In this document: positions 1-64,000 of the stretch, in pieces
Layout: each line of letters begins with the position of its first letter
Position numbering within the stretch: the stretch's first letter is position 1
IMG/VR virus record: IMGVR_UViG_3300047444_000617
Location: 1-64,000 of that record
Reading direction: 5' to 3' (one strand)
Length of the DNA: 64,000 bases
From: a virus
Notes under the pieces: generated by a model
The model's input: only the letters and a program-made list of their open reading frames with translations
Databases searched by the model: none
What the model was told of the DNA's origin: nothing
Translations under genes and position numbers: made by a program

Positions 1-391
1 CGGAGACGCCGCCTTGCTGGCCCATCTCCCAGAGCAACTGCTCCTTGCGGTTGTCCACCTCCCAGGCACGCTTCAAAAGCGCCGGGATGATGTGCTCGTA
101 CTGCTTCACGCTCTTGAAGTGGACGCCTCGTCCGAACGTGAAGTTGTTGATGTAGTCGGCGAACGCCTTCACGTAGTTGAACGTGATCTGCGCTTCGCCT
201 GCCTCGCGCCGGTACCCCCAGTGGTGTCCCAGGTAGTATGCAAAGTTCTGGCTGTACCGGTTGAGGCGCGGGCCGTGTACTTCGAACTCCTCGTCGGCCA
301 ATTCGACCAGGCCGAGAGGCGAGATCGACACAGTGAGGTCAGATCCCGAAGCCCGCATGCTGGGGCTTGCGAACGAAATGGCACCGCTCAT
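1..391 (-). CDS. Phage portal protein, N-terminal part (runs off the left end)
   Basis: Reading the minus strand from an ATG at 391 gives an open frame to base 1 (about 130 residues). It contains RYSQNFAYYLGHHW followed by QITFNYVKAFADYINNFTFG, the aromatic N-terminal pattern of actinophage portal proteins. The portal is the dodecameric ring at the capsid vertex through which DNA is packaged and to which the tail attaches. Its place a few genes downstream of the large terminase fits. The family call rests on motif memory and gene order; the C-terminus is outside the window. Confidence 0.72.
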   Translation of the reverse strand, partial: MSGAISFASPSMRASGSDLTVSISPLGLVELADEEFEVHGPRLNRYSQNFAYYLGHHWGYRREAGEAQITFNYVKAFADYINNFTFGRGVHFKSVKQYEHIIPALLKRAWEVDNRKEQLLWEMGQQGGVS

Positions 392-408
392 GACTGAAGT
401 ACTCCGAC

Positions 409-699
409 TCAGATCTCGATGACGCGAGTCGGCTTCATCTGCCGTGTCTCACGCTTGGCCTTGGCGCGGGTCTCGAAAGGCTCTCCGCGCGGCACGACGT
501 TCCCGCTGGGCAGGACCTCGTGAAGGACGTATTGCCGCTTGCGGTCGCCTTCCTCGGTTTCCACGGGAATTCCGCGTACGAGGTAGCGGCCGTCGATGAG
601 GGCCTTCCCTACCGTGTCGCCCTTTTCGAGGGGAAGGCGGGAAAGGACCTCATCGAGGGAGGCGCGCGGAGACCTGCGGCGGTCGTTGAAGGCGACCAA
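409..699 (-). CDS. Hypothetical protein between terminase and portal
   Basis: 96 residues, starting at TTG 699 just after the upstream stop at 705. The product is basic and charged, with no signal peptide or membrane segment and no motif I recognise. It sits in the packaging/virion gene string, transcribed with the portal gene, so a virion or assembly role is possible but is only inferred from place. Confidence 0.6.
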   Translation of the reverse strand: MVAFNDRRRSPRASLDEVLSRLPLEKGDTVGKALIDGRYLVRGIPVETEEGDRKRQYVLHEVLPSGNVVPRGEPFETRAKAKRETRQMKPTRVIEI

Positions 700-704
700 G
701 GGGA

Positions 705-1103
705 TCAGTCCTCGACGACGGCCGGAGAGATGCGCTCGTACCGGCGGCCGTTGCGGTTGACCTGCTCGTAGGAGACCTCCGCGTAGTCGGCGAAGGAGCC
801 CTGGGCGAACTCGTTGAGGTAGGTCGGTGCCTCGACCCAGGATGCGGAGCCGACGTGGACGCGCTCGGCCATGGTCTCGGCCGGGGACTTCTCGTAGACG
901 TTCGCGTTGTGGTTGGGGCGGCCGGGCGCGGTCAGGTAGCCCTGCATCGCGCCCTTGGTGAACTCGTTGGGGACGTCGGTGTCGGTGGCCACGCCCTCCT
1001 CGAACCGCAGCGGCCCGCGCCGGACGGAGTTCTCGGCGAACTTGCGCTCATAGACCGTGCCGACGCGCTCCTGTGCCTGCGGGTCGGGTGCGAGATTTGC
1101 CAT
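705..1103 (-). CDS. Hypothetical protein, probably virion-associated
   Basis: 132 residues from ATG 1103, preceded by a purine-rich GAAGAGGA ribosome site. It is soluble and rich in Glu, Asn and Tyr, with no catalytic motif visible. It lies between the terminase group and the portal gene. The 60 bases upstream hold several GGTAAC/TTACCG-type words also seen at promoters elsewhere in the window. Confidence 0.62.
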   Translation of the reverse strand: MANLAPDPQAQERVGTVYERKFAENSVRRGPLRFEEGVATDTDVPNEFTKGAMQGYLTAPGRPNHNANVYEKSPAETMAERVHVGSASWVEAPTYLNEFAQGSFADYAEVSYEQVNRNGRRYERISPAVVED

Positions 1104-1166
1104 TCCTGAATCCTCTTCCGGTAACCGGGTAACGGTATAAGCGTAGGAGGAAGCAAGAATTGATTG

Positions 1167-1595
1167 TTAACTAGCGATAGCCACGGGCAGCGCGAAAAGG
1201 CTGACCGGAGATACCGTGGCGGCCGGGACGGTGATGTCCCACTCGCTGCCGCCGGGGAAGCATTCCTTGACGTGCCAGGTGAATGCCGGGGTCACTCCGG
1301 CCACATCGGTGGCCAGCAGGGACACGGTCAGCAGGCCCTTGTCGATGCGCGAGTTGATCTCATGGAGCCACACCACGGTGTCCCCGTCGGCCACGCGGCG
1401 CACGGAGGGGGTGAAGCGGACCATCGACCCGTTCAGGGCGTCGTTCTGGTCGTCCACGTACTTGGCGGTGATGTCCACCGAGGTGAATCCGGGAGGCACC
1501 GTCACCGGCGCGGTGGTGTCGCCCGCCACGGTGGAGGGCTGCTGGGCCGTCCACCCGATCGAGGCCCATTCGTCGCCGTACCAGTCGTTGGCCAT
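1167..1595 (-). CDS. Hypothetical beta-rich protein downstream of terminase
   Basis: 142 residues from ATG 1595 (MANDWYGDEW); a longer frame exists upstream but overlaps the terminase and lacks a better ribosome site. The sequence alternates hydrophobic and Thr/Val-rich stretches (VTVPPGFTSVDITAKYVD), suggesting an all-beta immunoglobulin-like or jelly-roll fold. It could be a head decoration or adaptor protein; this is inference from composition and neighbours. Confidence 0.68.
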   Translation of the reverse strand: MANDWYGDEWASIGWTAQQPSTVAGDTTAPVTVPPGFTSVDITAKYVDDQNDALNGSMVRFTPSVRRVADGDTVVWLHEINSRIDKGLLTVSLLATDVAGVTPAFTWHVKECFPGGSEWDITVPAATVSPVSLFALPVAIAS

Positions 1596-1603
1596 GTCGT
1601 TCC

Positions 1604-3178
1604 TTACCGATGGAATTGGGAGTTGCTGACTTCGACCTCGGGCATGGTGAACTCCTTGGTCAGGACGCACGCCAGCGCCAGCGAGTCGGCGTAGTCGTCG
1701 TGTGCGTCGGCCGCGCGGGGCGCCTGGGCCAGCACGTAGGGGCCCTCGAAGTTCTTCTCCAGGTCTTCCATCTGCTGGCGGAAGCGCTTGTAGGACTTCA
1801 GGCGGCGGGTGTACGCGTGCGCGGGCCAGGTCAGCAGGCCCCGGTCCATCAGTTCCATCAGGTGCTTCCAGCGCTTGGACTGCTCGGGGCGCTGGGAGGA
1901 CAGGGGCACGATGGTGAGGTCGGGCAGCAGGACCTTCAGGCGGGATATGACGACGTCACCGACGCCGCCCTCGTCGACCGCGATGGCCATCACGTTGTAG
2001 TTCCGCACGAACTCCACGATGCGGAAGTACTGGGCTTCCCAATCCAGTCCGCCGAGGTCGAGCCAGTTCAGGATGCGGTGCTCCATGAAGCCGTACTCGT
2101 CCGGCCGGTCCCAGCGCACCCACACCGCCGTGACGATCGTCGAGTCCTGCTTGCGGGCAGGGTCGATACCGATGACGACAGGCGTGGCGTGGTAGGCGTG
2201 GACGGCCTGCATGGACACATCGCCCAGCTCGTCCAGGCGCTCGCTGGTGGTGAACATGCCCTTGTCGAGCAGCCATATCAAGCGGTAACTCAGTTTGAAC
2301 TCGTCGGAGTCCTCACCGATGCGCAGCAGTTCCTTCTTGACGAACTTGGCGTAGTTCTCGTTCCACTTCGAGACTTCCTTCCAGTCCGCGTCGAAGTGGT
2401 TCTGCCGCGAGCCGCGCCGGGTCGCTGCGCGCTTGTTGAGTTGGATCTGGTTGTAGAAGACACCCTTCTCGTAGGTCGGGGTGCCGGTGAAGACCATGGT
2501 CGCGTTCGTCGAGGCGCCCATCGGCCCGATCGACTTGTTGACCATCTTCTCGTCGGCGCCCTGGCACTCGTCGATGAGGATCAGGTGGTAGGTGCGGCCT
2601 TCGATGGTGGCGCGGGGGTGGCAGGTCTGCTTGCGGACCAGGGAGCCGCTGCGCTTGAGGGAGATGGAGCGGCCCTTGCCCTGCACGGTGTCGTCGATCT
2701 CGGGGTCGGCCATGATTTCCAGGGCGTGTTCACTGGTCAGGCGGGCCACGATGCGGCCGTAGAGGTTGTCGGCCTGCTCCTCGACGGGAGCGAAGGCGCC
2801 GACCCACAGGCCTTCCTTGTACTTGCCCAGCAGGTCGGGGAAGATCTTCGCCAGCCGGGGGAACATGATCATGCAGGCGGCGACGGTGTTGGCCACGGTC
2901 TCGGACTTGCCGGACTGGCGGGCGAACAGCGCGGTGAGCGTGGCGCCGTCGTTGATGATCAGCGACTCGATCAGGCGGGCCGCGAAGGGGCGCTGGTATC
3001 CGTACAGCGGGTGGCCGGAGACTTCATCGACGATGAGCAGCATCTTCGAGACGATCTGGTCGACGAATGCCTGGCTGGTCTGGTCGAGCACCACTTCGGT
3101 GTCGAGCCGCGCCTGACGCTCCTCGTCGGTTTCGTCGCTGATGAAATCGTCGTACTCGACGTCCTCCGCTGCAGACAT
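1604..3178 (-). CDS. terL: Terminase large subunit
   Basis: 524 residues from ATG 3178. This is the packaging motor ATPase and nuclease that cuts concatemers and drives DNA into the prohead. A Walker A variant ARQSGKS lies at about residues 86-92 and a Walker B LILIDE at 199-204. The RNase H-like nuclease half has VIGIDPARKQDST (Asp near 339), AIAVDEGG (Asp near 402) and a late HDDYADSLALA acidic motif. Length and order match phage large terminases. A Zn/HTH gene lies directly upstream, and virion genes follow. Confidence 0.95.
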   Translation of the reverse strand: MSAAEDVEYDDFISDETDEERQARLDTEVVLDQTSQAFVDQIVSKMLLIVDEVSGHPLYGYQRPFAARLIESLIINDGATLTALFARQSGKSETVANTVAACMIMFPRLAKIFPDLLGKYKEGLWVGAFAPVEEQADNLYGRIVARLTSEHALEIMADPEIDDTVQGKGRSISLKRSGSLVRKQTCHPRATIEGRTYHLILIDECQGADEKMVNKSIGPMGASTNATMVFTGTPTYEKGVFYNQIQLNKRAATRRGSRQNHFDADWKEVSKWNENYAKFVKKELLRIGEDSDEFKLSYRLIWLLDKGMFTTSERLDELGDVSMQAVHAYHATPVVIGIDPARKQDSTIVTAVWVRWDRPDEYGFMEHRILNWLDLGGLDWEAQYFRIVEFVRNYNVMAIAVDEGGVGDVVISRLKVLLPDLTIVPLSSQRPEQSKRWKHLMELMDRGLLTWPAHAYTRRLKSYKRFRQQMEDLEKNFEGPYVLAQAPRAADAHDDYADSLALACVLTKEFTMPEVEVSNSQFHR

Positions 3179-3246
3179 GAACTAACCCCGATCCCGGTTT
3201 TCTTCTCCGGAATCGAGGTTAGGTGTTATTTGCTACGTGTTTATAA

Positions 3247-3522
3247 TTACCGTTTCTTCGGCGTCTTTCTGATGTTCCGGAGGACCAGGATCTGCTGGAC
3301 CCGCTGCCGGGTCATCTGGAACATCCCGCCCACCATCTCGTGGGTGTACGCGCCCCTCTTGGACAGGTACACCGCCTCGATCAGTGCGTCCCGGGCCTCC
3401 GTGGACACCGCCGGGTAGTCGGTGGCGCACATGCCGTCGCAGTACACCTGGGTATCCCGCTTGGCCACGCCCAGGATCCTGCGGCAGCCCCTGCAGCGGA
3501 TGTCGACCAGGTCACTGCTCAT
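3247..3522 (-). CDS. Zn-ribbon plus helix-turn-helix protein, candidate small terminase or regulator
   Basis: 91 residues from ATG 3522. An N-terminal pair of CxxC-type knuckles (CRGC near residue 9 and YCDGMC near 30) suggests a zinc ribbon. The C-terminal half reads like a sigma-region-4/trihelical HTH (EMVGGMFQMTRQRVQQIL) followed by a basic tail. Its place immediately upstream of the large terminase is where a DNA-binding small terminase subunit is often found. A transcription regulator is the alternative. Confidence 0.68.
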   Translation of the reverse strand: MSSDLVDIRCRGCRRILGVAKRDTQVYCDGMCATDYPAVSTEARDALIEAVYLSKRGAYTHEMVGGMFQMTRQRVQQILVLRNIRKTPKKR

Positions 3523-3766
3523 CGCGCAACGCCTCCGCCCCGCCACCGTTCTCGTGCCAGGCGCTCTCCACACCCTGCAAGACCTCGTGCAGCAGGCCGA
3601 GCGGGAAGGTCATCCCCCGCCCGTAGTCGTCCAGGGACGGCACGTACTCCCGCAGGTCGATGAACAGCCCGTCCTGCGGACTCTGCACCGTCGAGACGTG
3701 GATCTCCTTGTCCGCCACGTACTGGACCCGTGCGTGGATCTTTCGCTGCTCCGCCAGACTGTCCAT
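3512..3766 (-). CDS. Hypothetical protein overlapping the Zn/HTH gene
   Basis: 84 residues from ATG 3766, overlapping the next gene by 11 bases, which implies translational coupling. The product is acidic, with DLREYVPSLDDYGRGMTFPLG, and has no recognised family. Confidence 0.65.
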   Translation of the reverse strand: MDSLAEQRKIHARVQYVADKEIHVSTVQSPQDGLFIDLREYVPSLDDYGRGMTFPLGLLHEVLQGVESAWHENGGGAEALRDEQ

Positions 3767-3878
3767 AACTCCTCCAAGTCAACTACCCTCTACCCTACTC
3801 CCACGCAAGCGACTTGTCGAGAACGCTTGTCGAGCGTAGGGTGTGTGGACTGGCACAGCTACGTGGACGGAGAGAGTG

Positions 3879-4109
3879 ATGGATGACTGGAACCTGCAAA
3901 ACGGCGTGCAGCGCGCAACCGGCTCCGAGGAACTGGACGCCCTGCAGCAGCGGGAGTTGCGGTCCGAGCAGATGCGGTTCTACCAAAACGCCAATGCACC
4001 CGAGTCCCATGGCATCGGCGGCTGGGCGGGCCTCAAGGAGGCCGCCGCAGGGGTGCTTCTCGTGCTCGTCCTCGGGCTGTTCGTCAAATACGTGCTCGGC
4101 ATCGGCTGA
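3879..4109 (+). CDS. Small single-pass membrane protein
   Basis: 76 residues from ATG 3879, with GGAG in GGACGGAGAGAGTG just upstream. The first 50 residues are hydrophilic and helical; the C-terminus is one hydrophobic segment (AAAGVLLVLVLGLFVKYVLG) ending at the last residue, so it should be tail-anchored. It is an isolated plus-strand gene ending in a perfect terminator facing the tyrosine integrase. It could be a lysogenic-conversion or superinfection-exclusion protein, but nothing proves that. Confidence 0.7.
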   Translation: MDDWNLQNGVQRATGSEELDALQQRELRSEQMRFYQNANAPESHGIGGWAGLKEAAAGVLLVLVLGLFVKYVLGIG

Positions 4110-4149
4110 CAGCAGAGTTAGTTACGCCTGGAGGTAACTAACTCTGCTG
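4110..4149. terminator. Bidirectional hairpin terminator
   Basis: Perfect 16-base inverted repeat (CAGCAGAGTTAGTTAC and its complement) around an 8-base loop. It sits exactly between the convergent ends of the small membrane-protein gene and the tyrosine integrase gene. Confidence 0.85.
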
Positions 4150-4154
4150 TTACC

Positions 4155-5231
4155 TCACTGCGCCCGGCGCAGCGGGACGACGTTGTCCTGCGACACCATC
4201 GCTGTCAGGAACGGCTTGCCCTTCATCGTCAGATCCCGGCGCTTGCGCTCACTGGACAGCCCCAGGTACCTCTCGGTGGTGGCCATGTTCGAGTGATGCA
4301 GCAGTGCCGATACCGTCCGCAGCGCCGCGTCGTACCCCAGCTCGGTGGACATCGAGTCGAAGTACGCGCGAGCGACCGCACGGCGCAGGGTGTGCGTCCC
4401 CTCGTAGCGCGTCGGCAGCCCCAGCGCCTCCAGCGCGGCCTTCACGATCTTCTCCGTGCGCTGCACCGGCCGGTCGGGGTGCCACACATACGGGGTGCGC
4501 TCCAGCACGCGGCGCCCCGTGGTCTCGTCCAGGTAGTTGCGCGCGATCAGGTTCCCCGACCGCGCCGGGAACAGGTGGTCCTCGTCGCGCAGCGGTCGGC
4601 CCAGGAGCTGCTGGTACTCGACCATCCACGCGCGCAGCTCCCTCTCCAGGTCAGCGGTCAGCGGCATCTCGTCCTCCTCCCGCGTCTTGATCACCGTGAC
4701 GAACAGCTCCGAGCGGGCGAAGTCGACGTCCCCGACCTTCATGCCGGTGATCTCGCTGGCACGGCAGGCGGTGTTGATCGCGGTCGCCAGGTAGGCCCGG
4801 TGCATCTGGCACTGCGCCTGGTCCAGCAGCATCAGCAGGATGGACGGCGCGGGCTGCTGCCGCTTGCGCCGGGGTTCCGGCAGCGCCTCGACACCGCTGA
4901 GGTAGTTCTCCAGGTGGGTGTATCCCTCGGCCTTGCAGAAGCCGAAGAAGCATTTCAGCCGCTTGCGGTACGCGTTGTGCGTGCCCGGCCCGACCGGCTC
5001 ACGCACCGGCTGCCCCTTGATACGGGTGGAGTGGGTGTCCATCAGACCGCCGGGGCCATAGAAGAAGTCGCGCACGTTCTGGGCCGAGAGCTGCTCGAAG
5101 CTGGGATCCCCCAGGTGCGCGGTGAACCGGGGCAGCAGGGTGCGGTCCACCCGCATGGTGTTGTCGGCCTTGCCCGAGCGCTGGCGGATGGCCAGGTACT
5201 CGGCGACAGCGCTGCTCAGTGCGATGGTCAC
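4155..5231 (-). CDS. Tyrosine recombinase (phage integrase)
   Basis: 358 residues from ATG 5231. It has an N-terminal SAM-like core-binding domain followed by the catalytic domain. The conserved set is visible: Arg157 (ACRASE), Lys182 (VIKTREED), His280-x-x-Arg283 (HTLRR), His312/313 (LLHHSN) and nucleophile Tyr322 (TERYLG). It should catalyse site-specific recombination between phage and host attachment sites. It carries a start-associated leader and promoter upstream. It lies next to a complete serine integrase, which is unusual; resolution of dimers or a second att system are alternatives. Confidence 0.93.
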   Translation of the reverse strand: MTIALSSAVAEYLAIRQRSGKADNTMRVDRTLLPRFTAHLGDPSFEQLSAQNVRDFFYGPGGLMDTHSTRIKGQPVREPVGPGTHNAYRKRLKCFFGFCKAEGYTHLENYLSGVEALPEPRRKRQQPAPSILLMLLDQAQCQMHRAYLATAINTACRASEITGMKVGDVDFARSELFVTVIKTREEDEMPLTADLERELRAWMVEYQQLLGRPLRDEDHLFPARSGNLIARNYLDETTGRRVLERTPYVWHPDRPVQRTEKIVKAALEALGLPTRYEGTHTLRRAVARAYFDSMSTELGYDAALRTVSALLHHSNMATTERYLGLSSERKRRDLTMKGKPFLTAMVSQDNVVPLRRAQ

Positions 5232-5235
5232 GCGT

Positions 5236-5290
5236 CCTCCTGGAGTGGGGCTGATGGCATCACACTACTCACGACAAGCGATCCCCGCAA
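5236..5290 (-). promoter_or_regulatory. Integrase promoter with start-associated leader
   Basis: Minus-strand -35 TTGCGG (5285-5290), 17-base spacer, -10 TAGTGT (5262-5267), then the leader CCCCACTCCAGGAGG (5236-5250). This leader is one base different from the repeated leader of the 38-50 kb block and contains the Shine-Dalgarno sequence of the integrase. Confidence 0.6.
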
Positions 5291-5346
5291 CTAGCTTGCA
5301 TGAAGAGATGTAGCGGTATCCGCGAATCGGTATTACGATGCCGGAC

Positions 5347-5502
5347 ATGACAGCAGCAACCGCCCCTCGGGCGCTTCATACCCAGGCCCCCGGGCCCATG
5401 ACCGAACAAGAGTGGCTGGACCACTACCTCAGCCAGGCCCCCTACCTACCCGACGAGGCCGTGGACCACGTCCTCGCCATCTACCAACTGGAGCGTGTAT
5501 AG
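5347..5502 (+). CDS. Micro-protein with TEQEWL motif, paralogue of the 7179 gene
   Basis: 51 residues from ATG 5347. The C-terminal part reads MTEQEWLDHYLSQAPYLPDE and closely parallels the 34-residue product encoded at 7179-7283. It is an isolated plus-strand gene between the two integrase genes, ending in a terminator. Short proteins with TEEEW...AP...DE are common in Streptomyces genomes, with no function known to me. Its place suggests a recombination accessory or lysogeny role. It also holds the only reverse-strand in-frame CTTCATA word (5374-5380). Confidence 0.72.
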   Translation: MTAATAPRALHTQAPGPMTEQEWLDHYLSQAPYLPDEAVDHVLAIYQLERV

Positions 5503-5506
5503 GTAA

Positions 5507-5545
5507 GGAGTGGACCCGCCTCTCTGCATGGGGCGGGTCCACTCC
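5507..5545. terminator. Bidirectional hairpin terminator
   Basis: Perfect 14-base stem GGAGTGGACCCGCC with an 11-base loop, between the plus-strand micro-gene and the 3' end of the serine integrase gene. Confidence 0.85.
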
Positions 5546-5555
5546 TGTGTTCCGA

Positions 5556-7049
5556 TCACGCCGCTGTGAACACCGGCTCGATCCTGCTGGGGTCGAACCT
5601 CGCACCACGGGACTTGGCCGGATGCATGAGGGCGGTCACCAGCACCGTACGCACCACGTCACGCTGCCGCTCCAGCGACAACCCCGTCCAGCCGCTCTCC
5701 AGCACCGCCTTCTCGATAGGCTGCTCGGCCGACGTGATGAACAGAGCCTTGTCCGCCCGCAGAGCGTCGCGCTCCTGCTCCAAGGACTCCAGCGTGGTGG
5801 CGTAAATGGCCGCACGGATCTCGCGCTTGGACCACTTCGCCTTCAGCTCCGCAATGTCCTTCTCCACCAGCGTCAGCTCGTTGTCACGCCCCCAGGAGAC
5901 CGTCTTCTTGACGTCCCGCGCGGCCAACGACCGCTGCAGCGAACCCCACACGAGCTTGCGGACAAGCTCGTCCGTCGGGCCGCCAGAGATGGACAGCGCA
6001 CCGCACTGGTCGGCGAATCGCTTCTCGCACACATAGGCGTACGACCTCTGCTTGCCCCTCTTCTTGTCCCACACAGGAATGCCCCGCAGCTTGTACCCGC
6101 AGCGCCCGCAGCGCGCGATCCCGGACAGCAGGTACTTCGTCGTCGTGTCCCGGGATTCCTTGCGCTGCCGCTTTGCGATGGTGGCCATGACGGCTTCCCA
6201 CTTCTCGACGGTCATGATTGCGGGCCAGTCACCCATGACGTAGTTGCCGTCGTCGTCTTTCAGGGGCTCCCCCTGGTAGACGCGAATACCCGCGTTGCGG
6301 GCGCGCATGAGGAGCTTGCGCACGTTCTGCTGGGAGAAGGGCTTGCCGTTGTTCGGGCTGACTACCCCCGCCTCTTGCCAGCGGATCTGAATGGTGCCCA
6401 TCTTGTCGCCAGCGATGAAGGCATCGGCCCCGTCGTTGAGCACCTTGGCGGCTTTCGGATCCACCTTCTTGCGGTCGTCAGGATCCCAACCGTATGCAGG
6501 CGTTCCTCCGTGGAACTCCCCGTGCTCGGCCTTGCGCTTGTTCTCCCGCTTGATACGGCGAGAGGTGTCCTCCGAGGACTTGTTCGCGATGTTCACGAAC
6601 AGGCGCGCAGAGAAGCGGCCGTCAGCGGTGGTGAGGTCGAAGTTCTGGCCGGACAGCGTGTCGAAGACCAGCGGAATCTTGGTGGTCTCGTACACGTCGA
6701 TGACGCGCTCAAGGTCCCGTGGCTGGCGGAAGATGCGGTCGATGTCGTAACCGAGTATTCCCCCCAGCCGCTTGGCCTTGAGGTCTCCGACCATGCGCTC
6801 GAAGTCCTTGCGCTTCACGGTCCGCTGGAAGGCCGAGAGGTTGTTGTCCTCGTAGAAGACGACCCTCTCGGGGACGATGCCATGCCGCTCAGCGAGTCCA
6901 AGGATGTCCTCGCGCTGCTTCAGGACGCCCTTACGCTCCCGCTCCTCCGCCTCCTCCAAGGTCATCAAGCCCAGCTTGACCGCGCGGCGGATCTCCGTGA
7001 GGTCTGCGTCCGAGATGCGCAGGTAGCCGCCAACTGGTAGCAGTTCCAT
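5556..7049 (-). CDS. Large serine recombinase (serine integrase)
   Basis: 497 residues from ATG 7049; a longer upstream frame is rejected because it crosses the inverted repeats and the 7179 gene. The catalytic domain opens YLRIS (nucleophile Ser13) and contains GYDIDRIFRQPRDLERVID. The recombinase domain is followed by a zinc ribbon (ARCGRCGYKLRG and a later CEKRFADQCG) and a C-terminal coiled coil rich in Leu/Glu/Lys. It should integrate phage DNA by a covalent Ser-DNA mechanism without host factors. Compared with the usual YxRxSxxxQ opening, about 20 extra helical residues follow Ser13. Confidence 0.93.
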   Translation of the reverse strand: MELLPVGGYLRISDADLTEIRRAVKLGLMTLEEAEERERKGVLKQREDILGLAERHGIVPERVVFYEDNNLSAFQRTVKRKDFERMVGDLKAKRLGGILGYDIDRIFRQPRDLERVIDVYETTKIPLVFDTLSGQNFDLTTADGRFSARLFVNIANKSSEDTSRRIKRENKRKAEHGEFHGGTPAYGWDPDDRKKVDPKAAKVLNDGADAFIAGDKMGTIQIRWQEAGVVSPNNGKPFSQQNVRKLLMRARNAGIRVYQGEPLKDDDGNYVMGDWPAIMTVEKWEAVMATIAKRQRKESRDTTTKYLLSGIARCGRCGYKLRGIPVWDKKRGKQRSYAYVCEKRFADQCGALSISGGPTDELVRKLVWGSLQRSLAARDVKKTVSWGRDNELTLVEKDIAELKAKWSKREIRAAIYATTLESLEQERDALRADKALFITSAEQPIEKAVLESGWTGLSLERQRDVVRTVLVTALMHPAKSRGARFDPSRIEPVFTAA

Positions 7050-7063
7050 GCGAGAATACCCCC

Positions 7064-7144
7064 CTAACCACGGCGTTGGCGGTTGATACCGCCGTGTTAG
7101 GACGATACCATCAAGTTCAACCCACCGCCCACGCGGTAGGTTGA
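7064..7144. repeat. Two inverted repeats upstream of the serine integrase; candidate attP or operator
   Basis: First repeat: CTAACCACGGCG (7064-7075) against CCGCCGTGTTAG (7089-7100), with one extra base. Second: TCAACCCACCGC (7117-7128) and GCGGTAGGTTGA (7133-7144), 11 of 12 paired around 4 bases. Serine integrases bind imperfect inverted repeats flanking a 2-base core, and attP usually lies beside the gene, so either could be attP; a repressor operator is the alternative. Confidence 0.4.
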
Positions 7145-7178
7145 GAATGTTAGTTCTCGACCGGAGGCCTGACCTGCG

Positions 7179-7283
7179 ATGATGACCGAAGAAGAGTGGT
7201 TGAAGCACTGGGCGTCGAAAGCTCCCGCCATCCCCGACGAGCGTCTTCGAGAGCTGCTGAACAAGATCAAGTGCGAGGAGTAG
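7179..7283 (+). CDS. Micro-protein with TEEEWL motif, paralogue of the 5347 gene
   Basis: 34 residues from ATG 7179 (a second ATG follows at 7182), preceded by GGAGG at 7162-7166. The sequence MTEEEWLKHWASKAP, then IPDE, matches the C-terminal part of the 5347 product. It is divergent from the serine integrase and ends in a strong terminator, so together the two paralogues flank that gene. Confidence 0.68.
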   Translation: MMTEEEWLKHWASKAPAIPDERLRELLNKIKCEE

Positions 7284-7311
7284 CCGCCTCCCGCACACAC
7301 GCTGGGCACCG

Positions 7312-7351
7312 ATTGCGCCTTCTCTCCTGCATACGGGAGGGAAGGCGCAAT
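7312..7351. terminator. Bidirectional hairpin terminator
   Basis: Perfect 11-base stem ATTGCGCCTTC with an 18-base loop that itself can pair (CTCC/GGAG). It separates the plus-strand micro-gene from the minus-strand group beginning at 7358. Confidence 0.8.
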
Positions 7352-7357
7352 GTTGTT

Positions 7358-7627
7358 TCAGGCCTCGCGGCGGATGAGGACGTCGAGCACCCCGAGCAGG
7401 CTCTGCGCGCCCTGGCGTGCTTCCAGCAGGCTCTCGGGGGTCGCTTGCTTACGGTAGTCGTCCAGGGCCTTGGCCAGGCCGCTGCCGACGCTGTCGGCCC
7501 AGTCGAGTACGTCGACCGTGGGCAGCCGGTCCAGGCGCTTGGCCGCCTTGGCGCGGGTGGGGTCGACCACGTCCACTACGCCGTCGGCGCCCTGCCAGAG
7601 TCCCTTCAGAAAAGCCCAAGCGCGCAC
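7358..7627 (-). CDS. Hypothetical helical protein
   Basis: 89 residues from GTG 7627, overlapping the preceding small gene by 22 bases. It contains DPTRAKAAKRLDRLPTVDVL and is mostly predicted helical. Family unknown. Confidence 0.6.
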   Translation of the reverse strand: MRAWAFLKGLWQGADGVVDVVDPTRAKAAKRLDRLPTVDVLDWADSVGSGLAKALDDYRKQATPESLLEARQGAQSLLGVLDVLIRREA

Positions 7628-7722
7628 AGGACCTCGTACTCCTCTTCCATGTCGTTCGTCTTGTCCGCCACGACCCGACGGGCCGCGTCCTTCTCTTCCT
7701 CGGTGTTCTCAGAGGTAGGCAT
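7606..7722 (-). CDS. Small acidic hypothetical protein
   Basis: 38 residues from ATG 7722, beginning MPTSENTEEEKDAARRVVAD and ending CALGLF. It overlaps both neighbours (14 bases upstream, 22 downstream) in different frames, and the codons keep a GC-rich third position. The chain of overlaps supports a real, coupled gene. Confidence 0.58.
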   Translation of the reverse strand: MPTSENTEEEKDAARRVVADKTNDMEEEYEVLCALGLF

Positions 7723-8017
7723 CGAGCACCGAGTCCGGTACCTCGTCGAAGCGCTTGGTGTCCCGGATGACTTCGGTGGACAGAGCGTTCCCGTAGCCCT
7801 GGACGGCCACGAGGAGCGCTGCGTTTTCCGTTCGCCCGGTATGGCGCCAGCGTCCGAAGACGAGCCCCTTTCCGGGCCAGATCTTGATGATCCGGGAATT
7901 GGAACAGCGGTAGGGCGGCTCGATCTCGTCGGTGGGGGCCCTATGCATGAAGGGCGTCCCGGGTTGGAGGTTTATCGGGTGCACGAAAAAGGCCCCGATG
8001 TCATGAGTGTTCGGCAT
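7709..8017 (-). CDS. Hypothetical protein
   Basis: 102 residues from ATG 8017. It contains IIKIWPGKGLVFGRWRHTG, then an alpha/beta C-terminus ending DSVLDAYL. No family recognised. It overlaps the following small gene by 14 bases. Confidence 0.62.
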   Translation of the reverse strand: MPNTHDIGAFFVHPINLQPGTPFMHRAPTDEIEPPYRCSNSRIIKIWPGKGLVFGRWRHTGRTENAALLVAVQGYGNALSTEVIRDTKRFDEVPDSVLDAYL

Positions 8018-8055
8018 GACAGGAGCCTATTCGTTGGGCAGCGCGTATTGGTAAG

Positions 8056-8532
8056 TCAGTTCACGCCGGTGGGTTCGTCGAGGTCGTGCTCTGGGGCGTA
8101 GGGGAAATTGTTGAGCGTGCGGTTGATGGCCCTACCTGGGCTCTTTACGCGCTTGAAGTTCCGCCACACATTCGGGGGGACGTCGTAGTAGCCGTACACC
8201 TGGCCGTTGCGGAAGCGGACCCGAAGCGTCTGGGATTCCCTGTCGTAGCCTGCGGCGAGGGTGCGCGGGCGCGGTGGGTTGATCGAGGGTGTCGGCTGGT
8301 AGGGAAGCAGGTCGAAGTCGTCGCCGTCCTTGGCCAGTTGGATGGCGCTGGCCGTTTCCTGGGACATGACGCGGCGGGAGCCTGCTCGGGCCGGGGTGCT
8401 GGCGGGCGGCTGGGGGCGTGCTGTGGCGCCTCCGAGCATGATGCGGTCGTAGGCGTTGCCCGCGCGGCCGTTGGAGCCTGACGTGTCGATCCTGGGGATC
8501 TCGGGGCCGCCTCGGCGGCGTGAAGGGGACAT
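8056..8532 (-). CDS. KTSC-domain protein
   Basis: 158 residues from ATG 8532. The first 70 residues are low-complexity Pro/Arg/Ala. The C-terminal region (about 90-150) reads AAGYDRESQTLRVRFRNG, then VYGYYDVPPNVWRNF and GRAINRTLNNF, the pattern of the small beta KTSC domain, which is found at the C-terminus of some lysyl-tRNA synthetases and alone in phages. Its biochemical role is not established. Confidence 0.72.
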   Translation of the reverse strand: MSPSRRRGGPEIPRIDTSGSNGRAGNAYDRIMLGGATARPQPPASTPARAGSRRVMSQETASAIQLAKDGDDFDLLPYQPTPSINPPRPRTLAAGYDRESQTLRVRFRNGQVYGYYDVPPNVWRNFKRVKSPGRAINRTLNNFPYAPEHDLDEPTGVN

Positions 8533-8620
8533 GCCGTGTTCCTGTCTGCTACAGTCCTTCTCGTAGCCCCCGGGAAGTGCCTCTGCCTAGCAAGCGCCCC
8601 GGGGGATAGCTATATACGCG

Positions 8621-8658
8621 AACAGCCCCATCCCGATGTCGACGGGAGTGGGGCTGTT
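8621..8658 (-). terminator. Hairpin terminator after the 8671 gene
   Basis: AACAGCCCCATCCCG (8621-8635) pairs with CGGGAGTGGGGCTGTT (8643-8658) around a 7-base loop, just past the stop of the minus-strand gene ending at 8671. A second GC-rich inverted repeat (CCCCCGGG / CCCGGGGG) lies at about 8567-8605. Confidence 0.75.
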
Positions 8659-8670
8659 GTCGTTCTCGCG

Positions 8671-9081
8671 TCAGGCGGGGACGTTCGCCACGGTGGAGGC
8701 GATGGCCGGGACGTTGGCGAGGCCGGGAGCGGTCGCCGTGCCCGCGTTGCGTGTGCCCTCGTAGACGGCGGTGCCGTTCAGGCGGTCGTCAGCCTCGGGG
8801 CCGCCGGGGTGCGCGGCTGCCTCCTCCGGGGTCAGTACGACCAGTCCGGCGTTGGAGGTGGCCGGGTCGATGCCGATGGCGCGCTGGGCGGCGGGGTCGG
8901 GCAACTGGGCGTGGACGAAGACCTGGCCGGGGATGCCGTCCACGTTCTCGTACTTGGTGCCGTGCTGGACGGTCCAGCCAAGGTTGGGGTGGTCCCAGTC
9001 GGACGAGCGGCCGGGGACGACGGCGGGGATGGCGGCCGGGGTCTCGCCGACCGGGGCCTCGGTGTTCTTTGCAGCAGCCAC
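8671..9081 (-). CDS. Hypothetical protein, possible virion component
   Basis: 136 residues from ATG 9081. Ala/Pro-rich ends surround a central part with WDHPNLGWTVQHGTKYEN. The motif WTVQ recurs in the next small gene (GWTVQQNR), hinting at shared ancestry of a short segment. No known family. Confidence 0.63.
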   Translation of the reverse strand: MAAAKNTEAPVGETPAAIPAVVPGRSSDWDHPNLGWTVQHGTKYENVDGIPGQVFVHAQLPDPAAQRAIGIDPATSNAGLVVLTPEEAAAHPGGPEADDRLNGTAVYEGTRNAGTATAPGLANVPAIASTVANVPA

Positions 9082-9101
9082 TGTGCTTCCTCTTCTGTGG
9101 G

Positions 9102-9233
9102 TTACCGGTTTTGCTGGACTGTCCAGCCCGGCTCTTGCACCGGACCCTCTTCGTCCTCTACACGATTATGCGGGCAGTCAGGCCCTGAATAGACATGCTG
9201 GCCGTCTTCGAATACGCAACGGGATGTGTACAT
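9102..9233 (-). CDS. Small hypothetical protein
   Basis: 43 residues from ATG 9233, with GTAGGAG eight bases upstream. It begins MYTSRCVFEDGQHVYSGPDC and ends GWTVQQNR. The two cysteines and compact size suggest a small metal- or disulphide-stabilised protein; function unknown. Confidence 0.6.
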   Translation of the reverse strand: MYTSRCVFEDGQHVYSGPDCPHNRVEDEEGPVQEPGWTVQQNR

Positions 9234-9242
9234 GTGGGTCTC

Positions 9243-9431
9243 CTACAGGGAACTGCCTGCCTCGGTATTCGAGCCTAGCGGCATTCCGCCTGGGGTTTCC
9301 CATGGCTGCATTCCGGCGAACTGGTCGGCGGAGAGCATTGAGGTGCGCAAGGGTGCGCCGTTGATGGTGAAGGCGTAGCCGCCTGCGTAGGCGTCTCCGG
9401 TGGCGGGGATAGGTTCAGGCGTCTGGGGCAC
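9243..9431 (-). CDS. Small hypothetical protein
   Basis: 62 residues from ATG 9431, overlapping the preceding gene by 17 bases. Rich in Pro, Gly and Ala, with no motif I recognise. Confidence 0.55.
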   Translation of the reverse strand: MPQTPEPIPATGDAYAGGYAFTINGAPLRTSMLSADQFAGMQPWETPGGMPLGSNTEAGSSL

Positions 9432-9621
9432 GGTTACCTCCTCGGGCGGCGTCGAAGCCGGAGCGCAGGCGGGTGAGCCTGGTCTGGTACGTGCGGAGTT
9501 TGGCCATGTGCTCGCAGGCGGCCTCGACGAGTTGGCCGACTTCGGTGACGCATCGGTCGAGGAGGTCTTCGATGTCAGCGATGTCGTCGTGGTCGCGCGT
9601 CTGGGGAAGCAGCGGCATCAC
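9415..9621 (-). CDS. Small coiled-coil protein
   Basis: 68 residues from ATG 9621. Largely one amphipathic helix (IEDLLDRCVTEVGQLVEAAC). It overlaps the upstream membrane gene by 4 bases, so the two are probably co-translated and may interact. Confidence 0.6.
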   Translation of the reverse strand: MMPLLPQTRDHDDIADIEDLLDRCVTEVGQLVEAACEHMAKLRTYQTRLTRLRSGFDAARGGNRAPDA

Positions 9622-9962
9622 GAACTCCTCCGTCTGCGCGGCCGGGGGGTTCCCTCGCTCTGGAAGAGGTCGAGGACGTCTTCGAGCACCTCGGTGACGG
9701 TGGCCTGGACGGTGATGCTGTCGCGGGTGGCCTGGACGAGGTCGCGGGCGGTGGTGACCATCTGCTCGGCCAGGGGTACGACGCGTTCGGTCAGTGCGCG
9801 CAGGCGTCTGTTTTCGGCTACTTCCCGGCGGTAGGCCTTGCCGGAGACGACGACTTCTGTGACGAAGACGGCGAATATGAATGCAGCAATCGGCCCCAGG
9901 ACGAGTGGACTGTCTACGGACAGGCCGCCCGACCCGGAGGCCGATGCGAGGAAAACAAACAT
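9618..9962 (-). CDS. Membrane protein with coiled-coil tail
   Basis: 114 residues from ATG 9962. Residues about 20-40 (LVLGPIAAFIFAVFVTEVVV) form one membrane segment, and a long charged coiled coil of about 70 residues follows. A holin-like or membrane-scaffold role is possible but not shown. The start codon lies inside the 3' arm of a long hairpin (9960-10016), so translation may depend on RNA structure. Confidence 0.65.
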   Translation of the reverse strand: MFVFLASASGSGGLSVDSPLVLGPIAAFIFAVFVTEVVVSGKAYRREVAENRRLRALTERVVPLAEQMVTTARDLVQATRDSITVQATVTEVLEDVLDLFQSEGTPRPRRRRSS

Positions 9963-10016
9963 CCCGGGTACCGCCCGTCGCTGATTTATGCTTGCGACTT
10001 AATGGTACCCGGGATG
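9960..10016 (-). terminator. Long hairpin covering a start codon
   Basis: Perfect 13-base arms CATCCCGGGTACC (9960-9972) and GGTACCCGGGATG (10004-10016), with an inner GTCGC/GCGAC stem. It follows the HicA-like gene and overlaps the ATG of the 9618-9962 gene. It may be a terminator, a translational block, or both. Confidence 0.6.
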
Positions 10017-10028
10017 CGGTATTCAGTT

Positions 10029-10238
10029 TTAGATATGAAGGCCAGCCTTCTTGAGCTGATTCTTGGTCTTGATCCAGCCGGGCGTTGCCCCGGTCAGACC
10101 GCAGACCGAAGCGACCTTGCCGTCAGGGGTCGTCCACTTGATGTGGTTGCCGCCAGTGATCTCCACCGTCCACTTCTGCTTCCGGGCGGCCTTGGCCACC
10201 TTCTCGATTTCCTTGTCCGCGCCCAGTCTCTGGGACAT
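10029..10238 (-). CDS. HicA-like small protein
   Basis: 69 residues from ATG 10238. The fold pattern is that of HicA-type mRNA interferases (small dsRNA-binding-like): a helix, then WTVEITGGNHIKWTTPDG with the conserved His after Gly-Asn, and a C-terminal helix. No HicB-like antitoxin is adjacent. It may act on RNA, or be a retained RNA-binding relative. The last codons before the stop are CTT CAT ATC, one of the repeated in-frame words. Confidence 0.62.
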   Translation of the reverse strand: MSQRLGADKEIEKVAKAARKQKWTVEITGGNHIKWTTPDGKVASVCGLTGATPGWIKTKNQLKKAGLHI

Positions 10239-10439
10239 CGGGTGTCGCCTTCCTGTGGGGTAGGTAGCAACTCGTTGTAGCTACAGAATATGGTGACGAG
10301 CTATCAGTTCGCAAGGGGTTCCGGCGGACCACTTGCTGTGACCCGGGACACCTACCGCCGGTAGCCTCTTGACAGGTTCGACGTTCAACTTCCGCGTAGG
10401 CCCCCTTTCGCCAGGTGGCTGGATTCATACACTGGACCC

Positions 10440-10610
10440 ATGGCTAGACGTACCGAGGGTCGCAGGGCTACCGGGTGTCTCTCCTATGACGACGCCGCGA
10501 AACGCCTGCATGAGCTACGAGACATGTTCCATGACCTCAAGCTCCCGCGTTCTGTCGCGGTAGACAAGTGGGGACAGGGGTACGCCGTGTTCGTTTTCGA
10601 CACCCCCTGA
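10440..10610 (+). CDS. Small plus-strand hypothetical protein
   Basis: 56 residues from ATG 10440, ending FVFDTP. A -10-like TACACT at 10428-10433 lies only 6 bases before the ATG, as in leaderless Streptomyces transcripts. A strong terminator follows at 10621. The isolated, terminator-bounded plus-strand position resembles other regulatory micro-genes here. Confidence 0.6.
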   Translation: MARRTEGRRATGCLSYDDAAKRLHELRDMFHDLKLPRSVAVDKWGQGYAVFVFDTP

Positions 10611-10620
10611 GCATACGAAT

Positions 10621-10654
10621 GAGCCCCGGCTACCTGGTGTGGTAGCCGGGGCTC
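10621..10654. terminator. Bidirectional hairpin terminator
   Basis: Perfect 13-base stem GAGCCCCGGCTAC with an 8-base loop, between the plus-strand 10440 gene and the minus-strand 10657 gene, which converge here. Confidence 0.85.
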
Positions 10655-10656
10655 GG

Positions 10657-11790
10657 TCATTTGGGCAGGTGGCGCCTGCGCAGGGGGTCGTGGCGCTGCG
10701 CGCCGACCGGAACGACCTGGGTCGGCGGGTCGACGTTCTCCGGCAGCTCCTCCAGTTTGGTCCAGTAGGGCTCGACCCATTTCGTCGTGGACTGGGTGCG
10801 CTCGTTGGTCTTTCCCGGCCCGAACCACACGGTCTTGAAGTGACCGGCGCGGTGCTGCGGGCCGTACTCGACGCCGGAGGGGATGGAGATCGCCGACCGG
10901 TCGGCGCTGTTCGCCCGGCGTCGCGCTTCGTGTAGCGCCGGGCCTACGTACCAGCCCACCCGCACCCAGAAGGGGTCGCGGTCGCGGGGCTTGCGTCCCT
11001 TGCCGGTCTTCCTGCGGCCGGTGACGTTGACCGGTGGCTCCTGAACGTCGCGGTTGTCGCAGCACAGGTAGGTGATGACGGAGAAGGCTGCCTGCAACAG
11101 CGGGCCGAACGTCTTGATGGCATCGCTGCGGTCCCTGCCGTCCTGCGGGTCTCCGTGCCACGACAGCAGGTGCGTGACGGCCTCCTTGACCGTGAAGGCA
11201 TCCCGGCCAGTCGGCAGGGGGATCAGGTCCCTCTGACCGCCGGGGACCAGCTCGCCGGTCTCCTCGTCCACATGGTCGTAGAAGAACAGCACCCCCAGGC
11301 CTTCGCGCTGCGGGTCGTTGGTGTTGCACAGTGCGCTTCCGACCCAGCCGAAGATGAAGAACCCGCGCACGTAGCTGGTGGGAGTTACTCCGCGCTTCTC
11401 CTTCACTGGCCAGGGGTCGGGGAGTACGACCATGGGGTTGATGTGCGGGAGACGGTCGAAGATGCGGCCGGGCACCTTGTCCATCTTGCTGCGGTAGAGC
11501 GCGGCGGCCAGCTCCTCGTCGAGGTCGTAGGCCACGCGGCCGTTGCGCTTCCACATGTCGCAGACGGCGATCTCGCCCATCAGATCGCCGACCTTGACGC
11601 GCGTCTCCAGGTCGTAACTGACCGCGTCCTCGTAGTCCCAGGTGAAGGAGATCCCCCGGGACAGGCTGTTGAGCTTGCGGGCGATGTTGGGCACGCTCCG
11701 CAGCTCGTTTCCCGCCTCGGTGAGCATGTCCACGTGGCGCGTGGCGAAGCGGTGCGCGCGTACCCCGCTGGTGGTCTTGCGTGATGCCAT
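10657..11790 (-). CDS. Large hypothetical protein with tryptophan-rich C-terminus
   Basis: 377 residues from ATG 11790. The middle is hydrophobic (SYVRGFFIFGWVGSALC, VLFFYDHVDE). The C-terminal third holds GHFKTVWFGPGK and KWVEPYWTKLEELP, a GHxxxxWxGPG...WxxPYW pattern I associate with uncharacterised proteins of actinobacterial plasmids and phages. No catalytic motif can be named. It is a single-gene unit with its own promoter and terminator, and it is unusually long for this block. Confidence 0.75.
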   Translation of the reverse strand: MASRKTTSGVRAHRFATRHVDMLTEAGNELRSVPNIARKLNSLSRGISFTWDYEDAVSYDLETRVKVGDLMGEIAVCDMWKRNGRVAYDLDEELAAALYRSKMDKVPGRIFDRLPHINPMVVLPDPWPVKEKRGVTPTSYVRGFFIFGWVGSALCNTNDPQREGLGVLFFYDHVDEETGELVPGGQRDLIPLPTGRDAFTVKEAVTHLLSWHGDPQDGRDRSDAIKTFGPLLQAAFSVITYLCCDNRDVQEPPVNVTGRRKTGKGRKPRDRDPFWVRVGWYVGPALHEARRRANSADRSAISIPSGVEYGPQHRAGHFKTVWFGPGKTNERTQSTTKWVEPYWTKLEELPENVDPPTQVVPVGAQRHDPLRRRHLPK

Positions 11791-12090
11791 CGGTTCCTCC
11801 CGGACGTGCCAGATCCTACAGCCGGGAGGCTACCGCTGTGACTACTCTCACGCAAGTGGTTTTTACGAATAACTTGCTTATGTTTTCGGGAAATAAGGGA
11901 GCCCCGCCCACGCGCCACGGGGAGACGCACAGACGGGGCTCCTAGGAGGGAGTGAACCTCCTCTTCCCCTCAAGCACGTCCCCGGGACTGCGAGAGGGGG
12001 TTGGGCACCCATTCCGACCGCTCGACCTGTCCAGGGTGGGGACGGTCGGAATGGGCATCTATGGAAGTCCTTGCGGACTAGGCTTGGTTC
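11791..12090. other. 300-base divergent intergenic region
   Basis: Holds the promoter of the 10657 gene and two hairpins: GGAGCCCCG / CGGGGCTCC at 11898-11906 and 11934-11942, and a perfect 13-base stem CCCATTCCGACCG at 12008-12020 and 12043-12055. A candidate -10 (TAGGCT) lies close before the plus-strand ATG at 12091, suggesting a leaderless message. No coding frame in it is convincing. Confidence 0.6.
11827..11855 (-). promoter_or_regulatory. Promoter of the 10657 gene
   Basis: -35 TTGCGT (11850-11855), 17-base spacer, -10 TAGCCT (11827-11832) on the minus strand. A CCTCCCGG...CCGGGAGG inverted repeat lies between it and the start codon, a possible operator. Confidence 0.5.
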
Positions 12091-12495
12091 ATGGCAGAGG
12101 CTTTCGTTGGGGACGACGTCCATCACCTTGCATGTGGCGTCTGCCCCTCCCGGTCCTATCCAGTTGGTGGATTCGACGTATTTGAACGTCCGTCGAAGGA
12201 CTGTCCGTTCAACCCGACCGACGGCCACCGTTACACCGCCGACGGAACGCCGGTGTGTGTGCACCCGGAGAAGGTCGGACTCCCGGCCAAGCGGTACAAG
12301 AGCGAGGGCGTACCTGTGACGGCCGAGGTGGATCTCCCCACCGAGGAGTCCGACCTCGTTCCCTACCTGCATGACTTGCTGTATGGCGCTGCGCCGGTCC
12401 TGCTCGAAGAGATCATCTCTCGGGCCTCCAGTGAGATCCGGCGAGTGTTCCCGCACCTCGACCCGGCGACGGTCCTGCGCAGCGCCTTCAACTAG
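12091..12495 (+). CDS. Plus-strand hypothetical protein
   Basis: 134 residues from ATG 12091. The N-terminal half has Cys/His positions (HHLACGVC, DCPFNPTDGH, PVCVHPEK) that might bind metal. The C-terminal half is helical (YLHDLLYGAAPVLLEEII). It is an isolated plus-strand unit behind two hairpins, facing a convergent minus-strand gene 3 bases away. Confidence 0.65.
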   Translation: MAEAFVGDDVHHLACGVCPSRSYPVGGFDVFERPSKDCPFNPTDGHRYTADGTPVCVHPEKVGLPAKRYKSEGVPVTAEVDLPTEESDLVPYLHDLLYGAAPVLLEEIISRASSEIRRVFPHLDPATVLRSAFN

Positions 12496-12498
12496 CTG

Positions 12499-13080
12499 TT
12501 ACGCGGCGACGGCGAAGTCGATGACGTGGGAGAGCCCCATGTTCAAAAACCCCGCCTGCTCGTACTTCTCCTTCAGGATCGCCAGGCGCCGCTGCGCCTC
12601 CTCGTGCCCGACCCAGTAACGCTCCGGCGGCTCGCCCCAGGCCACGGTATACGCCTGGTGGGTGTAGTCGCCCTGGCGCCAGTCGGTGTGCTCCTGGTCG
12701 GTCTGGTGGATCACGTGGACGCCGACCCGGTCCGTGATCCGGTCCAGGAGCTGCGGCTGCGCGATCATGGCGTGGGTCATCTCGTCCACCGGGATCGCTA
12801 CCGGTACCTCGGACAGCTTCTCGTCGCCGGTCATCTCGTAGACGGCCGCCTTGAGGGCGAGGGCACGCAGGCCCTCCTCCAACAGCGGGGCCTTGTCGGT
12901 GTCCTGGTCGTACCGGCTGATGATCGGCGTGCCCGAGAAGCAGGTCCAGTCGGCGTCGTACCGGAGCGTGGCCACGACGAAGGCGGGGAACTCCTTGTCG
13001 GCCTTGATGGACGCCAGGATCTCCTTGGCCCGGACCGCCACGTCCTCGACGGCGGGCATGGTATTCGTCGAATTGATCAC
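12499..13080 (-). CDS. Hypothetical protein
   Basis: 193 residues from GTG 13080, with AGGAGAG upstream. A soluble alpha/beta protein with EMTHAMIAQPQLLDRITDRV and a Trp-rich middle (YTVAWGEPPERYWVGHEEA). No family recognised. Confidence 0.65.
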   Translation of the reverse strand: MINSTNTMPAVEDVAVRAKEILASIKADKEFPAFVVATLRYDADWTCFSGTPIISRYDQDTDKAPLLEEGLRALALKAAVYEMTGDEKLSEVPVAIPVDEMTHAMIAQPQLLDRITDRVGVHVIHQTDQEHTDWRQGDYTHQAYTVAWGEPPERYWVGHEEAQRRLAILKEKYEQAGFLNMGLSHVIDFAVAA

Positions 13081-13117
13081 TGCAGCACTCTCCTAGGTCG
13101 GTTGTGTGCATCTGCTG

Positions 13118-13161
13118 ACCCGCCCGACCGCCGCTGTCCTTCTGGTCACGGCCGGGCGGGT
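13118..13161 (-). terminator. Hairpin terminator after the 13164 gene
   Basis: ACCCGCCCG (13118-13126) pairs with CGGGCGGGT (13153-13161), directly downstream of the minus-strand stop at 13164. Confidence 0.6.
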
Positions 13162-13163
13162 GG

Positions 13164-13469
13164 TCATATGAGGCGGCGGTGCCTGCCACGGGGTCGCTCG
13201 AAGGGGGCAGGAACTTCGTTGAGGTCACCGGAGATCACCGTCTCCAGCACCTGGTCGCCGAGGTCGCGCATGCAGCCCTCGCAGGCGTACATCGGGACGG
13301 AGTGCCCCGCACACGTCGCGGGTCCTATCCAGGTCACTCGGGTCCGCGTCCGGCCGCAGTACAGCCAGCACCTGCCGGTCTCCCAGTGATTCCCGTCGTC
13401 GGTACCGGCGGTCCTGGTGGGCCAGGCGAGCGCGTGCTGGACCATGTCCGGCTCGGCTCCGACTAACAC
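13164..13469 (-). CDS. Hypothetical Cys-rich protein
   Basis: 101 residues from GTG 13469. It has several Cys (CWLYCG, ATCAGH, YACEGCMRDLGD), suggesting a zinc-binding module, and a basic C-terminus. It overlaps the gene upstream by 7 bases. Confidence 0.6.
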   Translation of the reverse strand: MLVGAEPDMVQHALAWPTRTAGTDDGNHWETGRCWLYCGRTRTRVTWIGPATCAGHSVPMYACEGCMRDLGDQVLETVISGDLNEVPAPFERPRGRHRRLI

Positions 13470-13717
13470 GAGCCGGTCCCTGTGGAGCGTTGGTTGGCCA
13501 TGGACACGCGCAACCGCAGTTCTCTGCGGGCGCTGACGGGCTCCACGTTGCCCACGGTTGTGTCCCAGAGCTTTCGGGACGACAAGCCGACCACGTGCAG
13601 TACCTCCCCGTCCACACTCGTCACTTCCGCGAAGGCGGAAGCCACCTTGTCCTCGACGATGTGTCCGATCAGTGCTGCTGCTCCGTCTGCGTACTGGTCC
13701 TCGTCGGTGTTGAGCAT
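13463..13717 (-). CDS. Small hypothetical protein
   Basis: 84 residues from ATG 13717, preceded by GGAGG. It begins MLNTDEDQYADGAAALIGHI and has a beta-rich end (LRLRVSMANQ). It overlaps both neighbours. Confidence 0.6.
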   Translation of the reverse strand: MLNTDEDQYADGAAALIGHIVEDKVASAFAEVTSVDGEVLHVVGLSSRKLWDTTVGNVEPVSARRELRLRVSMANQRSTGTGSC

Positions 13718-13983
13718 TCCGGAGCCTCCTTCCGGGAGTTCTCCGCGCGAAGTTCGGCCAGTTCGTCGAGGCACGCCGCCAGGTCTATGGCGACGTCCGG
13801 GCGGCAGCGGCCCAACTGGATCAGAGGGTTCTCGATGGCCGCAGACTCTCGGTCGACGGAGGGAAGCACGATCTCGACCCGTGCAAGTGCGTCCTTCAGG
13901 GCCTTGACCGCGACATCCGCGTCGGCAACGGACCACCTGCGGGGATCGGGGGTTGTCCCCGACAACGTTCTCGTACCCACCAC
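13669..13983 (-). CDS. Small helical hypothetical protein
   Basis: 104 residues from GTG 13983, chosen because GAAGGAG sits 6-7 bases upstream; TTG 14019 would add 12 residues. A helical core VADADVAVKALKDALARVEI is followed by LDELAELRAEN. It lies next to the divergent XRE regulator, so it is probably under its control. Confidence 0.58.
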   Translation of the reverse strand: MVGTRTLSGTTPDPRRWSVADADVAVKALKDALARVEIVLPSVDRESAAIENPLIQLGRCRPDVAIDLAACLDELAELRAENSRKEAPECSTPTRTSTQTEQQH

Positions 13984-14207
13984 GGTTTCTCCTTCGCCCA
14001 GCTCGCGGCCAGATACCAACAGCCGCGCAACGAACAGCGGTTGGAAAGGTGAGTGACAGCGTCACCACTCTCCGCTAGGTAGGATGCCCCCTAACGGCCC
14101 GTCATGCAAGTGCACGCGCTAGGCAAGTGCGCGATCGAGTGAAGGCTGTCCCGGACTATGAGGTGGTGGCAGACTGTGGGGAAGTACCCGCAACCAGGGA
14201 GGTCGCC

Positions 14208-15071
14208 TTGGCGGACAGTCCGACCGTGCTGAAGCGACGGCTCGGCGCCGAGCTGCGCAAGATGCGCCGTGCCCAGAACCTGACCACCGCGCAGGTTTCG
14301 AAGGCGCTGGGCTGGTCCGAGTCCAAGGTCAGCCGCATCGAGACGGGCAAGTCTCCGCTGTCTGACCAGGATGCCAAACTTCTGCTTGCGCAGTACGGGG
14401 TTGAGAAAGCCGAGGAAGTACGGCAGTTCATCTCTCTGGTGCGCAAGAGCCGACAGAACGGTTGGTGGCACTCCTTCGGGGATGCCCTGCCCGAGTGGTT
14501 CAAGCCCTACCTAGGGTTCGAGACGGACGCGGCGTCGATCTGGACGTATCAGAACGAGCTGGTGCCTGGCCTGCTGCAGACCGAGAGGTACGCCCAGGCG
14601 GTTATCCGTTCGACAGAGGTGAGCTTCTCCTCCGAAGAGGTGGAGACTCGCGCAAGTGCACGCGTACAGCGCCAGGACATCCTGACCTCCGACAACGCTC
14701 CCAAACTCTGGGCGGTCCTCAACGAGGCGGTGATCCGTCGGGTTGTTGGCTCACCTGTCATCATGCAGGAGCAGTTGAATGCCCTGGCGGACGTGGCGTA
14801 CTCGCTCCCGAACGTCACGGTCCAGGTGCTGCCATTCGACGCCGGGGCCCATGTCTCGATGGGCTACAGCTTCTCCTACCTGTCCTTCGAGGATGTACCC
14901 GGCTCCATCGTCTACTCGGAAGGGATCACGAGCGGCACGTACTTCGACAAGCCATCCGACCTGAGCCGTCACGAGGATATGTTCCAGCGGCTGGTCGCCG
15001 CGTCCGAGCGGCCCGAGAAGTCCATCACCATGATCAGAAACATCGCAGAGGAATTCAGCCATGCAGGGTAA
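14208..15071 (+). CDS. XRE-family regulator with DUF5753 domain
   Basis: 287 residues from TTG 14208, chosen because GGGAGG lies 7 bases upstream; longer GTG starts exist. Residues about 10-65 are a lambda-type HTH (QVSKALGWSESKVSRIETGK). The rest matches the DUF5753 domain (YQNELVPGLLQTERYAQAVI, VLPFDAGAH, YFDKPSDLSRHEDMF). These regulators abound on Streptomyces chromosomes, paired with DUF397 proteins as here. On a phage it may act as a lysogeny repressor or interfere with host developmental regulators. Confidence 0.88.
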   Translation: MADSPTVLKRRLGAELRKMRRAQNLTTAQVSKALGWSESKVSRIETGKSPLSDQDAKLLLAQYGVEKAEEVRQFISLVRKSRQNGWWHSFGDALPEWFKPYLGFETDAASIWTYQNELVPGLLQTERYAQAVIRSTEVSFSSEEVETRASARVQRQDILTSDNAPKLWAVLNEAVIRRVVGSPVIMQEQLNALADVAYSLPNVTVQVLPFDAGAHVSMGYSFSYLSFEDVPGSIVYSEGITSGTYFDKPSDLSRHEDMFQRLVAASERPEKSITMIRNIAEEFSHAG

Positions 15072-15261
15072 GCCCGACCTCGTATTCGTCAAGAGCAGCT
15101 TCAGCAACGGAACGGCCGAGTGTGTCGAGGTCGCCAAGAAGGCCGATGGCGGCCGTGTCGTCCGCGACTCCAAGAACCCCAAGGGTGCGACGCTCGACTT
15201 CACGGAGGGCGAGTGGTCCGCGTTCATCAAGGCCGCGCAGGCCGGAGAGTTCGACAACTGA
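15061..15261 (+). CDS. DUF397 protein, partner of the XRE regulator
   Basis: 66 residues from ATG 15061, overlapping the regulator by 11 bases. The core KSSFSNGTAECVEVAK, VRDSKNPKGATLDFTEGEWSAF matches DUF397. In Streptomyces such proteins are encoded beside XRE-DUF5753 regulators, and the pairs behave like regulator/antagonist or toxin-antitoxin modules. A terminator follows at once. Confidence 0.88.
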   Translation: MQGKPDLVFVKSSFSNGTAECVEVAKKADGGRVVRDSKNPKGATLDFTEGEWSAFIKAAQAGEFDN

Positions 15262-15273
15262 GCTAGCGCATAG

Positions 15274-15310
15274 AGAAGCCCCCGGCCTCGCATTGAGGTC
15301 GGGGGCTTCT
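15274..15310. terminator. Bidirectional hairpin terminator
   Basis: AGAAGCCCCCGGCCTC (15274-15289) and its near-complement (15295-15310), one mismatch, 5-base loop, between the DUF397 gene and the convergent minus-strand genes. Confidence 0.85.
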
Positions 15311-15316
15311 GCGTGC

Positions 15317-15382
15317 CTACAGTCGCTCGGCGAAGAAGGCCGCGTACAGGATGTCCCGTACGGCCTCCAGGAACCGCCTCAC
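15317..15382 (-). CDS. Possible 21-residue micro-protein
   Basis: From GTG 15382 (VRRFLEAVRDILYAAFFAERL), overlapping the stop of the upstream small membrane gene as GTGA and ending just before the terminator. It is an amphipathic helix. Very short, so it may be chance. Confidence 0.3.
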   Translation of the reverse strand: MRRFLEAVRDILYAAFFAERL

Positions 15383-15489
15383 AGCCGGGCCACCACGGCG
15401 CCGGTCAGGGCTCCGAGGACGAAGGCGGCGACCGCGATGAAGGCGATGGCGGAGGCGATCTGCTTGGCGGCGTCCTCGCGGAATCTCAT
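15379..15489 (-). CDS. Small membrane protein
   Basis: 36 residues from ATG 15489. After a charged start (MRFREDAAKQ), one membrane segment follows (IASAIAFIAVAAFVLGALTG). It overlaps the MazG-like gene by 4 bases (ATGA). Too short to assign; a membrane micro-protein. Confidence 0.58.
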   Translation of the reverse strand: MRFREDAAKQIASAIAFIAVAAFVLGALTGAVVARL

Positions 15490-15953
15490 CGCCACGATCC
15501 TGTCATCGCGCCGTGGACGTCGGCCTCCCGGTAGGTGGCGGACTTGAGGATCTTGCCGTCCGCACGCCGGAGCACCTCCCCGTCCGGGCCGATCTTGCTC
15601 ATGTTGGAGCGGTGGACCTCGGCGAAAACCGCCTCCAGGGGGATGTCGAGGAGGTCGGCGGTGCCGTAGATGACGTACAGCAGGTCGGCCAGTTCCTTGG
15701 CCAGCGCCTCCAGGCTGCTCGACTTCCCCCCGTCCAGCGACTCATCGACGATGTTGCCGATGCCGTAGGCGAGGAGTTCGGCGACCACCTCGTTCCACTC
15801 CTCCTGGATCAGGCCCGCGCGCAGGGCGATGAGGGCGTCCCTCTCCTTGCCGGACCGTTCGACGAAGCGCTTCTCTCCCACCGCCCGGTGCCACTCGCGC
15901 AGCGCCTTCATGGGGCGGTGGGGCTGGATATGAAGCAGGGTGCGGATGGTCAC
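15486..15953 (-). CDS. MazG-like nucleotide pyrophosphohydrolase
   Basis: 155 residues from GTG 15953, with CAGGAGAG upstream and a GTGA overlap with the preceding stop. The all-alpha NTP-pyrophosphohydrolase pattern is visible: RAGLIQEEWNEVVAELLAYG, then KELADLLYVIYGTADLLDI, with the paired EExxE and ExxD metal ligands. Such enzymes hydrolyse nucleoside triphosphates to monophosphates and may adjust nucleotide or alarmone pools in infected cells. Codons 6-8 carry CTT CAT A. Confidence 0.8.
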   Translation of the reverse strand: MTIRTLLHIQPHRPMKALREWHRAVGEKRFVERSGKERDALIALRAGLIQEEWNEVVAELLAYGIGNIVDESLDGGKSSSLEALAKELADLLYVIYGTADLLDIPLEAVFAEVHRSNMSKIGPDGEVLRRADGKILKSATYREADVHGAMTGSWR

Positions 15954-16648
15954 TTGCTCTCCTGGGGAGTGATGGCGCGGCGGACGTGCTCGGGCAGTTC
16001 GCTGATGACCTGCTCGGCGTGGGCCTTGTAGGGGGCCGAGGTGCTGTCGCTCTGGGTGTATTCCAGGAACCACAGGAAGGGGCGCTTCTTCCACTGCGGA
16101 AGGAACGTTCCCGCCGCCCGAAGTTTCGCGACCGTGTGGCGTAGTCCCTCGCGCGCGTCGTGGTCGCCGACCCACACACGGTTCCCGGCGTCGTAGGACG
16201 GGCCGTGGAAGGACCCGCTGCTTACGATCCGCCAGGTGTCGGTGTCTTGGTGGAACTCGATGTTGTACATGATCTTGCTGTTGTTGACCGAGCGGCCCTG
16301 GTAGGACTCCAGCGTCGCCAGGATCCCGTCGGGGTGCCACAGCAGCAGGTACTGCTCGGTGACCCTCTCACCGTCGCGTGGGCGGGACTGGAAGTGGCGG
16401 CGGTGGACCGCCTGGAAGCCCAGGTCCTCGTAGATCTCCACCGTCTGCTGGAAGCCGACACCGTAGTGGGTGTCTCCGGCCGCCTTCAGGGCGTCCGCCT
16501 TGGCCTTGTTGCCCATGACCGCCAGGGCCAGGCCGAATTCGAGGGTCTCGGGGTCGGTCTTGTAGTCCTTGCCGGTCCGTCGTTCGGCGTCGGCCAGGGC
16601 GTCGTACCCGAGGAGCTGCTCCAGGTCTGTCACTGTCTCTCCGCTCAT
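15950..16648 (-). CDS. Conserved hypothetical protein
   Basis: 232 residues from ATG 16648. An alpha/beta protein with TEQYLLLWHPDGILATLESY and VNNSKIMYNIEFHQD. The product probably belongs to a Streptomyces phage family, but I cannot name a function. Translationally coupled to the MazG-like gene. Confidence 0.68.
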   Translation of the reverse strand: MSGETVTDLEQLLGYDALADAERRTGKDYKTDPETLEFGLALAVMGNKAKADALKAAGDTHYGVGFQQTVEIYEDLGFQAVHRRHFQSRPRDGERVTEQYLLLWHPDGILATLESYQGRSVNNSKIMYNIEFHQDTDTWRIVSSGSFHGPSYDAGNRVWVGDHDAREGLRHTVAKLRAAGTFLPQWKKRPFLWFLEYTQSDSTSAPYKAHAEQVISELPEHVRRAITPQESK

Positions 16649-16670
16649 CAGTGGTGTCGGGGGTGGTGCA

Positions 16671-16702
16671 CGGTCCACGGGAGCCGGAGCCCCCGTGGAC
16701 CG
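16671..16702 (-). terminator. Hairpin terminator
   Basis: CGGTCCACGGG (16671-16681) and CCCGTGGACCG (16692-16702), a perfect 11-base stem in the gap after the 16708 gene. Confidence 0.7.
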
Positions 16703-16707
16703 ATGGT

Positions 16708-17205
16708 TCAGTCGGCGAGGATGTCGCCGAGGTCGCCGGGGTCGACCGCCATGGGCAGGCGGCCGTCGTCGAAGAGGGTGATCCCGGCCAGGGTGTAGGC
16801 GCGGTCGACCAGTTGGGCGCACTGCAGGCGGTCCGCCCGGCTGATTCGCTTGTTGATGGTGGGGAACCACAGGCCGAAGAACCGCAGGCCCAGCGCGGCG
16901 TCGTCGACCCAGTTGTAGGGCACGCCCTTGCCGCCGTTGGCCTGGGTGAAGCCGACCGCTACGTCCCAGATCTTCTCCCGCGTGCTGAGCGGGAGGACGG
17001 TATGAAGGTTGTACTTGGCCTTCGGGTACCGCGAGACATGGCTGAAGCGGGCGCCACCGGGCTGGGCCTCGACGATGATTCCGCGCGGGCCGACGATGAA
17101 GGCGTGGTTGTAGCGGCTGAATGTCAGCAGCCGGATGGCCCAGGGGATGATCCCCTTGGTGGCGGTGACGCCGAAGGAGCCGATGGGAGGGTAGTCAGCA
17201 ACCAT
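16708..17205 (-). CDS. YiiX/NlpC-P60-like cysteine hydrolase
   Basis: 165 residues from ATG 17205. It reads as a permuted papain-fold hydrolase: a His in YNHAFIVGPRGIIVEAQPGG, later PYNWVDDAALGLRFFG, and a Cys in DRLQCAQLVDRAYTLAG. Such proteins cleave amide or ester bonds, often in cell wall or lipid contexts. There is no signal peptide. The order His-before-Cys is the permuted arrangement. A host-modifying or virion enzyme role is inferred. Confidence 0.7.
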   Translation of the reverse strand: MVADYPPIGSFGVTATKGIIPWAIRLLTFSRYNHAFIVGPRGIIVEAQPGGARFSHVSRYPKAKYNLHTVLPLSTREKIWDVAVGFTQANGGKGVPYNWVDDAALGLRFFGLWFPTINKRISRADRLQCAQLVDRAYTLAGITLFDDGRLPMAVDPGDLGDILAD

Positions 17206-17500
17206 CCTGGCCGTCCTTCTCCTCCGGCTCGACCGGCTCGTCGACCTTGACGGCCGGGCGGGCGCCCATGGCGTCGTACAGGCGGAAGTAGTCGCCGATC
17301 TGGCCGCCGAGGAAGCCGCTGTACCGGTTCTTGCCGTACGGGCGGCTGTTCCAGGTGGCGAACGGGTTGATCGGGCCGTAGGGGTAGCCGTCGTCGTCAC
17401 GCTCGACGACGGTGGTGACCGACTTGTCTGTCTCCTGCCAGTCCCCGTTGCTGTCCTTCTCGCTGTGAACCACGGTGGTGGTGGTCGTCTTACGCGCCAC
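17195..17500 (-). CDS. Hypothetical protein
   Basis: 101 residues from ATG 17500. Polar N-terminus (MARKTTTTTVVHSEKDSNGD), then DDGYPYGPINPFATWN. It overlaps both neighbours by about 11 bases. No family recognised. Confidence 0.6.
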   Translation of the reverse strand: MARKTTTTTVVHSEKDSNGDWQETDKSVTTVVERDDDGYPYGPINPFATWNSRPYGKNRYSGFLGGQIGDYFRLYDAMGARPAVKVDEPVEPEEKDGQDGC

Positions 17501-17690
17501 TGTCTTCCTCCAGGTTGTATTTGCCGTAGAAGTCGATGTGCAGGTTGTCGTTGTTCTCCGCGCGGTCGAGCCACCTCTTGGCGAAGACCTCCCGGGAGTA
17601 GAAGAAGGTCTTCGCGGTCCAGGTGCCGTCCTTGTTGATCAGCACCCGGACCTTCCACAGGTGGTTGTCCCTAGCGGTCTTCACCGGCAC
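17490..17690 (-). CDS. Small hypothetical protein
   Basis: 66 residues from ATG 17690. Beta-rich with VRVLINKDGTWTAKTFFYS. It contains NLHID encoded CTG CAC ATC, an exception to the CTT CAT A habit seen in most other Leu-His-(Thr/Ile) sites. Confidence 0.6.
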   Translation of the reverse strand: MPVKTARDNHLWKVRVLINKDGTWTAKTFFYSREVFAKRWLDRAENNDNLHIDFYGKYNLEEDSGA

Positions 17691-17901
17691 CGCCGGGCTC
17701 GGTATGAAGGCCGCTGGGGACGTACTGCTCGATCTCCATGAACGGTGTGGCCAGAGCGGTGGCGATGCCGCCGTAGATGCTGTCCTCGCCCTCCTCGGTC
17801 AACTGGTCGTGGGTGGCGATGAACAGTGAGGTCAGGTCCCGGACGTTGACGTAGTGCTCTCCGTCGGGGCCTTGGAAGTAGCGCAGCGCTTCGGTGGTCA
17901 T
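17671..17901 (-). CDS. Small hypothetical protein
   Basis: 76 residues from ATG 17901, with CAGGAGAACTGC upstream, the same ribosome-site string that precedes the RNA ligase at 26929. It contains DGEHYVNVRDLTSLFIATHD. Function unknown. Confidence 0.62.
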   Translation of the reverse strand: MTTEALRYFQGPDGEHYVNVRDLTSLFIATHDQLTEEGEDSIYGGIATALATPFMEIEQYVPSGLHTEPGGAGEDR

Positions 17902-17916
17902 GCAGTTCTCCTGGGG

Positions 17917-19140
17917 TCAGAGCCAGACGCGGTACTCGGAGGTGACGCGTCCCTTGTCCGGGTTGACGAAGTGCAGACGCTGGGAAGGGTCGCCGGTGGC
18001 AGCCACGAACTCGTGGGCGTAGATGTTGTCCGACTCCGGGCTGCCGGTCATGAAGACGGAACCACCGTTGGCCAACTGCAGTTGCATGGCCTGGTGGTAG
18101 TGGCCGATGTACAGATCGCGGAATTCGGGGAGCACGCCGGAGGCCCACTGGTTGGCCTTGCGCAGGATGCCGTACGCGGGGATGTTGCCGCCGAAGGACT
18201 TGATCTCGTCGCCGTGGATGGCCATCGCCTTGTAGTTGCCGATGGTGAAGTGCTGGTACCAGTCGCCGGAGGTCTGGAACTTCGTCAGCCGGGGCTCGTC
18301 GGCCAGCCGCTCGCGCACGATGTTGTAGACCATGCGGTCGACGTTGTCGGAGGCCTTGATGCCGTCGCCCTTACGTCCGAGGCGGCCGTGGTTGCCGTAC
18401 TCGGCGACGACCTCGACCTCCTCGTACATCGCAAGGGCCCGACGGATGGTGTACAGCATCAGGTCGGCGACGTCGAACATCTGCTCGTAGAGCGTGCCGT
18501 CGAGTTCCCACACCTGGCCGGGGAAGATGGACACGCCCTCGACCATGTCACCGGTGAACAGCAGGACAGCCTTGTCGACAGGGTGGTCGGCGCGCTGGAT
18601 CTCGGTGATCGAGTGCGCCTTGTCGATGTACTTCTCCACCCGGCGCCGCATGATCTGCCGGTCGTAGGTCTCGGTCTGCTTACCGCCCTGCCAGTCCGTC
18701 AGGTGCCACAGGGCAACCTCAGAGTTCTTGGGTCGGTCGAGCAGTACCGGAGGCCCCTCGTAGGGGGTCTCGCCGACATAGCGGGCCGCATCGGTGGCCG
18801 CGCGGTAGACGGCGTCGATGTACTCGTCGCCCCGCGCCTTGGCCTTCTTGTAGGCGGTGAACAAGCGGCGGTTGTCGGCCTCCAGGGCGGCGATGCGCTC
18901 CTGGGGGTCGTCGTCCTGGCCGTCGGCCACTGCCTCACGCTCGCCCTCTTCGGGCTGGGTATGAAGCGGCTGGACCCTCTTGTCCCACCCGTTGGCGTTG
19001 CGCCAGCGGCGGACGGAGGTCTCGGTGGTGGTCACACCGAGGCGGACCAGTTCGGAGGCCGCCAGGGAGTGGGGAGCGAATCCCATCAGGATCTCGCGCA
19101 CCCAATCCTTGTTCGCGGCTACCTCGGGGAGTGTGGTCAA
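17917..19140 (-). CDS. Calcineurin-like metallophosphoesterase
   Basis: 407 residues from TTG 19140, chosen for GAGAGG upstream and the divergent promoter region beyond it. N-terminal residues about 15-50 look like an HTH (SELVRLGVTTTETSVRRWRN). The phosphoesterase blocks follow in order: ALWHLTDWQGG, LLFTGDMVEG, VAEYGNHGRLG, AIHGDE and IGHYHQ, the two-metal site of SbcD/Mre11-type and related enzymes. It may be a nuclease or nucleotide phosphodiesterase; an HTH plus phosphoesterase fusion is typical of phage enzymes of this type. Confidence 0.85.
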   Translation of the reverse strand: MTTLPEVAANKDWVREILMGFAPHSLAASELVRLGVTTTETSVRRWRNANGWDKRVQPLHTQPEEGEREAVADGQDDDPQERIAALEADNRRLFTAYKKAKARGDEYIDAVYRAATDAARYVGETPYEGPPVLLDRPKNSEVALWHLTDWQGGKQTETYDRQIMRRRVEKYIDKAHSITEIQRADHPVDKAVLLFTGDMVEGVSIFPGQVWELDGTLYEQMFDVADLMLYTIRRALAMYEEVEVVAEYGNHGRLGRKGDGIKASDNVDRMVYNIVRERLADEPRLTKFQTSGDWYQHFTIGNYKAMAIHGDEIKSFGGNIPAYGILRKANQWASGVLPEFRDLYIGHYHQAMQLQLANGGSVFMTGSPESDNIYAHEFVAATGDPSQRLHFVNPDKGRVTSEYRVWL

Positions 19141-19346
19141 GGGGTGTTCCTCTCGGGTGGGGCTGTGACAGGCAGGCCGTCTCCGGCCCGACCTTGGGTA
19201 CGCTATCAGGGTTACCGTATCTTGCGCAACCCTCACTTCTGTAGTGAGATACCGTCACCCCAGGAGTGAGGACGGACAATACGGCTACCGTATCAGGGAT
19301 AGCTACACTGGTTACTGGATCCGATCCAATACCAAGGAGTTACCCC

Positions 19347-19775
19347 ATGAGTGGTCTCGGTGGCGGCACGTTCGTGCTCACCAACGCCGACCTGGCGAAC
19401 GCGCTGCCCATCCCGGCGGCTGCGGAACTGGTCGCGGTATACGTCAACCTGGGCACGGCGGGCTCGACCGCGTCCACGGTGCAGGTCAACAAGAACGGTT
19501 CGGCCGTCTCCGGCGCCCTGGTCACCCTCGCGGCTGCCGCGACCAAGGGCAACAAGACCGTCACCAACCCGTACGTCGGCGTCAACGCTGCGGCCGGTGC
19601 CTGGACCGACCAGCCGGTGGGCGGTGTCGTGGCTCCGTACCCGAACTCGACCGGCGGCGTGAACAACGTCGCGGCGCTCGGCACCTACGCGGCCGGTGAC
19701 ACGGTCTCGCTGTCGACCGCGCTCGGCACCTCGGCGGCCAACCCCGGCATCGTCCTGGTCTTCAACACCCTCTGA
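19347..19775 (+). CDS. Plus-strand Ala/Gly/Thr-rich beta protein
   Basis: 142 residues from ATG 19347, with AAGGAG upstream. Low in charge, rich in Ala, Val, Thr, Asn and Gly, with repeating beta-strand-like stretches (LVAVYVNLGTAGSTASTVQV). This composition is typical of surface or decoration proteins of phage particles, so an abundant structural or surface role is possible. It sits alone on the plus strand in front of a strong terminator. Confidence 0.65.
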   Translation: MSGLGGGTFVLTNADLANALPIPAAAELVAVYVNLGTAGSTASTVQVNKNGSAVSGALVTLAAAATKGNKTVTNPYVGVNAAAGAWTDQPVGGVVAPYPNSTGGVNNVAALGTYAAGDTVSLSTALGTSAANPGIVLVFNTL

Positions 19776-19784
19776 TCCCCATAG

Positions 19785-19825
19785 CAAAGCCCCCGGATCA
19801 CCTGATCGGTGGTTCGGGGGCTTTG
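19785..19825 (+). terminator. Hairpin terminator
   Basis: CAAAGCCCCCGGATCACC (19785-19802) pairs with GGTGGTTCGGGGGCTTTG (19808-19825), directly after the 19347 gene. Confidence 0.85.
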
Positions 19826-19847
19826 TGCTACCTACGGAGCGCACGAG

Positions 19848-20165
19848 ATGTACTGGTCCTGCGACCACTGCAACCACTGGGGCAGCGCCGAGACCGAGGT
19901 GGAGGCGGCCGTGGAGCGGATCAACCACACCGCCACACACCGCGAGGCCGCCGAGGTCCTGGACGTAGAGACGACAGAGCCCCAGCAGGAGTCCGTGGAT
20001 TCCGAGGACACTGTCCTGGACGCCAAATACCTGGCTTGGGGTATCACGGCTCTGCTGGGGCTACTGTCTGCTCACTGGCCGGTGCTGTCGGGGGTGGTCC
20101 CCTTCGCAGCACTGCTGGCATGGATCCTCACCCACAAGAGTTCAGGCGAGGACGACTACGAGTAG
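19848..20165 (+). CDS. Membrane protein with N-terminal zinc knuckle
   Basis: 105 residues from ATG 19848. It starts MYWSCDHCNHWG, a CxxC knuckle, followed by an acidic linker and a long hydrophobic pair of segments (YLAWGITALLGLLSAHWPVL, VVPFAALLAWIL) with a charged tail. Probably an inner-membrane protein with a cytoplasmic metal site; function unknown. Confidence 0.65.
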   Translation: MYWSCDHCNHWGSAETEVEAAVERINHTATHREAAEVLDVETTEPQQESVDSEDTVLDAKYLAWGITALLGLLSAHWPVLSGVVPFAALLAWILTHKSSGEDDYE

Positions 20166-20166
20166 A

Positions 20167-20193
20167 TTTCCGGTTGTTCACGCAACACCGGAA
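20167..20193 (+). terminator. Hairpin terminator after the 19848 gene
   Basis: TTTCCGG... pairs with ...CCGGAAA through a short bulged stem, directly after the plus-strand gene and before the convergent tRNA-Asn gene. Confidence 0.55.
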
Positions 20194-20247
20194 AATGCGG
20201 GCGGGATGAGTTTAGACGAAGGTCTACAACCGCCATTTAGACCTTGC

Positions 20248-20318
20248 TCCCCGACCTGGGTTCGAACCAGGAACCTACGGATTAACAGTCCGTTGCTCTG
20301 CCAGTTGAGCTATCGGGG
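20248..20318 (-). tRNA. tRNA-Asn (GUU anticodon)
   Basis: The minus strand folds as a cloverleaf: acceptor CCCCGAT pairs with GTCGGGG (one G-T pair), anticodon arm ACGGA-CTGTTAA-TCCGT with anticodon GTT, and T-arm CCTGG-TTCGAAC-CAGG. Discriminator A; CCA not encoded. It is the last tRNA of a four-tRNA set interrupted by an endopeptidase gene. Confidence 0.93.
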
Positions 20319-20324
20319 ATTGCG

Positions 20325-20405
20325 TACCCAAGGTGGGACTTGAACCCACACGCCTTTCGGCGCCGCTTTTGAGGCGGCTGACTGTGCCAATTCGTCTACT
20401 CGGGC
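20325..20405 (-). tRNA. tRNA-Leu (CAA anticodon)
   Basis: A class II tRNA of 81 bases with a long variable arm (GCCGAAAGGC). Acceptor GCCCGAG pairs with CTTGGGT (two wobble pairs); the anticodon loop CTCAAAA gives CAA, reading UUG. UUG is rare in high-GC hosts and is used as a start codon by several genes here. Discriminator A. Confidence 0.9.
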
Positions 20406-20466
20406 GGGGCCGCGCGAACCCCTCGGTCGGATCGGGTCGATCCGCGCGGCGTTTCCTTCGTGAATC

Positions 20467-21129
20467 CTACTTCACCGTGTAGCGCCCGTAGTAAACGGAG
20501 TGGGTCCAGGGCTTGTAGAGGTTGACTCCCCTGCCCGGCTTTTCTGCCTCAAGCCAGGTGTGGGAATTGACGTAGATCCCGACGTGGTAGACGTACCCAC
20601 GCGCGTCGTGGACGAAGAAGAGGTCCCCGGGCTGCGGGGTCCTCACGTGCTGGCTGTGCCGGTACTGGTCCTCGGCGACGCGGGAGACGGACTTCCCCAG
20701 ACGCGCGAGCGTGTACTGGGTGAATCCCGAGCAGTCGAAGCCCCTGGACGGCGAGGTGCCGCCCCACACATAGCGAACGCCCCGGTAGGCCTCGCCCCTG
20801 GCCACGATCTTCTGGCCGGAGGTCTGCCTGTGCTTGGGCTTGGTGACCGGCTTGTGCTTGGTTACCGGCTTGGGCACGGTCTTGGTCGGGGCGGAGCGGG
20901 TTATGTAGATCCGCTCGCCCGGGTAGATGCGGTTGGGGTTGGCCAGGTGGTTGAGGGCAGCCAGGTGCTGCCAGGAGGTGTGGTGCCTGTAGGCGATGCC
21001 ACCGAGGGTGTCCTCGGCGTGAACGGTGACGTACGTGGACTGGGGTACTTGCGCCTGCGCGCTGGACGTCGCGAGCGGGGAAAGCACCAGTGTTGCGGCG
21101 ATCAGAAGTCCGGTGATCGTCTTCTTCAT
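20467..21129 (-). CDS. Secreted LysM plus NlpC/P60 endopeptidase
   Basis: 220 residues from ATG 21129. Residues 1-27 are a classical signal peptide (MKKTITGLLIAATLVLSPLA, then SSAQA). A LysM domain (about 33-77: VHAEDTLGGIAYRH, NPNRIYPGERIYI) is followed by a Lys/Pro linker and an NlpC/P60 domain with catalytic Cys in GFDCSGFTQY, then HVGIYV and the His/Asn-type partner. It should cut peptidoglycan stem peptides outside the membrane. Unusually, it sits between tRNA genes; lysis, or remodelling of the host wall in lysogens, are both possible. Confidence 0.9.
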   Translation of the reverse strand: MKKTITGLLIAATLVLSPLATSSAQAQVPQSTYVTVHAEDTLGGIAYRHHTSWQHLAALNHLANPNRIYPGERIYITRSAPTKTVPKPVTKHKPVTKPKHRQTSGQKIVARGEAYRGVRYVWGGTSPSRGFDCSGFTQYTLARLGKSVSRVAEDQYRHSQHVRTPQPGDLFFVHDARGYVYHVGIYVNSHTWLEAEKPGRGVNLYKPWTHSVYYGRYTVK

Positions 21130-21299
21130 AACAGCACTCCGTACGCCTGCGAGATTAGGTGACGGACTCGGGATAAGTGCCTTTCCCTACCACAAATGAG
21201 ATTGCGGATTCGCCCCAGTGAAGCGTTTCGGTCTCCCGCCCCTGTTCAGAGGTTGAGTACAGTGTTCGTCCAGGAACAGGGTTAAGCGTCTGGACAAAG

Positions 21300-21372
21300 T
21301 GGCCCCCTCTGGAATCGCACCAGAATCTCCCGCTTTTCAGGCGGGCGCATTAACTGCCTCTGCCAAAGGGCC
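21300..21372 (-). tRNA. tRNA-Phe (GAA anticodon)
   Basis: Acceptor GGCCCTT pairs with GGGGGCC (two G-T pairs), anticodon arm CCCGC-CTGAAAA-GCGGG with anticodon GAA, T-arm TCTGG-TGCGATT-CCAGA, discriminator A. The D-arm is short (GCA/TGC) with a large loop, so the fold is slightly irregular. Confidence 0.85.
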
Positions 21373-21377
21373 GTGAG

Positions 21378-21451
21378 TCTGGACGGCAGGATTTGAACCT
21401 GCGACCCCCTGAATCCAAATCAGGCGCGCTACCAGGCTGCGCTACGTCCAG
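21378..21451 (-). tRNA. tRNA-Pro (UGG anticodon)
   Basis: Perfect acceptor CTGGACG / CGTCCAG, anticodon arm CCTGA-TTTGGAT-TCAGG with anticodon TGG, T-arm GCAGG-TTCAAAT-CCTGC, discriminator A. First gene of the tRNA transcription unit; a TTGACA promoter lies upstream. Confidence 0.93.
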
Positions 21452-21540
21452 AAGTTGTTGCTCGAACTCTGTTCAGGTGTGAAGGAACGATCCGTCCGGC
21501 GCTCCGGCCTCTCGGCTGGCGCCCCGTCGGCGTGATATTG

Positions 21541-21571
21541 ACGTTACCGTATCCCTAGGTGCCCTTGTCAA
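21541..21571 (-). promoter_or_regulatory. Candidate promoter of the tRNA unit
   Basis: -35 TTGACA (21566-21571) and -10 TAACGT (21541-21546), with a long 19-base spacer, about 90 bases upstream of tRNA-Pro. A TACCGTATC word (21545-21553), shared with other promoter regions, overlaps it. Confidence 0.45.
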
Positions 21572-21660
21572 GCAAATCTGCGGATCGCTTGCAAGGGGGA
21601 TGCTGGGTTCCCCGCCCGGGACTTACGCGCAGACGCACTCAGATGGCGTCGGCAGCCCTG

Positions 21661-21783
21661 TCAGGCGGCGGGGAACGGGAAGCGGCCGAGGCGAGGCGCC
21701 TTCGAGGCCGGGTTGACGTGCGCGGGCATGCTGGCGGCCGGGGTAGACCCGGTGCCCTGCCGTCGCTCGCTCGTCGTCTTCAT
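21661..21783 (-). CDS. Possible small Pro/Arg-rich protein
   Basis: 40 residues from ATG 21783 (MKTTSERRQGTGSTPAASMP...). The codon third positions are GC-rich. The palindrome CCGTATC-CC-GATACGG lies just upstream, a possible operator. Short and low-complexity, so it could be a chance frame; otherwise the 21572-21884 stretch has no gene I can support. Confidence 0.35.
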   Translation of the reverse strand: MKTTSERRQGTGSTPAASMPAHVNPASKAPRLGRFPFPAA

Positions 21784-21884
21784 AGATCTTTTGTACCGTA
21801 TCGGGGATACGGGTTTGTAATGGCGGCCACTGCCTGGATCCCTCGGGCTCGCGGCGGGGTAGGACACTGTTCCAGGGCAGCGAA

Positions 21885-21917
21885 AAGGGGCCGGGGGATG
21901 TTCTCCCTCGGCCCCTT
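21885..21917 (-). terminator. Hairpin terminator after the Lsr2-like gene
   Basis: AAGGGGCCGGGG...CCCTCGGCCCCTT, a strong GC stem just beyond the minus-strand stop at 21931. Confidence 0.7.
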
Positions 21918-21930
21918 GAGTGGGTGATCT

Positions 21931-22296
21931 TTAGCTGTGCGCCTGCTCGTACTCGCGCAGGATGTCCTCGGGGAGACGTCCCCGGGCGGGCACCTCGCGG
22001 CCCTCGCTGGCCAGCCACTCACGCACGTCCTTGGTGGTGAAGGGCTTACCCCCACGCCCCTGAAGGGCCTTGCGAACATGAGTACCGGTGCGCATCTGGG
22101 CATCGCTGGCAACGTCCAGATACGGCTGCAGAGACTTGGTCAGGGTCTCCTGGTGCTCTGCGCACAGGTCAATCCCGTAGCGCGTGGTGCCGAAGGTGAC
22201 GTATGTCGGCTGGTCGTCAGGAACAGGCTGTCCGCAAGCTACTTTGTCGCGCCTGCGTGTCACCTTCAGGTCGCAGAACTTGCTTACCTTGTCCAT
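21931..22296 (-). CDS. Lsr2-like nucleoid-associated protein
   Basis: 121 residues from ATG 22296, with AGGAGGATC upstream, an excellent ribosome site. The N-terminal dimerisation half has VTFGTTRYGIDLCAEH and LQPYLDVA. The C-terminal DNA-binding half has VREWLASEGREVPARGRLPEDI, with the RGR element that Lsr2 inserts into the AT-rich minor groove. Lsr2 is the actinobacterial xenogeneic silencer; phage copies are thought to control their own or host silencing. Extra cysteines (C8, C21, C45) distinguish it from the host form. Confidence 0.85.
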   Translation of the reverse strand: MDKVSKFCDLKVTRRRDKVACGQPVPDDQPTYVTFGTTRYGIDLCAEHQETLTKSLQPYLDVASDAQMRTGTHVRKALQGRGGKPFTTKDVREWLASEGREVPARGRLPEDILREYEQAHS

Positions 22297-22421
22297 GATC
22301 CTCCTTAGCACCCAACGGTGTGGGGCCGTCCGGCGTGCTTCCAACGACATCCTCATACTGCAAGTACGTTACCGATTCTGTCAAGCAATTCTGAGGTGTC
22401 TGTTACGCCACGTGAGATGGA

Positions 22422-22916
22422 TCACGGAGTGTGACGCTCGGTGCTGCGTGCGTACCAGTCCACCTGCTTCGGACGGACCACATCGCTGAACACCGACGCA
22501 TCGGTGTTCGTCTCTGGAGTTACGACGTGGGAACTTGTGTGGCTGTCCTCCACCGCCCTCGCGCCAAGCACGCCCGCCAGTAGCGGCGTTGCTACCACGG
22601 CCGCGATGCCGACGATCATGCGCTGGAGGGCCATTGTGCGCTTGCGGCGGTGACTCGCGGGTCTCTGGGGTACCTGCAGCGGGTGCTTGGCGGGCTCCTC
22701 GGGGAACCAGAAGCCGAACTCCTGCCGGTCCTCGATCCAGCCGAAGATCAGCTCCCCGGCCTCTACCATCACCAGCAGCTCGTGCTCGATCTCTGCTTCG
22801 GTGATGTCGTGCTGCTCTTCGCGCTCGGGCTGCATCGCTCCGAATCGGGCCCGCAACTCACGGACGTCCGTCTCCCCCGTGTCTTCCGCGTCTTCGCGAA
22901 ACAGCCTGTTTGCCAT
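22422..22916 (-). CDS. Single-pass membrane protein
   Basis: 164 residues from ATG 22916. An acidic cytoplasmic N-terminus (about 90 residues, EIEHELLVMVEAGELIFGW) leads through a basic stop (RRKRT) to one membrane segment (MIVGIAAVVATPLLAGVLGA) and a polar external tail. Family unknown. Confidence 0.65.
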   Translation of the reverse strand: MANRLFREDAEDTGETDVRELRARFGAMQPEREEQHDITEAEIEHELLVMVEAGELIFGWIEDRQEFGFWFPEEPAKHPLQVPQRPASHRRKRTMALQRMIVGIAAVVATPLLAGVLGARAVEDSHTSSHVVTPETNTDASVFSDVVRPKQVDWYARSTERHTP

Positions 22917-22940
22917 GTGCGTGGTACCCCTCCCTCGTTC

Positions 22941-22961
22941 GGTCCGCTGACCTGGCGGACC
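22941..22961. repeat. Inverted repeat between membrane and secreted protein genes
   Basis: GGTCCGC-TGACCTG-GCGGACC, a perfect 7-base hairpin downstream of the 23043 gene and upstream of the 22422-22916 gene on the minus strand. Terminator or operator. Confidence 0.45.
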
Positions 22962-23042
22962 GCCTGTGTCATTTGGTACGGCCTGGCGGTGGCGTAAACA
23001 TCGACTACCGCCGGGCTAGTTCTTCGGGTGGCGCGATTCCGC

Positions 23043-23228
23043 CTACCAGGTGGAGTCCATGGTGGTGATCTGAACCGGCTCCTGTACCGCCCAGGTGGAG
23101 TCGGCCACTGTCACGGAGCTGCTGGCGGGGTGGTCGGTGGTCGAGCTGGCAGACGCGGCGCCCACGGCCAGAACGACCGACGCGGCGAGTGTGATGACCG
23201 TGATGGTGATGCGGCGAGTGATCTTCAC
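23043..23228 (-). CDS. Small secreted protein
   Basis: 61 residues from GTG 23228 (ribosome site GGAAG). A signal peptide (KITRRITITVITLAASVVL, then AVGAASA) leaves a mature peptide of about 35 residues with a repeated DSTW near both ends. It diverges from the LuxR-type regulator. It may act outside the host cell, but there is no homology evidence. Confidence 0.65.
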   Translation of the reverse strand: MKITRRITITVITLAASVVLAVGAASASSTTDHPASSSVTVADSTWAVQEPVQITTMDSTW

Positions 23229-23403
23229 AAGACTTCCTTCATTGGGGAGATGCAGTCGAGAAGCGGATGACAAGTGGTTTCCCCTAGACGCTGGCGTTGT
23301 CTACTGGGGTCCAGTGGTTGATACATTGACCGTCTCCGCACCCCCACAGCAAGCGGAGTGGCCTTCAGAATCACGCACCTTCCGGAATACGCAGGCCCCT
23401 CAC

Positions 23404-24402
23404 ATGTCCCACACACAACCGTCACATCCCTGTAACCACGAGCTTCCACCGCAGGCCAGAGACCTGTACCGCAAGGCACTTCTCCGCCAACAAGTCGACA
23501 TGAGCGCTCCCGGACTCGATCAGGCAGTGCACCTGGGGGTGTTGGTCCCCGACGCCAACGGCGACGGTGGGTTCCGTCCGGCCGAGCCCGGACAGGTCAT
23601 CGCGCGGCTGATCGGCGACGCCACGCACAAGTTGGTGGAGATCAGCGACTTCATCGCCACCCTCCCGGCGATGCGCGAGGCGCTGACAGAAATCTACCGC
23701 GAGACCCGAACACCCGTTCGGTCTGGAGCGGTGGAGCACCTGCACGGCAACGATCTGATCAACGAACGGATCGAGGAGACCATCGGCCAGGCCCAGCAGG
23801 AGCTGATCACCGCTCAGCCCGGCGGGCCTCGAACCAGGCAGGTGCTGGAGAGATCCATCGGCCGCGACTCCGAGGCGCTGGAGCGCGGGGTGAAGATGCG
23901 CACCCTGTACCACGCGACCGCCCGCCACAGCCCCCTCACGCAGGAGTGGGCACGGGTGATGGCGGAGAAGGGCGGCGAGGTCAGGACCCTGGACGCCCCC
24001 TTCCTGCGCCTGATACTCGTCGACCGCAAGTCGGCCTTCATCCAGGACTGCCTGGACCGCGACAGCGACGAGCCGGACAACGCCTGGGCTCACCTGATCA
24101 AGGATCCGGCCGTCTGCGCCTTCCTCGCGGAGATCTTCGACCGGGACTGGAACCGTGCCGACTACTGGCACGGCTCGGAGACGGAGGAGCCTGTGGGTGG
24201 TGTCACCACCAGGATGCAGCGCTCCATCCTCCGGCAACTGTCCTCCGGCCGGACCCAGGAGCAGACGGCCCGCGACCTCGGCCTGAGCACCCGGACACTG
24301 CAAAAGCACCTCACGGCTCTGCGTATGAAGGTGCCTCACCTTCATTCGGTGCCGCAAATGACGTACTGGTGGGCAACGTGCCCGGATCGGGTCCTGGACT
24401 AA
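23404..24402 (+). CDS. LuxR-family regulator of Streptomyces chromosomal type
   Basis: 332 residues from ATG 23404. A TrmB-like N-terminal region (PQARDLYRKALLRQQV) is followed by a phospholipase D-like sensor region (MRTLYHATARHSPLTQEWA, APFLRLILVDRKSAFI) and a C-terminal LuxR HTH (RTQEQTARDLGLSTRTLQKH). The arrangement matches the many orphan LuxR regulators of Streptomyces. It is probably acquired from a host and may control the divergent secreted-protein gene or host genes in a lysogen. A strong terminator follows. Confidence 0.8.
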   Translation: MSHTQPSHPCNHELPPQARDLYRKALLRQQVDMSAPGLDQAVHLGVLVPDANGDGGFRPAEPGQVIARLIGDATHKLVEISDFIATLPAMREALTEIYRETRTPVRSGAVEHLHGNDLINERIEETIGQAQQELITAQPGGPRTRQVLERSIGRDSEALERGVKMRTLYHATARHSPLTQEWARVMAEKGGEVRTLDAPFLRLILVDRKSAFIQDCLDRDSDEPDNAWAHLIKDPAVCAFLAEIFDRDWNRADYWHGSETEEPVGGVTTRMQRSILRQLSSGRTQEQTARDLGLSTRTLQKHLTALRMKVPHLHSVPQMTYWWATCPDRVLD

Positions 24403-24406
24403 ACAG

Positions 24407-24449
24407 CGAAAAGCCCCCACCACGGATTATCCGCAATGGGGGCTTTTCG
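24407..24449. terminator. Bidirectional hairpin terminator
   Basis: CGAAAAGCCCCC (24407-24418) and GGGGGCTTTTCG (24438-24449), a perfect 12-base stem ending in a T-rich tract, between the convergent LuxR and kinase-phosphatase genes. Confidence 0.85.
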
Positions 24450-24457
24450 ATTCAGGT

Positions 24458-25390
24458 CTAGAAGTTGCCGGGCGCTACCTGCAGGCACCGCAGGCCGAGC
24501 AGCCGCCACGCGTCCACGACCTGGTTGCGGTCGTCGAGGACCAGCCAGACGTTGTACTTGCCGAGGATGTCCCGGCGGTAGATCTCCGTCTTCACGATCG
24601 AGTCCTTGCGCGCGTCCATGGTCATGCGGGTCAGCAACGGCGCCGACCTCGTCCAGGACCCGACGTGGATGTCCAGCCACTCCCGCGTAGGTTCGTAGGC
24701 CCGCCGGTCACGGCCGGAGACGAAGATGATCTCCGACCCGGCATCCCGCAGGGTGTTCACGAGGTCGACGATGTCGTGGTGCACGTCGTCCTCGCCGACG
24801 CGGGCCCAGTCGAACGGGCTGCGGTCGGCCATCTTGGCCAGCGTGCCGTCCAGGTCCACCAGGACCGCGTCCGGAAGGCCCTCCACGTACTCCGGAGCCG
24901 GTGCGGGCTTGGGCGCCAGGTACTGGTCGTACATCTTGCGGATGACGGCCTCTCCGACGCTTCTCGCCCGCTTCAGGTCGCGGTTGATGCAGGTATGAAG
25001 CGGGACGTCGGTGAAGTCCTTCACGACGAACTCGGCGTCGTGCTCCTTGGCCATCGCACGCAGCCGCTGCTCGTGGGCCGGGTTGAAGTTGGTGTCGTCC
25101 ACGATCACCGAGACACCCTTGGACAGGTACCCGGCCGCCAGGAAGTCACGGGCCTGGACAGTGCGTCGCTCGTTGGGCCCCTTGAACACGCCGTCGTTCA
25201 GCATCGCCCGCAGGTCGTCCTTGTTGACGCGCACCATGGTGCCCGGCTGGGCCTTGCGGACGGTCTCCTTGGCCCAGGTGGACTTACCCGAGCCCGGCAG
25301 GCCCTTGGTCATCGTCAGCGTCTTCACGGGCTTCTCCGGGGGAGGTGTGGGCTTGGGTCGGCAGCACACGCACTTGACGGTCTCGGTCAT
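24458..25390 (-). CDS. Polynucleotide kinase-phosphatase (T4 Pnkp type)
   Basis: 310 residues from ATG 25390. The N-terminal kinase has P-loop GLPGSGKST (30-38) and VDDTNFNPAHEQRLR; the C-terminal HAD phosphatase has VDLDGT (178-183; Asp179 and Asp181), IFVSGRDRR and VLDDRNQVVDAW. This is the T4 Pnkp layout: it removes 2',3'-cyclic or 3' phosphate and phosphorylates the 5' end so that a ligase can seal cut tRNA. It lies three genes from an Rnl1-type ligase, forming an RNA-repair cassette. Confidence 0.9.
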   Translation of the reverse strand: MTETVKCVCCRPKPTPPPEKPVKTLTMTKGLPGSGKSTWAKETVRKAQPGTMVRVNKDDLRAMLNDGVFKGPNERRTVQARDFLAAGYLSKGVSVIVDDTNFNPAHEQRLRAMAKEHDAEFVVKDFTDVPLHTCINRDLKRARSVGEAVIRKMYDQYLAPKPAPAPEYVEGLPDAVLVDLDGTLAKMADRSPFDWARVGEDDVHHDIVDLVNTLRDAGSEIIFVSGRDRRAYEPTREWLDIHVGSWTRSAPLLTRMTMDARKDSIVKTEIYRRDILGKYNVWLVLDDRNQVVDAWRLLGLRCLQVAPGNF

Positions 25391-25566
25391 GCGTTGCCTT
25401 TCAGGTAGGCGTCGTGGACGCGCTTGGTGTACCGGGGCATGATGATCGGGGCGGAGTAGTCCGGTTGCAGGCGCAACTGGCCACCCCCGCGCAACCACAG
25501 GTAGGGCTTGCCGAACAGCACGACTTCGTGCACTCGAAAGGCGGGCCTCCTCATGCGGTGTCCCAT
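25387..25566 (-). CDS. Small hypothetical protein in the RNA-repair cassette
   Basis: 59 residues from ATG 25566, overlapping the upstream stop (TGATG) and the kinase start. Basic, with VVLFGKPYLWLRGGGQLRLQ. Coupled to the repair genes by overlaps; function unknown. Confidence 0.6.
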   Translation of the reverse strand: MGHRMRRPAFRVHEVVLFGKPYLWLRGGGQLRLQPDYSAPIIMPRYTKRVHDAYLKGNA

Positions 25567-25802
25567 CAGGTGATCACCGGCTCTAGCCGGAAGATCCGGC
25601 TGGGCGGGAGTAGAACTTCGTCTCCCTCCTTCGGCCGGAATCCTCCAGAGCCGTGGCGAAGGCGCACCCTGGCCGACCCGGTGGGAGTGATCCTCTCGAC
25701 GAAGCCCCACACGGTGTCCGGATACCTGCCGAACACCGCTCCGCCTACGGTGTCTCCGACCCGCACGATCCGTCCCACAGCGTCCTTGGTTTCGGTCCGC
25801 AT
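25566..25802 (-). CDS. Small beta-barrel-like hypothetical protein
   Basis: 78 residues from ATG 25802, overlapping the ligase stop (TGATG). The pattern VGRIVRVGDTVGGAVFGRY, RITPTGSARVRLRHG resembles a small KOW/SH3-like barrel that could bind nucleic acid. It is sandwiched between the RNA ligase and kinase genes. Confidence 0.6.
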   Translation of the reverse strand: MRTETKDAVGRIVRVGDTVGGAVFGRYPDTVWGFVERITPTGSARVRLRHGSGGFRPKEGDEVLLPPSRIFRLEPVIT

Positions 25803-26929
25803 CAGGCGGTGTCCTCGTTGGCGTTCGAGAACGGCTTGTCGTAGTCCGGCCGAACTGCCTTCCACAGCCGCTCGGAGACGTCCTTGCCGTCGTACATCCC
25901 GAACAGCACGTCCTTGTACGGCGAGTGCAGGGCCAGCAGCGCGAACTCCTTGCGCCGCTTGGCTGCGTCCTCCTCCGGGCGCCGGACACGCCGCATGATC
26001 CACTCGAACGCTTCGTTCGCCTCGTTCTTCCTGTCCTCGAAGGCGCGCTCCAGGGCCTGGGCCTGCTTGTGCACCCAGTCGTAGAACTCGTCCGGCACGT
26101 GGTCGATGAACGCCGCGATGCCCTGTCCGTGAGCCAGGGCGTCCCACACCGAGATGCTGCTGACGTTGGTCAGGATGCGGTGCAGCCGCACGTACTCGTC
26201 GAACTTGATCTTCACCCGCATGTCGCTGCCGAGGAAGCGGACGACGAACCCCTCCTCGTTGGCCTGCTGGGCGGCGGCCAGCACGTCGGCGAGGGTCTCG
26301 AACCGCCGGATGTGGGTGTTGACCGGGCCGGGGAAGTCATAGGTGTTGAAGATGCCGAAGTGGTCGTCCACGAAGGGCAGCGTCCGGCCGGTCTCGGTGT
26401 CGAGGACGGCGATCAGGACCAGGTCGTCCATGTCCTTGTAGTCGACGACGATGCGGTTGCCCGGATAGACGATCTCGAAGAGGTACGTCAGTCCGCCGAT
26501 CGGCTCGAACTCGGGGTACCGGGTGCGCAGCACTTCCGTGGCGTGTAGCGCCTGCGGGGAGGTGAAGGAGCCACGCGTGGCTATCGCGGACTCCCCGGTA
26601 TGAAGCGAGTACAGGACGCCGAGTGACCCGTCCCACTTGATCGCTGCCTCCACCGGCACGCTCATCAGCCGCGCCTGCTCGTCGGAGGGGATCTGCGACC
26701 AGTTGAAGAACTTCTCGAACGGCCGCGAGACGATCTCGTCGGTGACCGCGTTGACGATCAGCCCCCGGGTCTTCTTGGTGACCTCGTTCCACGCGCTGTC
26801 GTACTGCGCCTTGTTGGTGTAGTTGAGGATCACCAGCGGTTCGGTGGGATGGTTCTGGATGCGCACGTATCCGGCGTTGACGTTGTCGTAGAGCGCGGAC
26901 TTGTCGATGACGTCATACAGGTTGGTCAT
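25802..26929 (-). CDS. RNA ligase, T4 Rnl1 type
   Basis: 375 residues from ATG 26929, with CAGGAGAACTGC upstream. Nucleotidyltransferase motifs are visible in order: KWDGSLG with adenylated Lys98, LTYLFEIVYPGNRIV (motif IIIa), EEGFVVRF (IV) and VKIKF (V), then a helical C-terminal domain as in Rnl1. It should seal broken tRNA anticodon loops after end-healing by the neighbouring kinase-phosphatase, the classic counter to PrrC-like anticodon nucleases. Confidence 0.9.
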   Translation of the reverse strand: MTNLYDVIDKSALYDNVNAGYVRIQNHPTEPLVILNYTNKAQYDSAWNEVTKKTRGLIVNAVTDEIVSRPFEKFFNWSQIPSDEQARLMSVPVEAAIKWDGSLGVLYSLHTGESAIATRGSFTSPQALHATEVLRTRYPEFEPIGGLTYLFEIVYPGNRIVVDYKDMDDLVLIAVLDTETGRTLPFVDDHFGIFNTYDFPGPVNTHIRRFETLADVLAAAQQANEEGFVVRFLGSDMRVKIKFDEYVRLHRILTNVSSISVWDALAHGQGIAAFIDHVPDEFYDWVHKQAQALERAFEDRKNEANEAFEWIMRRVRRPEEDAAKRRKEFALLALHSPYKDVLFGMYDGKDVSERLWKAVRPDYDKPFSNANEDTA

Positions 26930-26949
26930 GCAGTTCTCCTGGTGGTGGG

Positions 26950-27195
26950 TTACAGGCGCTGGTCGAGGGCCGTGACGACCCGGTCGGCGAACATCTCGAA
27001 GAACAGGTCGGGGAGGTGGGAGAAGTCGCCGCCGAGCCACGCCCGAGCGGTCTCCTCGACGATCTTCTGGGCCTTCTCGCGGTCGTCGGCCTGCCGCTTC
27101 AGCCAGGTGCCCCCGACGCTGTCCTTGGGGAGCGCCGCGTGGCTGAGGTTGGTCCACGTCTTACCGGCGCGCGTCTCGGCGGGGATGGTGTTCAT
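26950..27195 (-). CDS. Small hypothetical protein
   Basis: 81 residues from ATG 27195, helical, with EKAQKIVEETARAWLGGDFS. It lies between the ligase and the 27199 gene; function unknown. Confidence 0.62.
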   Translation of the reverse strand: MNTIPAETRAGKTWTNLSHAALPKDSVGGTWLKRQADDREKAQKIVEETARAWLGGDFSHLPDLFFEMFADRVVTALDQRL

Positions 27196-27198
27196 GGG

Positions 27199-27612
27199 TC
27201 AGCCTTCCTGCTGCGTCTTCTTGGCGGCCTTCTTGGCCTTCTTCACGCGGGCCTGGTGGTCGCGGGCGTCCAGGTCGTTCTCGACCTCGTCCAGCGCCTC
27301 CCCCAGCAGCTCGACGAAGCGGTACACCGCGCCCTTGAGAACCTCCGCCTTGTGGCGGGCGTTCTGCGCGTCGGCGCGCAGGGTGTCACGCTCCTTCTGG
27401 GTGTCGGTCTTGCCGAAGACACCGAAGTCGAGCGTCACCTTTCGGGAGCAGTCCTGGATCTCGAACGTTGCGCCGAAGTCCAGGTAGTCGTCGCTGTCGT
27501 CTCCGTCGTTGATCTCCGCGAGGACCGCGCCCAGCGAGTGGTGGCCCGGGTTGTTCAGGAACTCGCGGATGTACAGGCGGCGGTCGTCGCTGGCGGCGGG
27601 CTCGTTGCTCAT
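27199..27612 (-). CDS. Hypothetical protein with coiled-coil and Lys-rich tail
   Basis: 137 residues from ATG 27612. The first half is alpha/beta; the second is a coiled coil (LRADAQNARHKAEVLKGAVY) ending in a Lys/Ala-rich tail (VKKAKKAAKKTQQ) like nucleic-acid-binding tails. First gene of the unit that includes the RNA ligase; its promoter is at 27676. Confidence 0.65.
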   Translation of the reverse strand: MSNEPAASDDRRLYIREFLNNPGHHSLGAVLAEINDGDDSDDYLDFGATFEIQDCSRKVTLDFGVFGKTDTQKERDTLRADAQNARHKAEVLKGAVYRFVELLGEALDEVENDLDARDHQARVKKAKKAAKKTQQEG

Positions 27613-27675
27613 ATGTGCTGTGCTCCTAGCGAGGTCTCTCCGGGGACCGGCTTCCCGGCCCTCCCGACACGCATG

Positions 27676-27704
27676 AATCTATAACCTCGATACGGTAATC
27701 GCAA
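27676..27704 (-). promoter_or_regulatory. Promoter of the RNA-repair operon, within an inverted repeat
   Basis: -35 TTGCGA (27699-27704), 17-base spacer, -10 TAGATT (27676-27681). A perfect 13-base inverted repeat, CGGTAATCGCAAG (27694-27706) and CTTGCGATTACCG (27723-27735), overlaps the -35 box, and a GATACGGTA word (27689-27697) lies in the spacer. Confidence 0.65.
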
Positions 27705-27753
27705 GTGCTTCCGAAAGACTTCTTGCGATTACCGCATGGCGTGGATCACACAA

Positions 27754-27793
27754 GAAGACCCCCACCAGGAGGGGTTTCCCGGTGGGGGTCTTC
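27754..27793 (-). terminator. Hairpin terminator after the nucleotidyltransferase gene
   Basis: Perfect 13-base stem GAAGACCCCCACC / GGTGGGGGTCTTC with a 14-base loop, following the minus-strand stop at 27820. Confidence 0.85.
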
Positions 27794-27819
27794 GAGGGGT
27801 CAGAGCAGAGAGGTGCCCG

Positions 27820-28494
27820 TCAGACCTTCCGCAGGTAGTTGATGAAGTCCTGCAGCCGGTCGGTGCGCGGGCGCGGTGGAAGGATGCCTGTGCGGTCGTT
27901 GAAGGTGTCGAAGGCCTTCCAGAACTCCTTCTCGATCTGCTCGCCGGTCATCTCGTCGAACGCCCAGTAGAACTCCGGGTCCGGAACCTTGACCGTCAGC
28001 GTGCCGAACTCCAGCAGTTGCTGGCCCTGGCGCAGCAGCCGGAAGCAGTGCCGGGCGTGCTTGGCCACCCTCTTCTGCCGGGCCTCGTTGGCCAGCTCCT
28101 GCTTGATGCGCTTGATCTGGCCCATGGCGTAGCCGCCGTAGGCGGAGCGAACGTACGGCTCGGACAGGAAGTCCTGGCGGATGTCGACCAACCACTCCCC
28201 CTCCCAGGACGTTTGCTCGTACTCCGCCAGGTACATCAGGTCCATGATCGTGGGGTTGCACTTCAGGGCCAGGTCGATGTACTTGCCGACCTCGTGCATC
28301 GTGCTGTCGGGGGCCGTGGTGACCACCGAGTCCGTGTGCTTGGCCCCGATGGTGAAGAAGTCCGCAGTGGGGCGGGCGAAGATGCCCAGCCGGTCGACGT
28401 CCGACCCCTCCCGGGCGAGGCCGAAGGCAGTACTGCCCACGACACCGGTCAGCAGGATGTTGCGCGGCTGGAGTTCGCGCGGTCCGAGAGCCAT
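27820..28494 (-). CDS. Nucleotidyltransferase, RlaP/YcgL-like
   Basis: 224 residues from ATG 28494, overlapping the upstream gene by one base. The pol-beta-type site is GVVGSTAFGLAREGSDVDRLGIF: Gly20-Ser21, then Asp32 and Asp34. The rest is a helical domain like the COG3541 family. Relatives associated with RNA ligases (RlaP) have been proposed to add nucleotides to damaged RNA before ligation, which fits its place beside the kinase and ligase. The substrate is not known. Confidence 0.8.
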   Translation of the reverse strand: MALGPRELQPRNILLTGVVGSTAFGLAREGSDVDRLGIFARPTADFFTIGAKHTDSVVTTAPDSTMHEVGKYIDLALKCNPTIMDLMYLAEYEQTSWEGEWLVDIRQDFLSEPYVRSAYGGYAMGQIKRIKQELANEARQKRVAKHARHCFRLLRQGQQLLEFGTLTVKVPDPEFYWAFDEMTGEQIEKEFWKAFDTFNDRTGILPPRPRTDRLQDFINYLRKV

Positions 28495-28955
28495 CAGAGG
28501 TAGTAGTCCTGGCTGAGGTCGTAGTCCTCAGCATCCTCCGCCGCGTACTCGGCGGCCTCCTCGTACCCCTCCAACGCCGTCTTGAGTGCCCGGCCCCAGG
28601 TGCTCCCCTCGTCCTGATTGGACTGCGCGAGGGTCAGCAGATACTGCGTCTCCACGTCAACCTCGATGACCAGTCCGGACACCAGATCGGCCACGTCGGT
28701 GGTGTTGCTGACCTCCCCGAGTTCCAGGGCCTTCAGCGTGATGCCCTTGTAGGAGAGCACGTGGCCGACCATGCAGGACGGGCAACCCGTCGCCGGGTCG
28801 AAGTACACACACTCGCCATCGACAGTGGTGTAGGTGTAGTTCTCGCCCTTCTCCTTCACCGTCCGCGCGAGCAGGTCCTTGGCATCCTGCAGCGTGATCT
28901 CGACGGGAAGGGAGGGCGGGGCCTCCGGGGTATGAAGCGTGGCGTTGTCGGTCAC
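28494..28955 (-). CDS. Acidic conserved phage protein
   Basis: 153 residues from ATG 28955. Very acidic, ending EDAEDYDLSQDYYL. The middle has ECVYFDPATGCPSCMVGHVL with a CxxC pair, a pattern I recall from other actinophages without assigned function. Codons 7-9 are CTT CAT ACC. Confidence 0.68.
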   Translation of the reverse strand: MTDNATLHTPEAPPSLPVEITLQDAKDLLARTVKEKGENYTYTTVDGECVYFDPATGCPSCMVGHVLSYKGITLKALELGEVSNTTDVADLVSGLVIEVDVETQYLLTLAQSNQDEGSTWGRALKTALEGYEEAAEYAAEDAEDYDLSQDYYL

Positions 28956-28990
28956 TGAGGCTCCTCGTGGTGGTGATTAACAGTGATTTG

Positions 28991-29020
28991 AAGTTACCTA
29001 TTCACAGTTACCGTTGTCAA
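28991..29020 (-). promoter_or_regulatory. Promoter of the 28955-27820 unit
   Basis: -35 TTGACA (29015-29020), 18-base spacer with CGGTAAC, -10 TAACTT (28991-28996) on the minus strand. Confidence 0.6.
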
Positions 29021-29027
29021 GGGGTCT

Positions 29028-29276
29028 CTACGACGGCTCGACGCTCTCCAGCAGGGCCTTCAGGCGCTCGCCGAACTCGTTGACGGTCTTCTCCCGCAGC
29101 CGCTCCTCGGTGGCCATGTAGTCGACGTCGTCGTTGGTGGCGCGCTCCATGAGCACGACGTCTCCGACGGAGATGGTGCACGTGAACTCGCGGAAGCCGG
29201 TCCATCCGGCACTGCGCCAGGACTCCGTCGTGACAACGCGGATGATCGGGGTGGGGATCTCGATGGAGTCGGGCAT
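29028..29276 (-). CDS. Small hypothetical protein
   Basis: 82 residues from ATG 29276. N-terminal beta strands (IEIPTPIIRVVTTESW) and a C-terminal amphipathic helix (LREKTVNEFGERLKALLE). Function unknown. Confidence 0.62.
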   Translation of the reverse strand: MPDSIEIPTPIIRVVTTESWRSAGWTGFREFTCTISVGDVVLMERATNDDVDYMATEERLREKTVNEFGERLKALLESVEPS

Positions 29277-29325
29277 GTTTCCTCCGGGGATGGGGCGGGG
29301 CCCGGTCTCCCAGGCCCCGCGATTT

Positions 29326-30012
29326 CTACAGCGACTCGGGGTGGAACAGGTTCCGCCCCTTCTCGTCCTTGGCGGCCGGAGTGAGCTTGCCCCGGTCGAC
29401 CCATGTGCTGATCGTGCTCGGGCTCACCTCAAGCAGCTCGGCCATCTGTCTCGCGGTGAGCAGGGCAGGCTCAGGGCTGTCTCGCCGGTCCGCCAGGACT
29501 CCGCTCAGCCGCTGGAAGGTCAGCGCGGCCAGGTGCGTGCCGAGGGCGATACAGACGGTCGGCGCGGCCGACGCGAGGATCACGTGTCCCCACGTCGTAG
29601 CGTCCGACTGCCCGGTCACTCCCGCGTACGCGGAGCCGTGGGCGACGTTGAGCACGAGCGAGATGGCCGTGAGACCGACCACCGTGCCGATCGCCCACCG
29701 GTATCCCGGGGATCCGATCAGCGCCAGCGAGGCCACCACCGCCAGCCCGTCCAGCCCGTCGATGACCAGGGGGTAGAACTCCCGGACCTCGTGCAGGCCG
29801 ATCCCGTCGGCGGTGTCTCGAAGGGGCACCCAGCTCACCCTCATGCCGACCAGCGCCACGAACGCCAGCGCCACCAGGATCGTGGAGAACCCGATGACCA
29901 GACCGGTCGCGTGCAGGCCGCCAAGCGGGCGAGACGGGGGTGAGACAGGCTGTGTCTCAGACTTGCTCGCGCGGTGCTCGCGCCAGCTCCGGATAGGGTT
30001 GGGGAGTCCCAT
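29326..30012 (-). CDS. DUF2637/SpdB-like membrane protein fused to a MerR-type HTH
   Basis: 228 residues from ATG 30012. Four hydrophobic segments (GLVIGFSTILVALAFVALV, LAVVASLALIG, IGTVVGLTAISLVL, VILASAAPTVCIALG) resemble the DUF2637 membrane proteins of actinobacterial plasmids, implicated in plasmid spread. A C-terminal HTH (LLTARQMAELLEVSPSTIST, then WVDRGKL) follows. A membrane-anchored DNA-binding protein could couple replication or partition to the membrane. Confidence 0.72.
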   Translation of the reverse strand: MGLPNPIRSWREHRASKSETQPVSPPSRPLGGLHATGLVIGFSTILVALAFVALVGMRVSWVPLRDTADGIGLHEVREFYPLVIDGLDGLAVVASLALIGSPGYRWAIGTVVGLTAISLVLNVAHGSAYAGVTGQSDATTWGHVILASAAPTVCIALGTHLAALTFQRLSGVLADRRDSPEPALLTARQMAELLEVSPSTISTWVDRGKLTPAAKDEKGRNLFHPESL

Positions 30013-30089
30013 GAGGTGTGCACAACCTCCCGTTGTTGGGACAGGGCCCCGGTCGACCTGCCAGTCGGCCGGGTGCCCGCATACCTCTC

Positions 30090-30347
30090 CTAGGTATGAA
30101 GCCTGGCCGACTGCAGGTACTCGTCAACCCCGCCGTCCCAGTAGGGCTGGAAGACGTAGCCGGTGAGCGTGTTGTACAGCGCGCTGCTGGCGACCCCGCC
30201 ACCGGCGGGCATCACCTTCTCGGCCGTGACGCTGGACTGCTGGCCGGTGAACTTGGCGATGAAGGCGGCCTCCTCCACCGACATGCGCAGCGTCACCGAC
30301 TCAGGCTCTCCAGCGTCGTTGAACTCGATTCCCTTGATCGTTGCCAT
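30090..30347 (-). CDS. Small hypothetical protein
   Basis: 85 residues from ATG 30347, with SVTLRMSVEEAAFIAKFTGQ. It ends LHT encoded CTT CAT ACC directly before the stop. It starts one base after the upstream stop codon. Confidence 0.63.
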   Translation of the reverse strand: MATIKGIEFNDAGEPESVTLRMSVEEAAFIAKFTGQQSSVTAEKVMPAGGGVASSALYNTLTGYVFQPYWDGGVDEYLQSARLHT

Positions 30348-30719
30348 CTACCTGTCCTCCAGGCTGATCTCGATGCTGTTGCCAGACTGCGGCTTGACGA
30401 CCAGGCCGCCGCTGGCGTGGACGGTCAGTTCCCGATCCCGGAGGGTCACGTGGAAGTAGGACCAGTAGTCCGGGTGCTTCTTGCCCTTGAACCGGAACTC
30501 GATCGGGGTGTACGCGTCGATTTCCAGAAGGCGACGGTTGACGCTGAACGGGTCGACGACGACCGGGCTGTCCTCGGAGACGTCCTCGTTGAGCAGGGCC
30601 CGGACGGCGGCCAACTCGTCCTCCAGGCGCTGGATCCGCTCGTCCCTCGCACGCAGGCGGTCCTTGACCCACTTCGGCAGGCGCTCGAACCTCGGGTCTT
30701 CCGTGACGGGAGCGTTCAT
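30348..30719 (-). CDS. Hypothetical protein
   Basis: 123 residues from ATG 30719 (ATGA overlap with the gene upstream). An N-terminal coiled coil (RARDERIQRLEDELAAVRAL) and a beta-rich C-terminal half. Function unknown. Confidence 0.62.
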   Translation of the reverse strand: MNAPVTEDPRFERLPKWVKDRLRARDERIQRLEDELAAVRALLNEDVSEDSPVVVDPFSVNRRLLEIDAYTPIEFRFKGKKHPDYWSYFHVTLRDRELTVHASGGLVVKPQSGNSIEISLEDR

Positions 30720-30931
30720 CGCTTCTTCAACTCCGATATCCGATTCAGCGTGTACTCGATGGAGTTGCCGCCGATACCGGCGTTGGCCACGACCAGTTGC
30801 AGGACGGACAGTTCGAAGGCGTCGATCGCTTCGTGCACCTCGTCACCACCTACTCCGAAGTCGGTGCTGCCGACCCCGTGCAGGTGCTCGCGGGCGTCGT
30901 CGCGCTCCTTCTGGCGGTCGATGCGAGCCAT
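30716..30931 (-). CDS. Small hypothetical protein
   Basis: 71 residues from ATG 30931, overlapping the lipoprotein stop as TAATG. Helical, with VHEAIDAFELSVLQLVVANA. Function unknown. Confidence 0.62.
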   Translation of the reverse strand: MARIDRQKERDDAREHLHGVGSTDFGVGGDEVHEAIDAFELSVLQLVVANAGIGGNSIEYTLNRISELKKR

Positions 30932-31266
30932 TACCAGGTCCCTCCCTTCTTGGCCGTCTCCCAGGACGACTTGGACACGCACACGCTGCCGGTCTTCTTG
31001 CCGTCCCGCAGGTCCAGCCGCCAGCAGGCGTCGTGGTGGTCGGTGACCGGGATGTACGCGCTGACCACCTGCATGCAGACCTGCGTGGTACCTGACCCGC
31101 TGCACTGCGAGGTGTAGATCGGCATCATCCACGAGTCGTCGTGGGCGGGGTCGTAGTGCTTGCCGGTGACCGTTCCGTGCGTAAGCGGCGGCTCGGCGCT
31201 GCAGCCGGTGAGGACAAGTGCCCCCGCGAGCGCGGCCGTAGCCGCGTAGATATGAAGCCGCTTCAT
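30931..31266 (-). CDS. Small lipoprotein
   Basis: 111 residues from ATG 31266. A lipoprotein signal (MKRLHIYAATAALAGALVLTGC, lipobox LTGC) precedes a mature domain with several Cys (SQCSGSGTTQVCMQVV, DACWRLDL, SVCVSK) likely paired as disulphides outside the membrane. A phage-encoded surface lipoprotein is typical of superinfection exclusion; that function is inferred only. Codons 4-6 are CTT CAT ATC. Confidence 0.72.
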   Translation of the reverse strand: MKRLHIYAATAALAGALVLTGCSAEPPLTHGTVTGKHYDPAHDDSWMMPIYTSQCSGSGTTQVCMQVVSAYIPVTDHHDACWRLDLRDGKKTGSVCVSKSSWETAKKGGTW

Positions 31267-31279
31267 GCGGCCCTCCCTT

Positions 31280-31708
31280 TCAGTCCTTGTACGGGTGCCA
31301 GTGCGAGGCATCCCGATGTTCCAGTTCCTTGGCCACGATCGTGGGCCAGTCGGTCTTCTGGTGCGTCAGCGGAGTGTTCGGCTCCCGCTCCCAGTCCGGC
31401 GCTCCCCGCCGCTCGCACAGCAGCGCCTCCCGAAGGCACTCGCCGCACACGTCGGCAGTGGTCGGCTGGTAGCGGTCCTTCGGCGCGACACCCTCGTGGA
31501 GGTCCGAGTGCCGCCAGTAGGCCTCCATCAGGAGGCGGTCCCAGTCGACGGCCATTGCCACGCGCTCCAGGACCGCCATCATCGCGTCCTCGACCTGGTC
31601 GTAGTCGTCGGTCGGCATGTTCACCGTCTCGCCGGTCAAGCCGTTCCACTGCTGGTTCCCGAGAACGTCCTGGGTCAGCACCTTCACGACCGCCATACGG
31701 TTCGGCAT
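31280..31708 (-). CDS. Hypothetical protein
   Basis: 142 residues from ATG 31708. It contains DVCGECLREALLC with a possible metal-binding Cys set and LERVAMAVDWDRLLMEAYW. No family recognised. Confidence 0.63.
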   Translation of the reverse strand: MPNRMAVVKVLTQDVLGNQQWNGLTGETVNMPTDDYDQVEDAMMAVLERVAMAVDWDRLLMEAYWRHSDLHEGVAPKDRYQPTTADVCGECLREALLCERRGAPDWEREPNTPLTHQKTDWPTIVAKELEHRDASHWHPYKD

Positions 31709-31781
31709 GGTTCCTCCGTTGATCCGGGAGCTAGGAGGCCCGGCCCGCAGGCGATAAGCCCACGGGCCAGGCGAGGGACTG

Positions 31782-32297
31782 CTAGTGCTTCATCACCTGC
31801 AGCAGGTCGAGGTTCGTGACCTCCCACGGGGCGTCGTCGTAGCCCTTCAGCCGACGAATCGCCGTCTTGCGCAGAGACGCGCAGAAACTGTGCGCCTCCG
31901 ACGTCTCCCAGCCGGGGTGCTCGCAGGACTGGTACTCGAAGCCGTCGAGCGCCTTCAGCACCGCGACGGGGTTCGGGACACCGGGGAGGCGGCGGAAGAG
32001 GTATGGCTGCTCCCACTCCTCCTCGTTGTAGCGGTGGTTGACCGACCGGGCGTTCTCGGCCCACAGCATCGCGCCGACCCAGCCGGTGTTCTTGTCGGTC
32101 AACTCCCGGCGCAGCTCGCCGTAGACGGACATCGCTCCCGGACCCCATGCCTCACCCGGGCGGTAGGCGACGTCCTTCTCCTCATCCGTCAGCGGACGGA
32201 CGAACCAGCGCAGCTTGCTGTCCAAGCGGCTGGTGAGCGACAACCCGGCATTTACCAGGAAGTGGATGTGCGCCTCGTCGACAACGTAGGCAGACAC
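31782..32297 (-). CDS. Hypothetical protein
   Basis: 171 residues from GTG 32297 (ribosome site GAGGGG). It has HIHFLVNAGLSLTSRL and WVGAMLWAENARSVNHRYNE, a compact alpha/beta protein with several His. Function unknown. Confidence 0.62.
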   Translation of the reverse strand: MSAYVVDEAHIHFLVNAGLSLTSRLDSKLRWFVRPLTDEEKDVAYRPGEAWGPGAMSVYGELRRELTDKNTGWVGAMLWAENARSVNHRYNEEEWEQPYLFRRLPGVPNPVAVLKALDGFEYQSCEHPGWETSEAHSFCASLRKTAIRRLKGYDDAPWEVTNLDLLQVMKH

Positions 32298-32317
32298 ATA
32301 ACCCCTCGCACTTTCTG

Positions 32318-32476
32318 TCAGTTGATCTTGTCGGCGCACCGCGCGCCATTCGGGCATTCCTTGCGCGGGAAGCCATCCCCGCAGAGGTTCGGGTCGATAC
32401 CGATACCGGCGCCCAGGTCGCCGACCTCCAGTGGGCCCTCGTCGTGTGCCCCTCGGTCGACCGCGTTCTCGTACAT
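32318..32476 (-). CDS. Small Cys-containing protein
   Basis: 52 residues from ATG 32476, overlapping the upstream stop. It ends with NLCGDGFPRKECPNGARCAD, three cysteines with Gly/Pro spacing, suggesting a small zinc or disulphide knot. Function unknown. Confidence 0.58.
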   Translation of the reverse strand: MYENAVDRGAHDEGPLEVGDLGAGIGIDPNLCGDGFPRKECPNGARCADKIN

Positions 32477-32733
32477 CAGCCAGTCGCCTTCTCCAGGCGC
32501 TCCCAGACGGGGCCCCAGGCGGTGAGACTGACCTCCTGCATCGCCGACTCCTTCAGGACGAAGTCCGAGTGCAGGAGGCAGTTCTCCAGGACGCCGTCGG
32601 AGGTCCGGACGTCTCCCCGCCAGTTGCCGGTGGGCGCCTGCGTCAGCGTGAGGATGATCCCCGGCACCAGGCTGTGGCCGTTGGGCATGATCGCGATCCG
32701 GTCCCCGACCTTGTGCGGCGACTTGTTCGCCAT
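32476..32733 (-). CDS. Small beta-rich hypothetical protein
   Basis: 85 residues from ATG 32733, with GGGGAGG upstream; the longer frame to 32790 would include the promoter. It has VGDRIAIMPNGHSLVPGIIL, an SH3-like small-barrel pattern. Function unknown. Confidence 0.6.
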   Translation of the reverse strand: MANKSPHKVGDRIAIMPNGHSLVPGIILTLTQAPTGNWRGDVRTSDGVLENCLLHSDFVLKESAMQEVSLTAWGPVWERLEKATG

Positions 32734-32774
32734 TTCAGCCTCCCCATTCAGTGTTACCGCTTCGAACAAGTAAG

Positions 32775-32803
32775 ACTCTATGGGTAGCAACTACTTATGT
32801 CAA
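32775..32803 (-). promoter_or_regulatory. Promoter of the 32733 unit
   Basis: -35 TTGACA (32798-32803), 17-base spacer, -10 TAGAGT (32775-32780). A short inverted repeat CAACTA...TAGTTG encloses the -35 box. Confidence 0.65.
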
Positions 32804-32832
32804 GCACCTAGTTGAGATGACTAGCTTGGACT

Positions 32833-32850
32833 GGGGCATGAAGATGCCCC
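32833..32850 (-). terminator. Short hairpin after the 32892 gene
   Basis: GGGGCAT-GAAG-ATGCCCC, a perfect 7-base stem between the minus-strand stop at 32892 and the promoter at 32775. Confidence 0.6.
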
Positions 32851-32891
32851 CCACCAGAAACTGCAGGTGAGGGGCTTGTAGGTGTGGACAA

Positions 32892-33074
32892 TCAGGCGCT
32901 ACGACGGATCCTCCGAGCACCTTCGTCGGAGAGCATCACGGTGTCGGCCGCGCCCCCTCCGTACGCGAGGATCACCTTCTCCTCGCCCAGCTCCCCGCAC
33001 GCGGCGTCCAGCAGCACACGCACGGCGTCCGTCGGCTTGTTGACCTCGACGGCCAGGTCCTGCAGAGAAATCAT
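32892..33074 (-). CDS. Small hypothetical protein
   Basis: 60 residues from ATG 33074. The helical N-terminus (ISLQDLAVEVNKPTDAVRVL) looks HTH-like. Possibly a small DNA-binding protein; no family assigned. Confidence 0.58.
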   Translation of the reverse strand: MISLQDLAVEVNKPTDAVRVLLDAACGELGEEKVILAYGGGAADTVMLSDEGARRIRRSA

Positions 33075-33092
33075 GTCAGTGCTCCTTCGTTG

Positions 33093-33413
33093 TCAGGCGG
33101 GGACTCTCGTGATGGTGACGCGAGGCTGGCCGACCTTGTACGCCACCTCGCAGGTGTATCCGCGTGTCTGCAGGACGGACTGGATCCCCTCCAGCCGCTC
33201 CATGCGCAGATGGTGGTCGTCTATGTCCCGCTGCACACCGGCCTCAGCGTTCTCGCGGTCGTCCGGACGACCCCACATAATCGCGGCCTCGCCGAGCCCC
33301 TGGAACAGGAAGACCTTCCATCCTGCCAGCCCGCTGCCAGTCGGCGAGAACGGGTACCCCTCCGGCTCCAGGACGGCCGCCAGCCGGGCCTCCAGGTCCT
33401 GCTGCTCGATCAC
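33093..33413 (-). CDS. Hypothetical protein
   Basis: 106 residues from ATG 33413. Alpha/beta, with GWKVFLFQGLGEAAIMWGRP. First of three closely spaced small genes; function unknown. Confidence 0.6.
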   Translation of the reverse strand: MIEQQDLEARLAAVLEPEGYPFSPTGSGLAGWKVFLFQGLGEAAIMWGRPDDRENAEAGVQRDIDDHHLRMERLEGIQSVLQTRGYTCEVAYKVGQPRVTITRVPA

Positions 33414-33414
33414 G

Positions 33415-33870
33415 TCAGTCCTCCCTCGCGGCCTGCTCGGCCGCCTTCGCGCGGATCCGTGCCAGACCCTCCTGGGGGTCGTAGTCCTTGAACTGGTCAG
33501 GCATCCGCACCGTCGTCAGCAGCGCGTCCACCGCCGCCAACCCGAACAACTGCCAGGGGACATCCCGGTTCAGTACCTCAGCCAGCCAGTCCGGGCCCTC
33601 GAAGTCCTCGTCGTTGACCGGGCCGCTGTACAGGCGCTCAGCCCACCGCGTGCCCAACCTGTCGTCCTTGCGGTACAGGCGCCCCTTCACGGAGAACGTG
33701 TCCACCACCCACTCGGCATCCACGCGGTTCACGTGTACCCACACCTGCTCGGGGAGGATCTCCTGCGCGAGGTTGATACGCAGGCGCTCGCCCTCCTCCG
33801 GTTGCAGAGGGAGCCACATGCGGACTGTGCCCTCGACCTGGAAATCGCCGTCCGTCTTCAGCCGTGCCAT
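33415..33870 (-). CDS. Hypothetical protein
   Basis: 151 residues from ATG 33870. A beta-rich first half (VRMWLPLQPEEGERLRI, VWVHVNRVDAEWVV) and a helical end. It stops 2 bases before the next start. Confidence 0.6.
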   Translation of the reverse strand: MARLKTDGDFQVEGTVRMWLPLQPEEGERLRINLAQEILPEQVWVHVNRVDAEWVVDTFSVKGRLYRKDDRLGTRWAERLYSGPVNDEDFEGPDWLAEVLNRDVPWQLFGLAAVDALLTTVRMPDQFKDYDPQEGLARIRAKAAEQAARED

Positions 33871-33873
33871 GAC

Positions 33874-34482
33874 CTAACCCTCCACTCCGGCCAGCTTCTC
33901 CAGCCGCGCTACGCGAGCCTCCAGGGACATGTCCGCCTTCTTCGGCGGCTCAGGCAGGACCCATCCGTTGGCGCGGTCGGCCCACTCCTGGCAGATGTCC
34001 AACAACCACTCCGGGGCGGCGTTGACCTCGTTCATCATGTCCGAGAACAGGGTGGAGTACTCACGGGTCGTGGTTACCTTCCCGTCCTTGACCTTCGGAC
34101 CCCACACAGCAGCGCTCGACACGCACCAGACGCCTGCCCTGTTGGGCGTGAGGTCGATCGTCACGGACTTCGGACGCACCATCGGATACCCCCGGGCCTG
34201 GGCGTCCGGAGCAGGGTCGACCAACTCGACAGGGATCTGCCACCGAGCGTTCCCGGAGACCCGATACCTGATACCGCCGGGTGACACAGGAGCCTCCTGC
34301 GTGCCCAGCTCCCACCCCTTATCCGTAAGTTGGTAGGCGACTTCATCGACCTCCTGGTACGCGATGCCCGCCTCGACGAGCCGCGCCAACACGGCCTCTG
34401 GTACGCCATGGAAGAACCCCCACGACGTTCGAACCGCGCTCCCGAACGCCTCACGCATCTCTGCGTCCATCTCGACAGCCAT
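33874..34482 (-). CDS. Hypothetical protein
   Basis: 202 residues from ATG 34482, with GGGGAGG upstream. The C-terminal helix MSLEARVARLEKLAG is coiled-coil-like. The central part is beta-rich. No family recognised. Confidence 0.62.
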   Translation of the reverse strand: MAVEMDAEMREAFGSAVRTSWGFFHGVPEAVLARLVEAGIAYQEVDEVAYQLTDKGWELGTQEAPVSPGGIRYRVSGNARWQIPVELVDPAPDAQARGYPMVRPKSVTIDLTPNRAGVWCVSSAAVWGPKVKDGKVTTTREYSTLFSDMMNEVNAAPEWLLDICQEWADRANGWVLPEPPKKADMSLEARVARLEKLAGVEG

Positions 34483-34519
34483 CAAAGCCTCCCCGCCGTA
34501 GTTAAATCGCAGAAATTGG

Positions 34520-35005
34520 CTAGTGCTCCGCAGGTACCTCGCGCTGGCACCAGCCGCGTACGGCCTCGACGTCGCTCACGCACGAGAGCAGGTTCAGCGA
34601 CAGCGGGGTCCACGCGAACACCGCATCCTGCTCGAAGCGACGGCCGATCTCCACCGCCTTCGCGTCGCTCAGCCCGACCACGGCGACGCTGCGCTCGCTG
34701 TGCGTCCCGTCGGGATCTCCTCCGACAGCGGGGAACGTGAGGTCGACGTTCAGCAGCCGCAGTTCCCGGAGCAGCGCGCGGTGGGTGCGTTCGTTGTCCT
34801 CGTCCGACGCCGGTCGTCCGTAGGGGTTCGCGGCCGTGATCACGTGGATGGTCCGGCCGGAAGGCTCCGGGAAGTCGCCGCTCACCTGACCGACCTCGTC
34901 GGGGAGCACCCGAAGGGTGCGCCCGCCCATCTGGATGTCGACGGCGGCCTGCAGGTATGCGCCCCACTGATCCGGGACGGGACTATCACTCACGCCAAAC
35001 CCCAT
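34520..35005 (-). CDS. DUF3293-like protein
   Basis: 161 residues from ATG 35005 (a GTG at 34993 is possible). It shows the DUF3293 pattern: HVITAANPYGRPASDEDNER, LRELRLLNVDLTFPAVGG, SVAVVGLSDAKAVEIGRRFE and QDAVFAW. Members occur in bacteria and phages, with no known activity. Confidence 0.72.
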   Translation of the reverse strand: MGFGVSDSPVPDQWGAYLQAAVDIQMGGRTLRVLPDEVGQVSGDFPEPSGRTIHVITAANPYGRPASDEDNERTHRALLRELRLLNVDLTFPAVGGDPDGTHSERSVAVVGLSDAKAVEIGRRFEQDAVFAWTPLSLNLLSCVSDVEAVRGWCQREVPAEH

Positions 35006-35021
35006 TATTGGTGAACTGTCC

Positions 35022-35213
35022 CTACAGGATACGCGGCTCGACCCGCTCCACCCTCGGGAAATGCATCGGCGGATGCCACACGACCAGGCGGCCCGATACT
35101 GGCAACACCGGTGCGCGCTCCGCGCTTCCCCCGCCGTACAACTCGCGGAAGTAATCGGCCTTGGCCATCCGGCGCAGCACCTTGTCTTCGACCTCGCGGT
35201 AGTCAATCTCCAT
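35022..35213 (-). CDS. Small hypothetical protein
   Basis: 63 residues from ATG 35213, overlapping the preceding stop (TGATG). Charged N-terminal helix, then LVVWHPPMHFPRVERV. Function unknown. Confidence 0.57.
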   Translation of the reverse strand: MEIDYREVEDKVLRRMAKADYFRELYGGGSAERAPVLPVSGRLVVWHPPMHFPRVERVEPRIL

Positions 35214-35611
35214 CACGTCATCACCTTCTCGAAGTGCCACCACATGTCGTTGTAGTAGATCTGTACGCCCTTGAAGCGGTCGCGGTGGTACACGCCCCAG
35301 TCCATGAACGGGTCCACATGCTCCATGTGCGATTGGCCGATCTCGTCGGCTAGCTGGTCGCGGCAGACCCCGAAGAGGCTGCTGTACGCCGACCCCTTGA
35401 AGTTGTCCAGCGCCCGCTCGAACTCGGCGGCCGACCACGCTCGATCGGCGTTGTTCTCGAACTCCAGGTACGAGCAGAGCACGAGCGCGAAACCCTCCGT
35501 CTCACGCTCGCTCTTCTCCAGGGCCGTCCGCCATTGCGGGTCGTCAATGCCGAGCAGGCCGTTGTAGGCCAGCCGGATCTGCGCGGGCGTGTAGTTCACC
35601 GAGTCGATCAT
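35213..35611 (-). CDS. Hypothetical protein
   Basis: 132 residues from ATG 35611 (ATGA overlap with the upstream gene). Aromatic-rich end (YYNDMWWHFEKVMT); otherwise helical. Function unknown. Confidence 0.62.
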   Translation of the reverse strand: MIDSVNYTPAQIRLAYNGLLGIDDPQWRTALEKSERETEGFALVLCSYLEFENNADRAWSAAEFERALDNFKGSAYSSLFGVCRDQLADEIGQSHMEHVDPFMDWGVYHRDRFKGVQIYYNDMWWHFEKVMT

Positions 35612-35895
35612 CCCTGCTCCCACGGCTCCTCGATCCCCAGCGTGCGCATCAGTTCGTCGCTCTCGGCTTTCGCTTTCACCGGGTCCGCCTCGTCCTCACG
35701 GAGCAATTCCAGGTACCCGGCGGCGTCCTCGTCACCGGCCTCCGCCGCGCGCTCCCACCATGGCTGCGCCTTCTCCACTGTGTACAGCAGCTCGGTGAGT
35801 TCGGCGATCGTCCGCAGTTGGGCAGGATCGTACGGTTCCCCCTGCTCCAGCAGCGCGGTGAGCGCGCTCCGCGCGTCCTCCTGGTTCTCGCTCAC
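35608..35895 (-). CDS. Hypothetical protein, possible Sel1/TPR-like repeat
   Basis: 95 residues from GTG 35895 (GTGA overlap; ATG 35910 is an alternative). The middle AQPWWERAAEAGDEDAAGYLE resembles one Sel1-like repeat unit (A..W...AA.AGD..A...L). Such repeats usually mediate protein contacts. Confidence 0.6.
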   Translation of the reverse strand: MSENQEDARSALTALLEQGEPYDPAQLRTIAELTELLYTVEKAQPWWERAAEAGDEDAAGYLELLREDEADPVKAKAESDELMRTLGIEEPWEQG

Positions 35896-36131
35896 CCCTG
35901 GGTTCTCCATTTCCGGATCTCGCGCTTGATCTTCTTGATTGCCGGGGAGCCCAGGTCCTCACCCATGTCGATGCCCCGGCCGTCGTCCAGGACCCGCTTC
36001 TCCAGGCGGTCCCAGACGTCCTCCCAGTCGATCGGGCCGTCGTCATACCAACCCCCAACGATGTCCTGCACAGCCTCCAGCACCTCGTCGGTGACGTCCT
36101 CCGCCTCAACGATCCGATGGTCCTCGCTCAC
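35892..36131 (-). CDS. Small acidic hypothetical protein
   Basis: 79 residues from GTG 36131 (GTGA overlap). Acidic helical N-terminus, basic C-terminus (IKKIKREIRKW). Function unknown. Confidence 0.58.
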   Translation of the reverse strand: MSEDHRIVEAEDVTDEVLEAVQDIVGGWYDDGPIDWEDVWDRLEKRVLDDGRGIDMGEDLGSPAIKKIKREIRKWRTQG

Positions 36132-36511
36132 TTGATCTCCCCGCGCACGGCCCGCTCCATCACGTCGAGCAGGGCCTCCAGAACCGCGATCGGCTTCTTG
36201 CCCCCGCGCCACGCCTCGATACCGTGCAGCCGCAAAGCCGCCTCCAGTCCTTCCCGTGACTGCTCGGCCGCCCAGTCCTCCGGCTTCCACAGTTCGGAGT
36301 GGCCGTAGTTGTCGTTGAAGACGCCGCTCTCGATCCGGTAGGCGTCCGTACCACGCGACGGGATCTCCTCCCACCGCAGGATATGAACCAGCGTGCGGCC
36401 GACCTTGTGCACCTTCACCGTGCGGGGCTCCTGCTCCTTCTCGCGCCTGCCCCCGTACTTCGTGACGAGCAGCAGCTCGTCGCCCGCTTTCACGCCGTCC
36501 AGATTGCCCAT
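36128..36511 (-). CDS. Hypothetical protein
   Basis: 127 residues from ATG 36511. N-terminal small-barrel pattern (VKAGDELLLVTKYGG, RTVKVHKVGRTLVHI), then helical. Function unknown. Confidence 0.62.
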   Translation of the reverse strand: MGNLDGVKAGDELLLVTKYGGRREKEQEPRTVKVHKVGRTLVHILRWEEIPSRGTDAYRIESGVFNDNYGHSELWKPEDWAAEQSREGLEAALRLHGIEAWRGGKKPIAVLEALLDVMERAVRGEIK

Positions 36512-36512
36512 C

Positions 36513-36713
36513 TCAGTACTCCAGACTCTTGAAGGTGTTCAGCGTCGCGGCCACGCTGTCGGCGGTGGCTACGTCCTTGTACGTGGTCACCATTTGCGCG
36601 CCGCTCTTCCCCCGGTAGCGGTGCTCCCTTATCACCGCATAGATCGGCTTGCCGTCGTCCCCGACGCGCGACTCGACCGTGTACCCGGTGGTGATCCTCT
36701 TGTCGACCGGCAC
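36513..36713 (-). CDS. Small hypothetical protein
   Basis: 66 residues from GTG 36713, beginning just after the upstream stop TAG. Beta-rich with TTGYTVESRVGDDGKPIYAV. Function unknown. Confidence 0.58.
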   Translation of the reverse strand: MPVDKRITTGYTVESRVGDDGKPIYAVIREHRYRGKSGAQMVTTYKDVATADSVAATLNTFKSLEY

Positions 36714-36715
36714 TG

Positions 36716-36904
36716 CTAGCGCTCCCCGTCGTCCAGGACCGTCTGGCCGTCGAGGCTGGTCACGATCCAGGCCGTACCCGGCCGACTGGCCCATCCGCCA
36801 GTCACCCACTTCTGCTTCGCCTTCGACCAGCGTGCCTCGACCGCGATGCCACGCAGTTCCTTGGCCCGCTTCCTCGCCTCGCCCTGCTCCATGCCCTTAG
36901 CCAT
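36716..36904 (-). CDS. Small basic hypothetical protein
   Basis: 62 residues from ATG 36904 (GGAGGAG upstream). Basic N-terminal helix (GEARKRAKELRGIAVEARW), then WVTGGWASRPG. First gene of a tightly overlapping minus-strand operon that runs to 33874 or beyond. Confidence 0.6.
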   Translation of the reverse strand: MAKGMEQGEARKRAKELRGIAVEARWSKAKQKWVTGGWASRPGTAWIVTSLDGQTVLDDGER

Positions 36905-37616
36905 GACCAGCTCCTCCGCCGTCCTCAATTACGAGATAACCGTATCGTGGTTACCCATACTCGTCAAGCGATTCATGAGCACCACTTGCACAGGCTCGCG
37001 AGCCCTGCCTGCCCCCAGGTTACGCACTCCCCCAACCCCCCGATCCCCCAATTCCCCGAATCCCCCGGCCACTGTGACACTGTCCGGTTCCTACAACCGG
37101 TGCGCTGCGCGGCTGTCCAGGCCCCTATTCTCTGGCAATTCGCATTTAAGGGTCGGGGGGTCCGTATATTTATTCATTGGGCTTACACTATTGACAGACC
37201 ACATGTCAACCCCTCTAGCCCTTGACTTTCAAGCCGCGCACTTCCCATCGGTATCTGCACCCTTGATCTGCGTGTGAGCTGCACCACACTGAGCAGCGAT
37301 GCACACCGGGCGCTCCCTGTCAACACTATGCACGCATGAATATTATGCAGCCAATTCGCCTTTATTCACGGTTAGGCCACTGCCCAATTCGCCTAATTGA
37401 AAGCCTGACAATAGGCCCCGGACTTTGGTGATGTTGCACGCTTTGTAGCAACTCGACAGATGGTGGCCGATCAATTCGCAGTATTGACATGAGGGTGAGT
37501 GTGTGCAGTCGCATGGCTGGCGTGCCCGTGGCAGTGGTGTGTCTGTCTGTGTAGTGGCTAGCAGTGGGGAGCCTTCCCCCGGCCCGAAATGGTGACCAGG
37601 GTGGGAGGCTGGATGC
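36905..37616. other. 712-base non-coding region with repeats; candidate origin or control region
   Basis: Visibly richer in A+T than its neighbours, at a strand switch. Four CAATTCGC words lie at 37136, 37352, 37385 and 37472. TTGACA-GACCACA-TGTCAA (37191-37209) places two opposite -35 boxes back to back, and another TTGACA occurs near 37484. No frame on either strand is convincing. A replication origin, partition site or divergent control region are possible. Confidence 0.5.
36939..36967 (-). promoter_or_regulatory. Promoter of the 36904-33874 operon
   Basis: -35 TTGACG (36962-36967), 17-base spacer, -10 TACGGT (36939-36944), overlapping an AACCGTATC word and the interrupted palindrome ACC-GTATCGT-GGT. 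Confidence 0.62.
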
Positions 37617-37931
37617 ATGGGTGTGGGCATGTCGTGGGGCGCGCTAGGGCACGGGCAGGGGTGGGCAGAGTTCGCGTCCGTGGATGAGTGTGCGCGTGCC
37701 CTATGTGCCTCCGTACGGCGTGCGTATCGCCGGATGGATCCCTCGCAGCGAGGCTGTCTTCTCAAGTACTCCGCTCACGTGCTGCGGGTGGACATGTGCA
37801 CGGAGGGACTGCACGCGGTGAGCCGTGGCCAGGTGTGGCACGCACGCCACGGGACGGCATGGGTGTCTCTGTATCCCCGTGGGGGAGGCAAACACGAGAA
37901 AGCCCCTCACCGGCCCGAGAATGGGCGGTGA
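37617..37931 (+). CDS. Plus-strand hypothetical protein
   Basis: 104 residues from ATG 37617, with GGGAGG upstream. Several Cys (DECARALCASVRRAYRRM, CLLKYSAHVLRVDMC) and a C-terminus RHGTAWVSLYPRGGGK. It overlaps the arm of the terminator at its 3' end. Codon third positions are less GC-biased than in its neighbours. It might encode a regulatory or replication-control protein. Confidence 0.5.
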   Translation: MGVGMSWGALGHGQGWAEFASVDECARALCASVRRAYRRMDPSQRGCLLKYSAHVLRVDMCTEGLHAVSRGQVWHARHGTAWVSLYPRGGGKHEKAPHRPENGR

Positions 37932-37939
37932 GAGGCTTT
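37899..37939. terminator. Bidirectional hairpin terminator
   Basis: AAAGCCCCTCACCG (37899-37912) pairs with CGGTGAGAGGCTTT (37926-37939), one mismatch, where the plus-strand 37617 gene and the minus-strand 37957 gene converge. Confidence 0.75.
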
Positions 37940-37956
37940 GTAGGGGAGTGCTGGCG

Positions 37957-38445
37957 TTACCGGACGTCTACGGGGTGCGCGGCGTTGTACGCGTCGCGTA
38001 GGGCCTTGAACGCGGCCCACACTTCGTGCCCGTTGGTCTGCGGGCCGATCCCGTGGCCGAAGCTGGCGGAGTTCGCCACGGTGCACAGGAACGACTCCCC
38101 GCGTCCGTGTGCCCGGTGCGCTTCCATATCGGCCGCGCTGATCACGTAGCCGCAGGATCCCCGGTCGCCCGGAAGCGACTCCCGGCACTCCCATGAGGTG
38201 ATTTCGTCGTTCTCCACCACCGGCCGGAGAACGGTGGACGTCGTCCACGTGTGGGCAGGGTCAAGGCCGTTCGCCTCACACTGCGCGGCCGAGTAGCTGT
38301 GTCGGTGCGCGTGCAGTCCGGCGGAAGGCTGCACGCCGCAACGGTCGCAGGTGGAGAAGTACCCGGGGGTGGGCGGCTCACTGTCGTACGTGCACTCACG
38401 GGTGCAACCGGTGTTGACGCACTGCGGGGCGGTGGTGGTGATCAT
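37957..38445 (-). CDS. Zinc-finger-like hypothetical protein
   Basis: 162 residues from ATG 38445, behind a full start-associated leader. Multiple Cys and His (QCVNTGCTRECTYDS, STCDRCGVQPSAG, SWECRESLPGDRGSCGY) suggest two zinc-binding modules. Last gene of the leader-bearing block on its left side; function unknown. Confidence 0.68.
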   Translation of the reverse strand: MITTTAPQCVNTGCTRECTYDSEPPTPGYFSTCDRCGVQPSAGLHAHRHSYSAAQCEANGLDPAHTWTTSTVLRPVVENDEITSWECRESLPGDRGSCGYVISAADMEAHRAHGRGESFLCTVANSASFGHGIGPQTNGHEVWAAFKALRDAYNAAHPVDVR

Positions 38446-38454
38446 GTTCTGTGT

Positions 38455-38469
38455 CCTCCTGGTGTGGGG
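38455..38469 (-). promoter_or_regulatory. Start-associated leader CCCCACACCAGGAGG
   Basis: Exact copy of the 15-base leader, 9 bases before the ATG at 38445. It includes the AGGAGG ribosome site. Confidence 0.8.
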
Positions 38470-38492
38470 TCGGTTGTTGGGGAGTGTACGGG

Positions 38493-38756
38493 TCAGTTGG
38501 CGGTGGAGTCGTACAGGGAGCATCCGGGGGCGTGGTGCTTGTTGGCCAGGCTGCCCCCGTCGACACCCGGGATATCCTCCCCGCATTCCTCGCACGTGTC
38601 GTCGTCGTCGGGGCGGAAATCGTCGGCAATGGTTGCGACCACTTCCGGCATGGTCGAGTGGGGCAGGGATTCCGCGATACGCGCGACCTGCTCATCGGTC
38701 AGGGTGAAACCGGCCCACGCGTTGAGTTGATTGCGGGTGATCATGATTCCGGACAC
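38493..38756 (-). CDS. Small hypothetical protein with CxxC and CxxxxC sites
   Basis: 87 residues from GTG 38756 (CAGGAGG six bases upstream). Helical N-terminus, then DDDDTCEECGEDIPGVDGGS and HHAPGC, a likely treble-clef zinc site. The leader is a diverged form of the repeated one. Confidence 0.62.
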   Translation of the reverse strand: MSGIMITRNQLNAWAGFTLTDEQVARIAESLPHSTMPEVVATIADDFRPDDDDTCEECGEDIPGVDGGSLANKHHAPGCSLYDSTAN

Positions 38757-38781
38757 GGGTACCTCCTGATGGGTTGGTTGG

Positions 38782-39111
38782 TCAGCCGATGCGGAGCACA
38801 AGCGCACGGACGGCGGAGACGTCGTCCAGGGTGGGCACGGGCGTACCGGGCACGGCGGTGCAGTAGGCGACTACGGCGAGTTGAACGGTGGTGCTCACGC
38901 TGCGGGGGTTCTCCCCGGCGCGCAGCCATGCGGACTTGAGAGCGTCGCGCGCCTTAGCGGCCCGCATGGCGTGCGCCTCCTCCTCGGTCATGCCGTAGCA
39001 GTAGACGTGACCGCTACGGGACGACCACACGTGCTCTGCGTGCGCGTACGAGGGACCGGAGAAGAAACAGCCGAGCTTAGGCAGGGTCTGCGCGGGGGTG
39101 CTTGTGATCAT
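38782..39111 (-). CDS. Hypothetical protein
   Basis: 109 residues from ATG 39111. It has PKLGCFFSGPSYAHAEHVWS and a helical C-terminus. Function unknown. Confidence 0.62.
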   Translation of the reverse strand: MITSTPAQTLPKLGCFFSGPSYAHAEHVWSSRSGHVYCYGMTEEEAHAMRAAKARDALKSAWLRAGENPRSVSTTVQLAVVAYCTAVPGTPVPTLDDVSAVRALVLRIG

Positions 39112-39174
39112 GGTGTGTGTCCTTCCTGGGGAAGGGGCCGGAGGACGCTCCCCCGGCCCCGGGGTGTGCGAGCG

Positions 39175-39921
39175 TCAGACGGCGAGACCCTGCGCGGTGT
39201 GGAACTTCGCGGCCTGCTTGAACGCGGCGCGGAAGGTGGCGAGGGACGTGGGGGCGACCGTGCGGAAGTCGCGCGCCCAGTGGGGAAGGATGGCGACCTT
39301 CTGATCCTGGAACACTCCACCGGCCGCGATCATCGCGTGATTCTGGCCGCGAGTCTCAGTGGCCAGCGCCTTACGGGCCAGCGGGGAGAACATGCCGGAG
39401 TGCTTGCGGTACGCCGCTTCCTCCCCGTGGCGGTCGACACCGCGACCGGTGCCCGCGTGACCGAAGATGTCGTGCGCGGCGCGGAACATGTCGTTGACGT
39501 CGTCGGAGAAGAAGAAGTGAGACCCGGTCGCGGCGGTCGACATCACGCGCATACGGCCGTTGGCGACGTCGTCGAAGAACAGCCGGGTTCCGCCGGGGGC
39601 GGTGGTGTCGTACGGGTCGGTGTCCTCAACCGAGACCGTGATGCCGAGACCGCCGCGCGACATGGGGGCGGTGATCAGGTCGAACTGACGCTTGGTCTCT
39701 TCCGCCATCGCGCGCCATGCGGCGGGGGCGTTGTTGTCGATGAACGGCAGCGCCATGTACGCCGCGCCGATCTTGGCCACCGCTTCCGGGGCGACGATCA
39801 CGCGGGAGTAGTCCCAGTGGTCACGGGTGTTGAGACCGTTCTGCGCGTTGTAGCGGCGGGCGCCTTCCACCACGGCGGGGACGGGAGAGACGGACAGTGC
39901 GGGGATGTTGGCGGTACGCAT
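39175..39921 (-). CDS. Conserved phage protein with HDIFGHA motif
   Basis: 248 residues from ATG 39921, behind an exact leader. The middle reads MFRAAHDIFGHAGTGRGVDR, then HGEEAAYRKHSGMFSPLARK and ATETRGQNHAMIAAG; the clustered His and Glu (HDxFGH, HGEE) look like metal ligands, faintly like aromatic amino acid hydroxylases. I recall similar proteins in other large phages, but no function is known. An enzyme is likely. Confidence 0.68.
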   Translation of the reverse strand: MRTANIPALSVSPVPAVVEGARRYNAQNGLNTRDHWDYSRVIVAPEAVAKIGAAYMALPFIDNNAPAAWRAMAEETKRQFDLITAPMSRGGLGITVSVEDTDPYDTTAPGGTRLFFDDVANGRMRVMSTAATGSHFFFSDDVNDMFRAAHDIFGHAGTGRGVDRHGEEAAYRKHSGMFSPLARKALATETRGQNHAMIAAGGVFQDQKVAILPHWARDFRTVAPTSLATFRAAFKQAAKFHTAQGLAV

Positions 39922-39929
39922 TTCGGGGG

Positions 39930-39944
39930 CCTCCTGGTGTGGGG
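39930..39944 (-). promoter_or_regulatory. Start-associated leader CCCCACACCAGGAGG
   Basis: Exact copy, 8 bases before the ATG at 39921. Upstream lie TTACCG words and a -10-like TAATGT, but no clean -35. Confidence 0.8.
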
Positions 39945-40045
39945 CGCTGGTGTGCTGACAGAGAGAACATTACCCGTGTGGGTAACGGTGAAACGGTAAC
40001 CCCGATATATTTTACCGAGATTTGGTGAGCGGCTGTACGGGTGGC

Positions 40046-41026
40046 CTAGCGGGCCAGCACGGCGCGTAGGGCGTCCGCGTAGGTGGTGGGGTGCAGGATG
40101 TCCCCCGCACCCGTGCGGACGTTGTAGAAGCGCGCGGAGTGCCATTCCTCGCCCTTGGGGAAGTCGATGCCGAACGCGCGACTGTCGCTCACGCGGACCA
40201 GTAGCACGCCCCACTCGTTCGGGTGGTCGTACGTGATCGCGTCGGACGCACGGACGTCGTACCCCTCCCCGTCAATGGCCACGTGCGTGACCGTGCGCAC
40301 GTCGGTCCAGTTGCGGCCGGTCGTCTGAAAGTTCGACGGGCGGCGGTCGATGCGGATAACCTCCCCGGCGCCGGTCGTGTCGACGATGCCCCGGCAGTAC
40401 CGTTCGGCGTTCCCGTCCGTGTGAGCAAACTCCTTGTCGGAGTACGGTCCCCACACGTGCCCGGCGTGGTCGCGGTACGACCAAAGGGTGCGGTACTCAG
40501 CGGCCCACACGTACCCGATGGCGTACTGACGCACCCAGGTGTGTACGTCCCCGTTGCCCTGGATCCCGCCAGGCATGTCCCCGTCGTAAATCGTCTCGGT
40601 GCCGAGATACACGTAAAGGTCCCGTCCACCGTTCGCCACGACAGCAGAGACGCGGCGGCCGTCCAGCCAAAGCGGGGAAGCCTCACGCCACGTGCGGGCA
40701 TGCTCCGCACTCGGGTAGTACGTGCCATCGGTCGGGCGGTTCTCCTCCCCCGCGTTGGCGACGTAGTAGGCAACGGTGTCCAGGGGAACAAGCTCCCCGC
40801 CGTGCGTGAGCGTCACGGCCACCAGCTCCCCCGCGCGGGTCAGCACGGTCTGCCCCTGGACCTCCTCGGCGACGCCGAGCCGTACCAGCACCGCGCACGT
40901 GTTGGCGCGGGCGTCGACCACGGACCGGCCGCGCAGAGCGTCTACGGGGGACAGCAGTTCCTCCCCGAACGGTGCGGCGTTGCGCAGCGCTTCGTACTGC
41001 GGGCGGGTGATCGTCTTGCTTGCCAT
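40046..41026 (-). CDS. Hypothetical protein with N-terminal winged-helix-like region
   Basis: 326 residues from ATG 41026. The first 75 residues look like a small winged helix (ITRPQYEALRNAA, VDARANTCAVLVRLGVAEEV). The rest is beta-rich with many Trp and Tyr (TWVRQYAIGYVWAAEYRTLW). It may recognise nucleic acid or a surface ligand; not assigned. Confidence 0.66.
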   Translation of the reverse strand: MASKTITRPQYEALRNAAPFGEELLSPVDALRGRSVVDARANTCAVLVRLGVAEEVQGQTVLTRAGELVAVTLTHGGELVPLDTVAYYVANAGEENRPTDGTYYPSAEHARTWREASPLWLDGRRVSAVVANGGRDLYVYLGTETIYDGDMPGGIQGNGDVHTWVRQYAIGYVWAAEYRTLWSYRDHAGHVWGPYSDKEFAHTDGNAERYCRGIVDTTGAGEVIRIDRRPSNFQTTGRNWTDVRTVTHVAIDGEGYDVRASDAITYDHPNEWGVLLVRVSDSRAFGIDFPKGEEWHSARFYNVRTGAGDILHPTTYADALRAVLAR

Positions 41027-41074
41027 GGTGTCTCCCTCGGTCGCCGTCCCCGCTGTCTTGCGGGCGGAGCCCTG

Positions 41075-41102
41075 AGCCTAGCGGCTGATTACCGTTTGGC
41101 AA
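41075..41102 (-). promoter_or_regulatory. Promoter of the 40046 gene
   Basis: -35 TTGCCA (41097-41102), 16-base spacer containing CGGTAAT, -10 TAGGCT (41075-41080) on the minus strand. Confidence 0.55.
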
Positions 41103-41183
41103 GGGGTTTTCGCAGATGGCTTTCTGGACGTTACGCAATCGTGACGTGCGCCCCGGGGCCGGGCGTGGTTCCATGGCACACCT

Positions 41184-41219
41184 AGGCCCCCACCGGCCAG
41201 CAGCACTCGGCGGGGGCCT
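41184..41219 (-). terminator. Hairpin terminator
   Basis: AGGCCCCC (41184-41191) and GGGGGCCT (41212-41219), a perfect 8-base stem, on the minus strand after the 41506 gene and its repeat region. Confidence 0.6.
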
Positions 41220-41427
41220 TAGTCATGTCCGGGGTCAATGGAGGGGAGGTGAGGGGGATGCAGGCGACACGCCAGCAGGCCAGACGGGGCGAACGCCGGG
41301 AAGGGGTAGGACAACCGGCGGGGACGACCGGCAGGGGGCAGGTGGCCAGAGGGTGCGGGAGGAGGGGAGATCCGCCCGCGCGCGAGGGAGTTGAGGCTGT
41401 TGCATCTCCCCGCGCGCGAGGGTTCAA

Positions 41428-41505
41428 AAATCCGACTGTGACGGCGGATAAAATCCGCTTCCGTCCTGGAGAAGAATCCGACTTCCGATCGGCCAGAAAA
41501 TCCGA
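41428..41505. repeat. Iteron-like direct repeats, 23-24 base period
   Basis: Four units begin AAATCCGA, AAATCCGC, GAATCCGA and AAATCCGA at 41428, 41451, 41474 and 41498. Units 1 and 3 share more (AATCCGACT). The last word ends one base before the stop triplet of the 41506 gene. The helical-turn spacing (about two turns) is typical of sites bound by cooperative initiator or repressor proteins. Confidence 0.5.
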
Positions 41506-42081
41506 TCAACGGCGGACGAGCGACAGGTGCCGCTTCCGCTTCGGAATCTTCCCGGCGGGCACCAGGAGATATCTGGCTCCGGGGTCCAGCGGGTGCAGGC
41601 GGGCGTAGACGTTGCCGTCCTTGTCGCGCCAGGCGGTGGCGTGCGGGTGCCTGTCGCTCAGCACCCATCGCAGGATTCCCGTGACGATCGTCCGGGCTAC
41701 CGGGCTGCCAGTCGGTTCGTAGACGCCGTGTCCCTTGCCGTTCTGGATGGCGTACCGACCCTCCTTGACCACGGAATCCACCGTGTCCGGCGTGATGTAC
41801 GCGGCGTCAGTTCCGGCCGGTACTTCCACAGCGAAGCAGATGAACTCCGGATCGGAAACCTGGGTGCGCTCCCGGATGTCCTGCCGGGGAAAATCCGGTG
41901 CGTAGACCACGCGGGTCCAGTGGGTGTGCGGGTAGGTATTTCCACGCCAGGTATGGACACCCTCCAACACCCGAAGTCCGGTTCCGGTGTGGACGAGCAT
42001 TCCGGGCCTGAGTGCGTGTGCGACGACCGGGCGGGCGCCCTCGGGTCGGTAGTCCTCGATCCAGTACTCGTCGGTGTTCAT
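41506..42081 (-). CDS. Hypothetical protein
   Basis: 191 residues from ATG 42081, behind an exact leader and its own promoter. Beta-rich with LRPGMLVHTGTGLRVLEGVH and a basic end (KIPKRKRHLSLVRR). Function unknown. Confidence 0.66.
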   Translation of the reverse strand: MNTDEYWIEDYRPEGARPVVAHALRPGMLVHTGTGLRVLEGVHTWRGNTYPHTHWTRVVYAPDFPRQDIRERTQVSDPEFICFAVEVPAGTDAAYITPDTVDSVVKEGRYAIQNGKGHGVYEPTGSPVARTIVTGILRWVLSDRHPHATAWRDKDGNVYARLHPLDPGARYLLVPAGKIPKRKRHLSLVRR

Positions 42082-42086
42082 GCGGG

Positions 42087-42163
42087 CCTCCTGGTGTGGG
42101 GCATGGTGTGGTGTGCCGACATTACTAATCCCCGGAACCGTATGTCAAATGGTTCCGGGGATT
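42087..42163 (-). promoter_or_regulatory. Leader, promoter and hairpin upstream of the 41506 gene
   Basis: Leader CCCCACACCAGGAGG (42087-42101), -10 TAATGT (42119-42124), 18-base spacer, -35 TTGACA (42143-42148). A perfect 13-base hairpin AATCCCCGGAACC (42127-42139) / GGTTCCGGGGATT (42151-42163) encloses the -35 in its loop, so the upstream gene's terminator and this promoter share one sequence. Confidence 0.75.
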
Positions 42164-42176
42164 TGCTTGCAATGGA

Positions 42177-42632
42177 CTACTGGAGAGGTCGGAGGGAGCC
42201 CGCGATGTTCCGGCGCAGCAGGCGCCACAGGTGCGAGCGGCTGGCCTTCTTCAGCGCGGGCTCTGGGATCCCGTGGCGGGCCTCCCAGCACTCCTGAACA
42301 CGGCGGTGGAGACCAGTCCAGGCATTTCGCTCGATCAACTCAGCGCAGGCCGCGCAGGCCGCCCAATCCCCCTCGAACGCCTGATCCTTGCCGGTGCGGG
42401 GATCCTTACCGGCGATGAAGTCGTGGACCGGCAGGACGAACGCGGGGGCGTCGGTGTTACAGAAGTCGCAGCGGCCTCGAACCTCGTTGTCATCAGCAAC
42501 CACGGGGACGGCCTTGTGGCCTTGCAGACGGTCCTGCTCGTGGTGGTCCCACGACAGGTTTCCCGTGCCGCGCTCCTCCAGTTTCTCCAGGGGGCGCCGA
42601 CACTCCTTGCAGACCATGGGCGGGGTGCTCAC
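42177..42632 (-). CDS. Zinc-finger protein, possible HNH-like nuclease relative
   Basis: 151 residues from ATG 42632. CxxC pairs (MVCKECRRPL, RCDFCNTDAP, WAACAACAELI) and an internal DHHEQDR suggest two zinc sites. The basic C-terminus could bind nucleic acid. It lacks a clear HNH core, so the nuclease idea is weak. Confidence 0.62.
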   Translation of the reverse strand: MSTPPMVCKECRRPLEKLEERGTGNLSWDHHEQDRLQGHKAVPVVADDNEVRGRCDFCNTDAPAFVLPVHDFIAGKDPRTGKDQAFEGDWAACAACAELIERNAWTGLHRRVQECWEARHGIPEPALKKASRSHLWRLLRRNIAGSLRPLQ

Positions 42633-43237
42633 TTGGTCACCTTCTGGCCCGGGGAGATGATACGGAAGAGCGAGCCGTCCTCGGCGGTCAGCGTCTCGCC
42701 CTTCTCCATGTCCTTGATGTGCTCAGCCAGCTCTCCGGAGCGCAGGCCCTTGCGCTGCATCTCATCGGTGAGCTGCCCCCAGGCCGCGTCGCGGGCGCTC
42801 TCCTCGGACCGGCCCATCGTGATCCACGGGCTGTCCTCGTGCTTCCCCCGCGTCTGGGCCAGGAACTGGCGGGCGGTGCTGTCGCGGTTGGCCTTCCACC
42901 AGTTGTTCATGTCGGCGAAGAAGGTGGCCGTCTCGTCGGCGCTATCCAGGCTGGGGAAACTCTCCTCCTGGCCGTCGCGAAGGATGGCCAGAACCTGCTC
43001 GCGGGTGAGTCGGACGTCGAACGTCGGCTCCTCCTGCTTCTCCTCCACGGTGACGCGGAAGGTGCGGGTGGCGTCGGTGCCAGTGCTGTCGTTGACCAGC
43101 ACATCGAGAGCCCACGGCCCCGGCTTCTCCAGGGGGTTGACGAAGTCGACGTTCAGCACGTCCTCGGTGTGCAGGGTCGGCCGGGCCGGGCTCGACAGCA
43201 TGTCGCCGATCAGCTTGCGAAGGCCGAGGAGGTTCAT
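42629..43237 (-). CDS. Hypothetical protein
   Basis: 202 residues from ATG 43237. A central WWKANRDSTARQFLAQTRGK and an acidic C-terminal region. Its Leu-His-Thr is encoded CTG CAC ACC, unlike the CTT CAT ACC elsewhere. Overlaps the next gene by 4 bases. Confidence 0.64.
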   Translation of the reverse strand: MNLLGLRKLIGDMLSSPARPTLHTEDVLNVDFVNPLEKPGPWALDVLVNDSTGTDATRTFRVTVEEKQEEPTFDVRLTREQVLAILRDGQEESFPSLDSADETATFFADMNNWWKANRDSTARQFLAQTRGKHEDSPWITMGRSEESARDAAWGQLTDEMQRKGLRSGELAEHIKDMEKGETLTAEDGSLFRIISPGQKVTK

Positions 43238-43278
43238 CGTGTGCTCCTTGTCAGGGCGCCGTAGTGGTTACAGGGACG

Positions 43279-43307
43279 AACCTAGTGGCGCCCTTAACGC
43301 TTGTCAA
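43279..43307 (-). promoter_or_regulatory. Promoter of the 43237-42177 unit
   Basis: -35 TTGACA (43302-43307), 17-base spacer, -10 TAGGTT (43279-43284) on the minus strand. Confidence 0.65.
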
Positions 43308-43321
43308 GTGGTCTGTTCAAA

Positions 43322-43537
43322 CTACTTGCTTGTCGTGTACTTGCGCTGGACGACACGACCCCGGGGAGGCTGCTCAACCTCGACGGTCTCCCCCGGCTTG
43401 ACACTGACGGCCTCGACGTCGGTGGCTCCCTCGGCCCGCAGCCTGGCCATACGGTGCTCGGCGCTGCCCCTGTCGTACGCCACGGCGGACACCTTGCGTC
43501 GGCCGCCTTCTGTCCACACGACCCTCAAGTTCTCCAT
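43322..43537 (-). CDS. Small hypothetical protein
   Basis: 71 residues from ATG 43537 (AGGAGCACC upstream). A ferredoxin-like small fold is suggested by VVWTEGGRRKVSAVAYDRGS and VEAVSVKPGETVEV. Function unknown. Confidence 0.6.
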   Translation of the reverse strand: MENLRVVWTEGGRRKVSAVAYDRGSAEHRMARLRAEGATDVEAVSVKPGETVEVEQPPRGRVVQRKYTTSK

Positions 43538-43545
43538 GGTGCTCC

Positions 43546-44391
43546 TCACGGGTTATCGCGCCAGCGGTCGGCCTTGGGCAGGGTCTCGTTGGCCAACCGG
43601 CACACGGTCCAGGTGGCGTCCTCCAGACCGACCCCCTGCGTCCGCGCACCCTCGAACATCTCGACGGCCTTGCGGGCGACACCCTGATCGCGGTAGCGCC
43701 ACCCCAACGAGCCGAAGGTGTGGTCATAGTCGGGGTCCATCACGCGGGCACCCCAGGTGGTGATCGGGACTTCCTTGCCCTCGACGTAGGTGCGCTCTTC
43801 GGTGTAGCGCATGACCTGGACGCGGTCGCCGGTGCTCAGGGTCAGCGTCTCGACGACCTCCTCACCCTTGTGCTCGCGGGCGGGTTCCTCGCCAGGCGCG
43901 TATCCGAACATCGAGTAGAAGGGCGGCAGCTCCTTCTCCAGGCCGCGCTTCCACCGCTCGCGCATGATGTCGCCCAGGGAGTACCAGTTCCCCAACAGCT
44001 CCAGCAGCTCGGGGGTGATGTCGTAGTGGCCGAGGCGGACGATGCGATTGTCGACGACCTTGCCCTTGCGCTTGAGGGTGAGTGCCGCGCGGCCGTCCTG
44101 CCCGTTGTCGGTGCGGAACACGGCCGACTTGTCGGTGACCTTGGTGACGATCTTGCGGCGACTCCAGGTGGCGTATCGCTCCTCCACGATGTCGCCGACG
44201 ACGAGATCCTTCACCAGCACCTCGCCCGGCTTGAGTGCGGGCCGCTTCTTCGCATCCTCGGCCTGCTGGCGGATGCGCGGGGCCAGGAAGTTGAACCACA
44301 AGGACGCCTGTACGTCCGCCTTGGGGCGGCTCCACCCGAGGTCGTTCATGTGGTCGGCGAGTTCCTTGATGATCTCTTCATCGGTTGGCAT
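43546..44391 (-). CDS. Hypothetical protein
   Basis: 281 residues from ATG 44391. It starts with an acidic helical region (EEIIKELADHMNDLGWSRPK), then mixed alpha/beta with LVVGDIVEERYATWSRRKIV, a small-barrel-like stretch. No family recognised. Confidence 0.65.
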   Translation of the reverse strand: MPTDEEIIKELADHMNDLGWSRPKADVQASLWFNFLAPRIRQQAEDAKKRPALKPGEVLVKDLVVGDIVEERYATWSRRKIVTKVTDKSAVFRTDNGQDGRAALTLKRKGKVVDNRIVRLGHYDITPELLELLGNWYSLGDIMRERWKRGLEKELPPFYSMFGYAPGEEPAREHKGEEVVETLTLSTGDRVQVMRYTEERTYVEGKEVPITTWGARVMDPDYDHTFGSLGWRYRDQGVARKAVEMFEGARTQGVGLEDATWTVCRLANETLPKADRWRDNP

Positions 44392-44404
44392 GTCGTGCTC
44401 CTGA

Positions 44405-44686
44405 TCAGTGAGTGTGAATGGGTGTGGCCGTCCAGTAAGTGTGTGTGGTCCCGGGCTCAGCATCATGGGGCTCCCAGTCACTGACGTGCAGTCCGTAGAA
44501 GCCACGCACCTCACCCATGCCCCAAGCCTTCGCACCATCCGGGTCGTCGGCAGAGATTTCGCTGTTGGCGCCTTTAGGCAAGCCCTTGAGTCCCTGGCCG
44601 AATAGGAGTAGCCAGGTCGCGAGGTCCGTACCTTCGTCCACGTAGGCCAGCGTCCAGTACGGATGGCCGGGGGGAGGCAATGGCAT
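44405..44686 (-). CDS. Hypothetical protein
   Basis: 93 residues from ATG 44686 (CAGGAG upstream). It begins MPLPPPGHPYWTLAYVDEGT and ends TYWTATPIHTH. Function unknown. Confidence 0.6.
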   Translation of the reverse strand: MPLPPPGHPYWTLAYVDEGTDLATWLLLFGQGLKGLPKGANSEISADDPDGAKAWGMGEVRGFYGLHVSDWEPHDAEPGTTHTYWTATPIHTH

Positions 44687-44699
44687 CGGAGGCTCCTGA

Positions 44700-44942
44700 T
44701 CAGACGAGGGTGGTGGCGTTGGCGACGCGCGGGCAGCCCTGCGCAATGTAGTCCTGCCAACTGACAATGTTGTTTCGCGTGGCCTGGATGCGGGTCATGA
44801 CCAGCCGCTGTCGCTTGACTGTCCGCTCCCCCTTCCAGCGCCTCTCCAGGGCGCACAGCTCACGCTCGCGCTGCATCAGGAGCTTGTCGGCGGCGGCCTG
44901 GCGCTCGTCCTTCTGGTACGACCGGAACGGGCTGACAGCCAT
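44700..44942 (-). CDS. Small basic coiled-coil protein
   Basis: 80 residues from ATG 44942, behind an exact leader and promoter. A long charged helix (ERELCALERRWKGERTVKRQ) and a basic surface suggest nucleic-acid or protein binding. Confidence 0.63.
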   Translation of the reverse strand: MAVSPFRSYQKDERQAAADKLLMQRERELCALERRWKGERTVKRQRLVMTRIQATRNNIVSWQDYIAQGCPRVANATTLV

Positions 44943-44950
44943 CTCGCGCT

Positions 44951-45022
44951 CCTCCTGGTGTGGGGTGCTGCTTGCAAGAGAAAAACTACAGGGACCGCTC
45001 GACTCATGTCAAGCGATCCCTG
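44951..45022 (-). promoter_or_regulatory. Leader and promoter of the 44700 gene
   Basis: Leader CCCCACACCAGGAGG (44951-44965), -10 TAGTTT (44983-44988), 18-base spacer, -35 TTGACA (45007-45012). An 11-base imperfect inverted repeat CAGGGACCGCT (44989-44999) / AGCGATCCCTG (45012-45022) brackets the -35 box. Confidence 0.75.
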
Positions 45023-45056
45023 TGAAGTGCTTGCTTGTGGCGGTCTCCTGGTCCAT
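45009..45056 (-). CDS. Possible 15-residue micro-peptide over the promoter
   Basis: ATG 45056 with CAGGAG upstream gives MDQETATSKHFTGIA, whose stop overlaps the TTGACA of the next promoter. A leader peptide or decayed gene end is possible; it could be chance. Confidence 0.25.
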   Translation of the reverse strand: MDQETATSKHFTGIA

Positions 45057-45061
45057 GGTGA

Positions 45062-45208
45062 CTACTCCTGGTCTCGTATCGCGGCGTGCTTGACGGTCTT
45101 GCGGGTGCGCTGCTTGCGGGGGCGGGAATCGTGTCCTCCGGCCGCTCCGCTGCGCCGACGCTCCTGGACGGCGCGGACGTACTCGGGGACGTTCTGCTGG
45201 GCGTTCAC
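45062..45208 (-). CDS. Small basic protein
   Basis: 48 residues from GTG 45208 (CCAGGA upstream). Strongly basic (RRRSGAAGG, RPRKQRTRKTVKH), probably a nucleic-acid-binding peptide. Confidence 0.58.
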   Translation of the reverse strand: MNAQQNVPEYVRAVQERRRSGAAGGHDSRPRKQRTRKTVKHAAIRDQE

Positions 45209-45225
45209 GGTCACTCCTGGGCGCA

Positions 45226-45260
45226 GTAGGGGAGATTCCAGGTTATTGAATCTCCCCTAC
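45226..45260 (-). terminator. Hairpin terminator after the 45271 gene
   Basis: Perfect 13-base stem GTAGGGGAGATTC / GAATCTCCCCTAC with a 9-base loop. Confidence 0.85.
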
Positions 45261-45270
45261 CGGTTACCAA

Positions 45271-46128
45271 CTACTTGCGCTTGGCCGCGCGCTTCTTCGC
45301 CTCTTCGATCACATCCGCCCAGGTCTTGCCCTCCTTCAGAGCAATGGCCAGGGCGACACGCTCGACGTCCTCGGCACGCTTGTCGCTGTTGCGCCACGGC
45401 TCGAAGTGGTCGGCGAGCCAGCTCCTGGCTGCTGCGAGGGTCTTGATGGTCTCGAACGTGTCGTGTGCGGGCTGGGTGACCATCCGGCCGCCTCGCCGGA
45501 CTTGCCGCTCCGGTACGTGCCAGTCGAAGACCTCCAGCGGGCTGCCGTCAGGGTTGGCGATGGCCTTGGCGGCCTTCTTCGCCTCGCGCTCAGCCTTCTT
45601 CGCCTCGCGTTCCAGCCGGGCAGCCTTGCGCTCCGGCGCCTCCAGCCGTGTCTTCTGCTTGAGGACGTCGACCGGGGCCCACGAAAAGCAGACCGTGCAC
45701 GCCTTCTCGCCCGCGAGGTCGACCAACTCCTCGGCCGTGAGGCCGGACTGCTCGACGAGCCACGCGTAGCGGGTGTCGGGGAAGCACGTGGTGCAGTCCT
45801 GGTCCTTGTGGACGTGTCCGTTGGTGTTGTCGACGAGGTAGTACCGGGTCCAGCGGCGATCGTTGTACTGCGCCTCGCGGGGGTAGACCTCGGTACCGAG
45901 GATTTCCCAGATGCGCTCCTGGAGCGCCTTGTGCTCATCGACCAGCTTGGCGCGGTTCTCCGGCGAGTTGTCCGGGAGCAGGGAGGCGTAGGAACCGGGC
46001 TCGACCTCGTCGATGTGGGACACCCTGGCGTTGATGCGGTGCTGCTGGTTGGTCAGTTCGGCGATCTTGCCGTAGGCGTCGGCCAACTTGGTGTCGATCT
46101 CGACGGGGGTGGCGGTGCTGAAGTCCAT
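45271..46128 (-). CDS. Conserved actinophage protein with zinc-binding centre
   Basis: 285 residues from ATG 46128, behind an exact leader. The middle has GHVHKDQDCTTCFPDTRYAW and GEKACTVCFSWAPV, forming a Cys/His zinc site flanked by coiled coils (LEREAKKAEREAKKAAKAI). I recall relatives in many actinophages without a function. Confidence 0.7.
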   Translation of the reverse strand: MDFSTATPVEIDTKLADAYGKIAELTNQQHRINARVSHIDEVEPGSYASLLPDNSPENRAKLVDEHKALQERIWEILGTEVYPREAQYNDRRWTRYYLVDNTNGHVHKDQDCTTCFPDTRYAWLVEQSGLTAEELVDLAGEKACTVCFSWAPVDVLKQKTRLEAPERKAARLEREAKKAEREAKKAAKAIANPDGSPLEVFDWHVPERQVRRGGRMVTQPAHDTFETIKTLAAARSWLADHFEPWRNSDKRAEDVERVALAIALKEGKTWADVIEEAKKRAAKRK

Positions 46129-46134
46129 CCGTTG

Positions 46135-46197
46135 CCTCCTGGTGTGGGGCGTCTTGCTGACATGGGAGACGTTACGGGCTCACGTCTCCCATGTCAA
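46135..46197 (-). promoter_or_regulatory. Leader and promoter of the 45271 gene, inside a palindrome
   Basis: Leader (46135-46149), -10 TAACGT (46169-46174), 17-base spacer, -35 TTGACA (46192-46197). A perfect 13-base inverted repeat ACATGGGAGACGT (46160-46172) / ACGTCTCCCATGT (46182-46194) spans from the -10 to the -35. Confidence 0.78.
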
Positions 46198-46218
46198 GCG
46201 AGTTCACAGAATCACTTG

Positions 46219-46509
46219 TCAGTACTTCTCCAGGTGGTTGCCCGTGCGCTCCTCGTAGACGCGGCGCTTGCGTGCGATGGCCTGCACGCGCAACTCCAGG
46301 CGCTTGGTCCACTCCGCCACTTCGGCGGGAGCGACTACGCCGATCTCGCACTGGCGTAGCCACAGCACAGGGTCGAATCGCTCGCTGGTACCGGTGAGTG
46401 CGTCGGCGATGTCGAAGGCGAGGGCGCGGCGGGCGTCCCTGTCCACATCAGAGTCGGCGATGGCTGCCGACAAGGTCTCGTAGTCGCCTCGGTTCATACC
46501 GCTGGCCAT
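46219..46509 (-). CDS. Small hypothetical protein
   Basis: 96 residues from ATG 46509, behind an exact leader. Helical (ADSDVDRDARRALAFDIADA, RLELRVQAIARKRRVYEERT). Function unknown. Confidence 0.64.
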   Translation of the reverse strand: MASGMNRGDYETLSAAIADSDVDRDARRALAFDIADALTGTSERFDPVLWLRQCEIGVVAPAEVAEWTKRLELRVQAIARKRRVYEERTGNHLEKY

Positions 46510-46515
46510 GATCTA

Positions 46516-46530
46516 CCTCCTGGTGTGGGG
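46516..46530 (-). promoter_or_regulatory. Start-associated leader CCCCACACCAGGAGG
   Basis: Exact copy, 6 bases before the ATG at 46509. The gene is separated from upstream transcription by the terminator at 46553-46590, so a promoter must lie between them, but I see no clean -35. Confidence 0.78.
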
Positions 46531-46552
46531 TGCGTTTGCGTGGAGAGTACTA

Positions 46553-46590
46553 CGGGCCACCTGACCGTGTTGCAGTGGTCAGGTGGCCCG
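46553..46590 (-). terminator. Hairpin terminator after the DUF2786 gene
   Basis: Perfect 14-base stem CGGGCCACCTGACC / GGTCAGGTGGCCCG with a 10-base loop. Confidence 0.88.
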
Positions 46591-46608
46591 CTGGGGGTGC
46601 TGGAAGGG

Positions 46609-47466
46609 TCAGGCGGCGATGCCCGTGCGCTGGCCGCCGATGGCCTTGTTGCTGCCCAGACGGGCGGAGCGGGCAGCGTCGTCACCGGCGGAGCGCGCGC
46701 TGTAACTGGTCGACGACGTCGGCTTGTAGCCCTTCCAAGAACCCCTGGCGGTGGAGTGCTCGGTGTAGTAGCCGTTGATCTCCGCCTTCTTGTCCATCAG
46801 GACCAGCTCGGCGGACACCTTGACCTCCTGGGCGGTGCCGTCGGCCGCCTCCTCGTGGATGGTGACGGTGGAGTTCTTGGCCGCCTTCAGTGCCTCCTCG
46901 CGGGCCTCGCGCAGCCGGTAGGCGATGCGCTGGGTGAAGGAGTCGTAGAAGTTGGCGCGGGCGGTGCGTCCGTCCACCGGCCGCTCCTCGTAATCCGTGT
47001 AGACGTCGCCCCAGTAGTCGCGCTTCTTCACCGCGCGGCTGACCGTCTCCTTCTTGTACTCGCCCTTCTTCAGCCACGCGGTGGCGGCCTCGGTCATCTG
47101 GAAGAGCAGGGAGGCGTACAGCACCTCGACGACCTCGATGTCGGAGGGCATGCCGAACGCGATGACGTAGGTGGAGTTCTGGGCGATGTTGATCGTCAGG
47201 TCGTTGTTGCGTGAGACGGCGTGGAAGAGGTTGACGAGCCGGGCGTTGTTGTTCTTGCGGACCTGCCCGATGGTGATCGTCTTGTGGGTAGGCTGCTCGC
47301 GCTGCTCCTTCTTCGCCGTGTGGCGCCGGGCAACGGCCAGGTCGATGCTGGTCTGCGTGGCGAGGGCCTGCGCCTTCCTCATGGCCGCGTCGGCTTCCTC
47401 GGGGGTGCCCGCGTTCTCGGCCTGGTTGAGGATCTTGGCCAGCTTGTCGAGCATGCGGTCGCTCAT
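46609..47466 (-). CDS. DUF2786-domain protein
   Basis: 285 residues from ATG 47466, behind an exact leader. The N-terminal 45 residues (LDKLAKILNQAENAGTPEEA, MRKAQALATQTSID) are a DUF2786 domain, common in bacteria and actinophages. The remainder is helical, with a Ser/Gly/Arg-rich tail. Function unknown. Confidence 0.78.
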   Translation of the reverse strand: MSDRMLDKLAKILNQAENAGTPEEADAAMRKAQALATQTSIDLAVARRHTAKKEQREQPTHKTITIGQVRKNNNARLVNLFHAVSRNNDLTINIAQNSTYVIAFGMPSDIEVVEVLYASLLFQMTEAATAWLKKGEYKKETVSRAVKKRDYWGDVYTDYEERPVDGRTARANFYDSFTQRIAYRLREAREEALKAAKNSTVTIHEEAADGTAQEVKVSAELVLMDKKAEINGYYTEHSTARGSWKGYKPTSSTSYSARSAGDDAARSARLGSNKAIGGQRTGIAA

Positions 47467-47474
47467 TGGGTGCT

Positions 47475-47489
47475 CCTCCTGGTGTGGGG
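47475..47489 (-). promoter_or_regulatory. Start-associated leader CCCCACACCAGGAGG
   Basis: Exact copy, 8 bases before the ATG at 47466. The preceding gene ends only 18 bases further upstream. Confidence 0.78.
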
Positions 47490-47506
47490 GCTTAGTGGTG
47501 AGTGGA

Positions 47507-47941
47507 TCAGGCTTCGACGTGCTCGTGGATGTCGAGCAGGTTCTCCGGGAGGGTCTCGGTGTACTTCACCCTCGGCGCACCCTTCCTGGCGTCGTCCCAG
47601 TTGCTGGAAGCGGTGGAGAACGACCTGCGCTCGAAGAGGGTCACCAGGCGCTCGCGGAGGACTTTGGTGCCCGCCGCGCCCTCGTTGCGACTGACGAGTT
47701 TCTGGGCCTCGTAGTAGTCCATGTGGCGGGCCAGCTCGGCGATGACGTCCACCCGGTTCATGGCCTGCACGCGAGCCCGGTAGCCCGGGGCCTTCTCGGT
47801 CTGCATGTCCTTGAGGGCGTTGCGTACTGCGCGCGTGTGGGCGTTGCCGAGCTGCTGCTGCGTGCGCTTGCCCTGCTCGGTTCGGATGACCCGCTCTTCG
47901 CCACATACGCGGATCGTGGTCTCGCGGTAGTTCCTGTCCAC
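47507..47941 (-). CDS. Hypothetical protein
   Basis: 144 residues from ATG 47941, behind an exact leader and promoter. Charged and helical, with TQQQLGNAHTRAVRNALKDM. Function unknown. Confidence 0.65.
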   Translation of the reverse strand: MDRNYRETTIRVCGEERVIRTEQGKRTQQQLGNAHTRAVRNALKDMQTEKAPGYRARVQAMNRVDVIAELARHMDYYEAQKLVSRNEGAAGTKVLRERLVTLFERRSFSTASSNWDDARKGAPRVKYTETLPENLLDIHEHVEA

Positions 47942-47951
47942 GGGGACCGCT

Positions 47952-48019
47952 CCTCCTGGTGTGGGGGCTGGCTGATGAGGACGAATCTACGGGTCACTCT
48001 TACCGATTGTCAAGCGGTA
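47952..48019 (-). promoter_or_regulatory. Leader and promoter of the 47507 gene
   Basis: Leader (47952-47966), -10 TAGATT (47984-47989), 18-base spacer, -35 TTGACA (48008-48013), with TACCG (48001-48005) and CGGTA (48015-48019) forming a small inverted repeat around the -35. Confidence 0.78.
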
Positions 48020-48027
48020 TCGCCAAA

Positions 48028-48363
48028 TTACTTTCTGGGCTGTCCACCGCTGGGGATGCTGATCACGCGCTTGCCCCGGCGGTGGTCGAACCGCATCTCC
48101 TTGGCCCGGTCGGCAGCGATCTCGTCGTAGATCTCGTTCACCGCCTTGACGGCGTCATTGATGGTGGTGAACGGCCCGCCGGTGCGCTCGGTCAGCCGAG
48201 GGGTGTGCAGGTCGAAGTACCAGCCGACGTCCTCGGCCGTGATGTCATCCTCGGTGGGGTTCTCGACGACCTGGTCGGCAGTGACGCGCCAGATGGCCCC
48301 GAGGCGCCCGAACTCATCGGTGGGGTAGATGATGCCTTCGCCGCCGACCTTGAGGGTGAGCAT
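48028..48363 (-). CDS. Hypothetical protein
   Basis: 111 residues from ATG 48363 (CAGGAGAAC upstream). Alpha/beta, ending in a basic tail. Its Leu-His-Thr uses CTG CAC ACC. Function unknown. Confidence 0.64.
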   Translation of the reverse strand: MLTLKVGGEGIIYPTDEFGRLGAIWRVTADQVVENPTEDDITAEDVGWYFDLHTPRLTERTGGPFTTINDAVKAVNEIYDEIAADRAKEMRFDHRRGKRVISIPSGGQPRK

Positions 48364-48405
48364 GGGGTGTTCTCCTGTCCAGAGGGTGGTAAGCGGTACT
48401 TGCGG

Positions 48406-48618
48406 TCAGCCGTGGTGCTTCAGTGCGTCCATGGCGGCCTGGGCGTCCTTGAACGCGCTGTTTCGGATGGTCTTGATGACCTCCCACACGAAGAGGTCGT
48501 CGGGGTCGACGGGGAACATATCGTCGGTGACTGCCTTATCCCGCAGGCCCGCATTGATCAGGCGCGCGACGGCGTTGCGCAGCCGGGCCTCGCGGTTCGG
48601 ATCCATGGGTGCGGTCAT
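48406..48618 (-). CDS. Small helical hypothetical protein
   Basis: 70 residues from ATG 48618 (AAAGG seven bases upstream); ATG 48633, which overlaps the previous stop, is an alternative. It has REARLRNAVARLINAGLRDK. Function unknown. Confidence 0.6.
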   Translation of the reverse strand: MTAPMDPNREARLRNAVARLINAGLRDKAVTDDMFPVDPDDLFVWEVIKTIRNSAFKDAQAAMDALKHHG

Positions 48619-48629
48619 GGTGCGGCCTT

Positions 48630-49148
48630 TCATATGTTGGCGAGGGCGCCGAACGAGACACCGTGGCGGGTGAAGGAGTCGGTCAGTAGCAGACCGATCT
48701 CCGGCCCCATGACCTCGCGCACCATGTGCAGGAAGGTGCTGGCGAACACGGCGTCGTGATGCTCTCCGCGCGGCGCGAGGTGGTGGCTCAACTCGTGCAG
48801 GATTACCAGTTCCCGCATAGCCCAGGATGACTCACCCGGCTTGTGGTCGGGGATGGCGAACACCTGGCCCAGCGACTCGTAGTGGGCGAACCGGTCGCCC
48901 TTGCGCTGGCGGACGCGGACAGGCAGGACAGTGCGCTCCGGCCAGGTACTGCGGACCCAGTTCAGGGCCAGCACGGCGTCGATGTAGCGCTGGATGCTGT
49001 CCAGGTCGCCGAACTTGCGCTCCCGGGGAACGAGGAGGCTGGATCCGTAGAAGTCGAAGGTGGGGACGTCGACACCGGCGAGGGAGTCGAGCGTGCGGCG
49101 GACCATCTTCTCGGCCTCGTAGACCTTGGACTTCTGGTTGTCGCGCAC
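48630..49148 (-). CDS. Zincin-like metallohydrolase (HExxH)
   Basis: 172 residues from GTG 49148. The motif LVILHELSHHLAPRGEHHDAV carries HELSH at 118-122 and a downstream His, the zinc site of gluzincin/metzincin-like enzymes, as in the small actinobacterial family TIGR04338. Intracellular, as there is no signal peptide. Probably a peptidase or metal-dependent hydrolase of unknown substrate. Confidence 0.78.
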   Translation of the reverse strand: MRDNQKSKVYEAEKMVRRTLDSLAGVDVPTFDFYGSSLLVPRERKFGDLDSIQRYIDAVLALNWVRSTWPERTVLPVRVRQRKGDRFAHYESLGQVFAIPDHKPGESSWAMRELVILHELSHHLAPRGEHHDAVFASTFLHMVREVMGPEIGLLLTDSFTRHGVSFGALANI

Positions 49149-49150
49149 CG

Positions 49151-49501
49151 TCAGGACTCCTTGCCAGTGAGAGCAAAGATGACCTTGCGCTTGGCCTCGG
49201 CGTAACCGAGCTTGAAGCCCTGCTCCTTGGCCGCGTTGACCAGGTTCTCGGTGTGGGAGCGGGCGCCGCGCTCGGAGGTGCCACTACCCATGATCAGGAC
49301 GATGTTGTCGGAGATCTCGTACTCCAGTGGACGGCGAGGGTGCTCGATGACGGGGCCCTTGTCGCGGCCCGCGTTGTAGATGCCGTCCAGGGCGCGGCGC
49401 AGGTCGTCAATGTTCAGGTCCGCTCCCTGGCCGACCAGCTCGATGACGGCCGCGTACTTCTTCTCAAGGGCAAGGTAGTCGCGGACGCTGTTATCGGTCA
49501 T
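49151..49501 (-). CDS. Hypothetical protein
   Basis: 116 residues from ATG 49501, behind an exact leader and promoter; it ends 2 bases before the metallohydrolase start. Contains EYEISDNIVLIMGSGTSERG. Function unknown. Confidence 0.64.
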   Translation of the reverse strand: MTDNSVRDYLALEKKYAAVIELVGQGADLNIDDLRRALDGIYNAGRDKGPVIEHPRRPLEYEISDNIVLIMGSGTSERGARSHTENLVNAAKEQGFKLGYAEAKRKVIFALTGKES

Positions 49502-49509
49502 GGTGTGCT

Positions 49510-49582
49510 CCTCCTGGTGTGGGGGCTGGTCTTGGTGACGAGAGATACGGTACTCAGGAATCGGTAGCTGTCAAGCCGTATC
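49510..49582 (-). promoter_or_regulatory. Leader and promoter of the 49151 gene
   Basis: Leader (49510-49524), -10 TACCGT (49547-49552), 16-base spacer, -35 TTGACA (49569-49574), bracketed by GATACGG (49544-49550) and CCGTATC (49576-49582). Right-most exact copy of the leader. Confidence 0.75.
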
Positions 49583-49592
49583 CCAAAGAGAC

Positions 49593-49626
49593 AGGCCGCG
49601 AGCCGCTGACATGCGACTCACGGCCT
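49593..49626 (-). terminator. Hairpin terminator after the secreted protein gene
   Basis: AGGCCGCGAGCCGC pairs with GCGACTCACGGCCT (11 of 14), just past the stop at 49644. Confidence 0.6.
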
Positions 49627-49643
49627 GGGGGAGGCTGCAGGAA

Positions 49644-50033
49644 TTACTTCGTGGCGGTCGGAGTTACGTCCGTCGTGTCCTTCGGGCACGGAATGGTCAC
49701 GTGCGCGGAGTGGGTGTACTTGAGTCCGTTCACGACCGCGTAAGGCGTGTCCGTGGATGTGGGCGCCGGGGACGGACCGACCACGAAAGTCACCTTGCAC
49801 AATCCGCCGGGATTCTGCGTCGCAGGTGCCTTTACGTACTTGATGACCGTGCGCGTAGGTTCCGGCGAGACGTCCGAAGAGAAATCCGATACGGATCTGG
49901 TGGTCTCCTGTACAGAAATTCCGATATGAAGTCCGCCAGAAGTCTGGTTCGGAATGCTAGCGATTCCGACTGCGGGAATGGCGACGAGAACTGCTGCGGC
50001 TGCTGCGGCCTTCAGGCCGTGGGGTATGGGCAT
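49644..50033 (-). CDS. Secreted protein
   Basis: 129 residues from ATG 50033. A signal peptide (GLKAAAAAAVLVAIPAVGIA) precedes a Thr/Ser/Pro-rich domain with two Cys (GGLCKVTF, TIPCPKD). Possibly surface-exposed; function unknown. Contains CTT CAT ATC. Confidence 0.68.
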   Translation of the reverse strand: MPIPHGLKAAAAAAVLVAIPAVGIASIPNQTSGGLHIGISVQETTRSVSDFSSDVSPEPTRTVIKYVKAPATQNPGGLCKVTFVVGPSPAPTSTDTPYAVVNGLKYTHSAHVTIPCPKDTTDVTPTATK

Positions 50034-50083
50034 AATCCGACTCCAATATCCTGCGGAAGAGTGAGAGGTACCTGCGGTATTTT

Positions 50084-50239
50084 CTACCCGCCGAGAAGCA
50101 CCGTACCGAAGCCGTCGCAGTGCACGCAGTCGGCCCTGTCGCGGTCCTCCCCCGTGCCGTGGCACCGCTTGCACTCGACCTCGACGTCAGCGTCCTCGTC
50201 GCTGTCGGCGGAAGACACTGCATTCACGTACGTGCTCAT
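50084..50239 (-). CDS. Small DnaJ-type zinc-finger protein
   Basis: 51 residues from ATG 50239. CKRCHGTGEDRDRADCVHCDG shows the CxxCxGxG pairs of a DnaJ zinc finger, after an acidic N-terminus. Such micro-proteins are frequent in phages and may chaperone or bind partners. It is 9 bases from the stop of the 50249 gene. Confidence 0.68.
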   Translation of the reverse strand: MSTYVNAVSSADSDEDADVEVECKRCHGTGEDRDRADCVHCDGFGTVLLGG

Positions 50240-50248
50240 GAGAAGTAC

Positions 50249-51790
50249 TTACTCTCCCTGTTCGTTGAAGAAAGTTGGTACATCGACGACCTCAGCGTCG
50301 ATGAATCCGCTCGACTGCTCGATCATCCGGTCCGCTGACATCGGACGGTCGAGCGTTGTCATCTGCTCCCCCGCGTCCCGCCCGAAGATCCGGCTGATCA
50401 TCCCCGCCTGGGCGCCGTTCCCCTTGGCTTCCAGTTTCACGGAGAAGCCCTCCTGCTCCAGTTCGGTCTTGACCTTGACCAGTTTCTGAAGCCGGTCGAT
50501 CTCGCCGGACAGGTTCGGATCCGCGTATCCGCCGGTCATGTCCTCGACCATCTTCATGAAGAGCACCCGCTGCGCCTGCATCTCGATGAGCGAGTTCTGC
50601 AGCGACTGCATCTGCTGCTTGCTCTTCACCTGTACCGGGATGTCGTACGCGCAGTTGCTGTGCTGGTCGTACGCCGGGCACTTCGAGGACAGGAAGCAGG
50701 AGGAGCACTGCCGCATGGACTGGCTGCGCACCGTGACCAGGGGGACGTCACGTTCCTTGTTGAGCCCGTCCTCGGGGTCGGTGTAGGTCTCCTTCTCCTG
50801 CACCAGGCCGATGACCGGCAAGTTGGTACGCGGCCGGTCCTTCCTGGGCATGGGAGTTGATACGCCGTTGAGCGGTTCGGAGTCCGCCGTACCAACTTCA
50901 CCCCCCTGCAATTGAGCGAAACCGGAAAGTAGCCCGGAGGGGGAGGTAGTAACTGCTTCGGGTGAGTTCGGGCGGTGCTGCTCGATGGAGGCCGCCAACT
51001 GCTGCCACGACCAGATGGTGAAGCGCAGGACCTCGTCGTTGTCGCCGTCCTCGATCTTGTCGGCGTCGAAGCCCGCTTCTATGAATAGCGTGCGGTGCCT
51101 CTTTCGTGCCTGCTCCTTGTACTTCTTCGGGTAGCGCTTCAATTCCCGGCCGGTCCACACAATGGTGTCCCCGTATTGGCTGGGGGAAAGCCAGGAGGTC
51201 GACGCCACGCTGTCCCAGGTGACGGCTGCCATTTCCGCTGGCTTCGTCATGGCGACGCCGTGGAGCAGCGTGCCGTATTTCCTGGTGATCTCGTTGAGGA
51301 CCGGTGTGAGATTCCGTCCGTCGAGATCCGTCTGGGTAACTCCGACGCGCTTGTATCGCTGGGCGAGGCGGTCGAGTTCTTCGACTCCCCATTCCGCGTG
51401 CCATATGGGAAGGAATTTGTCTTCCGGGATGTCCTCCCAGAAGTCCTCCCGCATTGCGGCTATCCATTCGCGTCCGAGAACGACCGCGTCGAACTCGGAC
51501 ACCATATGAAGCGAGTCGATGTTCTGCTGGACGAACGCCATGTAGTGCGCGGCGATTTCCTTCAGTTCAGCGACGGAGTACTTGTCGTCCTCGGCCTTGT
51601 TCACCGTGTAGGCGCCGGAGTCCAGGAACACCTTCTGGTTGGGCAGGTAGTGGTCCTGGATCAGCCAGGGCCTGGAGAACTTGGTGCGTCGCCGCAGCCC
51701 CATGTACGACAAGGAGACGTTCTCCACGCCTTCCTCGGCCAGCATCTTCCGCCAGCCTGGAATCTCAGAGCCTCCCAGAAAGAGGTGCAC
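50249..51790 (-). CDS. TGT/DpdA-like protein with C-terminal Cys cluster
   Basis: 513 residues from ATG 51790. The N-terminal part (about 1-270) reads as a TIM-barrel of the tRNA-guanine transglycosylase/DpdA type: HLFLGGSEIP, VSLSYMGLRRR, VFLDSGAYTVNK (candidate nucleophile Asp57) and RVGVTQTDLDGRNLTPVL. DpdA enzymes insert 7-deazaguanines into phage DNA. After a Ser/Pro linker, residues about 370-513 hold QCSSCFLSSKCPAYDQHSNC, a likely metal centre, then long helices. No 7-deazaguanine synthesis genes are seen in this window, so the substrate is open. Confidence 0.6.
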   Translation of the reverse strand: MHLFLGGSEIPGWRKMLAEEGVENVSLSYMGLRRRTKFSRPWLIQDHYLPNQKVFLDSGAYTVNKAEDDKYSVAELKEIAAHYMAFVQQNIDSLHMVSEFDAVVLGREWIAAMREDFWEDIPEDKFLPIWHAEWGVEELDRLAQRYKRVGVTQTDLDGRNLTPVLNEITRKYGTLLHGVAMTKPAEMAAVTWDSVASTSWLSPSQYGDTIVWTGRELKRYPKKYKEQARKRHRTLFIEAGFDADKIEDGDNDEVLRFTIWSWQQLAASIEQHRPNSPEAVTTSPSGLLSGFAQLQGGEVGTADSEPLNGVSTPMPRKDRPRTNLPVIGLVQEKETYTDPEDGLNKERDVPLVTVRSQSMRQCSSCFLSSKCPAYDQHSNCAYDIPVQVKSKQQMQSLQNSLIEMQAQRVLFMKMVEDMTGGYADPNLSGEIDRLQKLVKVKTELEQEGFSVKLEAKGNGAQAGMISRIFGRDAGEQMTTLDRPMSADRMIEQSSGFIDAEVVDVPTFFNEQGE

Positions 51791-51853
51791 GGTTGGTTTC
51801 TCCGAATCTTGTTCGTTGGTCCGGCAAGCCTATCCATTCAAGGCCTTTGCCTA

Positions 51854-52534
51854 TTACTTCTTGAGCGGCTTGACGGCGCTCGCGGGGAACAGGCCGGGCT
51901 GGGTGACGCGCGGCTTGCGGGCGGCCGTCGACTTCGGCTTGACCGCCTTGGGGCCCTCGCTGGCGGCCAGACCGAACTGCTGTGGGGCGCGGACCTGGCT
52001 CGGGCCGAACAGACCCTTCTGCACGGCGCGCTGCGGCGCCTTGGGAGCAGCCGGTGCCGGAGCCGACGGCTTGGCGGGGGCGGAGTACGGCTTGTCGAAC
52101 TCGCGCAGGTCCTGCACCTGCGAGGGGTGCGGGGCGGCCATCGGTGCGCTGGTGTGGGTGCTCGGCCGGTTGAAGGCGTTGTGGAAGTCCTCCCACGCGC
52201 CGCCCGACGGCTTGCTCTGCGCCTGGATGGAGTCCATCCGGGCGTTGAAAGTATGAAGGAGGTCGGAGGCTGCGGCGCTGTGCTTGGCCTGCCAGGTGTC
52301 GGCGGAGCGGCTGAACGACTTGCCGACCTTCTGCACGTCGCCGCTGGGGGTCGAGGAGGGGGCCTGGGTGGGCGCCGGGGAACCCTTCGGGCCCGGTCGG
52401 CGGCTGGGGGTCCTGGCAGGGTTCTCCAGGGCGCTCAGGCGGTCCTCGACGGAGCGCTTGCCGTGGAACTGCAGCGGGTGCAGGTAGCGGTCGCGGAACT
52501 GGGTGGCTATGGAGTGGAAAGCGAAGGCGCTCAT
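51854..52534 (-). CDS. Pro/Ala-rich, probably disordered protein
   Basis: 226 residues from ATG 52534. Low-complexity Pro/Ala/Ser/Lys with short conserved islands (SFSRSADTWQAKHSAAASDL, QKGLFGPSQV, QPGLFPASAV). A linker or virion-internal protein is plausible. Overlaps the membrane gene by 4 bases. Confidence 0.64.
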   Translation of the reverse strand: MSAFAFHSIATQFRDRYLHPLQFHGKRSVEDRLSALENPARTPSRRPGPKGSPAPTQAPSSTPSGDVQKVGKSFSRSADTWQAKHSAAASDLLHTFNARMDSIQAQSKPSGGAWEDFHNAFNRPSTHTSAPMAAPHPSQVQDLREFDKPYSAPAKPSAPAPAAPKAPQRAVQKGLFGPSQVRAPQQFGLAASEGPKAVKPKSTAARKPRVTQPGLFPASAVKPLKK

Positions 52535-52830
52535 GGTCGGGTGTCCCTCCGGACGAAGTAGAGGTAGCGGTGTCCGGCCAGGAAGGAGGCGAGGAAACCG
52601 ACGTTGATCAGTGACCGCGCCGAGGTGGCTGAGGTCAGGAAGACCGCCGTGAAGGCGACGACGTTGGCGCTGTAGACGAACAAGGTGGCGGCCAGCCACT
52701 TCTCCGCCCGGCCCAGCCGGTACCAGACGGGGAGGTTCGCGCGCAGCAGCAGTGCCGCGAAGGACGCGCCGGTCAGGACGGCGAGGATGCGTGCGATGGC
52801 GATGACGACGAGGTATCCGTAGGTGCTCAA
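52531..52830 (-). CDS. Multi-pass membrane protein
   Basis: 99 residues from TTG 52830 (GGAGATCC upstream; TTGA overlap). Three or four hydrophobic segments (YLVVIAIARILAVLTGASFA, WLAATLFVYSANVVAFTAVF, INVGFLASFLAG). Could be a holin-like or structural membrane protein. Confidence 0.65.
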   Translation of the reverse strand: MSTYGYLVVIAIARILAVLTGASFAALLLRANLPVWYRLGRAEKWLAATLFVYSANVVAFTAVFLTSATSARSLINVGFLASFLAGHRYLYFVRRDTRP

Positions 52831-53321
52831 AGGATCTCCATGTGTGGGCGCTGGTCTTCTTCGCGCAGTGCTTGCTGACGCTCCACCTCCTCGCGCAGTA
52901 CCGACCAGGGGGTGACGGTTTCCTTGTAGTCGGGCCGGAACCTGGGGGATGCGTAGTTGGGGTGGAGGTAGTTCAGGACCGCTACGCCGTGGGCCATCAC
53001 GTGCGCGGCGATGGTGGGGTCCGGCTCGATCAGCAGCTCGACGCTGCACCCGGCCTGGCGGAGACGGGAGATCTGCTGCATCCGGCGCTCTCCGGGGTCT
53101 TCGGGGTCGCGGAGTTTCGCAGGGGTGATGTAGGGGTGCTTGTTGAAGCCGTTGACCCGCAGCCAGTAGTTGACCGGCTCGATGTCGGTGTCGTCGGTGA
53201 TCAGGGCGACCTTGTAGGTCTCCATCAGGCCCCAGTACAGGCGCTGGCCCTGGTGGATGACGGCCTGTCCGACCTCCTTGGCCAGTACCCCCTCGACGAC
53301 AATGGCGACGGTGGCGGTCAC
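52827..53321 (-). CDS. HAD/Rossmann-like hypothetical protein
   Basis: 164 residues from GTG 53321 (GTGA overlap). It begins VAIVVEGVLAKEV where HAD enzymes have DxDGV, then VALITDDTDIEPVNYW and VLNYLHPNY. If HAD-like, the nucleophile Asp is replaced by Glu, so it may bind rather than cleave. Co-translated with a nucleotidyltransferase-like gene. Confidence 0.55.
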   Translation of the reverse strand: MTATVAIVVEGVLAKEVGQAVIHQGQRLYWGLMETYKVALITDDTDIEPVNYWLRVNGFNKHPYITPAKLRDPEDPGERRMQQISRLRQAGCSVELLIEPDPTIAAHVMAHGVAVLNYLHPNYASPRFRPDYKETVTPWSVLREEVERQQALREEDQRPHMEIL

Positions 53322-54313
53322 TGGCCACCCCGGTAGGGGGTGTTCCACAGGGCGGCCTTGGCAAGGGCGGTGGCTGCGTCCTCCAGGGGAGCGCCGTACA
53401 GGTCGATCTCCTGGGCGCTGCGGGCTTCGACGTCCATGCTGGCCAGCGTGTCCAGGGCCTGTACGGTCCCGGCCTCCTTGTGCGACTGCCACCGGAAGTT
53501 GGCGTAGTCGCCGTATCCCTCGCCGGTGGCGGTGAACGCCGCGCGTCGGCCGAGGTGTATGTCGTCGAACATGGCCTTGGCCTGCTGTACGACGATCTTC
53601 TGCGAGGACAGGGCGTTCTTCCAGCCCGGGGAGTTGTGGGTGAACGTGGCCGCCTGGGAGCGCAGCCGCTTGTACCGCTCGACCATGCGCCGCACGTCGA
53701 GGCGTTCGGCCTCGATGGCGTCCCGCCATTCCTTCGGGTACAGGCTGCGCGGGTCGTCCGGCAGCTCGGGCGGCCGGATGTCCCAGCGGTTGGCAGTGAG
53801 GTTGTAGGCGGCATAGGGGTGGATCGCCGCGATCGAGGACGCCGTGGTGCCGGGGTTGAGGTAGTAGGTGACCTCGTACGTCTGGCCGTGGAAGTCTGTT
53901 TGGGCGGTGTGGGGCCAGAGGTTCTTCTTGAGGTCGGAGTTGAGCAGGTCTGCGAATTCGCTCTCCGGCATCCCCTGGTAGGCCGGATTGGCCTGGCAGA
54001 ACTTCGGGTAGTCGACGCCGAAGAGAACGTCGAGATCACCGTTTCCGCGATCTCCGGCCCACTGGTAGGAGATGCCGGATCCGGCCAGCCACACTCCGAG
54101 CCAGGAATTGCGCGCTCTGTACCGGGTGTCGAGGAATCCGCTCAGCACGCCGAGTATGTGGTCGCGGACGTCGGGCTTGATCTGCTGCCCGTTGAAGATG
54201 TGCGGGTCCAGTCCGTGCTGGGGTGCGCTGAAATACCCGGAGGCGCCCGTATGAATGTCGGGCTGCTCTCTCTGGGCCACCGCGCGATTGAGATAGAACT
54301 CGTATCCGGCCAT
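53318..54313 (-). CDS. Nucleotidyltransferase-like protein
   Basis: 331 residues from ATG 54313. WLAGSGISYQWAGDRGNGDL, then DVLF, gives Gly-Ser-Gly (78-80) followed by Asp93 and Asp95, the pol-beta-type site. The C-terminal two thirds is helical and charged. A second, unrelated-looking nucleotidyltransferase beside the one at 27820. Target unknown; tRNA or protein nucleotidylation are possible. Confidence 0.65.
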   Translation of the reverse strand: MAGYEFYLNRAVAQREQPDIHTGASGYFSAPQHGLDPHIFNGQQIKPDVRDHILGVLSGFLDTRYRARNSWLGVWLAGSGISYQWAGDRGNGDLDVLFGVDYPKFCQANPAYQGMPESEFADLLNSDLKKNLWPHTAQTDFHGQTYEVTYYLNPGTTASSIAAIHPYAAYNLTANRWDIRPPELPDDPRSLYPKEWRDAIEAERLDVRRMVERYKRLRSQAATFTHNSPGWKNALSSQKIVVQQAKAMFDDIHLGRRAAFTATGEGYGDYANFRWQSHKEAGTVQALDTLASMDVEARSAQEIDLYGAPLEDAATALAKAALWNTPYRGGQ

Positions 54314-54338
54314 GACAACGATTCTAGCCGGAAATGGT

Positions 54339-54374
54339 AATCCCCCCGATTCCGAGTGGGGAATCGAGGGGATT
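54339..54374 (-). terminator. Hairpin terminator after the 54392 gene
   Basis: AATCCCCCCGATTCC (54339-54353) and GGAATCGAGGGGATT (54360-54374), one mismatch, T-rich after. Confidence 0.8.
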
Positions 54375-54391
54375 TCTAGTTGGTATTTCTC

Positions 54392-54778
54392 TTACATCTT
54401 GAGGGCGGCGCGGAGCCGGGCCTCCTCGGCCTGCCGCTGCATGGCGGCGCCCGCCATGATCATCTGCTGCTGGGTGCGCTGGGCGGTCTCCATGGCCTGG
54501 ATGTCCTTCTGCACCACGGAGGCCGCACCGTAGATGTCGTCGAAGGTGGCGCCTCGGTCCAGCACCAGGTCGAGGGCGATGGCGAGGTTGGCGTCCGCCA
54601 CGACGGCGCCGTCCTTGCCGACGACGACGAGGAACGCGGTGGTGACGCGGGTGCCCGTCTCCTCGGCGGTGGGCGGGTTGTCCTCGGCCATCTTGGCCAG
54701 GGCCTGCTTCTGCTCGTCGGTGAGGTCGGTATGAAGCGGGGTGCTGGTGGTCTGGCCGAGGATCGGGATGTCAGTCAT
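54392..54778 (-). CDS. Hypothetical helical protein
   Basis: 128 residues from ATG 54778. Long helices (VVQKDIQAMETAQRTQQQMI, MQRQAEEARLRAAL) suggest a coiled-coil assembly protein. Possibly virion-associated; unproven. Confidence 0.64.
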   Translation of the reverse strand: MTDIPILGQTTSTPLHTDLTDEQKQALAKMAEDNPPTAEETGTRVTTAFLVVVGKDGAVVADANLAIALDLVLDRGATFDDIYGAASVVQKDIQAMETAQRTQQQMIMAGAAMQRQAEEARLRAALKM

Positions 54779-54812
54779 GTGATGCTCCAGGTTGGGTTCG
54801 GGTGGTACCGGG

Positions 54813-55298
54813 TTACTTGTAGAGACCGGCCTTCGCGCGGGCGGCGGTCACGACCAGCGAGTGGACGGGGCAGAACTCGCACAGGTAGCGGTCCTGGGCG
54901 CTGCGGTACTTCGGCAGGCCTGCCGCCTTGCGCTCGGCGGCCGTGTCGGGGGTGAGCCGCTTGGAGCCGGTCTTGTAGTCCGAGCAGGCGGGGTTGCGGT
55001 TGTGCGACTTCCAGCAGGAGTGCGCGTCTTCCTGGAAGGTGTTCTTGGCGTTGTAGAACGCCGGGTCCAGGCCGGTGTGCCCCGTCTTCTCGCGTATCTG
55101 CGCGATGATCGACTTGCGGGTGCTCTCACTGTCCCAGTGCTTCTTCTCCACCCGCATCAGGGGGTGGGCGATGTGCTCGGGGTGCTTTTGCACCAGGGCT
55201 TCGAGGAGGAAGTCGTTCTCGGGCCTGCCCTCGTAGTCGGGCAGTTCCTCCAGCGACCCGCAGGTCTTGCAGAGGAGCAGTCGTACGTGCTCGGCCAT
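54813..55298 (-). CDS. Conserved Zn-ribbon phage protein
   Basis: 161 residues from ATG 55298. N-terminal CKTCGSLEELP and C-terminal YLCEFCPVHS may together form zinc sites; a central CWKSHNRNPACSDY adds Cys. I recall similar proteins from other actinophages; no function known. Confidence 0.7.
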   Translation of the reverse strand: MAEHVRLLLCKTCGSLEELPDYEGRPENDFLLEALVQKHPEHIAHPLMRVEKKHWDSESTRKSIIAQIREKTGHTGLDPAFYNAKNTFQEDAHSCWKSHNRNPACSDYKTGSKRLTPDTAAERKAAGLPKYRSAQDRYLCEFCPVHSLVVTAARAKAGLYK

Positions 55299-55337
55299 GG
55301 TGTCCTTCCGAATCAATGCCAGGTGGCGTACAACATA

Positions 55338-55376
55338 GCATCCCTGTTACCGCATTGGAAACGGTAACAGGGATGC
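55338..55376 (-). terminator. Hairpin terminator after the lysozyme gene
   Basis: Perfect 15-base stem GCATCCCTGTTACCG / CGGTAACAGGGATGC with a 9-base loop, downstream of the stop at 55396. Confidence 0.88.
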
Positions 55377-55395
55377 GTTTACTGAGGGATGAGGG

Positions 55396-56394
55396 TTACT
55401 TGCCGGTGGCCAGGTAGCGGCCGAGCAGGACGTAGGAGTCCCCGCCCGTCGCGCCCTGGATCGCGACCTGCTTGCCGTTGATGACGACCTGGCCCGCCTT
55501 GGCGTGCGTGTAGCCCAGGGCGGCGTTGGCCGGACCGCCGACCGCGACGACGACGTCACCGGCAGCCAGAGCCGCCTTGGCCACGTCCACACGGCCGGTC
55601 GAGACGGCACCCTTGGGCTGGAAGGCGTCGGTTGCCGCCGCTGCCGTCAGGGTGTCGACAGCCTCGCCGAAGATGACCATGGTGTACGCCTTCGTGGGAG
55701 CAGGGGTAGGTGCGGGAACGGGCTTGGGGGTCACGGGGATGACCACCGGCGGCTTGTTGATGACCGGGACCGGGACGGGCTTCGGCTTGGGAGCCGGAAT
55801 GGCCAGGGCGGCCCAGGTATGAAGGTCACCGTTGAACATGTCGTTGTCCAGGCCGCCGACGATGCCGTACTGGTGCAGCGTCCACACCTTCCACGGCCCG
55901 ATCCTGGGGTGGCCCGCCGGGTTGGCCGGGTCGGCGATCCACAGCGGGTAGGACGTCAGGACGGCCTTGTTGGCCGCCGAGCACGCGGCGTAGACGTTGG
56001 TCATCCAGTACTCGTTGACGTACAGGATGGGAGAGGCACCGGTCTTGGCCTTCACGTGCGCCAGCCACCGCAGTGCGTACTCCGCCCGCTGGGTCCACGA
56101 GCCCTGATCCCACTCCAGGTCCAGCACCAGCACATCGCCGATGACGGCCTTGGCCTTGGACAGGAAGTAGTCGGCTTCCTTGATCGGGTCGTTGGCGGGG
56201 TGCGCGAAGTGGTAGTGCCCGATCGCCTTCTTCGCCTTGCGCGCCGCAGCCACGAACGTGTCGTGGTCCGGGTCGTGGAAGGTCAGGCCCTCGGTCGCCT
56301 TGGCGACGACGAAGGCGTTGCTGCTGCTGGCCACCGCAGCGAGCACCGTCTTGGAAGCGTTGACGTTCGCGACGTCGACACCGTGGAGAGACAT
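55396..56394 (-). CDS. GH25 lysozyme (endolysin)
   Basis: 332 residues from ATG 56394. The GH25 muramidase domain (about 1-195) opens HGVDVANVN (catalytic Asp), with GHYHFAHP and DVLVLDLEWDQG (Asp and Glu pair), then WIADPANPAGHP. A Pro/Lys/Val linker (about 200-240) leads to a C-terminal region of about 90 residues that may bind cell wall. It cleaves peptidoglycan glycan strands for lysis. No signal peptide, so a holin or another export path is needed. Confidence 0.9.
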   Translation of the reverse strand: MSLHGVDVANVNASKTVLAAVASSSNAFVVAKATEGLTFHDPDHDTFVAAARKAKKAIGHYHFAHPANDPIKEADYFLSKAKAVIGDVLVLDLEWDQGSWTQRAEYALRWLAHVKAKTGASPILYVNEYWMTNVYAACSAANKAVLTSYPLWIADPANPAGHPRIGPWKVWTLHQYGIVGGLDNDMFNGDLHTWAALAIPAPKPKPVPVPVINKPPVVIPVTPKPVPAPTPAPTKAYTMVIFGEAVDTLTAAAATDAFQPKGAVSTGRVDVAKAALAAGDVVVAVGGPANAALGYTHAKAGQVVINGKQVAIQGATGGDSYVLLGRYLATGK

Positions 56395-56399
56395 CTGAT

Positions 56400-56648
56400 T
56401 CAGAATCCTGCCTGCGCTGGAGGGGTCGGGACGTAGTTGGGGGTGTGCACCGGCTTGCCGTCGGGGCGAACCTTGATCTCCTCCTCATGCCTCCCGTACC
56501 AGACGTCGTTGAGGTCGACGCGGGTCCGGGAGGTCAGGGAGTCGGTCACGCCGATACCACCGCGCTCGGCGATGATCTTCTTGTACTTGCCGTCGGTCAT
56601 TCCCTCCGACAATTCGGCGTTCATGCTCCGGGATGGGGCGTATGCCAT
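56400..56648 (-). CDS. Small hypothetical protein
   Basis: 82 residues from ATG 56648 (TAATG overlap). It has MTDGKYKKIIAERGGIG and a Pro-rich tail. It directly precedes the lysozyme gene; virion or lysis role possible. Confidence 0.62.
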   Translation of the reverse strand: MAYAPSRSMNAELSEGMTDGKYKKIIAERGGIGVTDSLTSRTRVDLNDVWYGRHEEEIKVRPDGKPVHTPNYVPTPPAQAGF

Positions 56649-56815
56649 TACTTCGCTCGCTTTCCGCTACCGTTCGACCCGACGCGCCGGTCGTTGAAGA
56701 TCGCCAGCGGCTTGGCCGACCCGGTGGAGCCGTGCCGGGCAACGTGGACGACGTTGTCGCCGAATCCGGGACCGCGCTTGTCGTCGGCGCGGCGTGCCTT
56801 CTTGTGCTTGGACAT
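56648..56815 (-). CDS. Small basic protein
   Basis: 55 residues from ATG 56815. Lys/Arg-rich ends (MSKHKKARRADDKRG, NGSGKRAK), likely disordered or nucleic-acid-binding. Overlaps both neighbours. Confidence 0.6.
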   Translation of the reverse strand: MSKHKKARRADDKRGPGFGDNVVHVARHGSTGSAKPLAIFNDRRVGSNGSGKRAK

Positions 56816-57108
56816 CAGAACCCCCCAATCGTCGGCCTTGAGGTTCCAGAATATCCTCCAAGGCTGCCTGTTCCGTTAGTCGGCCCAGGGTAGTAACGGT
56901 TTATGTTGAGCACGGCCTGAATACTCAGGGCCGTGGTCTTGTATCCGAACCTCGGAGGGAACAGAGGGCGGACAACCTGGGGTGGCGGGCTCTGGAGTGC
57001 AAGCACGTCACCTGGAACATCTGCAATGCCGAGCGCGTCCGTGAGAATCCGCTCAGGAAGAGAGGCCCACGGACGCGTGCGGTCGTACACGGAATCCGGC
57101 TGCTGCAT
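56815..57108 (-). CDS. Hypothetical protein
   Basis: 97 residues from ATG 57108. Pro/Tyr-rich with VVRPLFPPRFGYKTTALSIQ. Compact gene string suggests a virion-associated role; unassigned. Confidence 0.6.
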   Translation of the reverse strand: MQQPDSVYDRTRPWASLPERILTDALGIADVPGDVLALQSPPPQVVRPLFPPRFGYKTTALSIQAVLNINRYYPGPTNGTGSLGGYSGTSRPTIGGF

Positions 57109-57110
57109 GA

Positions 57111-58364
57111 TCAGAACAACCTCTGCTGGCCCGGGTGGACCTCGGTATGAAGCCCGTTGCCCTTTCCGTAGGAGTTCAGGGAGGAGTCGTGGTTGTCTCC
57201 CCGTCGGCGCTTTTCCTCGCTCCACTGCGCGGACTGCATGTTGGTCAGCGAATTGAGGCCGCGCTCCGTCATCACCTTGCGGGCGACGTGGTCGTGGAAG
57301 GCGTGGATTCCCTTGATGCCCATGTAGGCCTCCTGGGACTCGCTACCCTTCTTGCTCTCCAGGTGCGGGGCGAAAGCGCCACCGCCGGAGTGCGTGTCGG
57401 ATACCCAGAACTGCGACGAGCCGTGGGGGTCGACCCACGAGTTGTGATAGGCGGAGACCTTCTCACCGGCTGTCGGCTTCCACGCGTCGGACAACTTCTC
57501 GCCGCCCAGGACCTTGTGCGTGACGTCGATGGCCAGCGCGTGGTTTCGCGGGTAGCCGTTGGCCGGGTACGCGCGGGTGTCCCCTTCCTTCTTCTCCAGT
57601 TTCGTGAACTGCTTGCCGCTGCGGGCGGTGACGGTCTTCTCGACCTTGTCCTCGCGCGGGACGTAGTAGTCGGGGTGGTAGTGGTACTCCTCGCCGGTGC
57701 GGCCCGACTTCGCCCACTGAATCGCGTGGGTGGCTGCCTCGTCGTTGGGGTAGACCGCCCTGCCCGTCTCCTTGTCCGGCCGCACGAACACGTTCTGCGG
57801 GGACGTGATGGCGTTGGCGGCGGCCTGCACACCGAACGGGACGCCGTTGTTCTTCGCCGACGTCTTCAGCCGCGCACGCGGGCTCAGGGAGCCGTTGCGG
57901 GTGTGGTCCTCGGCCGGGCTGTAGAAGGAGTCGTGGTGCCCGCCCTCGTGGTCGTACGCGCGGTCGACCTGGGCACCCAGAGCGCGGTGAGCCGACTCGG
58001 GGGTGACGCCGAACTTCGCGGCCGAGCGCAGCACGCGGGCCTGCTCGTGCGGCGCGAAGTCCTCCCACCGGCGATTGACCGGCATCATGTCGCGCGTGGG
58101 GTTCATGGTGTGCTGGCCGTGCCACACGTCCGACCCCTCCGGCCCGGCCAGTTCCATCTGGCCGTGCAGGTTGGGAGCCTTGTCGGTGTTGCCCATGAGC
58201 CGGTACGACTGCCGTGGGCTGGCGGCGGCCCCCGGCTTGTCCTGGATGGTCTGGAAGCGCTCGGGGTGCGCGCCCTCGAAGGACACGCGCTTGACGGTGG
58301 CGTCCTTGACCGTCTTGTTGTAGACGCGGGTCTCGGCCGCCTTCTCCGCTGGGGTCTTGGCCAT
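57111..58364 (-). CDS. Large hypothetical protein with His/Asp-rich motifs
   Basis: 417 residues from ATG 58364. Contains DRAYDHEGGHHDSFYSPAED, EEYHYHPDYYVPRED and NHALAIDVTHKVLGG, clusters of His that may bind metal, and a C-terminal HAFHDHVARKVMTERGLNSL. Charged and hydrophilic, possibly an internal virion protein. Family unknown. Confidence 0.65.
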   Translation of the reverse strand: MAKTPAEKAAETRVYNKTVKDATVKRVSFEGAHPERFQTIQDKPGAAASPRQSYRLMGNTDKAPNLHGQMELAGPEGSDVWHGQHTMNPTRDMMPVNRRWEDFAPHEQARVLRSAAKFGVTPESAHRALGAQVDRAYDHEGGHHDSFYSPAEDHTRNGSLSPRARLKTSAKNNGVPFGVQAAANAITSPQNVFVRPDKETGRAVYPNDEAATHAIQWAKSGRTGEEYHYHPDYYVPREDKVEKTVTARSGKQFTKLEKKEGDTRAYPANGYPRNHALAIDVTHKVLGGEKLSDAWKPTAGEKVSAYHNSWVDPHGSSQFWVSDTHSGGGAFAPHLESKKGSESQEAYMGIKGIHAFHDHVARKVMTERGLNSLTNMQSAQWSEEKRRRGDNHDSSLNSYGKGNGLHTEVHPGQQRLF

Positions 58365-58474
58365 CAGCCGCCCACTCCCTGAGTCTTCTTGGCAGCCTGC
58401 ATGGACTGCACGGGGTTCTTCGGTGAGGCCTTCTTGATGGCGTCGAGCTGGCCCCGGAACTCCTGGGTGCGCAC
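58364..58474 (-). CDS. Micro-protein
   Basis: 36 residues from GTG 58474 (GGAG upstream; GTG 58486 would add 4). It has RTQEFRGQLDAIKKASPKNP and a TGATG overlap with the next gene. Likely coupled to the 57111 gene. Confidence 0.5.
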   Translation of the reverse strand: MRTQEFRGQLDAIKKASPKNPVQSMQAAKKTQGVGG

Positions 58475-58476
58475 GG

Positions 58477-59025
58477 CTATCTCCACTGGTCCGGTGAGTT
58501 GCGAGGGGAGGCGGAAGGAAGCAGCTTCTTCAGCCGCTCGGAGCGCACCGGGTCGATGTCCGCCATGACCTCGGCCACGCCGTACTTCTCCTGCAAGGCG
58601 CCCATCTCCGCCGGGGACAGGGCTGCGTTCTTGCCCATATGCGCCAGGCGCTCGGTGACGTCACCCTTCTGCGTCCACTTCAGGCCCCGGGCCTGGTAGA
58701 CCAGCCCGGCCTGTGGGTTGACCCCGCCGACGTCCGGCCACTCGTAGTCCGAGTTGTCGATCTTGTCGCCCTTGTGGACGCCCCTTTGGTAACTCCGCTC
58801 GGTCAGGCGCTTTTGCACGCCCTGCAGGACTCGGTCCTGCCTGCGGTCGTTGATCGTTCCGAGGTAGCCGTCGGGGTACTCCGCCGAGGGGACGCGTGCC
58901 CCCATGCCAGCGCGCCGGGCGTCCAGTGAGTCGCGGAAGTTCAGGGCGTCGGTTCCCGCCCCGCCGTTCGCGCGCACTATGGAGCCCGGCTGTCCATCGG
59001 CCAAGTACTGCCAGTTGCTGGACAC
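58477..59025 (-). CDS. Hypothetical protein
   Basis: 182 residues from GTG 59025. Hydrophilic, with Arg/Asp-rich segments (INDRRQDRVLQGVQKRLTER) and a C-terminal helical region. Probably in the same virion-associated string. Confidence 0.62.
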   Translation of the reverse strand: MSSNWQYLADGQPGSIVRANGGAGTDALNFRDSLDARRAGMGARVPSAEYPDGYLGTINDRRQDRVLQGVQKRLTERSYQRGVHKGDKIDNSDYEWPDVGGVNPQAGLVYQARGLKWTQKGDVTERLAHMGKNAALSPAEMGALQEKYGVAEVMADIDPVRSERLKKLLPSASPRNSPDQWR

Positions 59026-59043
59026 TGCTGCCTACTTACTGGG

Positions 59044-59382
59044 TTACGCGCCCTGGCCGTACTGGCGCTTGAGCCAGAAGTCCCGGTTGCCGACGGCGGA
59101 GGGGACGGTCACGGTGTTGCGCTGGACGTCGTTCGCGCAGGCCGCGTTCGCCTCGTACAGGACGGCGGTCGGGTGCAGGGAGGCGCCGTTGCGCTCCAGG
59201 ATGTTCGGGCGGTGGGCGGCCGTGGCCGACTCCAGGAAGCCGCCCTTGGCCTGGTTCTTCTTCGGCACCGACCGGCCCTTGATCGGCTTGGCCACGTTGC
59301 CGACGTTGGACGCCGAGGTGCCCATGGTCGGACGCAGCGACGGGTTGTCCGTCGTCACGTTGCTGTTCTTGTTCTTCGCCAC
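59044..59382 (-). CDS. Hypothetical protein
   Basis: 112 residues from GTG 59382 (AGGAGCC upstream). Basic, with SNVGNVAKPIKGRSVPKKNQ and ATAAHRPNILERNGASLHPT. Function unknown. Confidence 0.6.
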   Translation of the reverse strand: MAKNKNSNVTTDNPSLRPTMGTSASNVGNVAKPIKGRSVPKKNQAKGGFLESATAAHRPNILERNGASLHPTAVLYEANAACANDVQRNTVTVPSAVGNRDFWLKRQYGQGA

Positions 59383-59392
59383 TGCAGGCTCC

Positions 59393-59659
59393 TTAGCCGC
59401 CGATGGTTCGGTACGGGTTCTTGTCGATCCACAGCCGCTGGTCGTAGGTGTTCGACGAGGAGCCGTTCTGCGAAGGGGCGGAGCCGCCACCGATGCGCTT
59501 GCGTTCGTAGTCGTCGCTCGACAGACCGTTGCTGGATCCGCGCACCTGCGTCTCATCGAAAACCGAGGTCGGCGTGAAGTGGGTCTGCGCCGTCGGGTAC
59601 TTCGTTTCCATTGCTCCGGAAGAAAAGGACCCATTTCGTCCGCTCGACACGCCGTTCAT
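59393..59659 (-). CDS. Small Ser/Gly-rich protein
   Basis: 88 residues from ATG 59659 (GGAGGG upstream). Low complexity, ending QRLWIDKNPYRTIGG. Possibly virion-associated. A hairpin (GATCATTCCAA...TTGGAACTGATC) lies in the gap upstream. Confidence 0.58.
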   Translation of the reverse strand: MNGVSSGRNGSFSSGAMETKYPTAQTHFTPTSVFDETQVRGSSNGLSSDDYERKRIGGGSAPSQNGSSSNTYDQRLWIDKNPYRTIGG

Positions 59660-59717
59660 TTTCCCTCCACAGGATCATTCCAAGTGTAAAGACGGGAGCG
59701 CAGCGGATTGGAACTGA

Positions 59718-60017
59718 TCAGTGGACGAGGATCCGCAGAAGCAGGGCGCTGATTTCCCCCGCGTCCGGTGTGGTCACCGTGGTGAAACCGGGTCGGCAGT
59801 CGAGGACGATTCCCCTCGGAGCCACGAAACTGTTCGCGATGGCGATAGCCTTCATGGCCTGGTTTACCGCGCCTGCACCGATGGCCCGCAGGGTCACCCG
59901 CTTACCGTCGTAGACGGCGTGCGAGATGGCGCTGGCCAGGCTGGCGGCGGACGACGAACTCTTCACCCGGAGGATAGCCTCGTTACTGGCTACCTCGTCG
60001 TCGAACTGAACTCCCAT
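59718..60017 (-). CDS. SpoVS-like (Alba-fold) protein
   Basis: 99 residues from ATG 60017. It matches the SpoVS family: LRVKSSSSAASLASAISHAV, VTLRAIGAGAVNQAMKAIAI and NSFVAPRGIVLDCRPGFTT. SpoVS-type proteins have an Alba fold, bind nucleic acid, and influence sporulation in Bacillus; Streptomyces also sporulates. Its Shine-Dalgarno lies in the arm of a long hairpin, suggesting structural control of translation. Confidence 0.83.
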   Translation of the reverse strand: MGVQFDDEVASNEAILRVKSSSSAASLASAISHAVYDGKRVTLRAIGAGAVNQAMKAIAIANSFVAPRGIVLDCRPGFTTVTTPDAGEISALLLRILVH

Positions 60018-60023
60018 TGGTGT

Positions 60024-60073
60024 CTCCTGTTGCTCCGATTTGCGTCACAAATCGAGAATACGGAGCAGCAGGA
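60024..60073 (-). promoter_or_regulatory. Hairpin masking the ribosome site of the SpoVS-like gene
   Basis: TCCTGTTGCTCCG (60025-60037) pairs with CGGAGCAGCAGGA (60061-60073), one mismatch, with an inner GATTTG/CAAATC stem. In the transcript the 3' arm includes most of the AGGAGA ribosome site. Confidence 0.6.
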
Positions 60074-60090
60074 TTCTTGTGTTAATGACA

Positions 60091-60126
60091 GCAGGCCCCG
60101 GGGCTCTATCCCCACCCGGGGCCTGC
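60091..60126 (-). terminator. Hairpin terminator after the nuclease gene
   Basis: Perfect 12-base stem GCAGGCCCCGGG / CCCGGGGCCTGC, 12-base loop, downstream of the stop at 60141. Confidence 0.85.
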
Positions 60127-60140
60127 TGCGTATTTAGTTG

Positions 60141-60488
60141 TTACTCTTCAGGAGCCTTGGGGTATACGAGGTCGAGGAACGTGCCGACCTTCATGGTCGC
60201 GTACTGCTCGCGGGGGTCTGTGACCCCGCGCTTCTTGTGGAAGACCACCCCGTGAGGCACGCCCGCGTTCTCGGCCTCGACGGTGGCCTCCTTCAACCAG
60301 CCGGACAGGCTCATGGCCTTCTCGTTCTTCGCCTCGATGACGAAGCGGCCCTCGCCGGGGACGTAGAAGTCGCCCTTGTCGGCCGCGCCGTTCAGCACCC
60401 GGCGCTCGGCCAGGGGCTGCTTGGCCTTGATGGCCGGGAGCAGGCTGGTCTCGAACGAGGTGCCCTTCTGCTTGGACTTGTTCGTCAC
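60141..60488 (-). CDS. PD-(D/E)XK nuclease, Holliday-junction resolvase-like
   Basis: 115 residues from ATG 60488. The active-site set is visible: KGTSFETSLL (Glu13), NGAADKGDFYV (Asp40) and RFVIEAKNE (Glu52, Lys54). Size and order match small Hjc-type or VRR-like nucleases that resolve recombination or replication intermediates. Overlaps the upstream gene. Confidence 0.75.
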   Translation of the reverse strand: MTNKSKQKGTSFETSLLPAIKAKQPLAERRVLNGAADKGDFYVPGEGRFVIEAKNEKAMSLSGWLKEATVEAENAGVPHGVVFHKKRGVTDPREQYATMKVGTFLDLVYPKAPEE

Positions 60489-60823
60489 CGGTCGTACTCC
60501 CGATCACCGTAGAGAGGCATGCGGACACCCTCGGGGATGAGTCCGTGCTCGGGCTTGTCCACCAGAACCCCTCGCACCGACCAGTAGCAGTTGTCCATCG
60601 GGGCGAAGGTCCGGCTGTGGAAATCGCGCAGCACCACGGTGTCGACGTGGTGGTAGTGGATGGTCGGCGGGATGAGCCAGTCCGTGGTGTCATTCCCGTG
60701 CCGGTCCAGCATCTCGTTCAGCGCCGCGATCTTCTCCTCGGGAGCGGGGTGGCCCTTGTGGACCCAACCCACTGCGTACCCCTTGGTGGATCCGCCGTTG
60801 GCGATGCCCTTGTACGCGGTCAT
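60485..60823 (-). CDS. Hypothetical protein
   Basis: 112 residues from ATG 60823 (GTG 60835 would add 4). Contains HKGHPAPEEKIAALNEMLDR and VRGVLVDKPEHGLI. Function unknown; lies between nuclease and nucleotide kinase genes. Confidence 0.62.
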   Translation of the reverse strand: MTAYKGIANGGSTKGYAVGWVHKGHPAPEEKIAALNEMLDRHGNDTTDWLIPPTIHYHHVDTVVLRDFHSRTFAPMDNCYWSVRGVLVDKPEHGLIPEGVRMPLYGDREYDR

Positions 60824-60838
60824 GTATCCGTCCACCGC

Positions 60839-61441
60839 TCAGGCCTGGGCCAGGATCTCGTGCACCTTGGTATGAAGGTCCTGGAGGTCCCCGTCGTTGA
60901 CCAGGTGGGAGTCGAACCACTTGTCGGGCAGTTCCTTCTCCGACTTGTGGTCGTTGACGGCGCCGTAGCCGGGCCGGGTGATCTTGATTAGCAAGCCCAA
61001 GCGAGAGTCGATGGCCTGGTGCTCGTTCTCGAACCGCAGGTCGGTGAAGACGTAGCGCTTGCTCTTGTCCAGGCCCTTAAATGCGGCCTCGACCCACACG
61101 TCCTGGCTGATCATCTCCCGGCCGACCTCGGTGCCCAGCACCTGCAGCATGCGGCGGATCTCGTCGTAGGTGCGCTTGGCGTCCTCCCAGCCGATCTCGT
61201 CCACGATCTCCTGCAGCCGGAAGTCCCGGCCGTAGGAGTCGGACAGGATGACGGGGTTGAGGACGTACAGGGCCTCGCGGAGGGTATCGGCGAAGGCGAC
61301 TCGCTCGTACCCGTACTCGGTCAGGATCCGGGCGACGGCGTCCTTGCCGGTTCCGGGGTATCCGTGGAGGCCGATGAAGCCGGGCAGCCACTCCAGGATG
61401 ACCTGGGGAAGCCTGTCGGTGGGGGAAAGCGTGGTGCTCAC
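60839..61441 (-). CDS. Deoxynucleoside monophosphate kinase
   Basis: 200 residues from GTG 61441 (GTGA overlap). P-loop LHGYPGTGKDAVARIL (27-34) and a layout like phage dNMP kinases (FADTLREALYVLNPVI, RRMLQVLGTEVGREM, YVFTDLRFENE). It should phosphorylate dNMPs for phage DNA synthesis, together with ThyX nearby. Confidence 0.82.
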   Translation of the reverse strand: MSTTLSPTDRLPQVILEWLPGFIGLHGYPGTGKDAVARILTEYGYERVAFADTLREALYVLNPVILSDSYGRDFRLQEIVDEIGWEDAKRTYDEIRRMLQVLGTEVGREMISQDVWVEAAFKGLDKSKRYVFTDLRFENEHQAIDSRLGLLIKITRPGYGAVNDHKSEKELPDKWFDSHLVNDGDLQDLHTKVHEILAQA

Positions 61442-61818
61442 TTGGTCTGGTCCTCTACTTCGATGGTGGTTGCGAGGGTGTTGTCCCTGATGTACTCGAC
61501 CATCAAGGGGATGGTCCACAGAGCCCGCCGGGCGGCGACGACCTGCTCGTTGCGCCGCTTCTCCATGCGCTGCAGGGTTTCGAACTGGCCCTTCCAGCGG
61601 CCGGTCATCCAGTCCGTCTGGGCGATCAGCGGGGTGACCTTGTCGATGAGGTTCCGGGCCTGGTCCTCCGTACTCCACCGCCGCTTCCGCTCGGCGATGA
61701 GTTCGTCGGTGGTGCGGTCGAGTTCGGCGCGCACGGCGATCAGCGCGTGGGCGGTGTACAGGAGGAGCCCGACGAATACGGCGGCGATCACCAGCGCGGT
61801 GATGGTTCCGGCGCTCAT
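61438..61818 (-). CDS. Membrane-anchored coiled-coil protein
   Basis: 126 residues from ATG 61818. One N-terminal membrane segment (ITALVIAAVFVGLLLYTAHA) then a charged helical region (ELDRTTDELIAERKRRWSTE). Might be a spanin-like or regulatory membrane protein. Confidence 0.62.
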   Translation of the reverse strand: MSAGTITALVIAAVFVGLLLYTAHALIAVRAELDRTTDELIAERKRRWSTEDQARNLIDKVTPLIAQTDWMTGRWKGQFETLQRMEKRRNEQVVAARRALWTIPLMVEYIRDNTLATTIEVEDQTK

Positions 61819-61994
61819 CGGTGCATCAGGCACCGCGCGGGCACATCCTTGACGGGCTGCCAGGACCACCAGGAGCAGGGGGCGGAGGTGCGTATCCACA
61901 CGCCCCCCACGAGGAGCGCACCGAGCGCGAGGCCCACCAGCGCACACGTTACGTAGAAGGGCAGTTCTCGGCGGAGTCTGCGGAAGCGGTTCAC
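61815..61994 (-). CDS. Small membrane protein
   Basis: 59 residues from GTG 61994 (GTGA overlap with ThyX). One membrane segment (VTCALVGLALGALLVGGVWI), then SAPCSWWSWQPV with Trp and two Cys outside. Function unknown. Confidence 0.62.
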   Translation of the reverse strand: MNRFRRLRRELPFYVTCALVGLALGALLVGGVWIRTSAPCSWWSWQPVKDVPARCLMHR

Positions 61995-62695
61995 GGGGCG
62001 ACCCTTCCCCAGCCCACGAAGGCCTGGTATGTCAGCGGGAAGTACTCGGCGAAGGCGGCTTCCATCTCCAGCGCCACCTTCTCGATCTCGTACTGCGGGA
62101 AAGAGGCGAAATGGGCGCCGGGGTTCTTGGTGCGCAGGGACAGGAAGTGCATCAGCGAGCGCGGGTTGCAGGTGGCGTAGAACGCGGTGTAGGTGCCGAC
62201 CGGCAGTACGTTGCGTGCGACCTCCTTGGCCACGCCCGCCTTCAGCATGCGTTGGTAGGAGGACCACGCGGCGCGGTAGACGCTCTCGTGCTCCCAGCGC
62301 GTGATGCCGAAGTGCTCGTGGGTGCCGGGGACGAACGTGTACTGGCCTGGCTTGCCCTCCTGCACCAGCGGGCGGTCGTGCGTCGGGACGTAGAAGTGAG
62401 GCTCCAGTTCCCGGTACCTGCCGGAGGTCTCGTTGTAAGACCACCCGGCCCTGTGCCTCATGAACTCCCGAGCCACGAAGATCGGGGCCTCGATGAGGAA
62501 CGACAGCGAGCCGTGCTCGAAGGGGCTGCCGTGCCGGTTCTCCATGAGGTAGTTGATCAGGCCCCCGGCCTCCCCCGACTCCGCCGCAGCGGAGCCGAGG
62601 GTGGACACGCGAGCCGCCTGGCAGATCTTCGCGTCGGACCCGGCCAGGTTGTCCAGGTCGAGCGTCGCGGAGAGGTCTGAGCGGAGGGTGGTCAC
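61991..62695 (-). CDS. thyX: Flavin-dependent thymidylate synthase
   Basis: 234 residues from GTG 62695 (GTGA overlap). The ThyX signature is present, RHRAGWSYNETSGRY near 80-94, with HGSPFEHGSLSFLIEAPIFV before it and CNPRSLMHFLSLR after. It makes dTMP from dUMP using FAD and methylene-tetrahydrofolate. Supplies phage DNA precursors with the nearby kinase. Confidence 0.95.
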   Translation of the reverse strand: MTTLRSDLSATLDLDNLAGSDAKICQAARVSTLGSAAAESGEAGGLINYLMENRHGSPFEHGSLSFLIEAPIFVAREFMRHRAGWSYNETSGRYRELEPHFYVPTHDRPLVQEGKPGQYTFVPGTHEHFGITRWEHESVYRAAWSSYQRMLKAGVAKEVARNVLPVGTYTAFYATCNPRSLMHFLSLRTKNPGAHFASFPQYEIEKVALEMEAAFAEYFPLTYQAFVGWGRVAP

Positions 62696-63402
62696 TTGGA
62701 CTTCACCACCGACTTCGGCGACTCGTCGTTCTTGAGGGTGGCCTTGAAGTAGGTACCGGCCGCGTCGTGGTAGACGACGACACCCTCGGGGTCCATGAAG
62801 CCCGGCGCGATCAGGGAGCCCTCGGACTCCAACGTATGAAGCGCCTCGTCGACTGCTTCGTTCAGCCACTTGCCGTCGATGACGGAAATGACCGGCACCA
62901 CGGTGACGATATCCGGGGCGGGCTTGGCCTTGGGGAAGGTCTGCAGGTAGTGCTCGGTGATCTCCGGGTCGTTCGAGTCGTACCAGCGCTGGGTGTTGAA
63001 CAGGGCGAAGCGCTTCTCGTCGAGCCCGTAGCCGGACTGGATGCCCTGGCCGAACCACTCGCCGTAGTGCTTGCCCTCGCCGAGCCCGGCCAAAGCGACG
63101 GCGTTCTCCCACACCCACGCAGCGAACTGGAAGTTGTCGTTGCCGGGGGTGAGCCAGCGGTTCCGGCTGCCCGCCCGGACGATGAAGCGCTCGTAGCGGT
63201 TGTCGGTCTCGTTGAACAGCGTGACACCGACTCCGGTCGTACCCTCCAGGTACTGGGGGTCCATCAGGGGGACGGCGTCGGGGAGCCGGGTGACCTCGAT
63301 CAGGCCGTTGGTGCCGTTGATCTTCTCGGTGATGACCACACGGCGGTGCAGTCGCGGGATGGGCCGGAACTTCGGGTAGTCGCTCGCCTTGAGGACGGTC
63401 AT
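62692..63402 (-). CDS. RNA ligase, Rnl2-like
   Basis: 236 residues from ATG 63402. Motif I VVITEKINGTNGLIEV (Lys27 adenylated), RNRWLTPGNDNF, GEWFGQGIQSGYGLDEKRFALF (motif IIIa region), DPEGVVVYH (IV) and YFKATLKND (V). The EKxxGTN core is typical of Rnl2-type ligases that seal nicks in duplex RNA. With the Rnl1-type ligase, two different RNA ligases serve this phage. Confidence 0.82.
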   Translation of the reverse strand: MTVLKASDYPKFRPIPRLHRRVVITEKINGTNGLIEVTRLPDAVPLMDPQYLEGTTGVGVTLFNETDNRYERFIVRAGSRNRWLTPGNDNFQFAAWVWENAVALAGLGEGKHYGEWFGQGIQSGYGLDEKRFALFNTQRWYDSNDPEITEHYLQTFPKAKPAPDIVTVVPVISVIDGKWLNEAVDEALHTLESEGSLIAPGFMDPEGVVVYHDAAGTYFKATLKNDESPKSVVKSK

Positions 63403-63408
63403 GTGGTG

Positions 63409-63831
63409 TTAGTCCCTTTCGTGGGCCGAGTATGCGCTGAGTGGGATGCCGTAGCGGGGGCCGTCGTCCGTCTCGATGAGTCGTACTGTAGTTACCGCTT
63501 CTTTCTTACCGATACGAAACACTATCTCGCGGCGGTTGTCAACGTATTCGAACCACTCCGCAATGTGACCCACGGCCTCCCACTCGAAGGCGTCGTACAT
63601 CACCAGCCCGTCCTGGACGGCCGACTGCTCGCTGATGCCCGTGTGCTGGTAGAGCCGCAGCATGTAGTCCAGCCGCCCCGCCAGGAAGCCGCGACCGCGC
63701 CGGTCGACGTACACCGGCACCTTGTGGTTGCTCAGGCAGGTGCGAGGAGCCCCGGTGGACCACTCCTCGCGCCACGTCCATGGCGGGCGGGGCTGCATGA
63801 GACGGGTCACCTTGCGCTGTACGAGCCTCAT
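63409..63831 (-). CDS. Hypothetical protein
   Basis: 140 residues from ATG 63831 (GGAGGG upstream). Basic N-terminus, Trp-rich (PRPPWTWREEWSTGAPRTCL), then RLIETDDGPRYGIPLSAYSA. Located just upstream of the ligase gene; function unknown. Confidence 0.62.
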   Translation of the reverse strand: MRLVQRKVTRLMQPRPPWTWREEWSTGAPRTCLSNHKVPVYVDRRGRGFLAGRLDYMLRLYQHTGISEQSAVQDGLVMYDAFEWEAVGHIAEWFEYVDNRREIVFRIGKKEAVTTVRLIETDDGPRYGIPLSAYSAHERD

Positions 63832-63998
63832 GAGCCCTCCGAACGAAGAAGGACGACGACGGGGCCGTAGTTTCCAGCGACCTTCGTCCAGGACTTTGGG
63901 CCACCATGACCATCCATGCGCACCCAGTAGCAACCGAGGTTGGCCCACTGGACACCGTTACAGGTGCTCTGTACTACCGAGCCCGCCGGGGGTGCTGG
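63828..63998 (-). CDS. C-terminal part of a hypothetical protein (runs off the right end)
   Basis: An open frame from base 63998 to the stop at 63828, overlapping the next start (ATGA). It has CNGVQWANLGCYWVRMDGHG and WTKVAGNYGPVVVLLRSEGS. The beginning is outside the window. Confidence 0.55.
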   Translation of the reverse strand, partial: PAPPAGSVVQSTCNGVQWANLGCYWVRMDGHGGPKSWTKVAGNYGPVVVLLRSEGS

Positions 63999-64000
63999 GT

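Follow-up and report, generated by a model that had tools for sequence, protein, structure and literature searches.

A seven-nucleotide word translated in one reading frame across related phage genomes, and its set-wide switch between two clades

The contig, its genes and its relatives

The window analyzed here (64,000 bases) comprises bases 1-64000 of a 110,248-base virus contig with a GC content of 65%. Genes were called with our own codon-model caller, which predicted 166 genes and put about 157 of them on the minus strand; these calls are approximate, and the in-gene frame result given below is independent of start positions. Products encoded in the window include DNA polymerase A, a UvsX/RecA-like recombinase, ribonucleotide reductase, an SNF2-type helicase, DNA primase, a T4-type RNA ligase, a tyrosine integrase (4155-5231, minus strand), and a serine recombinase with Resolvase/Recombinase domains (5556-7049, minus strand). 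The integrase gene points to a temperate life style. Among named phages, Streptomyces phages BRock, Alone3, and their relatives come closest, with about 51% identity in DNA polymerase. The representative bacterial and archaeal genomes that were scanned for a host yielded no carrier.

RNA repair genes in the window code for a polynucleotide kinase-phosphatase, an RlaP nucleotidyltransferase, and the RNA ligase (25802-26929). A Streptomyces-type HTH-DUF5753 regulator lies at 14208-15261 (plus strand) and is followed by a small gene that is probably a DUF397 match. Genes for tRNA-Asn, tRNA-Leu(CAA), tRNA-Phe, and tRNA-Pro fall within 20246-21451 (minus strand), and a c-di-AMP (ydaO) riboswitch (21130-21269, minus strand) lies directly 5' of a LysM-NlpC/P60 gene (20467-21129). 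The riboswitch is phage carried and adjoins tRNAs in the relatives G001, G002, G013, and G014 as well. The plus strand of the record also holds CCTCCTGGTGTGGGG-type repeats, with several overlapping 12-mers present 9 times forward and 0 times in reverse (0.02 expected).

Relatives were drawn from 63 viral loci recovered by a helicase search, mostly metagenome contigs. Those at about 79 to 94% identity split in two according to a recurrent heptanucleotide. The C clade (G000 and G002-G005; five genomes, including this contig) carries 34 to 47 copies of CTTCATA and no CTTAATA, and the A clade (G001, G013, and G014) carries 29 to 40 copies of CTTAATA (0.1 expected) and 0 to 2 of CTTCATA. These counts were taken from near-complete or large contigs.

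Copies of the word and their reading frame

In the window, TATGAAG, the complement of the word, is found 19 times on the plus strand and 3 times on the minus strand (1.3 expected). An excess of TATGAAG had been reported in a preliminary description of this DNA; the excess stands, and its extent in the whole record is larger than was noted there (41 sense and 3 antisense copies, with about 1.8 forward copies expected under a second-order model). The two minus-strand matches at 21124 and 21778 fall at start codons followed by AAG (ATG AAG) and look accidental.

Most copies in the window are read in frame within minus-strand genes. Several lie close to gene starts, namely, at codon 6 of a 155-amino-acid (aa) gene (15929-15935), codon 6 of a 153-aa gene (28931-28937), codon 3 of a lipoprotein-like gene (31251-31257; MKRLHIY), and codon 14 of a 128-aa gene (54730-54736). 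Others are internal, at codon 66 of a 165-aa gene (17001-17007), codon 45 of a 394-aa gene (18960-18966), codon 130 of a 310-aa gene (24994-25000), codon 108 of the T4-type RNA ligase gene (26599-26605), codon 78 of a 498-aa gene (51505-51511), and codon 190 of a 332-aa gene (55818-55824). Copies near gene ends are found in a 76-aa gene (17703-17709), a 417-aa gene (57146-57152), the dNMP kinase gene (60871-60877), and, at the very end and reading RLHT followed by a stop codon, an 85-aa gene (30095-30101). The copy at 10034-10040 reads KKAGLHI followed by a stop codon at the 3' end of a gene for a small HicA-like protein and is kept there in all five C-clade genomes. Another is in frame in a gene that the caller missed (49925-49931; SGGLHIGIS), and further minus-strand copies lie at 52252-52258 (DLLHTFN) and 62835-62841.

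The preliminary description had stated that 18 of the plus-strand copies of TATGAAG read as in-frame CTT CAT A on the minus strand. Every plus-strand copy in a gene does so except the one at 24324, which is antisense to a plus-strand gene. Its observation that the word follows the coding strand was confirmed at 5374-5380 (plus strand), where CTTCATA is in frame in a small open reading frame (ORF) containing APRALHTQAPGP; G004 has a similar small ORF with the word (PAPLHTSAP).

Words within 60 nucleotides (nt) of start codons make up 36% of copies versus about 17% expected, an enrichment of about twofold. The late structural genes hold 6 words in about 26 kb, and the replication module holds 16 in about 20 kb, so that words are about four times sparser in the former. 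The genes between 31.3 and 49.9 kb are poorly conserved and lack words, which suggests that words accumulate slowly in resident genes.

As the preliminary description proposed, Leu-His-[Thr/Ile/Met] sites prefer the word, 34 of 41 such sites genome-wide being encoded as CTT CAT A. Shuffles that preserve proteins and codon usage gave a mean of 0.97 copies of CTTCATA (maximum, 4) versus 34 in genes; for CTTAATA in relative G001, the same procedure gave a mean of 0.22 (maximum, 2) versus 35. Other T-ending codon pairs are at 1.3 to 1.9 times expectation in the large genomes. Given the shuffle counts and this modest excess, amino acid use and codon use are both insufficient to explain the word. 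Judged from sequence, the earlier view that a nucleic acid word is under selection, as opposed to amino acids or codon usage, is well supported. Initial literature searches turned up no account of a word of this kind.

An ordinary codon-context bias, in which a T-ending codon precedes CAT and drift amplifies the effect, would have a precedent in relative G006 (loci L096-L100). This genome is without the full word and favors CAT in frame after T-ending codons (CTTCAT, 12 versus 0.10 expected; AGTCAT, 4 versus 0.07). CTTCAT as a shorter word in G006 was dropped because other NNT-CAT pairs are raised there too. In G000, however, only CTT-CAT-A shows the effect, with A following 34 of 35 CTT-CAT pairs, and other pairs of T-ending codons in the C clade are raised only 1.3- to 1.5-fold. 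The A clade, moreover, moved to CTT-AAT-A as a set, and the shuffles go far against a neutral context effect, so that we regard this explanation as extremely unlikely. A second relative without the full word, G015 (loci L173-L177), shows an in-frame excess of NNT-CTA, often before G (CTTCTA, 46 versus 1.9). In high-GC relatives, AGCT seems to be avoided across codon junctions, with GAACTG, GAGTTG, CAGTTG, and AAGTTG preferred, possibly as restriction-site avoidance.

In-gene copies in eight genomes fall 265 times in frame 0, 0 times in frame 1, and 2 times in frame 2. From codon usage computed after masking of the words, one expects about 0.04, 0.03, and 0.5 to 0.7 copies per C-clade genome in frames 0, 1, and 2, respectively; the two frame-2 copies are therefore within the chance number, and codon usage alone would favor frame 2, opposite to the observed frame 0. 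When homologous positions were grouped, 132 independent positions remained, of which 100 are in frame 0, none is in frame 1, 2 are in frame 2, 3 are antisense, and 1 is unclear; a further 22 lie outside called genes with an in-frame ORF, and 4 are of both kinds.

Among intergenic positions, an in-frame ATG or GTG with a Shine-Dalgarno (SD)-like motif lies within 8 codons in 14 of 27; the same test gave 1 and 0 in the two shifted frames and 6.8% at random intergenic positions. The resulting mini-ORFs include MRLHTYGGPC, MTRLNTCPRKGDHR, and MKTIRLHT, each followed by a stop codon. The in-frame starts and SD-like motifs just 5' of intergenic copies indicate that the word is positioned for translation.

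The frame result bears on a DNA-level reading in which the word is the target of a repressor that halts transcription elongation, as at the stoperators of Cluster A mycobacteriophages. Those sites number 20 to 30 per genome, are oriented with transcription, and differ in consensus between heteroimmune groups (PMC6550527). The present word resembles those of L5 and Bxb1 in being one of tens of short, asymmetric, transcription-oriented sites (41 sense to 3 antisense here) spread over the genome of a phage with an integrase, and in having group-specific variants, which there come with a cognate phage factor and here separate cleanly into C and A words. Stoperators, in contrast, are DNA sites for a repressor. 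A DNA site needs no single frame, mini-ORFs, or hairpin at fixed spacing; the copies here lie mostly inside genes, are translated, are locked to frame 0 (100:0:2 in frames 0, 1, and 2), and often precede an RNA hairpin. We therefore consider a stoperator unlikely.

The C-to-A switch and the downstream hairpin

Sites were compared between clades in 158 pairings of a C-clade site with an A-clade genome. In 113 of these the word has switched from C to A, in none is CTTCATA retained, and in 29 the His is retained with ordinary codons (such as TTG CAC or CTG CAC) and no word. Codon-level alignments place His in the C clade and Asn in the A clade at the same residue, as at 51505 (SLHMVSEF in the C clade and SLNMVSEF in the A clade), where 19 viral contigs were matched with any base allowed at the fourth letter and all carry C or A. 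Examples of His kept without the word in the A clade are FGLHTY in the primase and DLLHTF, the latter corresponding to the site at 52252, where LHT is written CTG CAC ACC. The preliminary description had held that relatives freely using CTGCAC would speak against selection of the word; CAC does occur at some A-clade sites, only in phages that have wholly moved to CTTAATA.

The switched sites, together with the sites at which His is kept without the word, imply that the nucleotide word is the selected unit and that the residue either changes with it or the site disappears. A selected peptide motif, Leu-[His/Asn]-[Thr/Ile], serving for example as a protease site, would fit the invariable frame 0. 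Such a signal does not predict the strict codons observed, with T in the third position of both the first and the second, and is contradicted by A-clade proteins that keep LHT in ordinary codons, the word being gone; its probability is close to negligible and the lowest of the readings weighed here.

The more distant outgroups G016, G017, and G008 (helicase identity, about 55 to 65%) carry CTTCATA in frame 0, which makes C the ancestral state. This matters for a possible artifact. The codon TTA is practically absent from these phages (0 to 1 per genome in G000-G005, G013, and G014), and CTTAATA contains a stop codon in frame 1 and the avoided TTA in frame 2, so that its confinement to frame 0 would be trivial if A were ancestral. 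The outgroups rule this out, and CTTCATA is free of such a restriction.

An 86-nt tRNA-His is found in the C-clade genomes G002-G004 and is absent from the A clade, G000, and G005. As a partner of the word, this tRNA was rejected, since G000 and G005 both have the word. A complementary guide RNA was likewise rejected: coding-strand TATGAAG is almost absent elsewhere, the remaining C-clade genomes having a single reverse copy each, and that in G004 is the copy in its plus-strand gene.

RNA downstream of the words is unusually stable. The minimum free energy (MFE) of the 35 nt downstream averages -12.3 kcal/mol versus -8.2 kcal/mol at random in-gene positions, and upstream of the words the MFE shows no extra stability relative to controls. 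With one representative per position cluster (n = 153), 34 words are followed at exactly +4 nt by the start of a stem of 5 bp or more (2.8 expected), and starts anywhere from +3 to +5 bring the number to 44 (5.6 expected); the copy at 62835-62841, for example, is followed by a 6-bp stem from +4. The hairpin at +4 is a strong tendency and not a rule. Because the stems are conserved in sequence, their covariation is uninformative, and Rfam covariance models matched only the tRNAs and the c-di-AMP riboswitch, with no match at the words. Counted from the first base of a CTT codon in the ribosomal P site, the first pair of the stem is 12 nt away, at about the mRNA entry of the ribosome.

A heptamer, a short spacer (5 nt from the A-site codon), and a stem-loop at a preferred distance resemble -1 programmed frameshift signals, and the word with its hairpin might accordingly direct frameshifting, hopping, or drop-off to yield alternative products. 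Unlike those heptamers, neither CTTCATA nor CTTAATA is slippery in the -1 direction, and a -1 shift on CTTAATA would meet TAA at once. Stops in the +1 frame after the word come no earlier than in controls, and the proteins continue in frame 0. Programmed recoding is, on this evidence, very unlikely.

The hairpin could also belong to a single-stranded DNA element, such as a nick site, a primase site, or a Chi-like recombination word. HUH nickases cut CTTG^ATA-like sites adjoining hairpins, so that the word bears some likeness to rolling-circle nick sites, and the strand bias of 41 to 3 is of the kind expected. The word nevertheless tracks the coding strand in the plus-strand gene, and the frame lock and the mini-ORFs would be unaccounted for; we judge this reading highly improbable.

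Among the mechanisms listed in the preliminary description, the one that survives is an mRNA processing or pausing signal, specifically a translation-coupled one. A protein-binding site on DNA, a methylation site, and a recombination word fall away, as none predicts the strict frame, the in-frame upstream starts, or the constant spacing of the hairpin. That description did not mention the hairpin, the mini-ORFs, or the sister word CTTAATA.

Candidate factors and proposed mechanism

Each gene family was screened for residues invariant in the C clade and fixed differently in the A clade. Two genes are outliers, with fixed differences at 9 of 39 residues (10029-10238, minus strand) and 8 of 33 (17490-17684, minus strand); medians are near 0.01 for families with two or three A-clade members. 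The second gene encodes a 64-aa protein with a predicted beta-beta-alpha-beta fold and no significant fold match.

The gene at 10029-10238 encodes a 69-aa protein with a predicted dsRBD/HicA-like fold, one His that is conserved in all aligned members, and, in the A clade, an insertion of about 14 residues. It matches Pfam HicA_toxin at 14 to 15.5 bits (E, 0.02 to 0.05), below the curated cutoff of 27, and phrog_353 (annotated "toxin"). Its structure model has a helix, three strands, and a helix (H-E-E-E-H), for which the top Foldseek match is 1whz (probability, 0.99), with the HicA structures 6g26 and 4p78 lower and a best E value of 0.032. No HicB neighbor was recognized beside the gene. Across loci, the type of this protein agrees with the word in the flanking DNA, with exceptions: some A-type loci have few copies of CTTAATA (L143 has none in sense) and 1 to 2 of CTTCATA. 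Homologues are also present in G006 and G015, which are without the full word, and this counts against the candidate. Since the change from C to A is a single evolutionary event, the association of gene with word cannot be proved from the switch. We infer from these sequence comparisons that the HicA-like protein is the leading candidate factor.

HicA mRNA interferases (COG1724) are likewise small single-domain proteins, and those studied are ribosome independent (PMC11594946). A HicA-like factor of that kind would thus leave the frame rule unexplained. Rae1, in contrast, has been described as a ribosomal A-site endoribonuclease (PMC6613710), and an A-site mechanism such as that of Rae1/YacP and RelE-type nucleases would make a site frame dependent. 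A Pfam scan of 64 conserved proteins of these phages, some of the small proteins among them, recognized no ribosome-dependent nuclease of the RelE, PIN/NYN, or any other type, and the present word, unlike the sites of those enzymes, is joined to a hairpin.

The word and hairpin might instead be read by an RNA-binding repressor or a ribosome-independent RNase, for example, a HicA-like one, with the frame as an indirect constraint. The hairpin at +4, the HicA-like fold, and the C/A divergence of the HicA-like protein are all in keeping with this, and phage T4 offers a precedent in RegB and RegA, which act on many of its mRNAs by way of a short RNA word that commonly lies close to translation starts (PMC3014915). 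RegB recognizes GGAG/U mostly in initiation regions, and RegA recognizes initiation sites rich in A+U; descriptions of the two mention no frame lock and no tie to a 3' hairpin. Under this reading, the 100:0:2 distribution of frames and the in-frame mini-ORF starts would be left without a reason. We consider this reading rather unlikely.

DNA signals (an operator, stoperator, methylation site, nick site, or Chi-like word) are disfavored because they predict neither the frame nor the mini-ORFs. A decoding-site signal aided by a hairpin accounts for the frame, the mini-ORFs, and the strict codons together, and the evidence points to a signal that is read on mRNA during translation and not to a DNA word. 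Our preferred reading, held tentatively and at a little short of an even chance, is a ribosome-positioned mRNA site for phage posttranscriptional control, probably acting by cleavage or by a programmed pause, with the HicA-like protein as the best candidate factor.

The element would have the core CTT-CAT-AYC (CTT-AAT-AYC in the sister clade), often with a hairpin 4 nt later, and would be read by an in-frame ribosome. With CTT in the P site and CAT or AAT in the A site, the hairpin would stand at the mRNA entry and may hold the ribosome in a pause, its A site occupied by a defined codon. A factor, most likely phage encoded and perhaps the small HicA-like protein acting as an RNA binder, would act at the paused ribosome, so that the mRNA is cut or translation is blocked. 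The result would be posttranscriptional control of about a quarter of the phage genes, among them the replication module, tail genes, and mini-ORF leaders. The factor would have changed its specificity a single time, at position 4 (C to A), with every site either following or being lost; in its evolution the word behaves much as stoperators do.

A wider reading, possible but doubtful, is that of a posttranscriptional counterpart to the stoperators, in which a factor on translating ribosomes, at a frame-locked word with a hairpin, silences or times the phage's own lytic genes and perhaps excludes relatives, and in which groups escape each other by a genome-wide switch of the word. If true, this would be a genome-wide signal that is translated in one frame and switches at about 40 loci as one set; to our knowledge, such a frame-locked, set-switching signal has no match in phage gene control or immunity. 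The His/Asn switches in dozens of proteins would also amount to a natural experiment on how far an RNA word can override protein sequence, and the C/A switch of the word offers a clear handle for finding the factor.

Follow-up and report, generated by a model that had tools for sequence, protein, structure and literature searches.

A candidate translational control hairpin in the early-gene leaders of a temperate actinobacterial phage

Leader copies, genes, and promoters

The window (the whole stretch of DNA analyzed, 64,000 nt) contains nine exact copies of the 15-mer CCCCACACCAGGAGG, all on the minus strand, with none on the plus strand. Every copy is oriented with the gene that it precedes, and its GGAGG lies 5 to 10 nt from the start codon. 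Copy 1 (38455 to 38469; gap, 9 nt) precedes a 162-aa gene (37957 to 38445) without a family match, copy 2 (39930 to 39944; gap, 8 nt) a 248-aa gene (39175 to 39921) matching phrog_3170, of unknown function, and copy 3 (42087 to 42101; gap, 5 nt) a 191-aa gene (41506 to 42081) without a family match. Copy 4 (44951 to 44965; gap, 8 nt) stands before the gene of a basic 80-aa protein (44700 to 44942), and copy 5 (46135 to 46149; gap, 6 nt) before that of a 285-aa cysteine-pair protein (45271 to 46128) that appears zinc-ribbon-like by eye and matches phrog_15500, also of unknown function. Copy 6 (46516 to 46530; gap, 6 nt) precedes a 96-aa gene (46219 to 46509) without a family match. Copy 7 (47475 to 47489; gap, 8 nt), which belongs to a 285-aa DUF2786/DUF7168 gene (46609 to 47466), is intra-operon, without its own promoter and 17 nt past the preceding stop codon. 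Copy 8 (47952 to 47966; gap, 10 nt) serves a 144-aa gene that starts with GTG (47507 to 47941) and separates the promoter-leader from the DUF2786 gene in this phage only, among nine compared. Copy 9 (49510 to 49524; gap, 8 nt) precedes a 116-aa gene (49151 to 49501) for which no ortholog was found in three relatives; there the leader sits before the next gene instead. The tyrosine integrase gene (4155 to 5231, minus strand) carries at 5236 to 5250 the variant CCCCACTCCAGGAGG, with one change relative to the 15-mer and a gap of 4 nt. In the relatives L021, L028, L036, and L055, the integrase leader is the exact 15-mer.

The carriers are genes of the early region together with the integrase, and no copy was found before the structural genes identified. 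The leader genes show no paralogy among themselves, and the DNA 5′ of them has a stretch in common, a 12-base promoter piece, in one pair only. A search of the entire 110,248-base virus record returned the same nine 15-mers and no extra one, with 0 matches to the reversed-pattern control. When up to three mismatches were allowed, 19 matches were seen, versus 5.6 expected by chance and a maximum of 11 in 100 shuffles. The first-pass annotation had listed the nine gene starts, the one-change copy ahead of the integrase (5231), and a distance of 5 to 10 bases to the start codon for the nine copies, all of which the pattern search of window and record bore out; the search that it proposed of the full genome and relatives also located the element in about 20 related soil contigs. 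The phage itself is large and temperate and belongs to soil actinobacteria (bacteria such as Streptomyces). A megablast search of the region against cultured phages gave no match.

Many leaders lie behind a common promoter class, TTGACA-N16-18-TAnnnT with a conserved upstream block, whose −10 element was found at 40 sites with a spacing of 16 to 19; many leaders lie about 16 to 22 nt past that element. The −35 TTGACA is at 48008 to 48013 for the gene at 47507 to 47941 and at 49569 to 49574 for the gene at 49151 to 49501 (both minus strand). Some leader sites have a strong dyad around the −35 element, with sequences that differ from gene to gene. On the minus strand, the GC-rich intergenic dyad at 42128 to 42162 (−27.4 kcal/mol; z, −5.1) carries the −35 TTGACA (42143 to 42148) in the loop, has the −10 at the 3′ edge, and is possibly a fused terminator and promoter. 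Another, at 44988 to 45023 (−30.0 kcal/mol; z, −7.3), contains the −35 TTGACA (45007 to 45012) and is followed by TAGTTTTT. The dyad ACATGGGAGACGT/ACGTCTCCCATGT at 46159 to 46195 (z, −5.6) overlaps a promoter with its −35 at 46192 to 46197, and GGGCCACCTGACC/GGTCAGGTGGCCC at 46554 to 46589 lies ahead of the gene at 46219 to 46509. Several leaders are intra-operon, right after a stop codon and without a promoter. Where genes have been lost or inserted, the leader remains with the promoter and not with the gene.

Predicted hairpins in two phage lineages

The 15-mer is predicted to form a mini-hairpin in which C1 to C4 pair with the Shine-Dalgarno (SD) sequence GGAGG, whose A bulges out of the stem; the loop between the arms has six bases (R C A N C A). 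Its ends coincide with the edges of the hairpin, for which RNAfold and RNAalifold give ((((......)).)) in the window's lineage and a predicted energy of about −2 to −6 kcal/mol at 37°C. Across the related contigs, the consensus is CCCC-RCANCA-GGAGG, and the core columns are about 83 to 97% conserved in 92 leader genes, whereas 53 other AGGAGG genes of these phages have about 40 to 55% C and no CCCC-rCAnC ahead. When sites were picked solely by their loop tail, SD, and start codon, 80 of 113 had CCCC as the 5′ arm, 6 had CTCC, and 3 had CCTC; changes in this arm preserve U-G pairs, and the SD invariably forms the 3′ arm. In the loop, C9 and A7 are nearly fixed beside a variable N8, which is more than a bare hairpin requires. 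The first-pass annotation had stated that the 15-mer includes the ribosome site, here the 3′ arm, and that CCCCACACC is conserved beyond the needs of translation initiation; both statements stand, but it had overlooked that these bases form a hairpin with the SD. Predicted SD accessibility is 0.327 with the native leader versus 0.378 with replaced leaders (P = 7e-7), a small effect of a weak hairpin.

An outer pair is formed in 46 of 89 sites (shuffles: mean, 26; maximum, 38). It is G-C in copies 2, 3, and 5 and A-U in copy 6, that of the 96-aa gene, for which several orthologs have U-A. Since there is little variation in the four core pairs, covariation in the window's lineage rests on this outer pair, and the covariation score of one slid structure is close to that of the proposed one. 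The pairing percentage in this lineage is biased because the alignment required C/T arms, and the counts exceed the number of independent changes, since the sites derive from one another by copying.

The array recurs in the corresponding region, but with another sequence, G[A/G]CCC-loop-GGAG[U/C]C, in a diverged Terracoccus prophage and in one related contig. RNAfold and RNAalifold give (((((.....)).))), a consensus fold like that of the window's lineage. Of 30 distinct Terracoccus-type leaders, 15 have A-U and 15 have G-C at stem pair 2, and none has a mispair; the covariation score was reached by 0 of 500 shuffles, and slid structures fail. One ortholog pair (383 aa, 87% identical) has both stem sides switched. 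In Terracoccus, the four-pair hairpin precedes 15 of 25 early GGAG genes versus 0 of 54 other GGAG genes. Support for a conserved SD stem with compensatory changes is strong in the sister lineage and weaker in that of the window.

More distant relatives have other leaders. By major head protein (73.6%), the closest cultured relative found was Borockvirus (Streptomyces phage BRock), of the contractile-tail type like this phage. A few of its early genes have CAACCAAACGAAAGGA-like leaders; unlike this phage, it has no 15-mer in that position. A Nonomuraea prophage relative has the homogenized leader CACACAGAAAGGCGG, which lacks a hairpin and so counts against the control reading, and no common hairpin was found in the Nonomuraea and BRock leaders. 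No repeated leader was seen in the compared stretches of four prophage relatives (one from Herbidospora and three from Streptomyces), from which the early region is possibly missing. Eight carriers of related prophage genes were searched over their whole genomes, with 0 to 3 hits to the consensus, a count like that of the reversed control; a host-derived motif was rejected on these chance-level counts.

Proposed role and alternative explanations

The 15-mer is probably a lineage-specific translational control hairpin common to a set of early genes, a reading supported by comparison of position, repetition, conservation, covariation in the sister lineage, and linkage to promoter rather than gene. 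As proposed, a short RNA hairpin built round the ribosome-binding site in the 5′ leaders of early non-structural genes and the integrase would weakly hold that site and have to open for its use, and the closed form would reduce translation; being common, it would offer a single handle on the whole gene set. The same hairpin before nine unrelated early genes, retained under other letters in a distant relative, suggests that the phages may switch a gene set at translation. A trans-acting RNA-binding protein on the leader hairpin is plausible; it would be phage encoded, matched to each lineage's hairpin, and would read the loop. More tentatively, such a protein could switch 10 to 16 early genes jointly at translation and may have co-diverged with the hairpin into a private code for each lineage.

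Candidate binders are the genes that the lineages with hairpins have in common and that were not found in relatives lacking hairpin arrays. The best of them encodes the basic 80-aa protein behind copy 4, a predicted helical hairpin (pLDDT, 87) present only in the two hairpin lineages. Across about 790 genomes, its family was found in the Terracoccus prophage only, and a structure search with the model gave generic helical matches only, none with an E value of <0.001. If a trans-acting protein is involved, the array would amount to a regulon of large temperate phages working at translation, and its operator variants would be ready for use in finding that protein; if none is, the element would still provide high-GC actinobacteria with a portable ribosome site that is weakly closed. 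Pairing with 16S rRNA beyond AGGAGG was rejected, as the upstream bases add no complementarity to the 16S tail.

An account without a control role would treat the leader as a cassette joint, a boundary sequence copied and kept uniform by inter-phage recombination, with the ribosome site travelling with promoters or cassettes. The retention of the leader with the promoter during gene swaps fits this account, as do the 144-aa gene between promoter-leader and DUF2786 gene, where the joint bears a second copy of the leader, and the uniformity of copies inside one phage alongside their difference across lineages. Compensatory stem changes and fixed loop bases beside a free one, however, need selection on the RNA, and the account is unlikely, although a cassette joint and a control hairpin can both be true. 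Recent duplication of entire upstream regions could yield nine identical copies within one phage but is excluded because the leader genes are unrelated: they are non-paralogous, their upstream DNA is dissimilar outside the promoter, and the word is conserved over about 20 diverged contigs. Duplication with loss of the word in relatives, which the first-pass annotation had named as counter-evidence to its idea, was not observed. We give duplication almost no credence.

Because many copies follow the −10 element so closely, the hairpin would be near the 5′ end of the messenger. With transcription starting about 10 nt upstream, it might shield that end from 5′-3′ decay instead of controlling initiation, a role made quite unlikely by intra-operon copies far from any 5′ end and by a 3′ arm that is always the SD. 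The bases before the SD are poor in G and U, and A/C-rich leaders occur in BRock and the Nonomuraea prophage too, all of which would suit a plain translation enhancer, an unstructured C/A-rich leader that would keep a GC-rich messenger open at its ribosome site. Predicted accessibility lies below, not above, that of replaced leaders, so the leader is not such an enhancer, and the idea was rejected on that comparison; the need for C at positions 1 to 4, where A is hardly found, and the sister-lineage covariation also make it very unlikely. A DNA-level element, either a promoter part or a repressor operator, would agree with the many copies behind the common promoter and its conserved upstream block. 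It is a most improbable explanation: several copies stand right after stop codons without a promoter, the copies are always SD-sense and 4 to 10 nt from a start codon, and G-U pairs are tolerated.

Relation to known leader and operator systems

The hairpins that sequester ribosome-binding sites in T4-like phages are single, gene-specific structures. Like them, the control hairpin proposed here would close the ribosome site of a phage gene; unlike them, it is a single standard hairpin that recurs at about ten unrelated genes and whose sequence depends on the lineage. A passage of PMC3014915 cites mobE of Aeh1 as an example of the T4-like structures. In T4, gp43 reads a small hairpin operator, an autoregulatory site of one gene, and RegA represses about 30 messages through unstructured, A+U-rich sites (PMC3014915). 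These operators share with the leader the nature of a short RNA element at initiation sites, while the repressor is known there and putative here. CsrA-type sites present GGA in a hairpin loop, whereas the GGA of the leader is in the 3′ arm. In an RNA thermometer, the stem would melt at physiological temperatures and free the SD; the figure for the leader hairpin that bears on such a role is its predicted energy at 37°C, given above.

The start-associated sequences (SAS) of cluster K mycobacteriophages have reportedly gone unexplained since 2011. To our knowledge, start-associated repeats in actinobacteriophages had no mechanism, and the comparison now offers a testable one. Passages of the cluster K descriptions (PMC3203893, PMC11373665, PMC12699233) present SAS/ESAS as a short repeat with an SD, 3 to 10 nt before non-structural starts and in one orientation, with about 10 to 19 copies conserved on genes that are not related; an inverted repeat accompanied by a SigA-like promoter often precedes it, and those passages report no SAS hairpin. 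The leader is likewise a short repeat with an SD, 4 to 10 nt before non-structural starts, in one orientation and on unrelated genes, and the likeness drawn in the first-pass annotation holds as an analogy: the logic is similar, the sequence is not. The SAS sequence GGGATAGGAGCCC is unrelated to the leader, conserved as CCCCrCAnCAGGAGG, which does not match it within two changes; the leader is therefore not a member of the cluster K SAS family. ESAS has a sequence-conserved 17-bp inverted repeat at about half of the copies with a SigA-like promoter, whereas the dyads here differ between genes. Host genus and phage type differ as well.

In two cluster K genomes, one compensatory SAS variant (CGG..CCG) occurs along with several single changes that break the hairpin, so an SAS hairpin is a lead only. 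The fold of GGGATAGGAGCCC, if formed, pairs GGG with CCC at −1.9 kcal/mol and places the SD in the loop, whereas the leader has it in the stem. If each lineage does have its own code, the cluster K SAS would be a distant analogue of the leader, with the SD in the loop rather than in the stem.

Repeated leader in the phage and its relatives

The record is that of a large contractile-tailed phage, with genes for tail sheath, portal, head protein, DNA polymerase, ribonucleotide reductase and a tyrosine integrase. Its head protein shares 73.6% identity with the counterpart in Streptomyces phage BRock and 84% with the one in a prophage of Terracoccus sp. 273MFTsu3.1. The first-pass annotation had reported nine exact copies of CCCCACACCAGGAGG before gene starts and a copy with one change before the integrase, and a re-scan found them all. 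The nine are on the minus strand within 38455-49524, each with a start codon (as placed by our own gene caller) 5 to 10 nt downstream, and the integrase copy lies 4 nt 5' of its start codon. A search of the complete 110,248-base record retrieved the same nine exact copies and no others, on either strand. At 27758-27772 (+), ACCCCCACCAGGAGG matches the 15-mer with two changes on the other strand, within a terminator-like hairpin, and is probably a chance resemblance. None of the leader genes resembles another in sequence, and the DNA upstream of them is alike in one pair only, over a stretch of promoter; the array therefore did not arise by duplication of whole upstream regions.

In IMG/VR an exact scan hit 51 stretches, of which many come from a group of about 20 related contigs that conserve the element; the contigs are partly fragments, and one cultured relative was scanned whole. 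In each of nine long contigs, about five to thirteen genes are preceded by it, and the consensus is CCCC-R-C-A-N-C-A-GGAGG. The leader is also retained by most orthologs when these are collected by protein similarity, with the motif playing no part in their selection. One relative, from an isolate genome, has mostly a shortened variant, e.g., CTCC-GACCA-GGAGG. The element is not in use in bacteria that carry related prophage genes: their genomes contain 0 to 3 consensus copies each, as with the reversed control.

Shine-Dalgarno hairpin in two lineages

Predicted accessibility of the Shine-Dalgarno (SD) sequence is 0.327 with the native leader versus 0.378 when the nine preceding bases are swapped for those of other genes (Wilcoxon p = 7e-7), because in the predicted fold CCCC pairs with GGAGG. 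The idea of an open C/A-rich leader was thus rejected. The pairing crosses a six-base loop and leaves a single A bulged, and the 15-mer spans exactly this hairpin. Among sites picked by loop tail, SD and start codon alone (n = 113), the 5' arm is CCCC in 80, CTCC in 6 and CCTC in 3, with U-G pairs taking the place of C-G. The next outward pair is formed in 46 of 89 sites (shuffled mean, 26), and for the 96-aa gene (46219-46509) it is A-U in this phage and U-A in the orthologs of several relatives. One slid structure scores almost as high as the hairpin, so this lineage on its own is only suggestive.

The decisive comparison is with the Terracoccus prophage. Its own leader array lies in the same region, has the form G[A/G]CCC-NNNAA-GGAG[U/C]C, and is found on orthologs of the DUF2786 gene (46609-47466), the other 285-aa leader gene (45271-46128) and the 80-aa gene (44700-44942); the 96-aa and 172-aa genes also have orthologs alongside, without leaders. 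A second phage with such leaders, IMGVR_UViG_3300037466_002547, came from a pattern search in which the two variable stem positions were allowed to mispair. Across the two phages, 30 distinct leaders have A-U at stem pair 2 in 15 cases, G-C in 15 and a mispair in none; this count excludes the leader of Terracoccus gene 906887, which has an extra base in each arm, and overstates the number of independent changes, as leaders within one phage are related by copying. The covariation score was reached by none of 500 shuffles, and slid structures collapse. Two 383-aa orthologs, 87% identical, have leaders that differ on both sides of pair 2, and the matching position in the first lineage is C-G. The hairpin accompanies 15 of 25 early Terracoccus genes with GGAG versus 0 of 54 other genes with GGAG, and RNAalifold returns the same fold in both lineages. 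Sequence comparison thus shows that leaders of the early-gene set carry a conserved, position-specific SD hairpin.

Gene position and promoters

The leader goes with position, not with the gene. The 172-aa gene (48630-49148) lacks it where the 116-aa gene (49151-49501) precedes; in three relatives, where no ortholog of the 116-aa gene was found, it has both promoter and leader. A further relative has a 71-aa gene between the promoter-leader and the 80-aa gene, which is leaderless there. This phage has the 144-aa gene (47507-47941) downstream of the promoter-leader and ahead of the DUF2786 gene, each of the two with a leader. Since several leaders directly follow stop codons within operons, without a promoter, the element is not part of the promoter.

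Forty leader promoters with TTGAC have a TAnnnT -10 at a spacing of 16 to 19, and the leader begins mostly 16 to 22 nt 3' of the -10, transcript starts being predicted. About 22 nt 5' of the -35 (TTGACA) there is a conserved block, often GCAAGC or GAAAGC, which could form a repressor operator (CAAGC-N14-GCTTG) with a GCTTG overlapping the -35. Some sites have strong dyads enclosing the -35, and the folding z-score is below -1.5 at 22 of 51. In dyads upstream of the leaders, such as those at 44980-45035 and 42120-42170, the loop contains the -35, and the -10 or a T-run lies at the 3' edge. The arms vary from gene to gene, and among 80-aa orthologs both change together; these dyads are possibly terminator and promoter fused in one.

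Proposed control and known systems

The closed hairpin would lower initiation until opened, and could allow joint control of the early-gene set. Near-fixed loop bases adjoin a free position and, with the lineage-specific uniformity, point to a putative factor reading the hairpin. Candidates were proteins that the hairpin-bearing lineages have in common and for which no counterpart was found in relatives lacking hairpin arrays. The best, a basic 80-aa helical-hairpin protein (16 K+R, 8 D+E; pLDDT 87), was found in 19 contigs, all within the two lineages, and may be regarded as a lead; common synteny accounts equally well for its shared occurrence with the hairpin.

The suggested likeness in logic to the start-associated sequences (SAS) of cluster K holds for position, repetition, orientation and promoter association, but not for sequence (PMC3203893, PMC11373665). 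Pope and co-workers noted the outer GGG...CCC symmetry of these SAS and, in the portion available, proposed no SAS hairpin. SAS in Anaya and Pixie include one compensatory variant and several breaking variants; at position 2520 of L182 (Pixie), CGGATAGGAGCCG retains the outer symmetry through a double change. T4-like phages have single RBS hairpins and translational operators (PMC3014915). In the open-access literature searched, no description was found of one standard SD hairpin reused ahead of some ten unrelated genes, keeping its fold while its letters differ by lineage.

Other repeated leaders were seen in a Nonomuraea sp. SYSU D8015 prophage (G026 C1, about 660-675 kb; L176), where about 16 genes share the homogenized CACACAGAAAGGCGG without a hairpin, and in BRock (about 6-14 kb), where a CAACCAAACGAAAGGA-like sequence 5' of the start codon is common to a few early genes. 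Separately, a c-di-AMP riboswitch (RF00379, 62.7 bits) at 21130-21269 (-) lies immediately 5' of a LysM + NlpC/P60 cell-wall hydrolase gene (20467-21129), both between phage tRNA genes. A relative (L089, 2995-3129) also has this riboswitch, at 71.9 bits, and the phage hydrolase gene is apparently under the control of a host second messenger.
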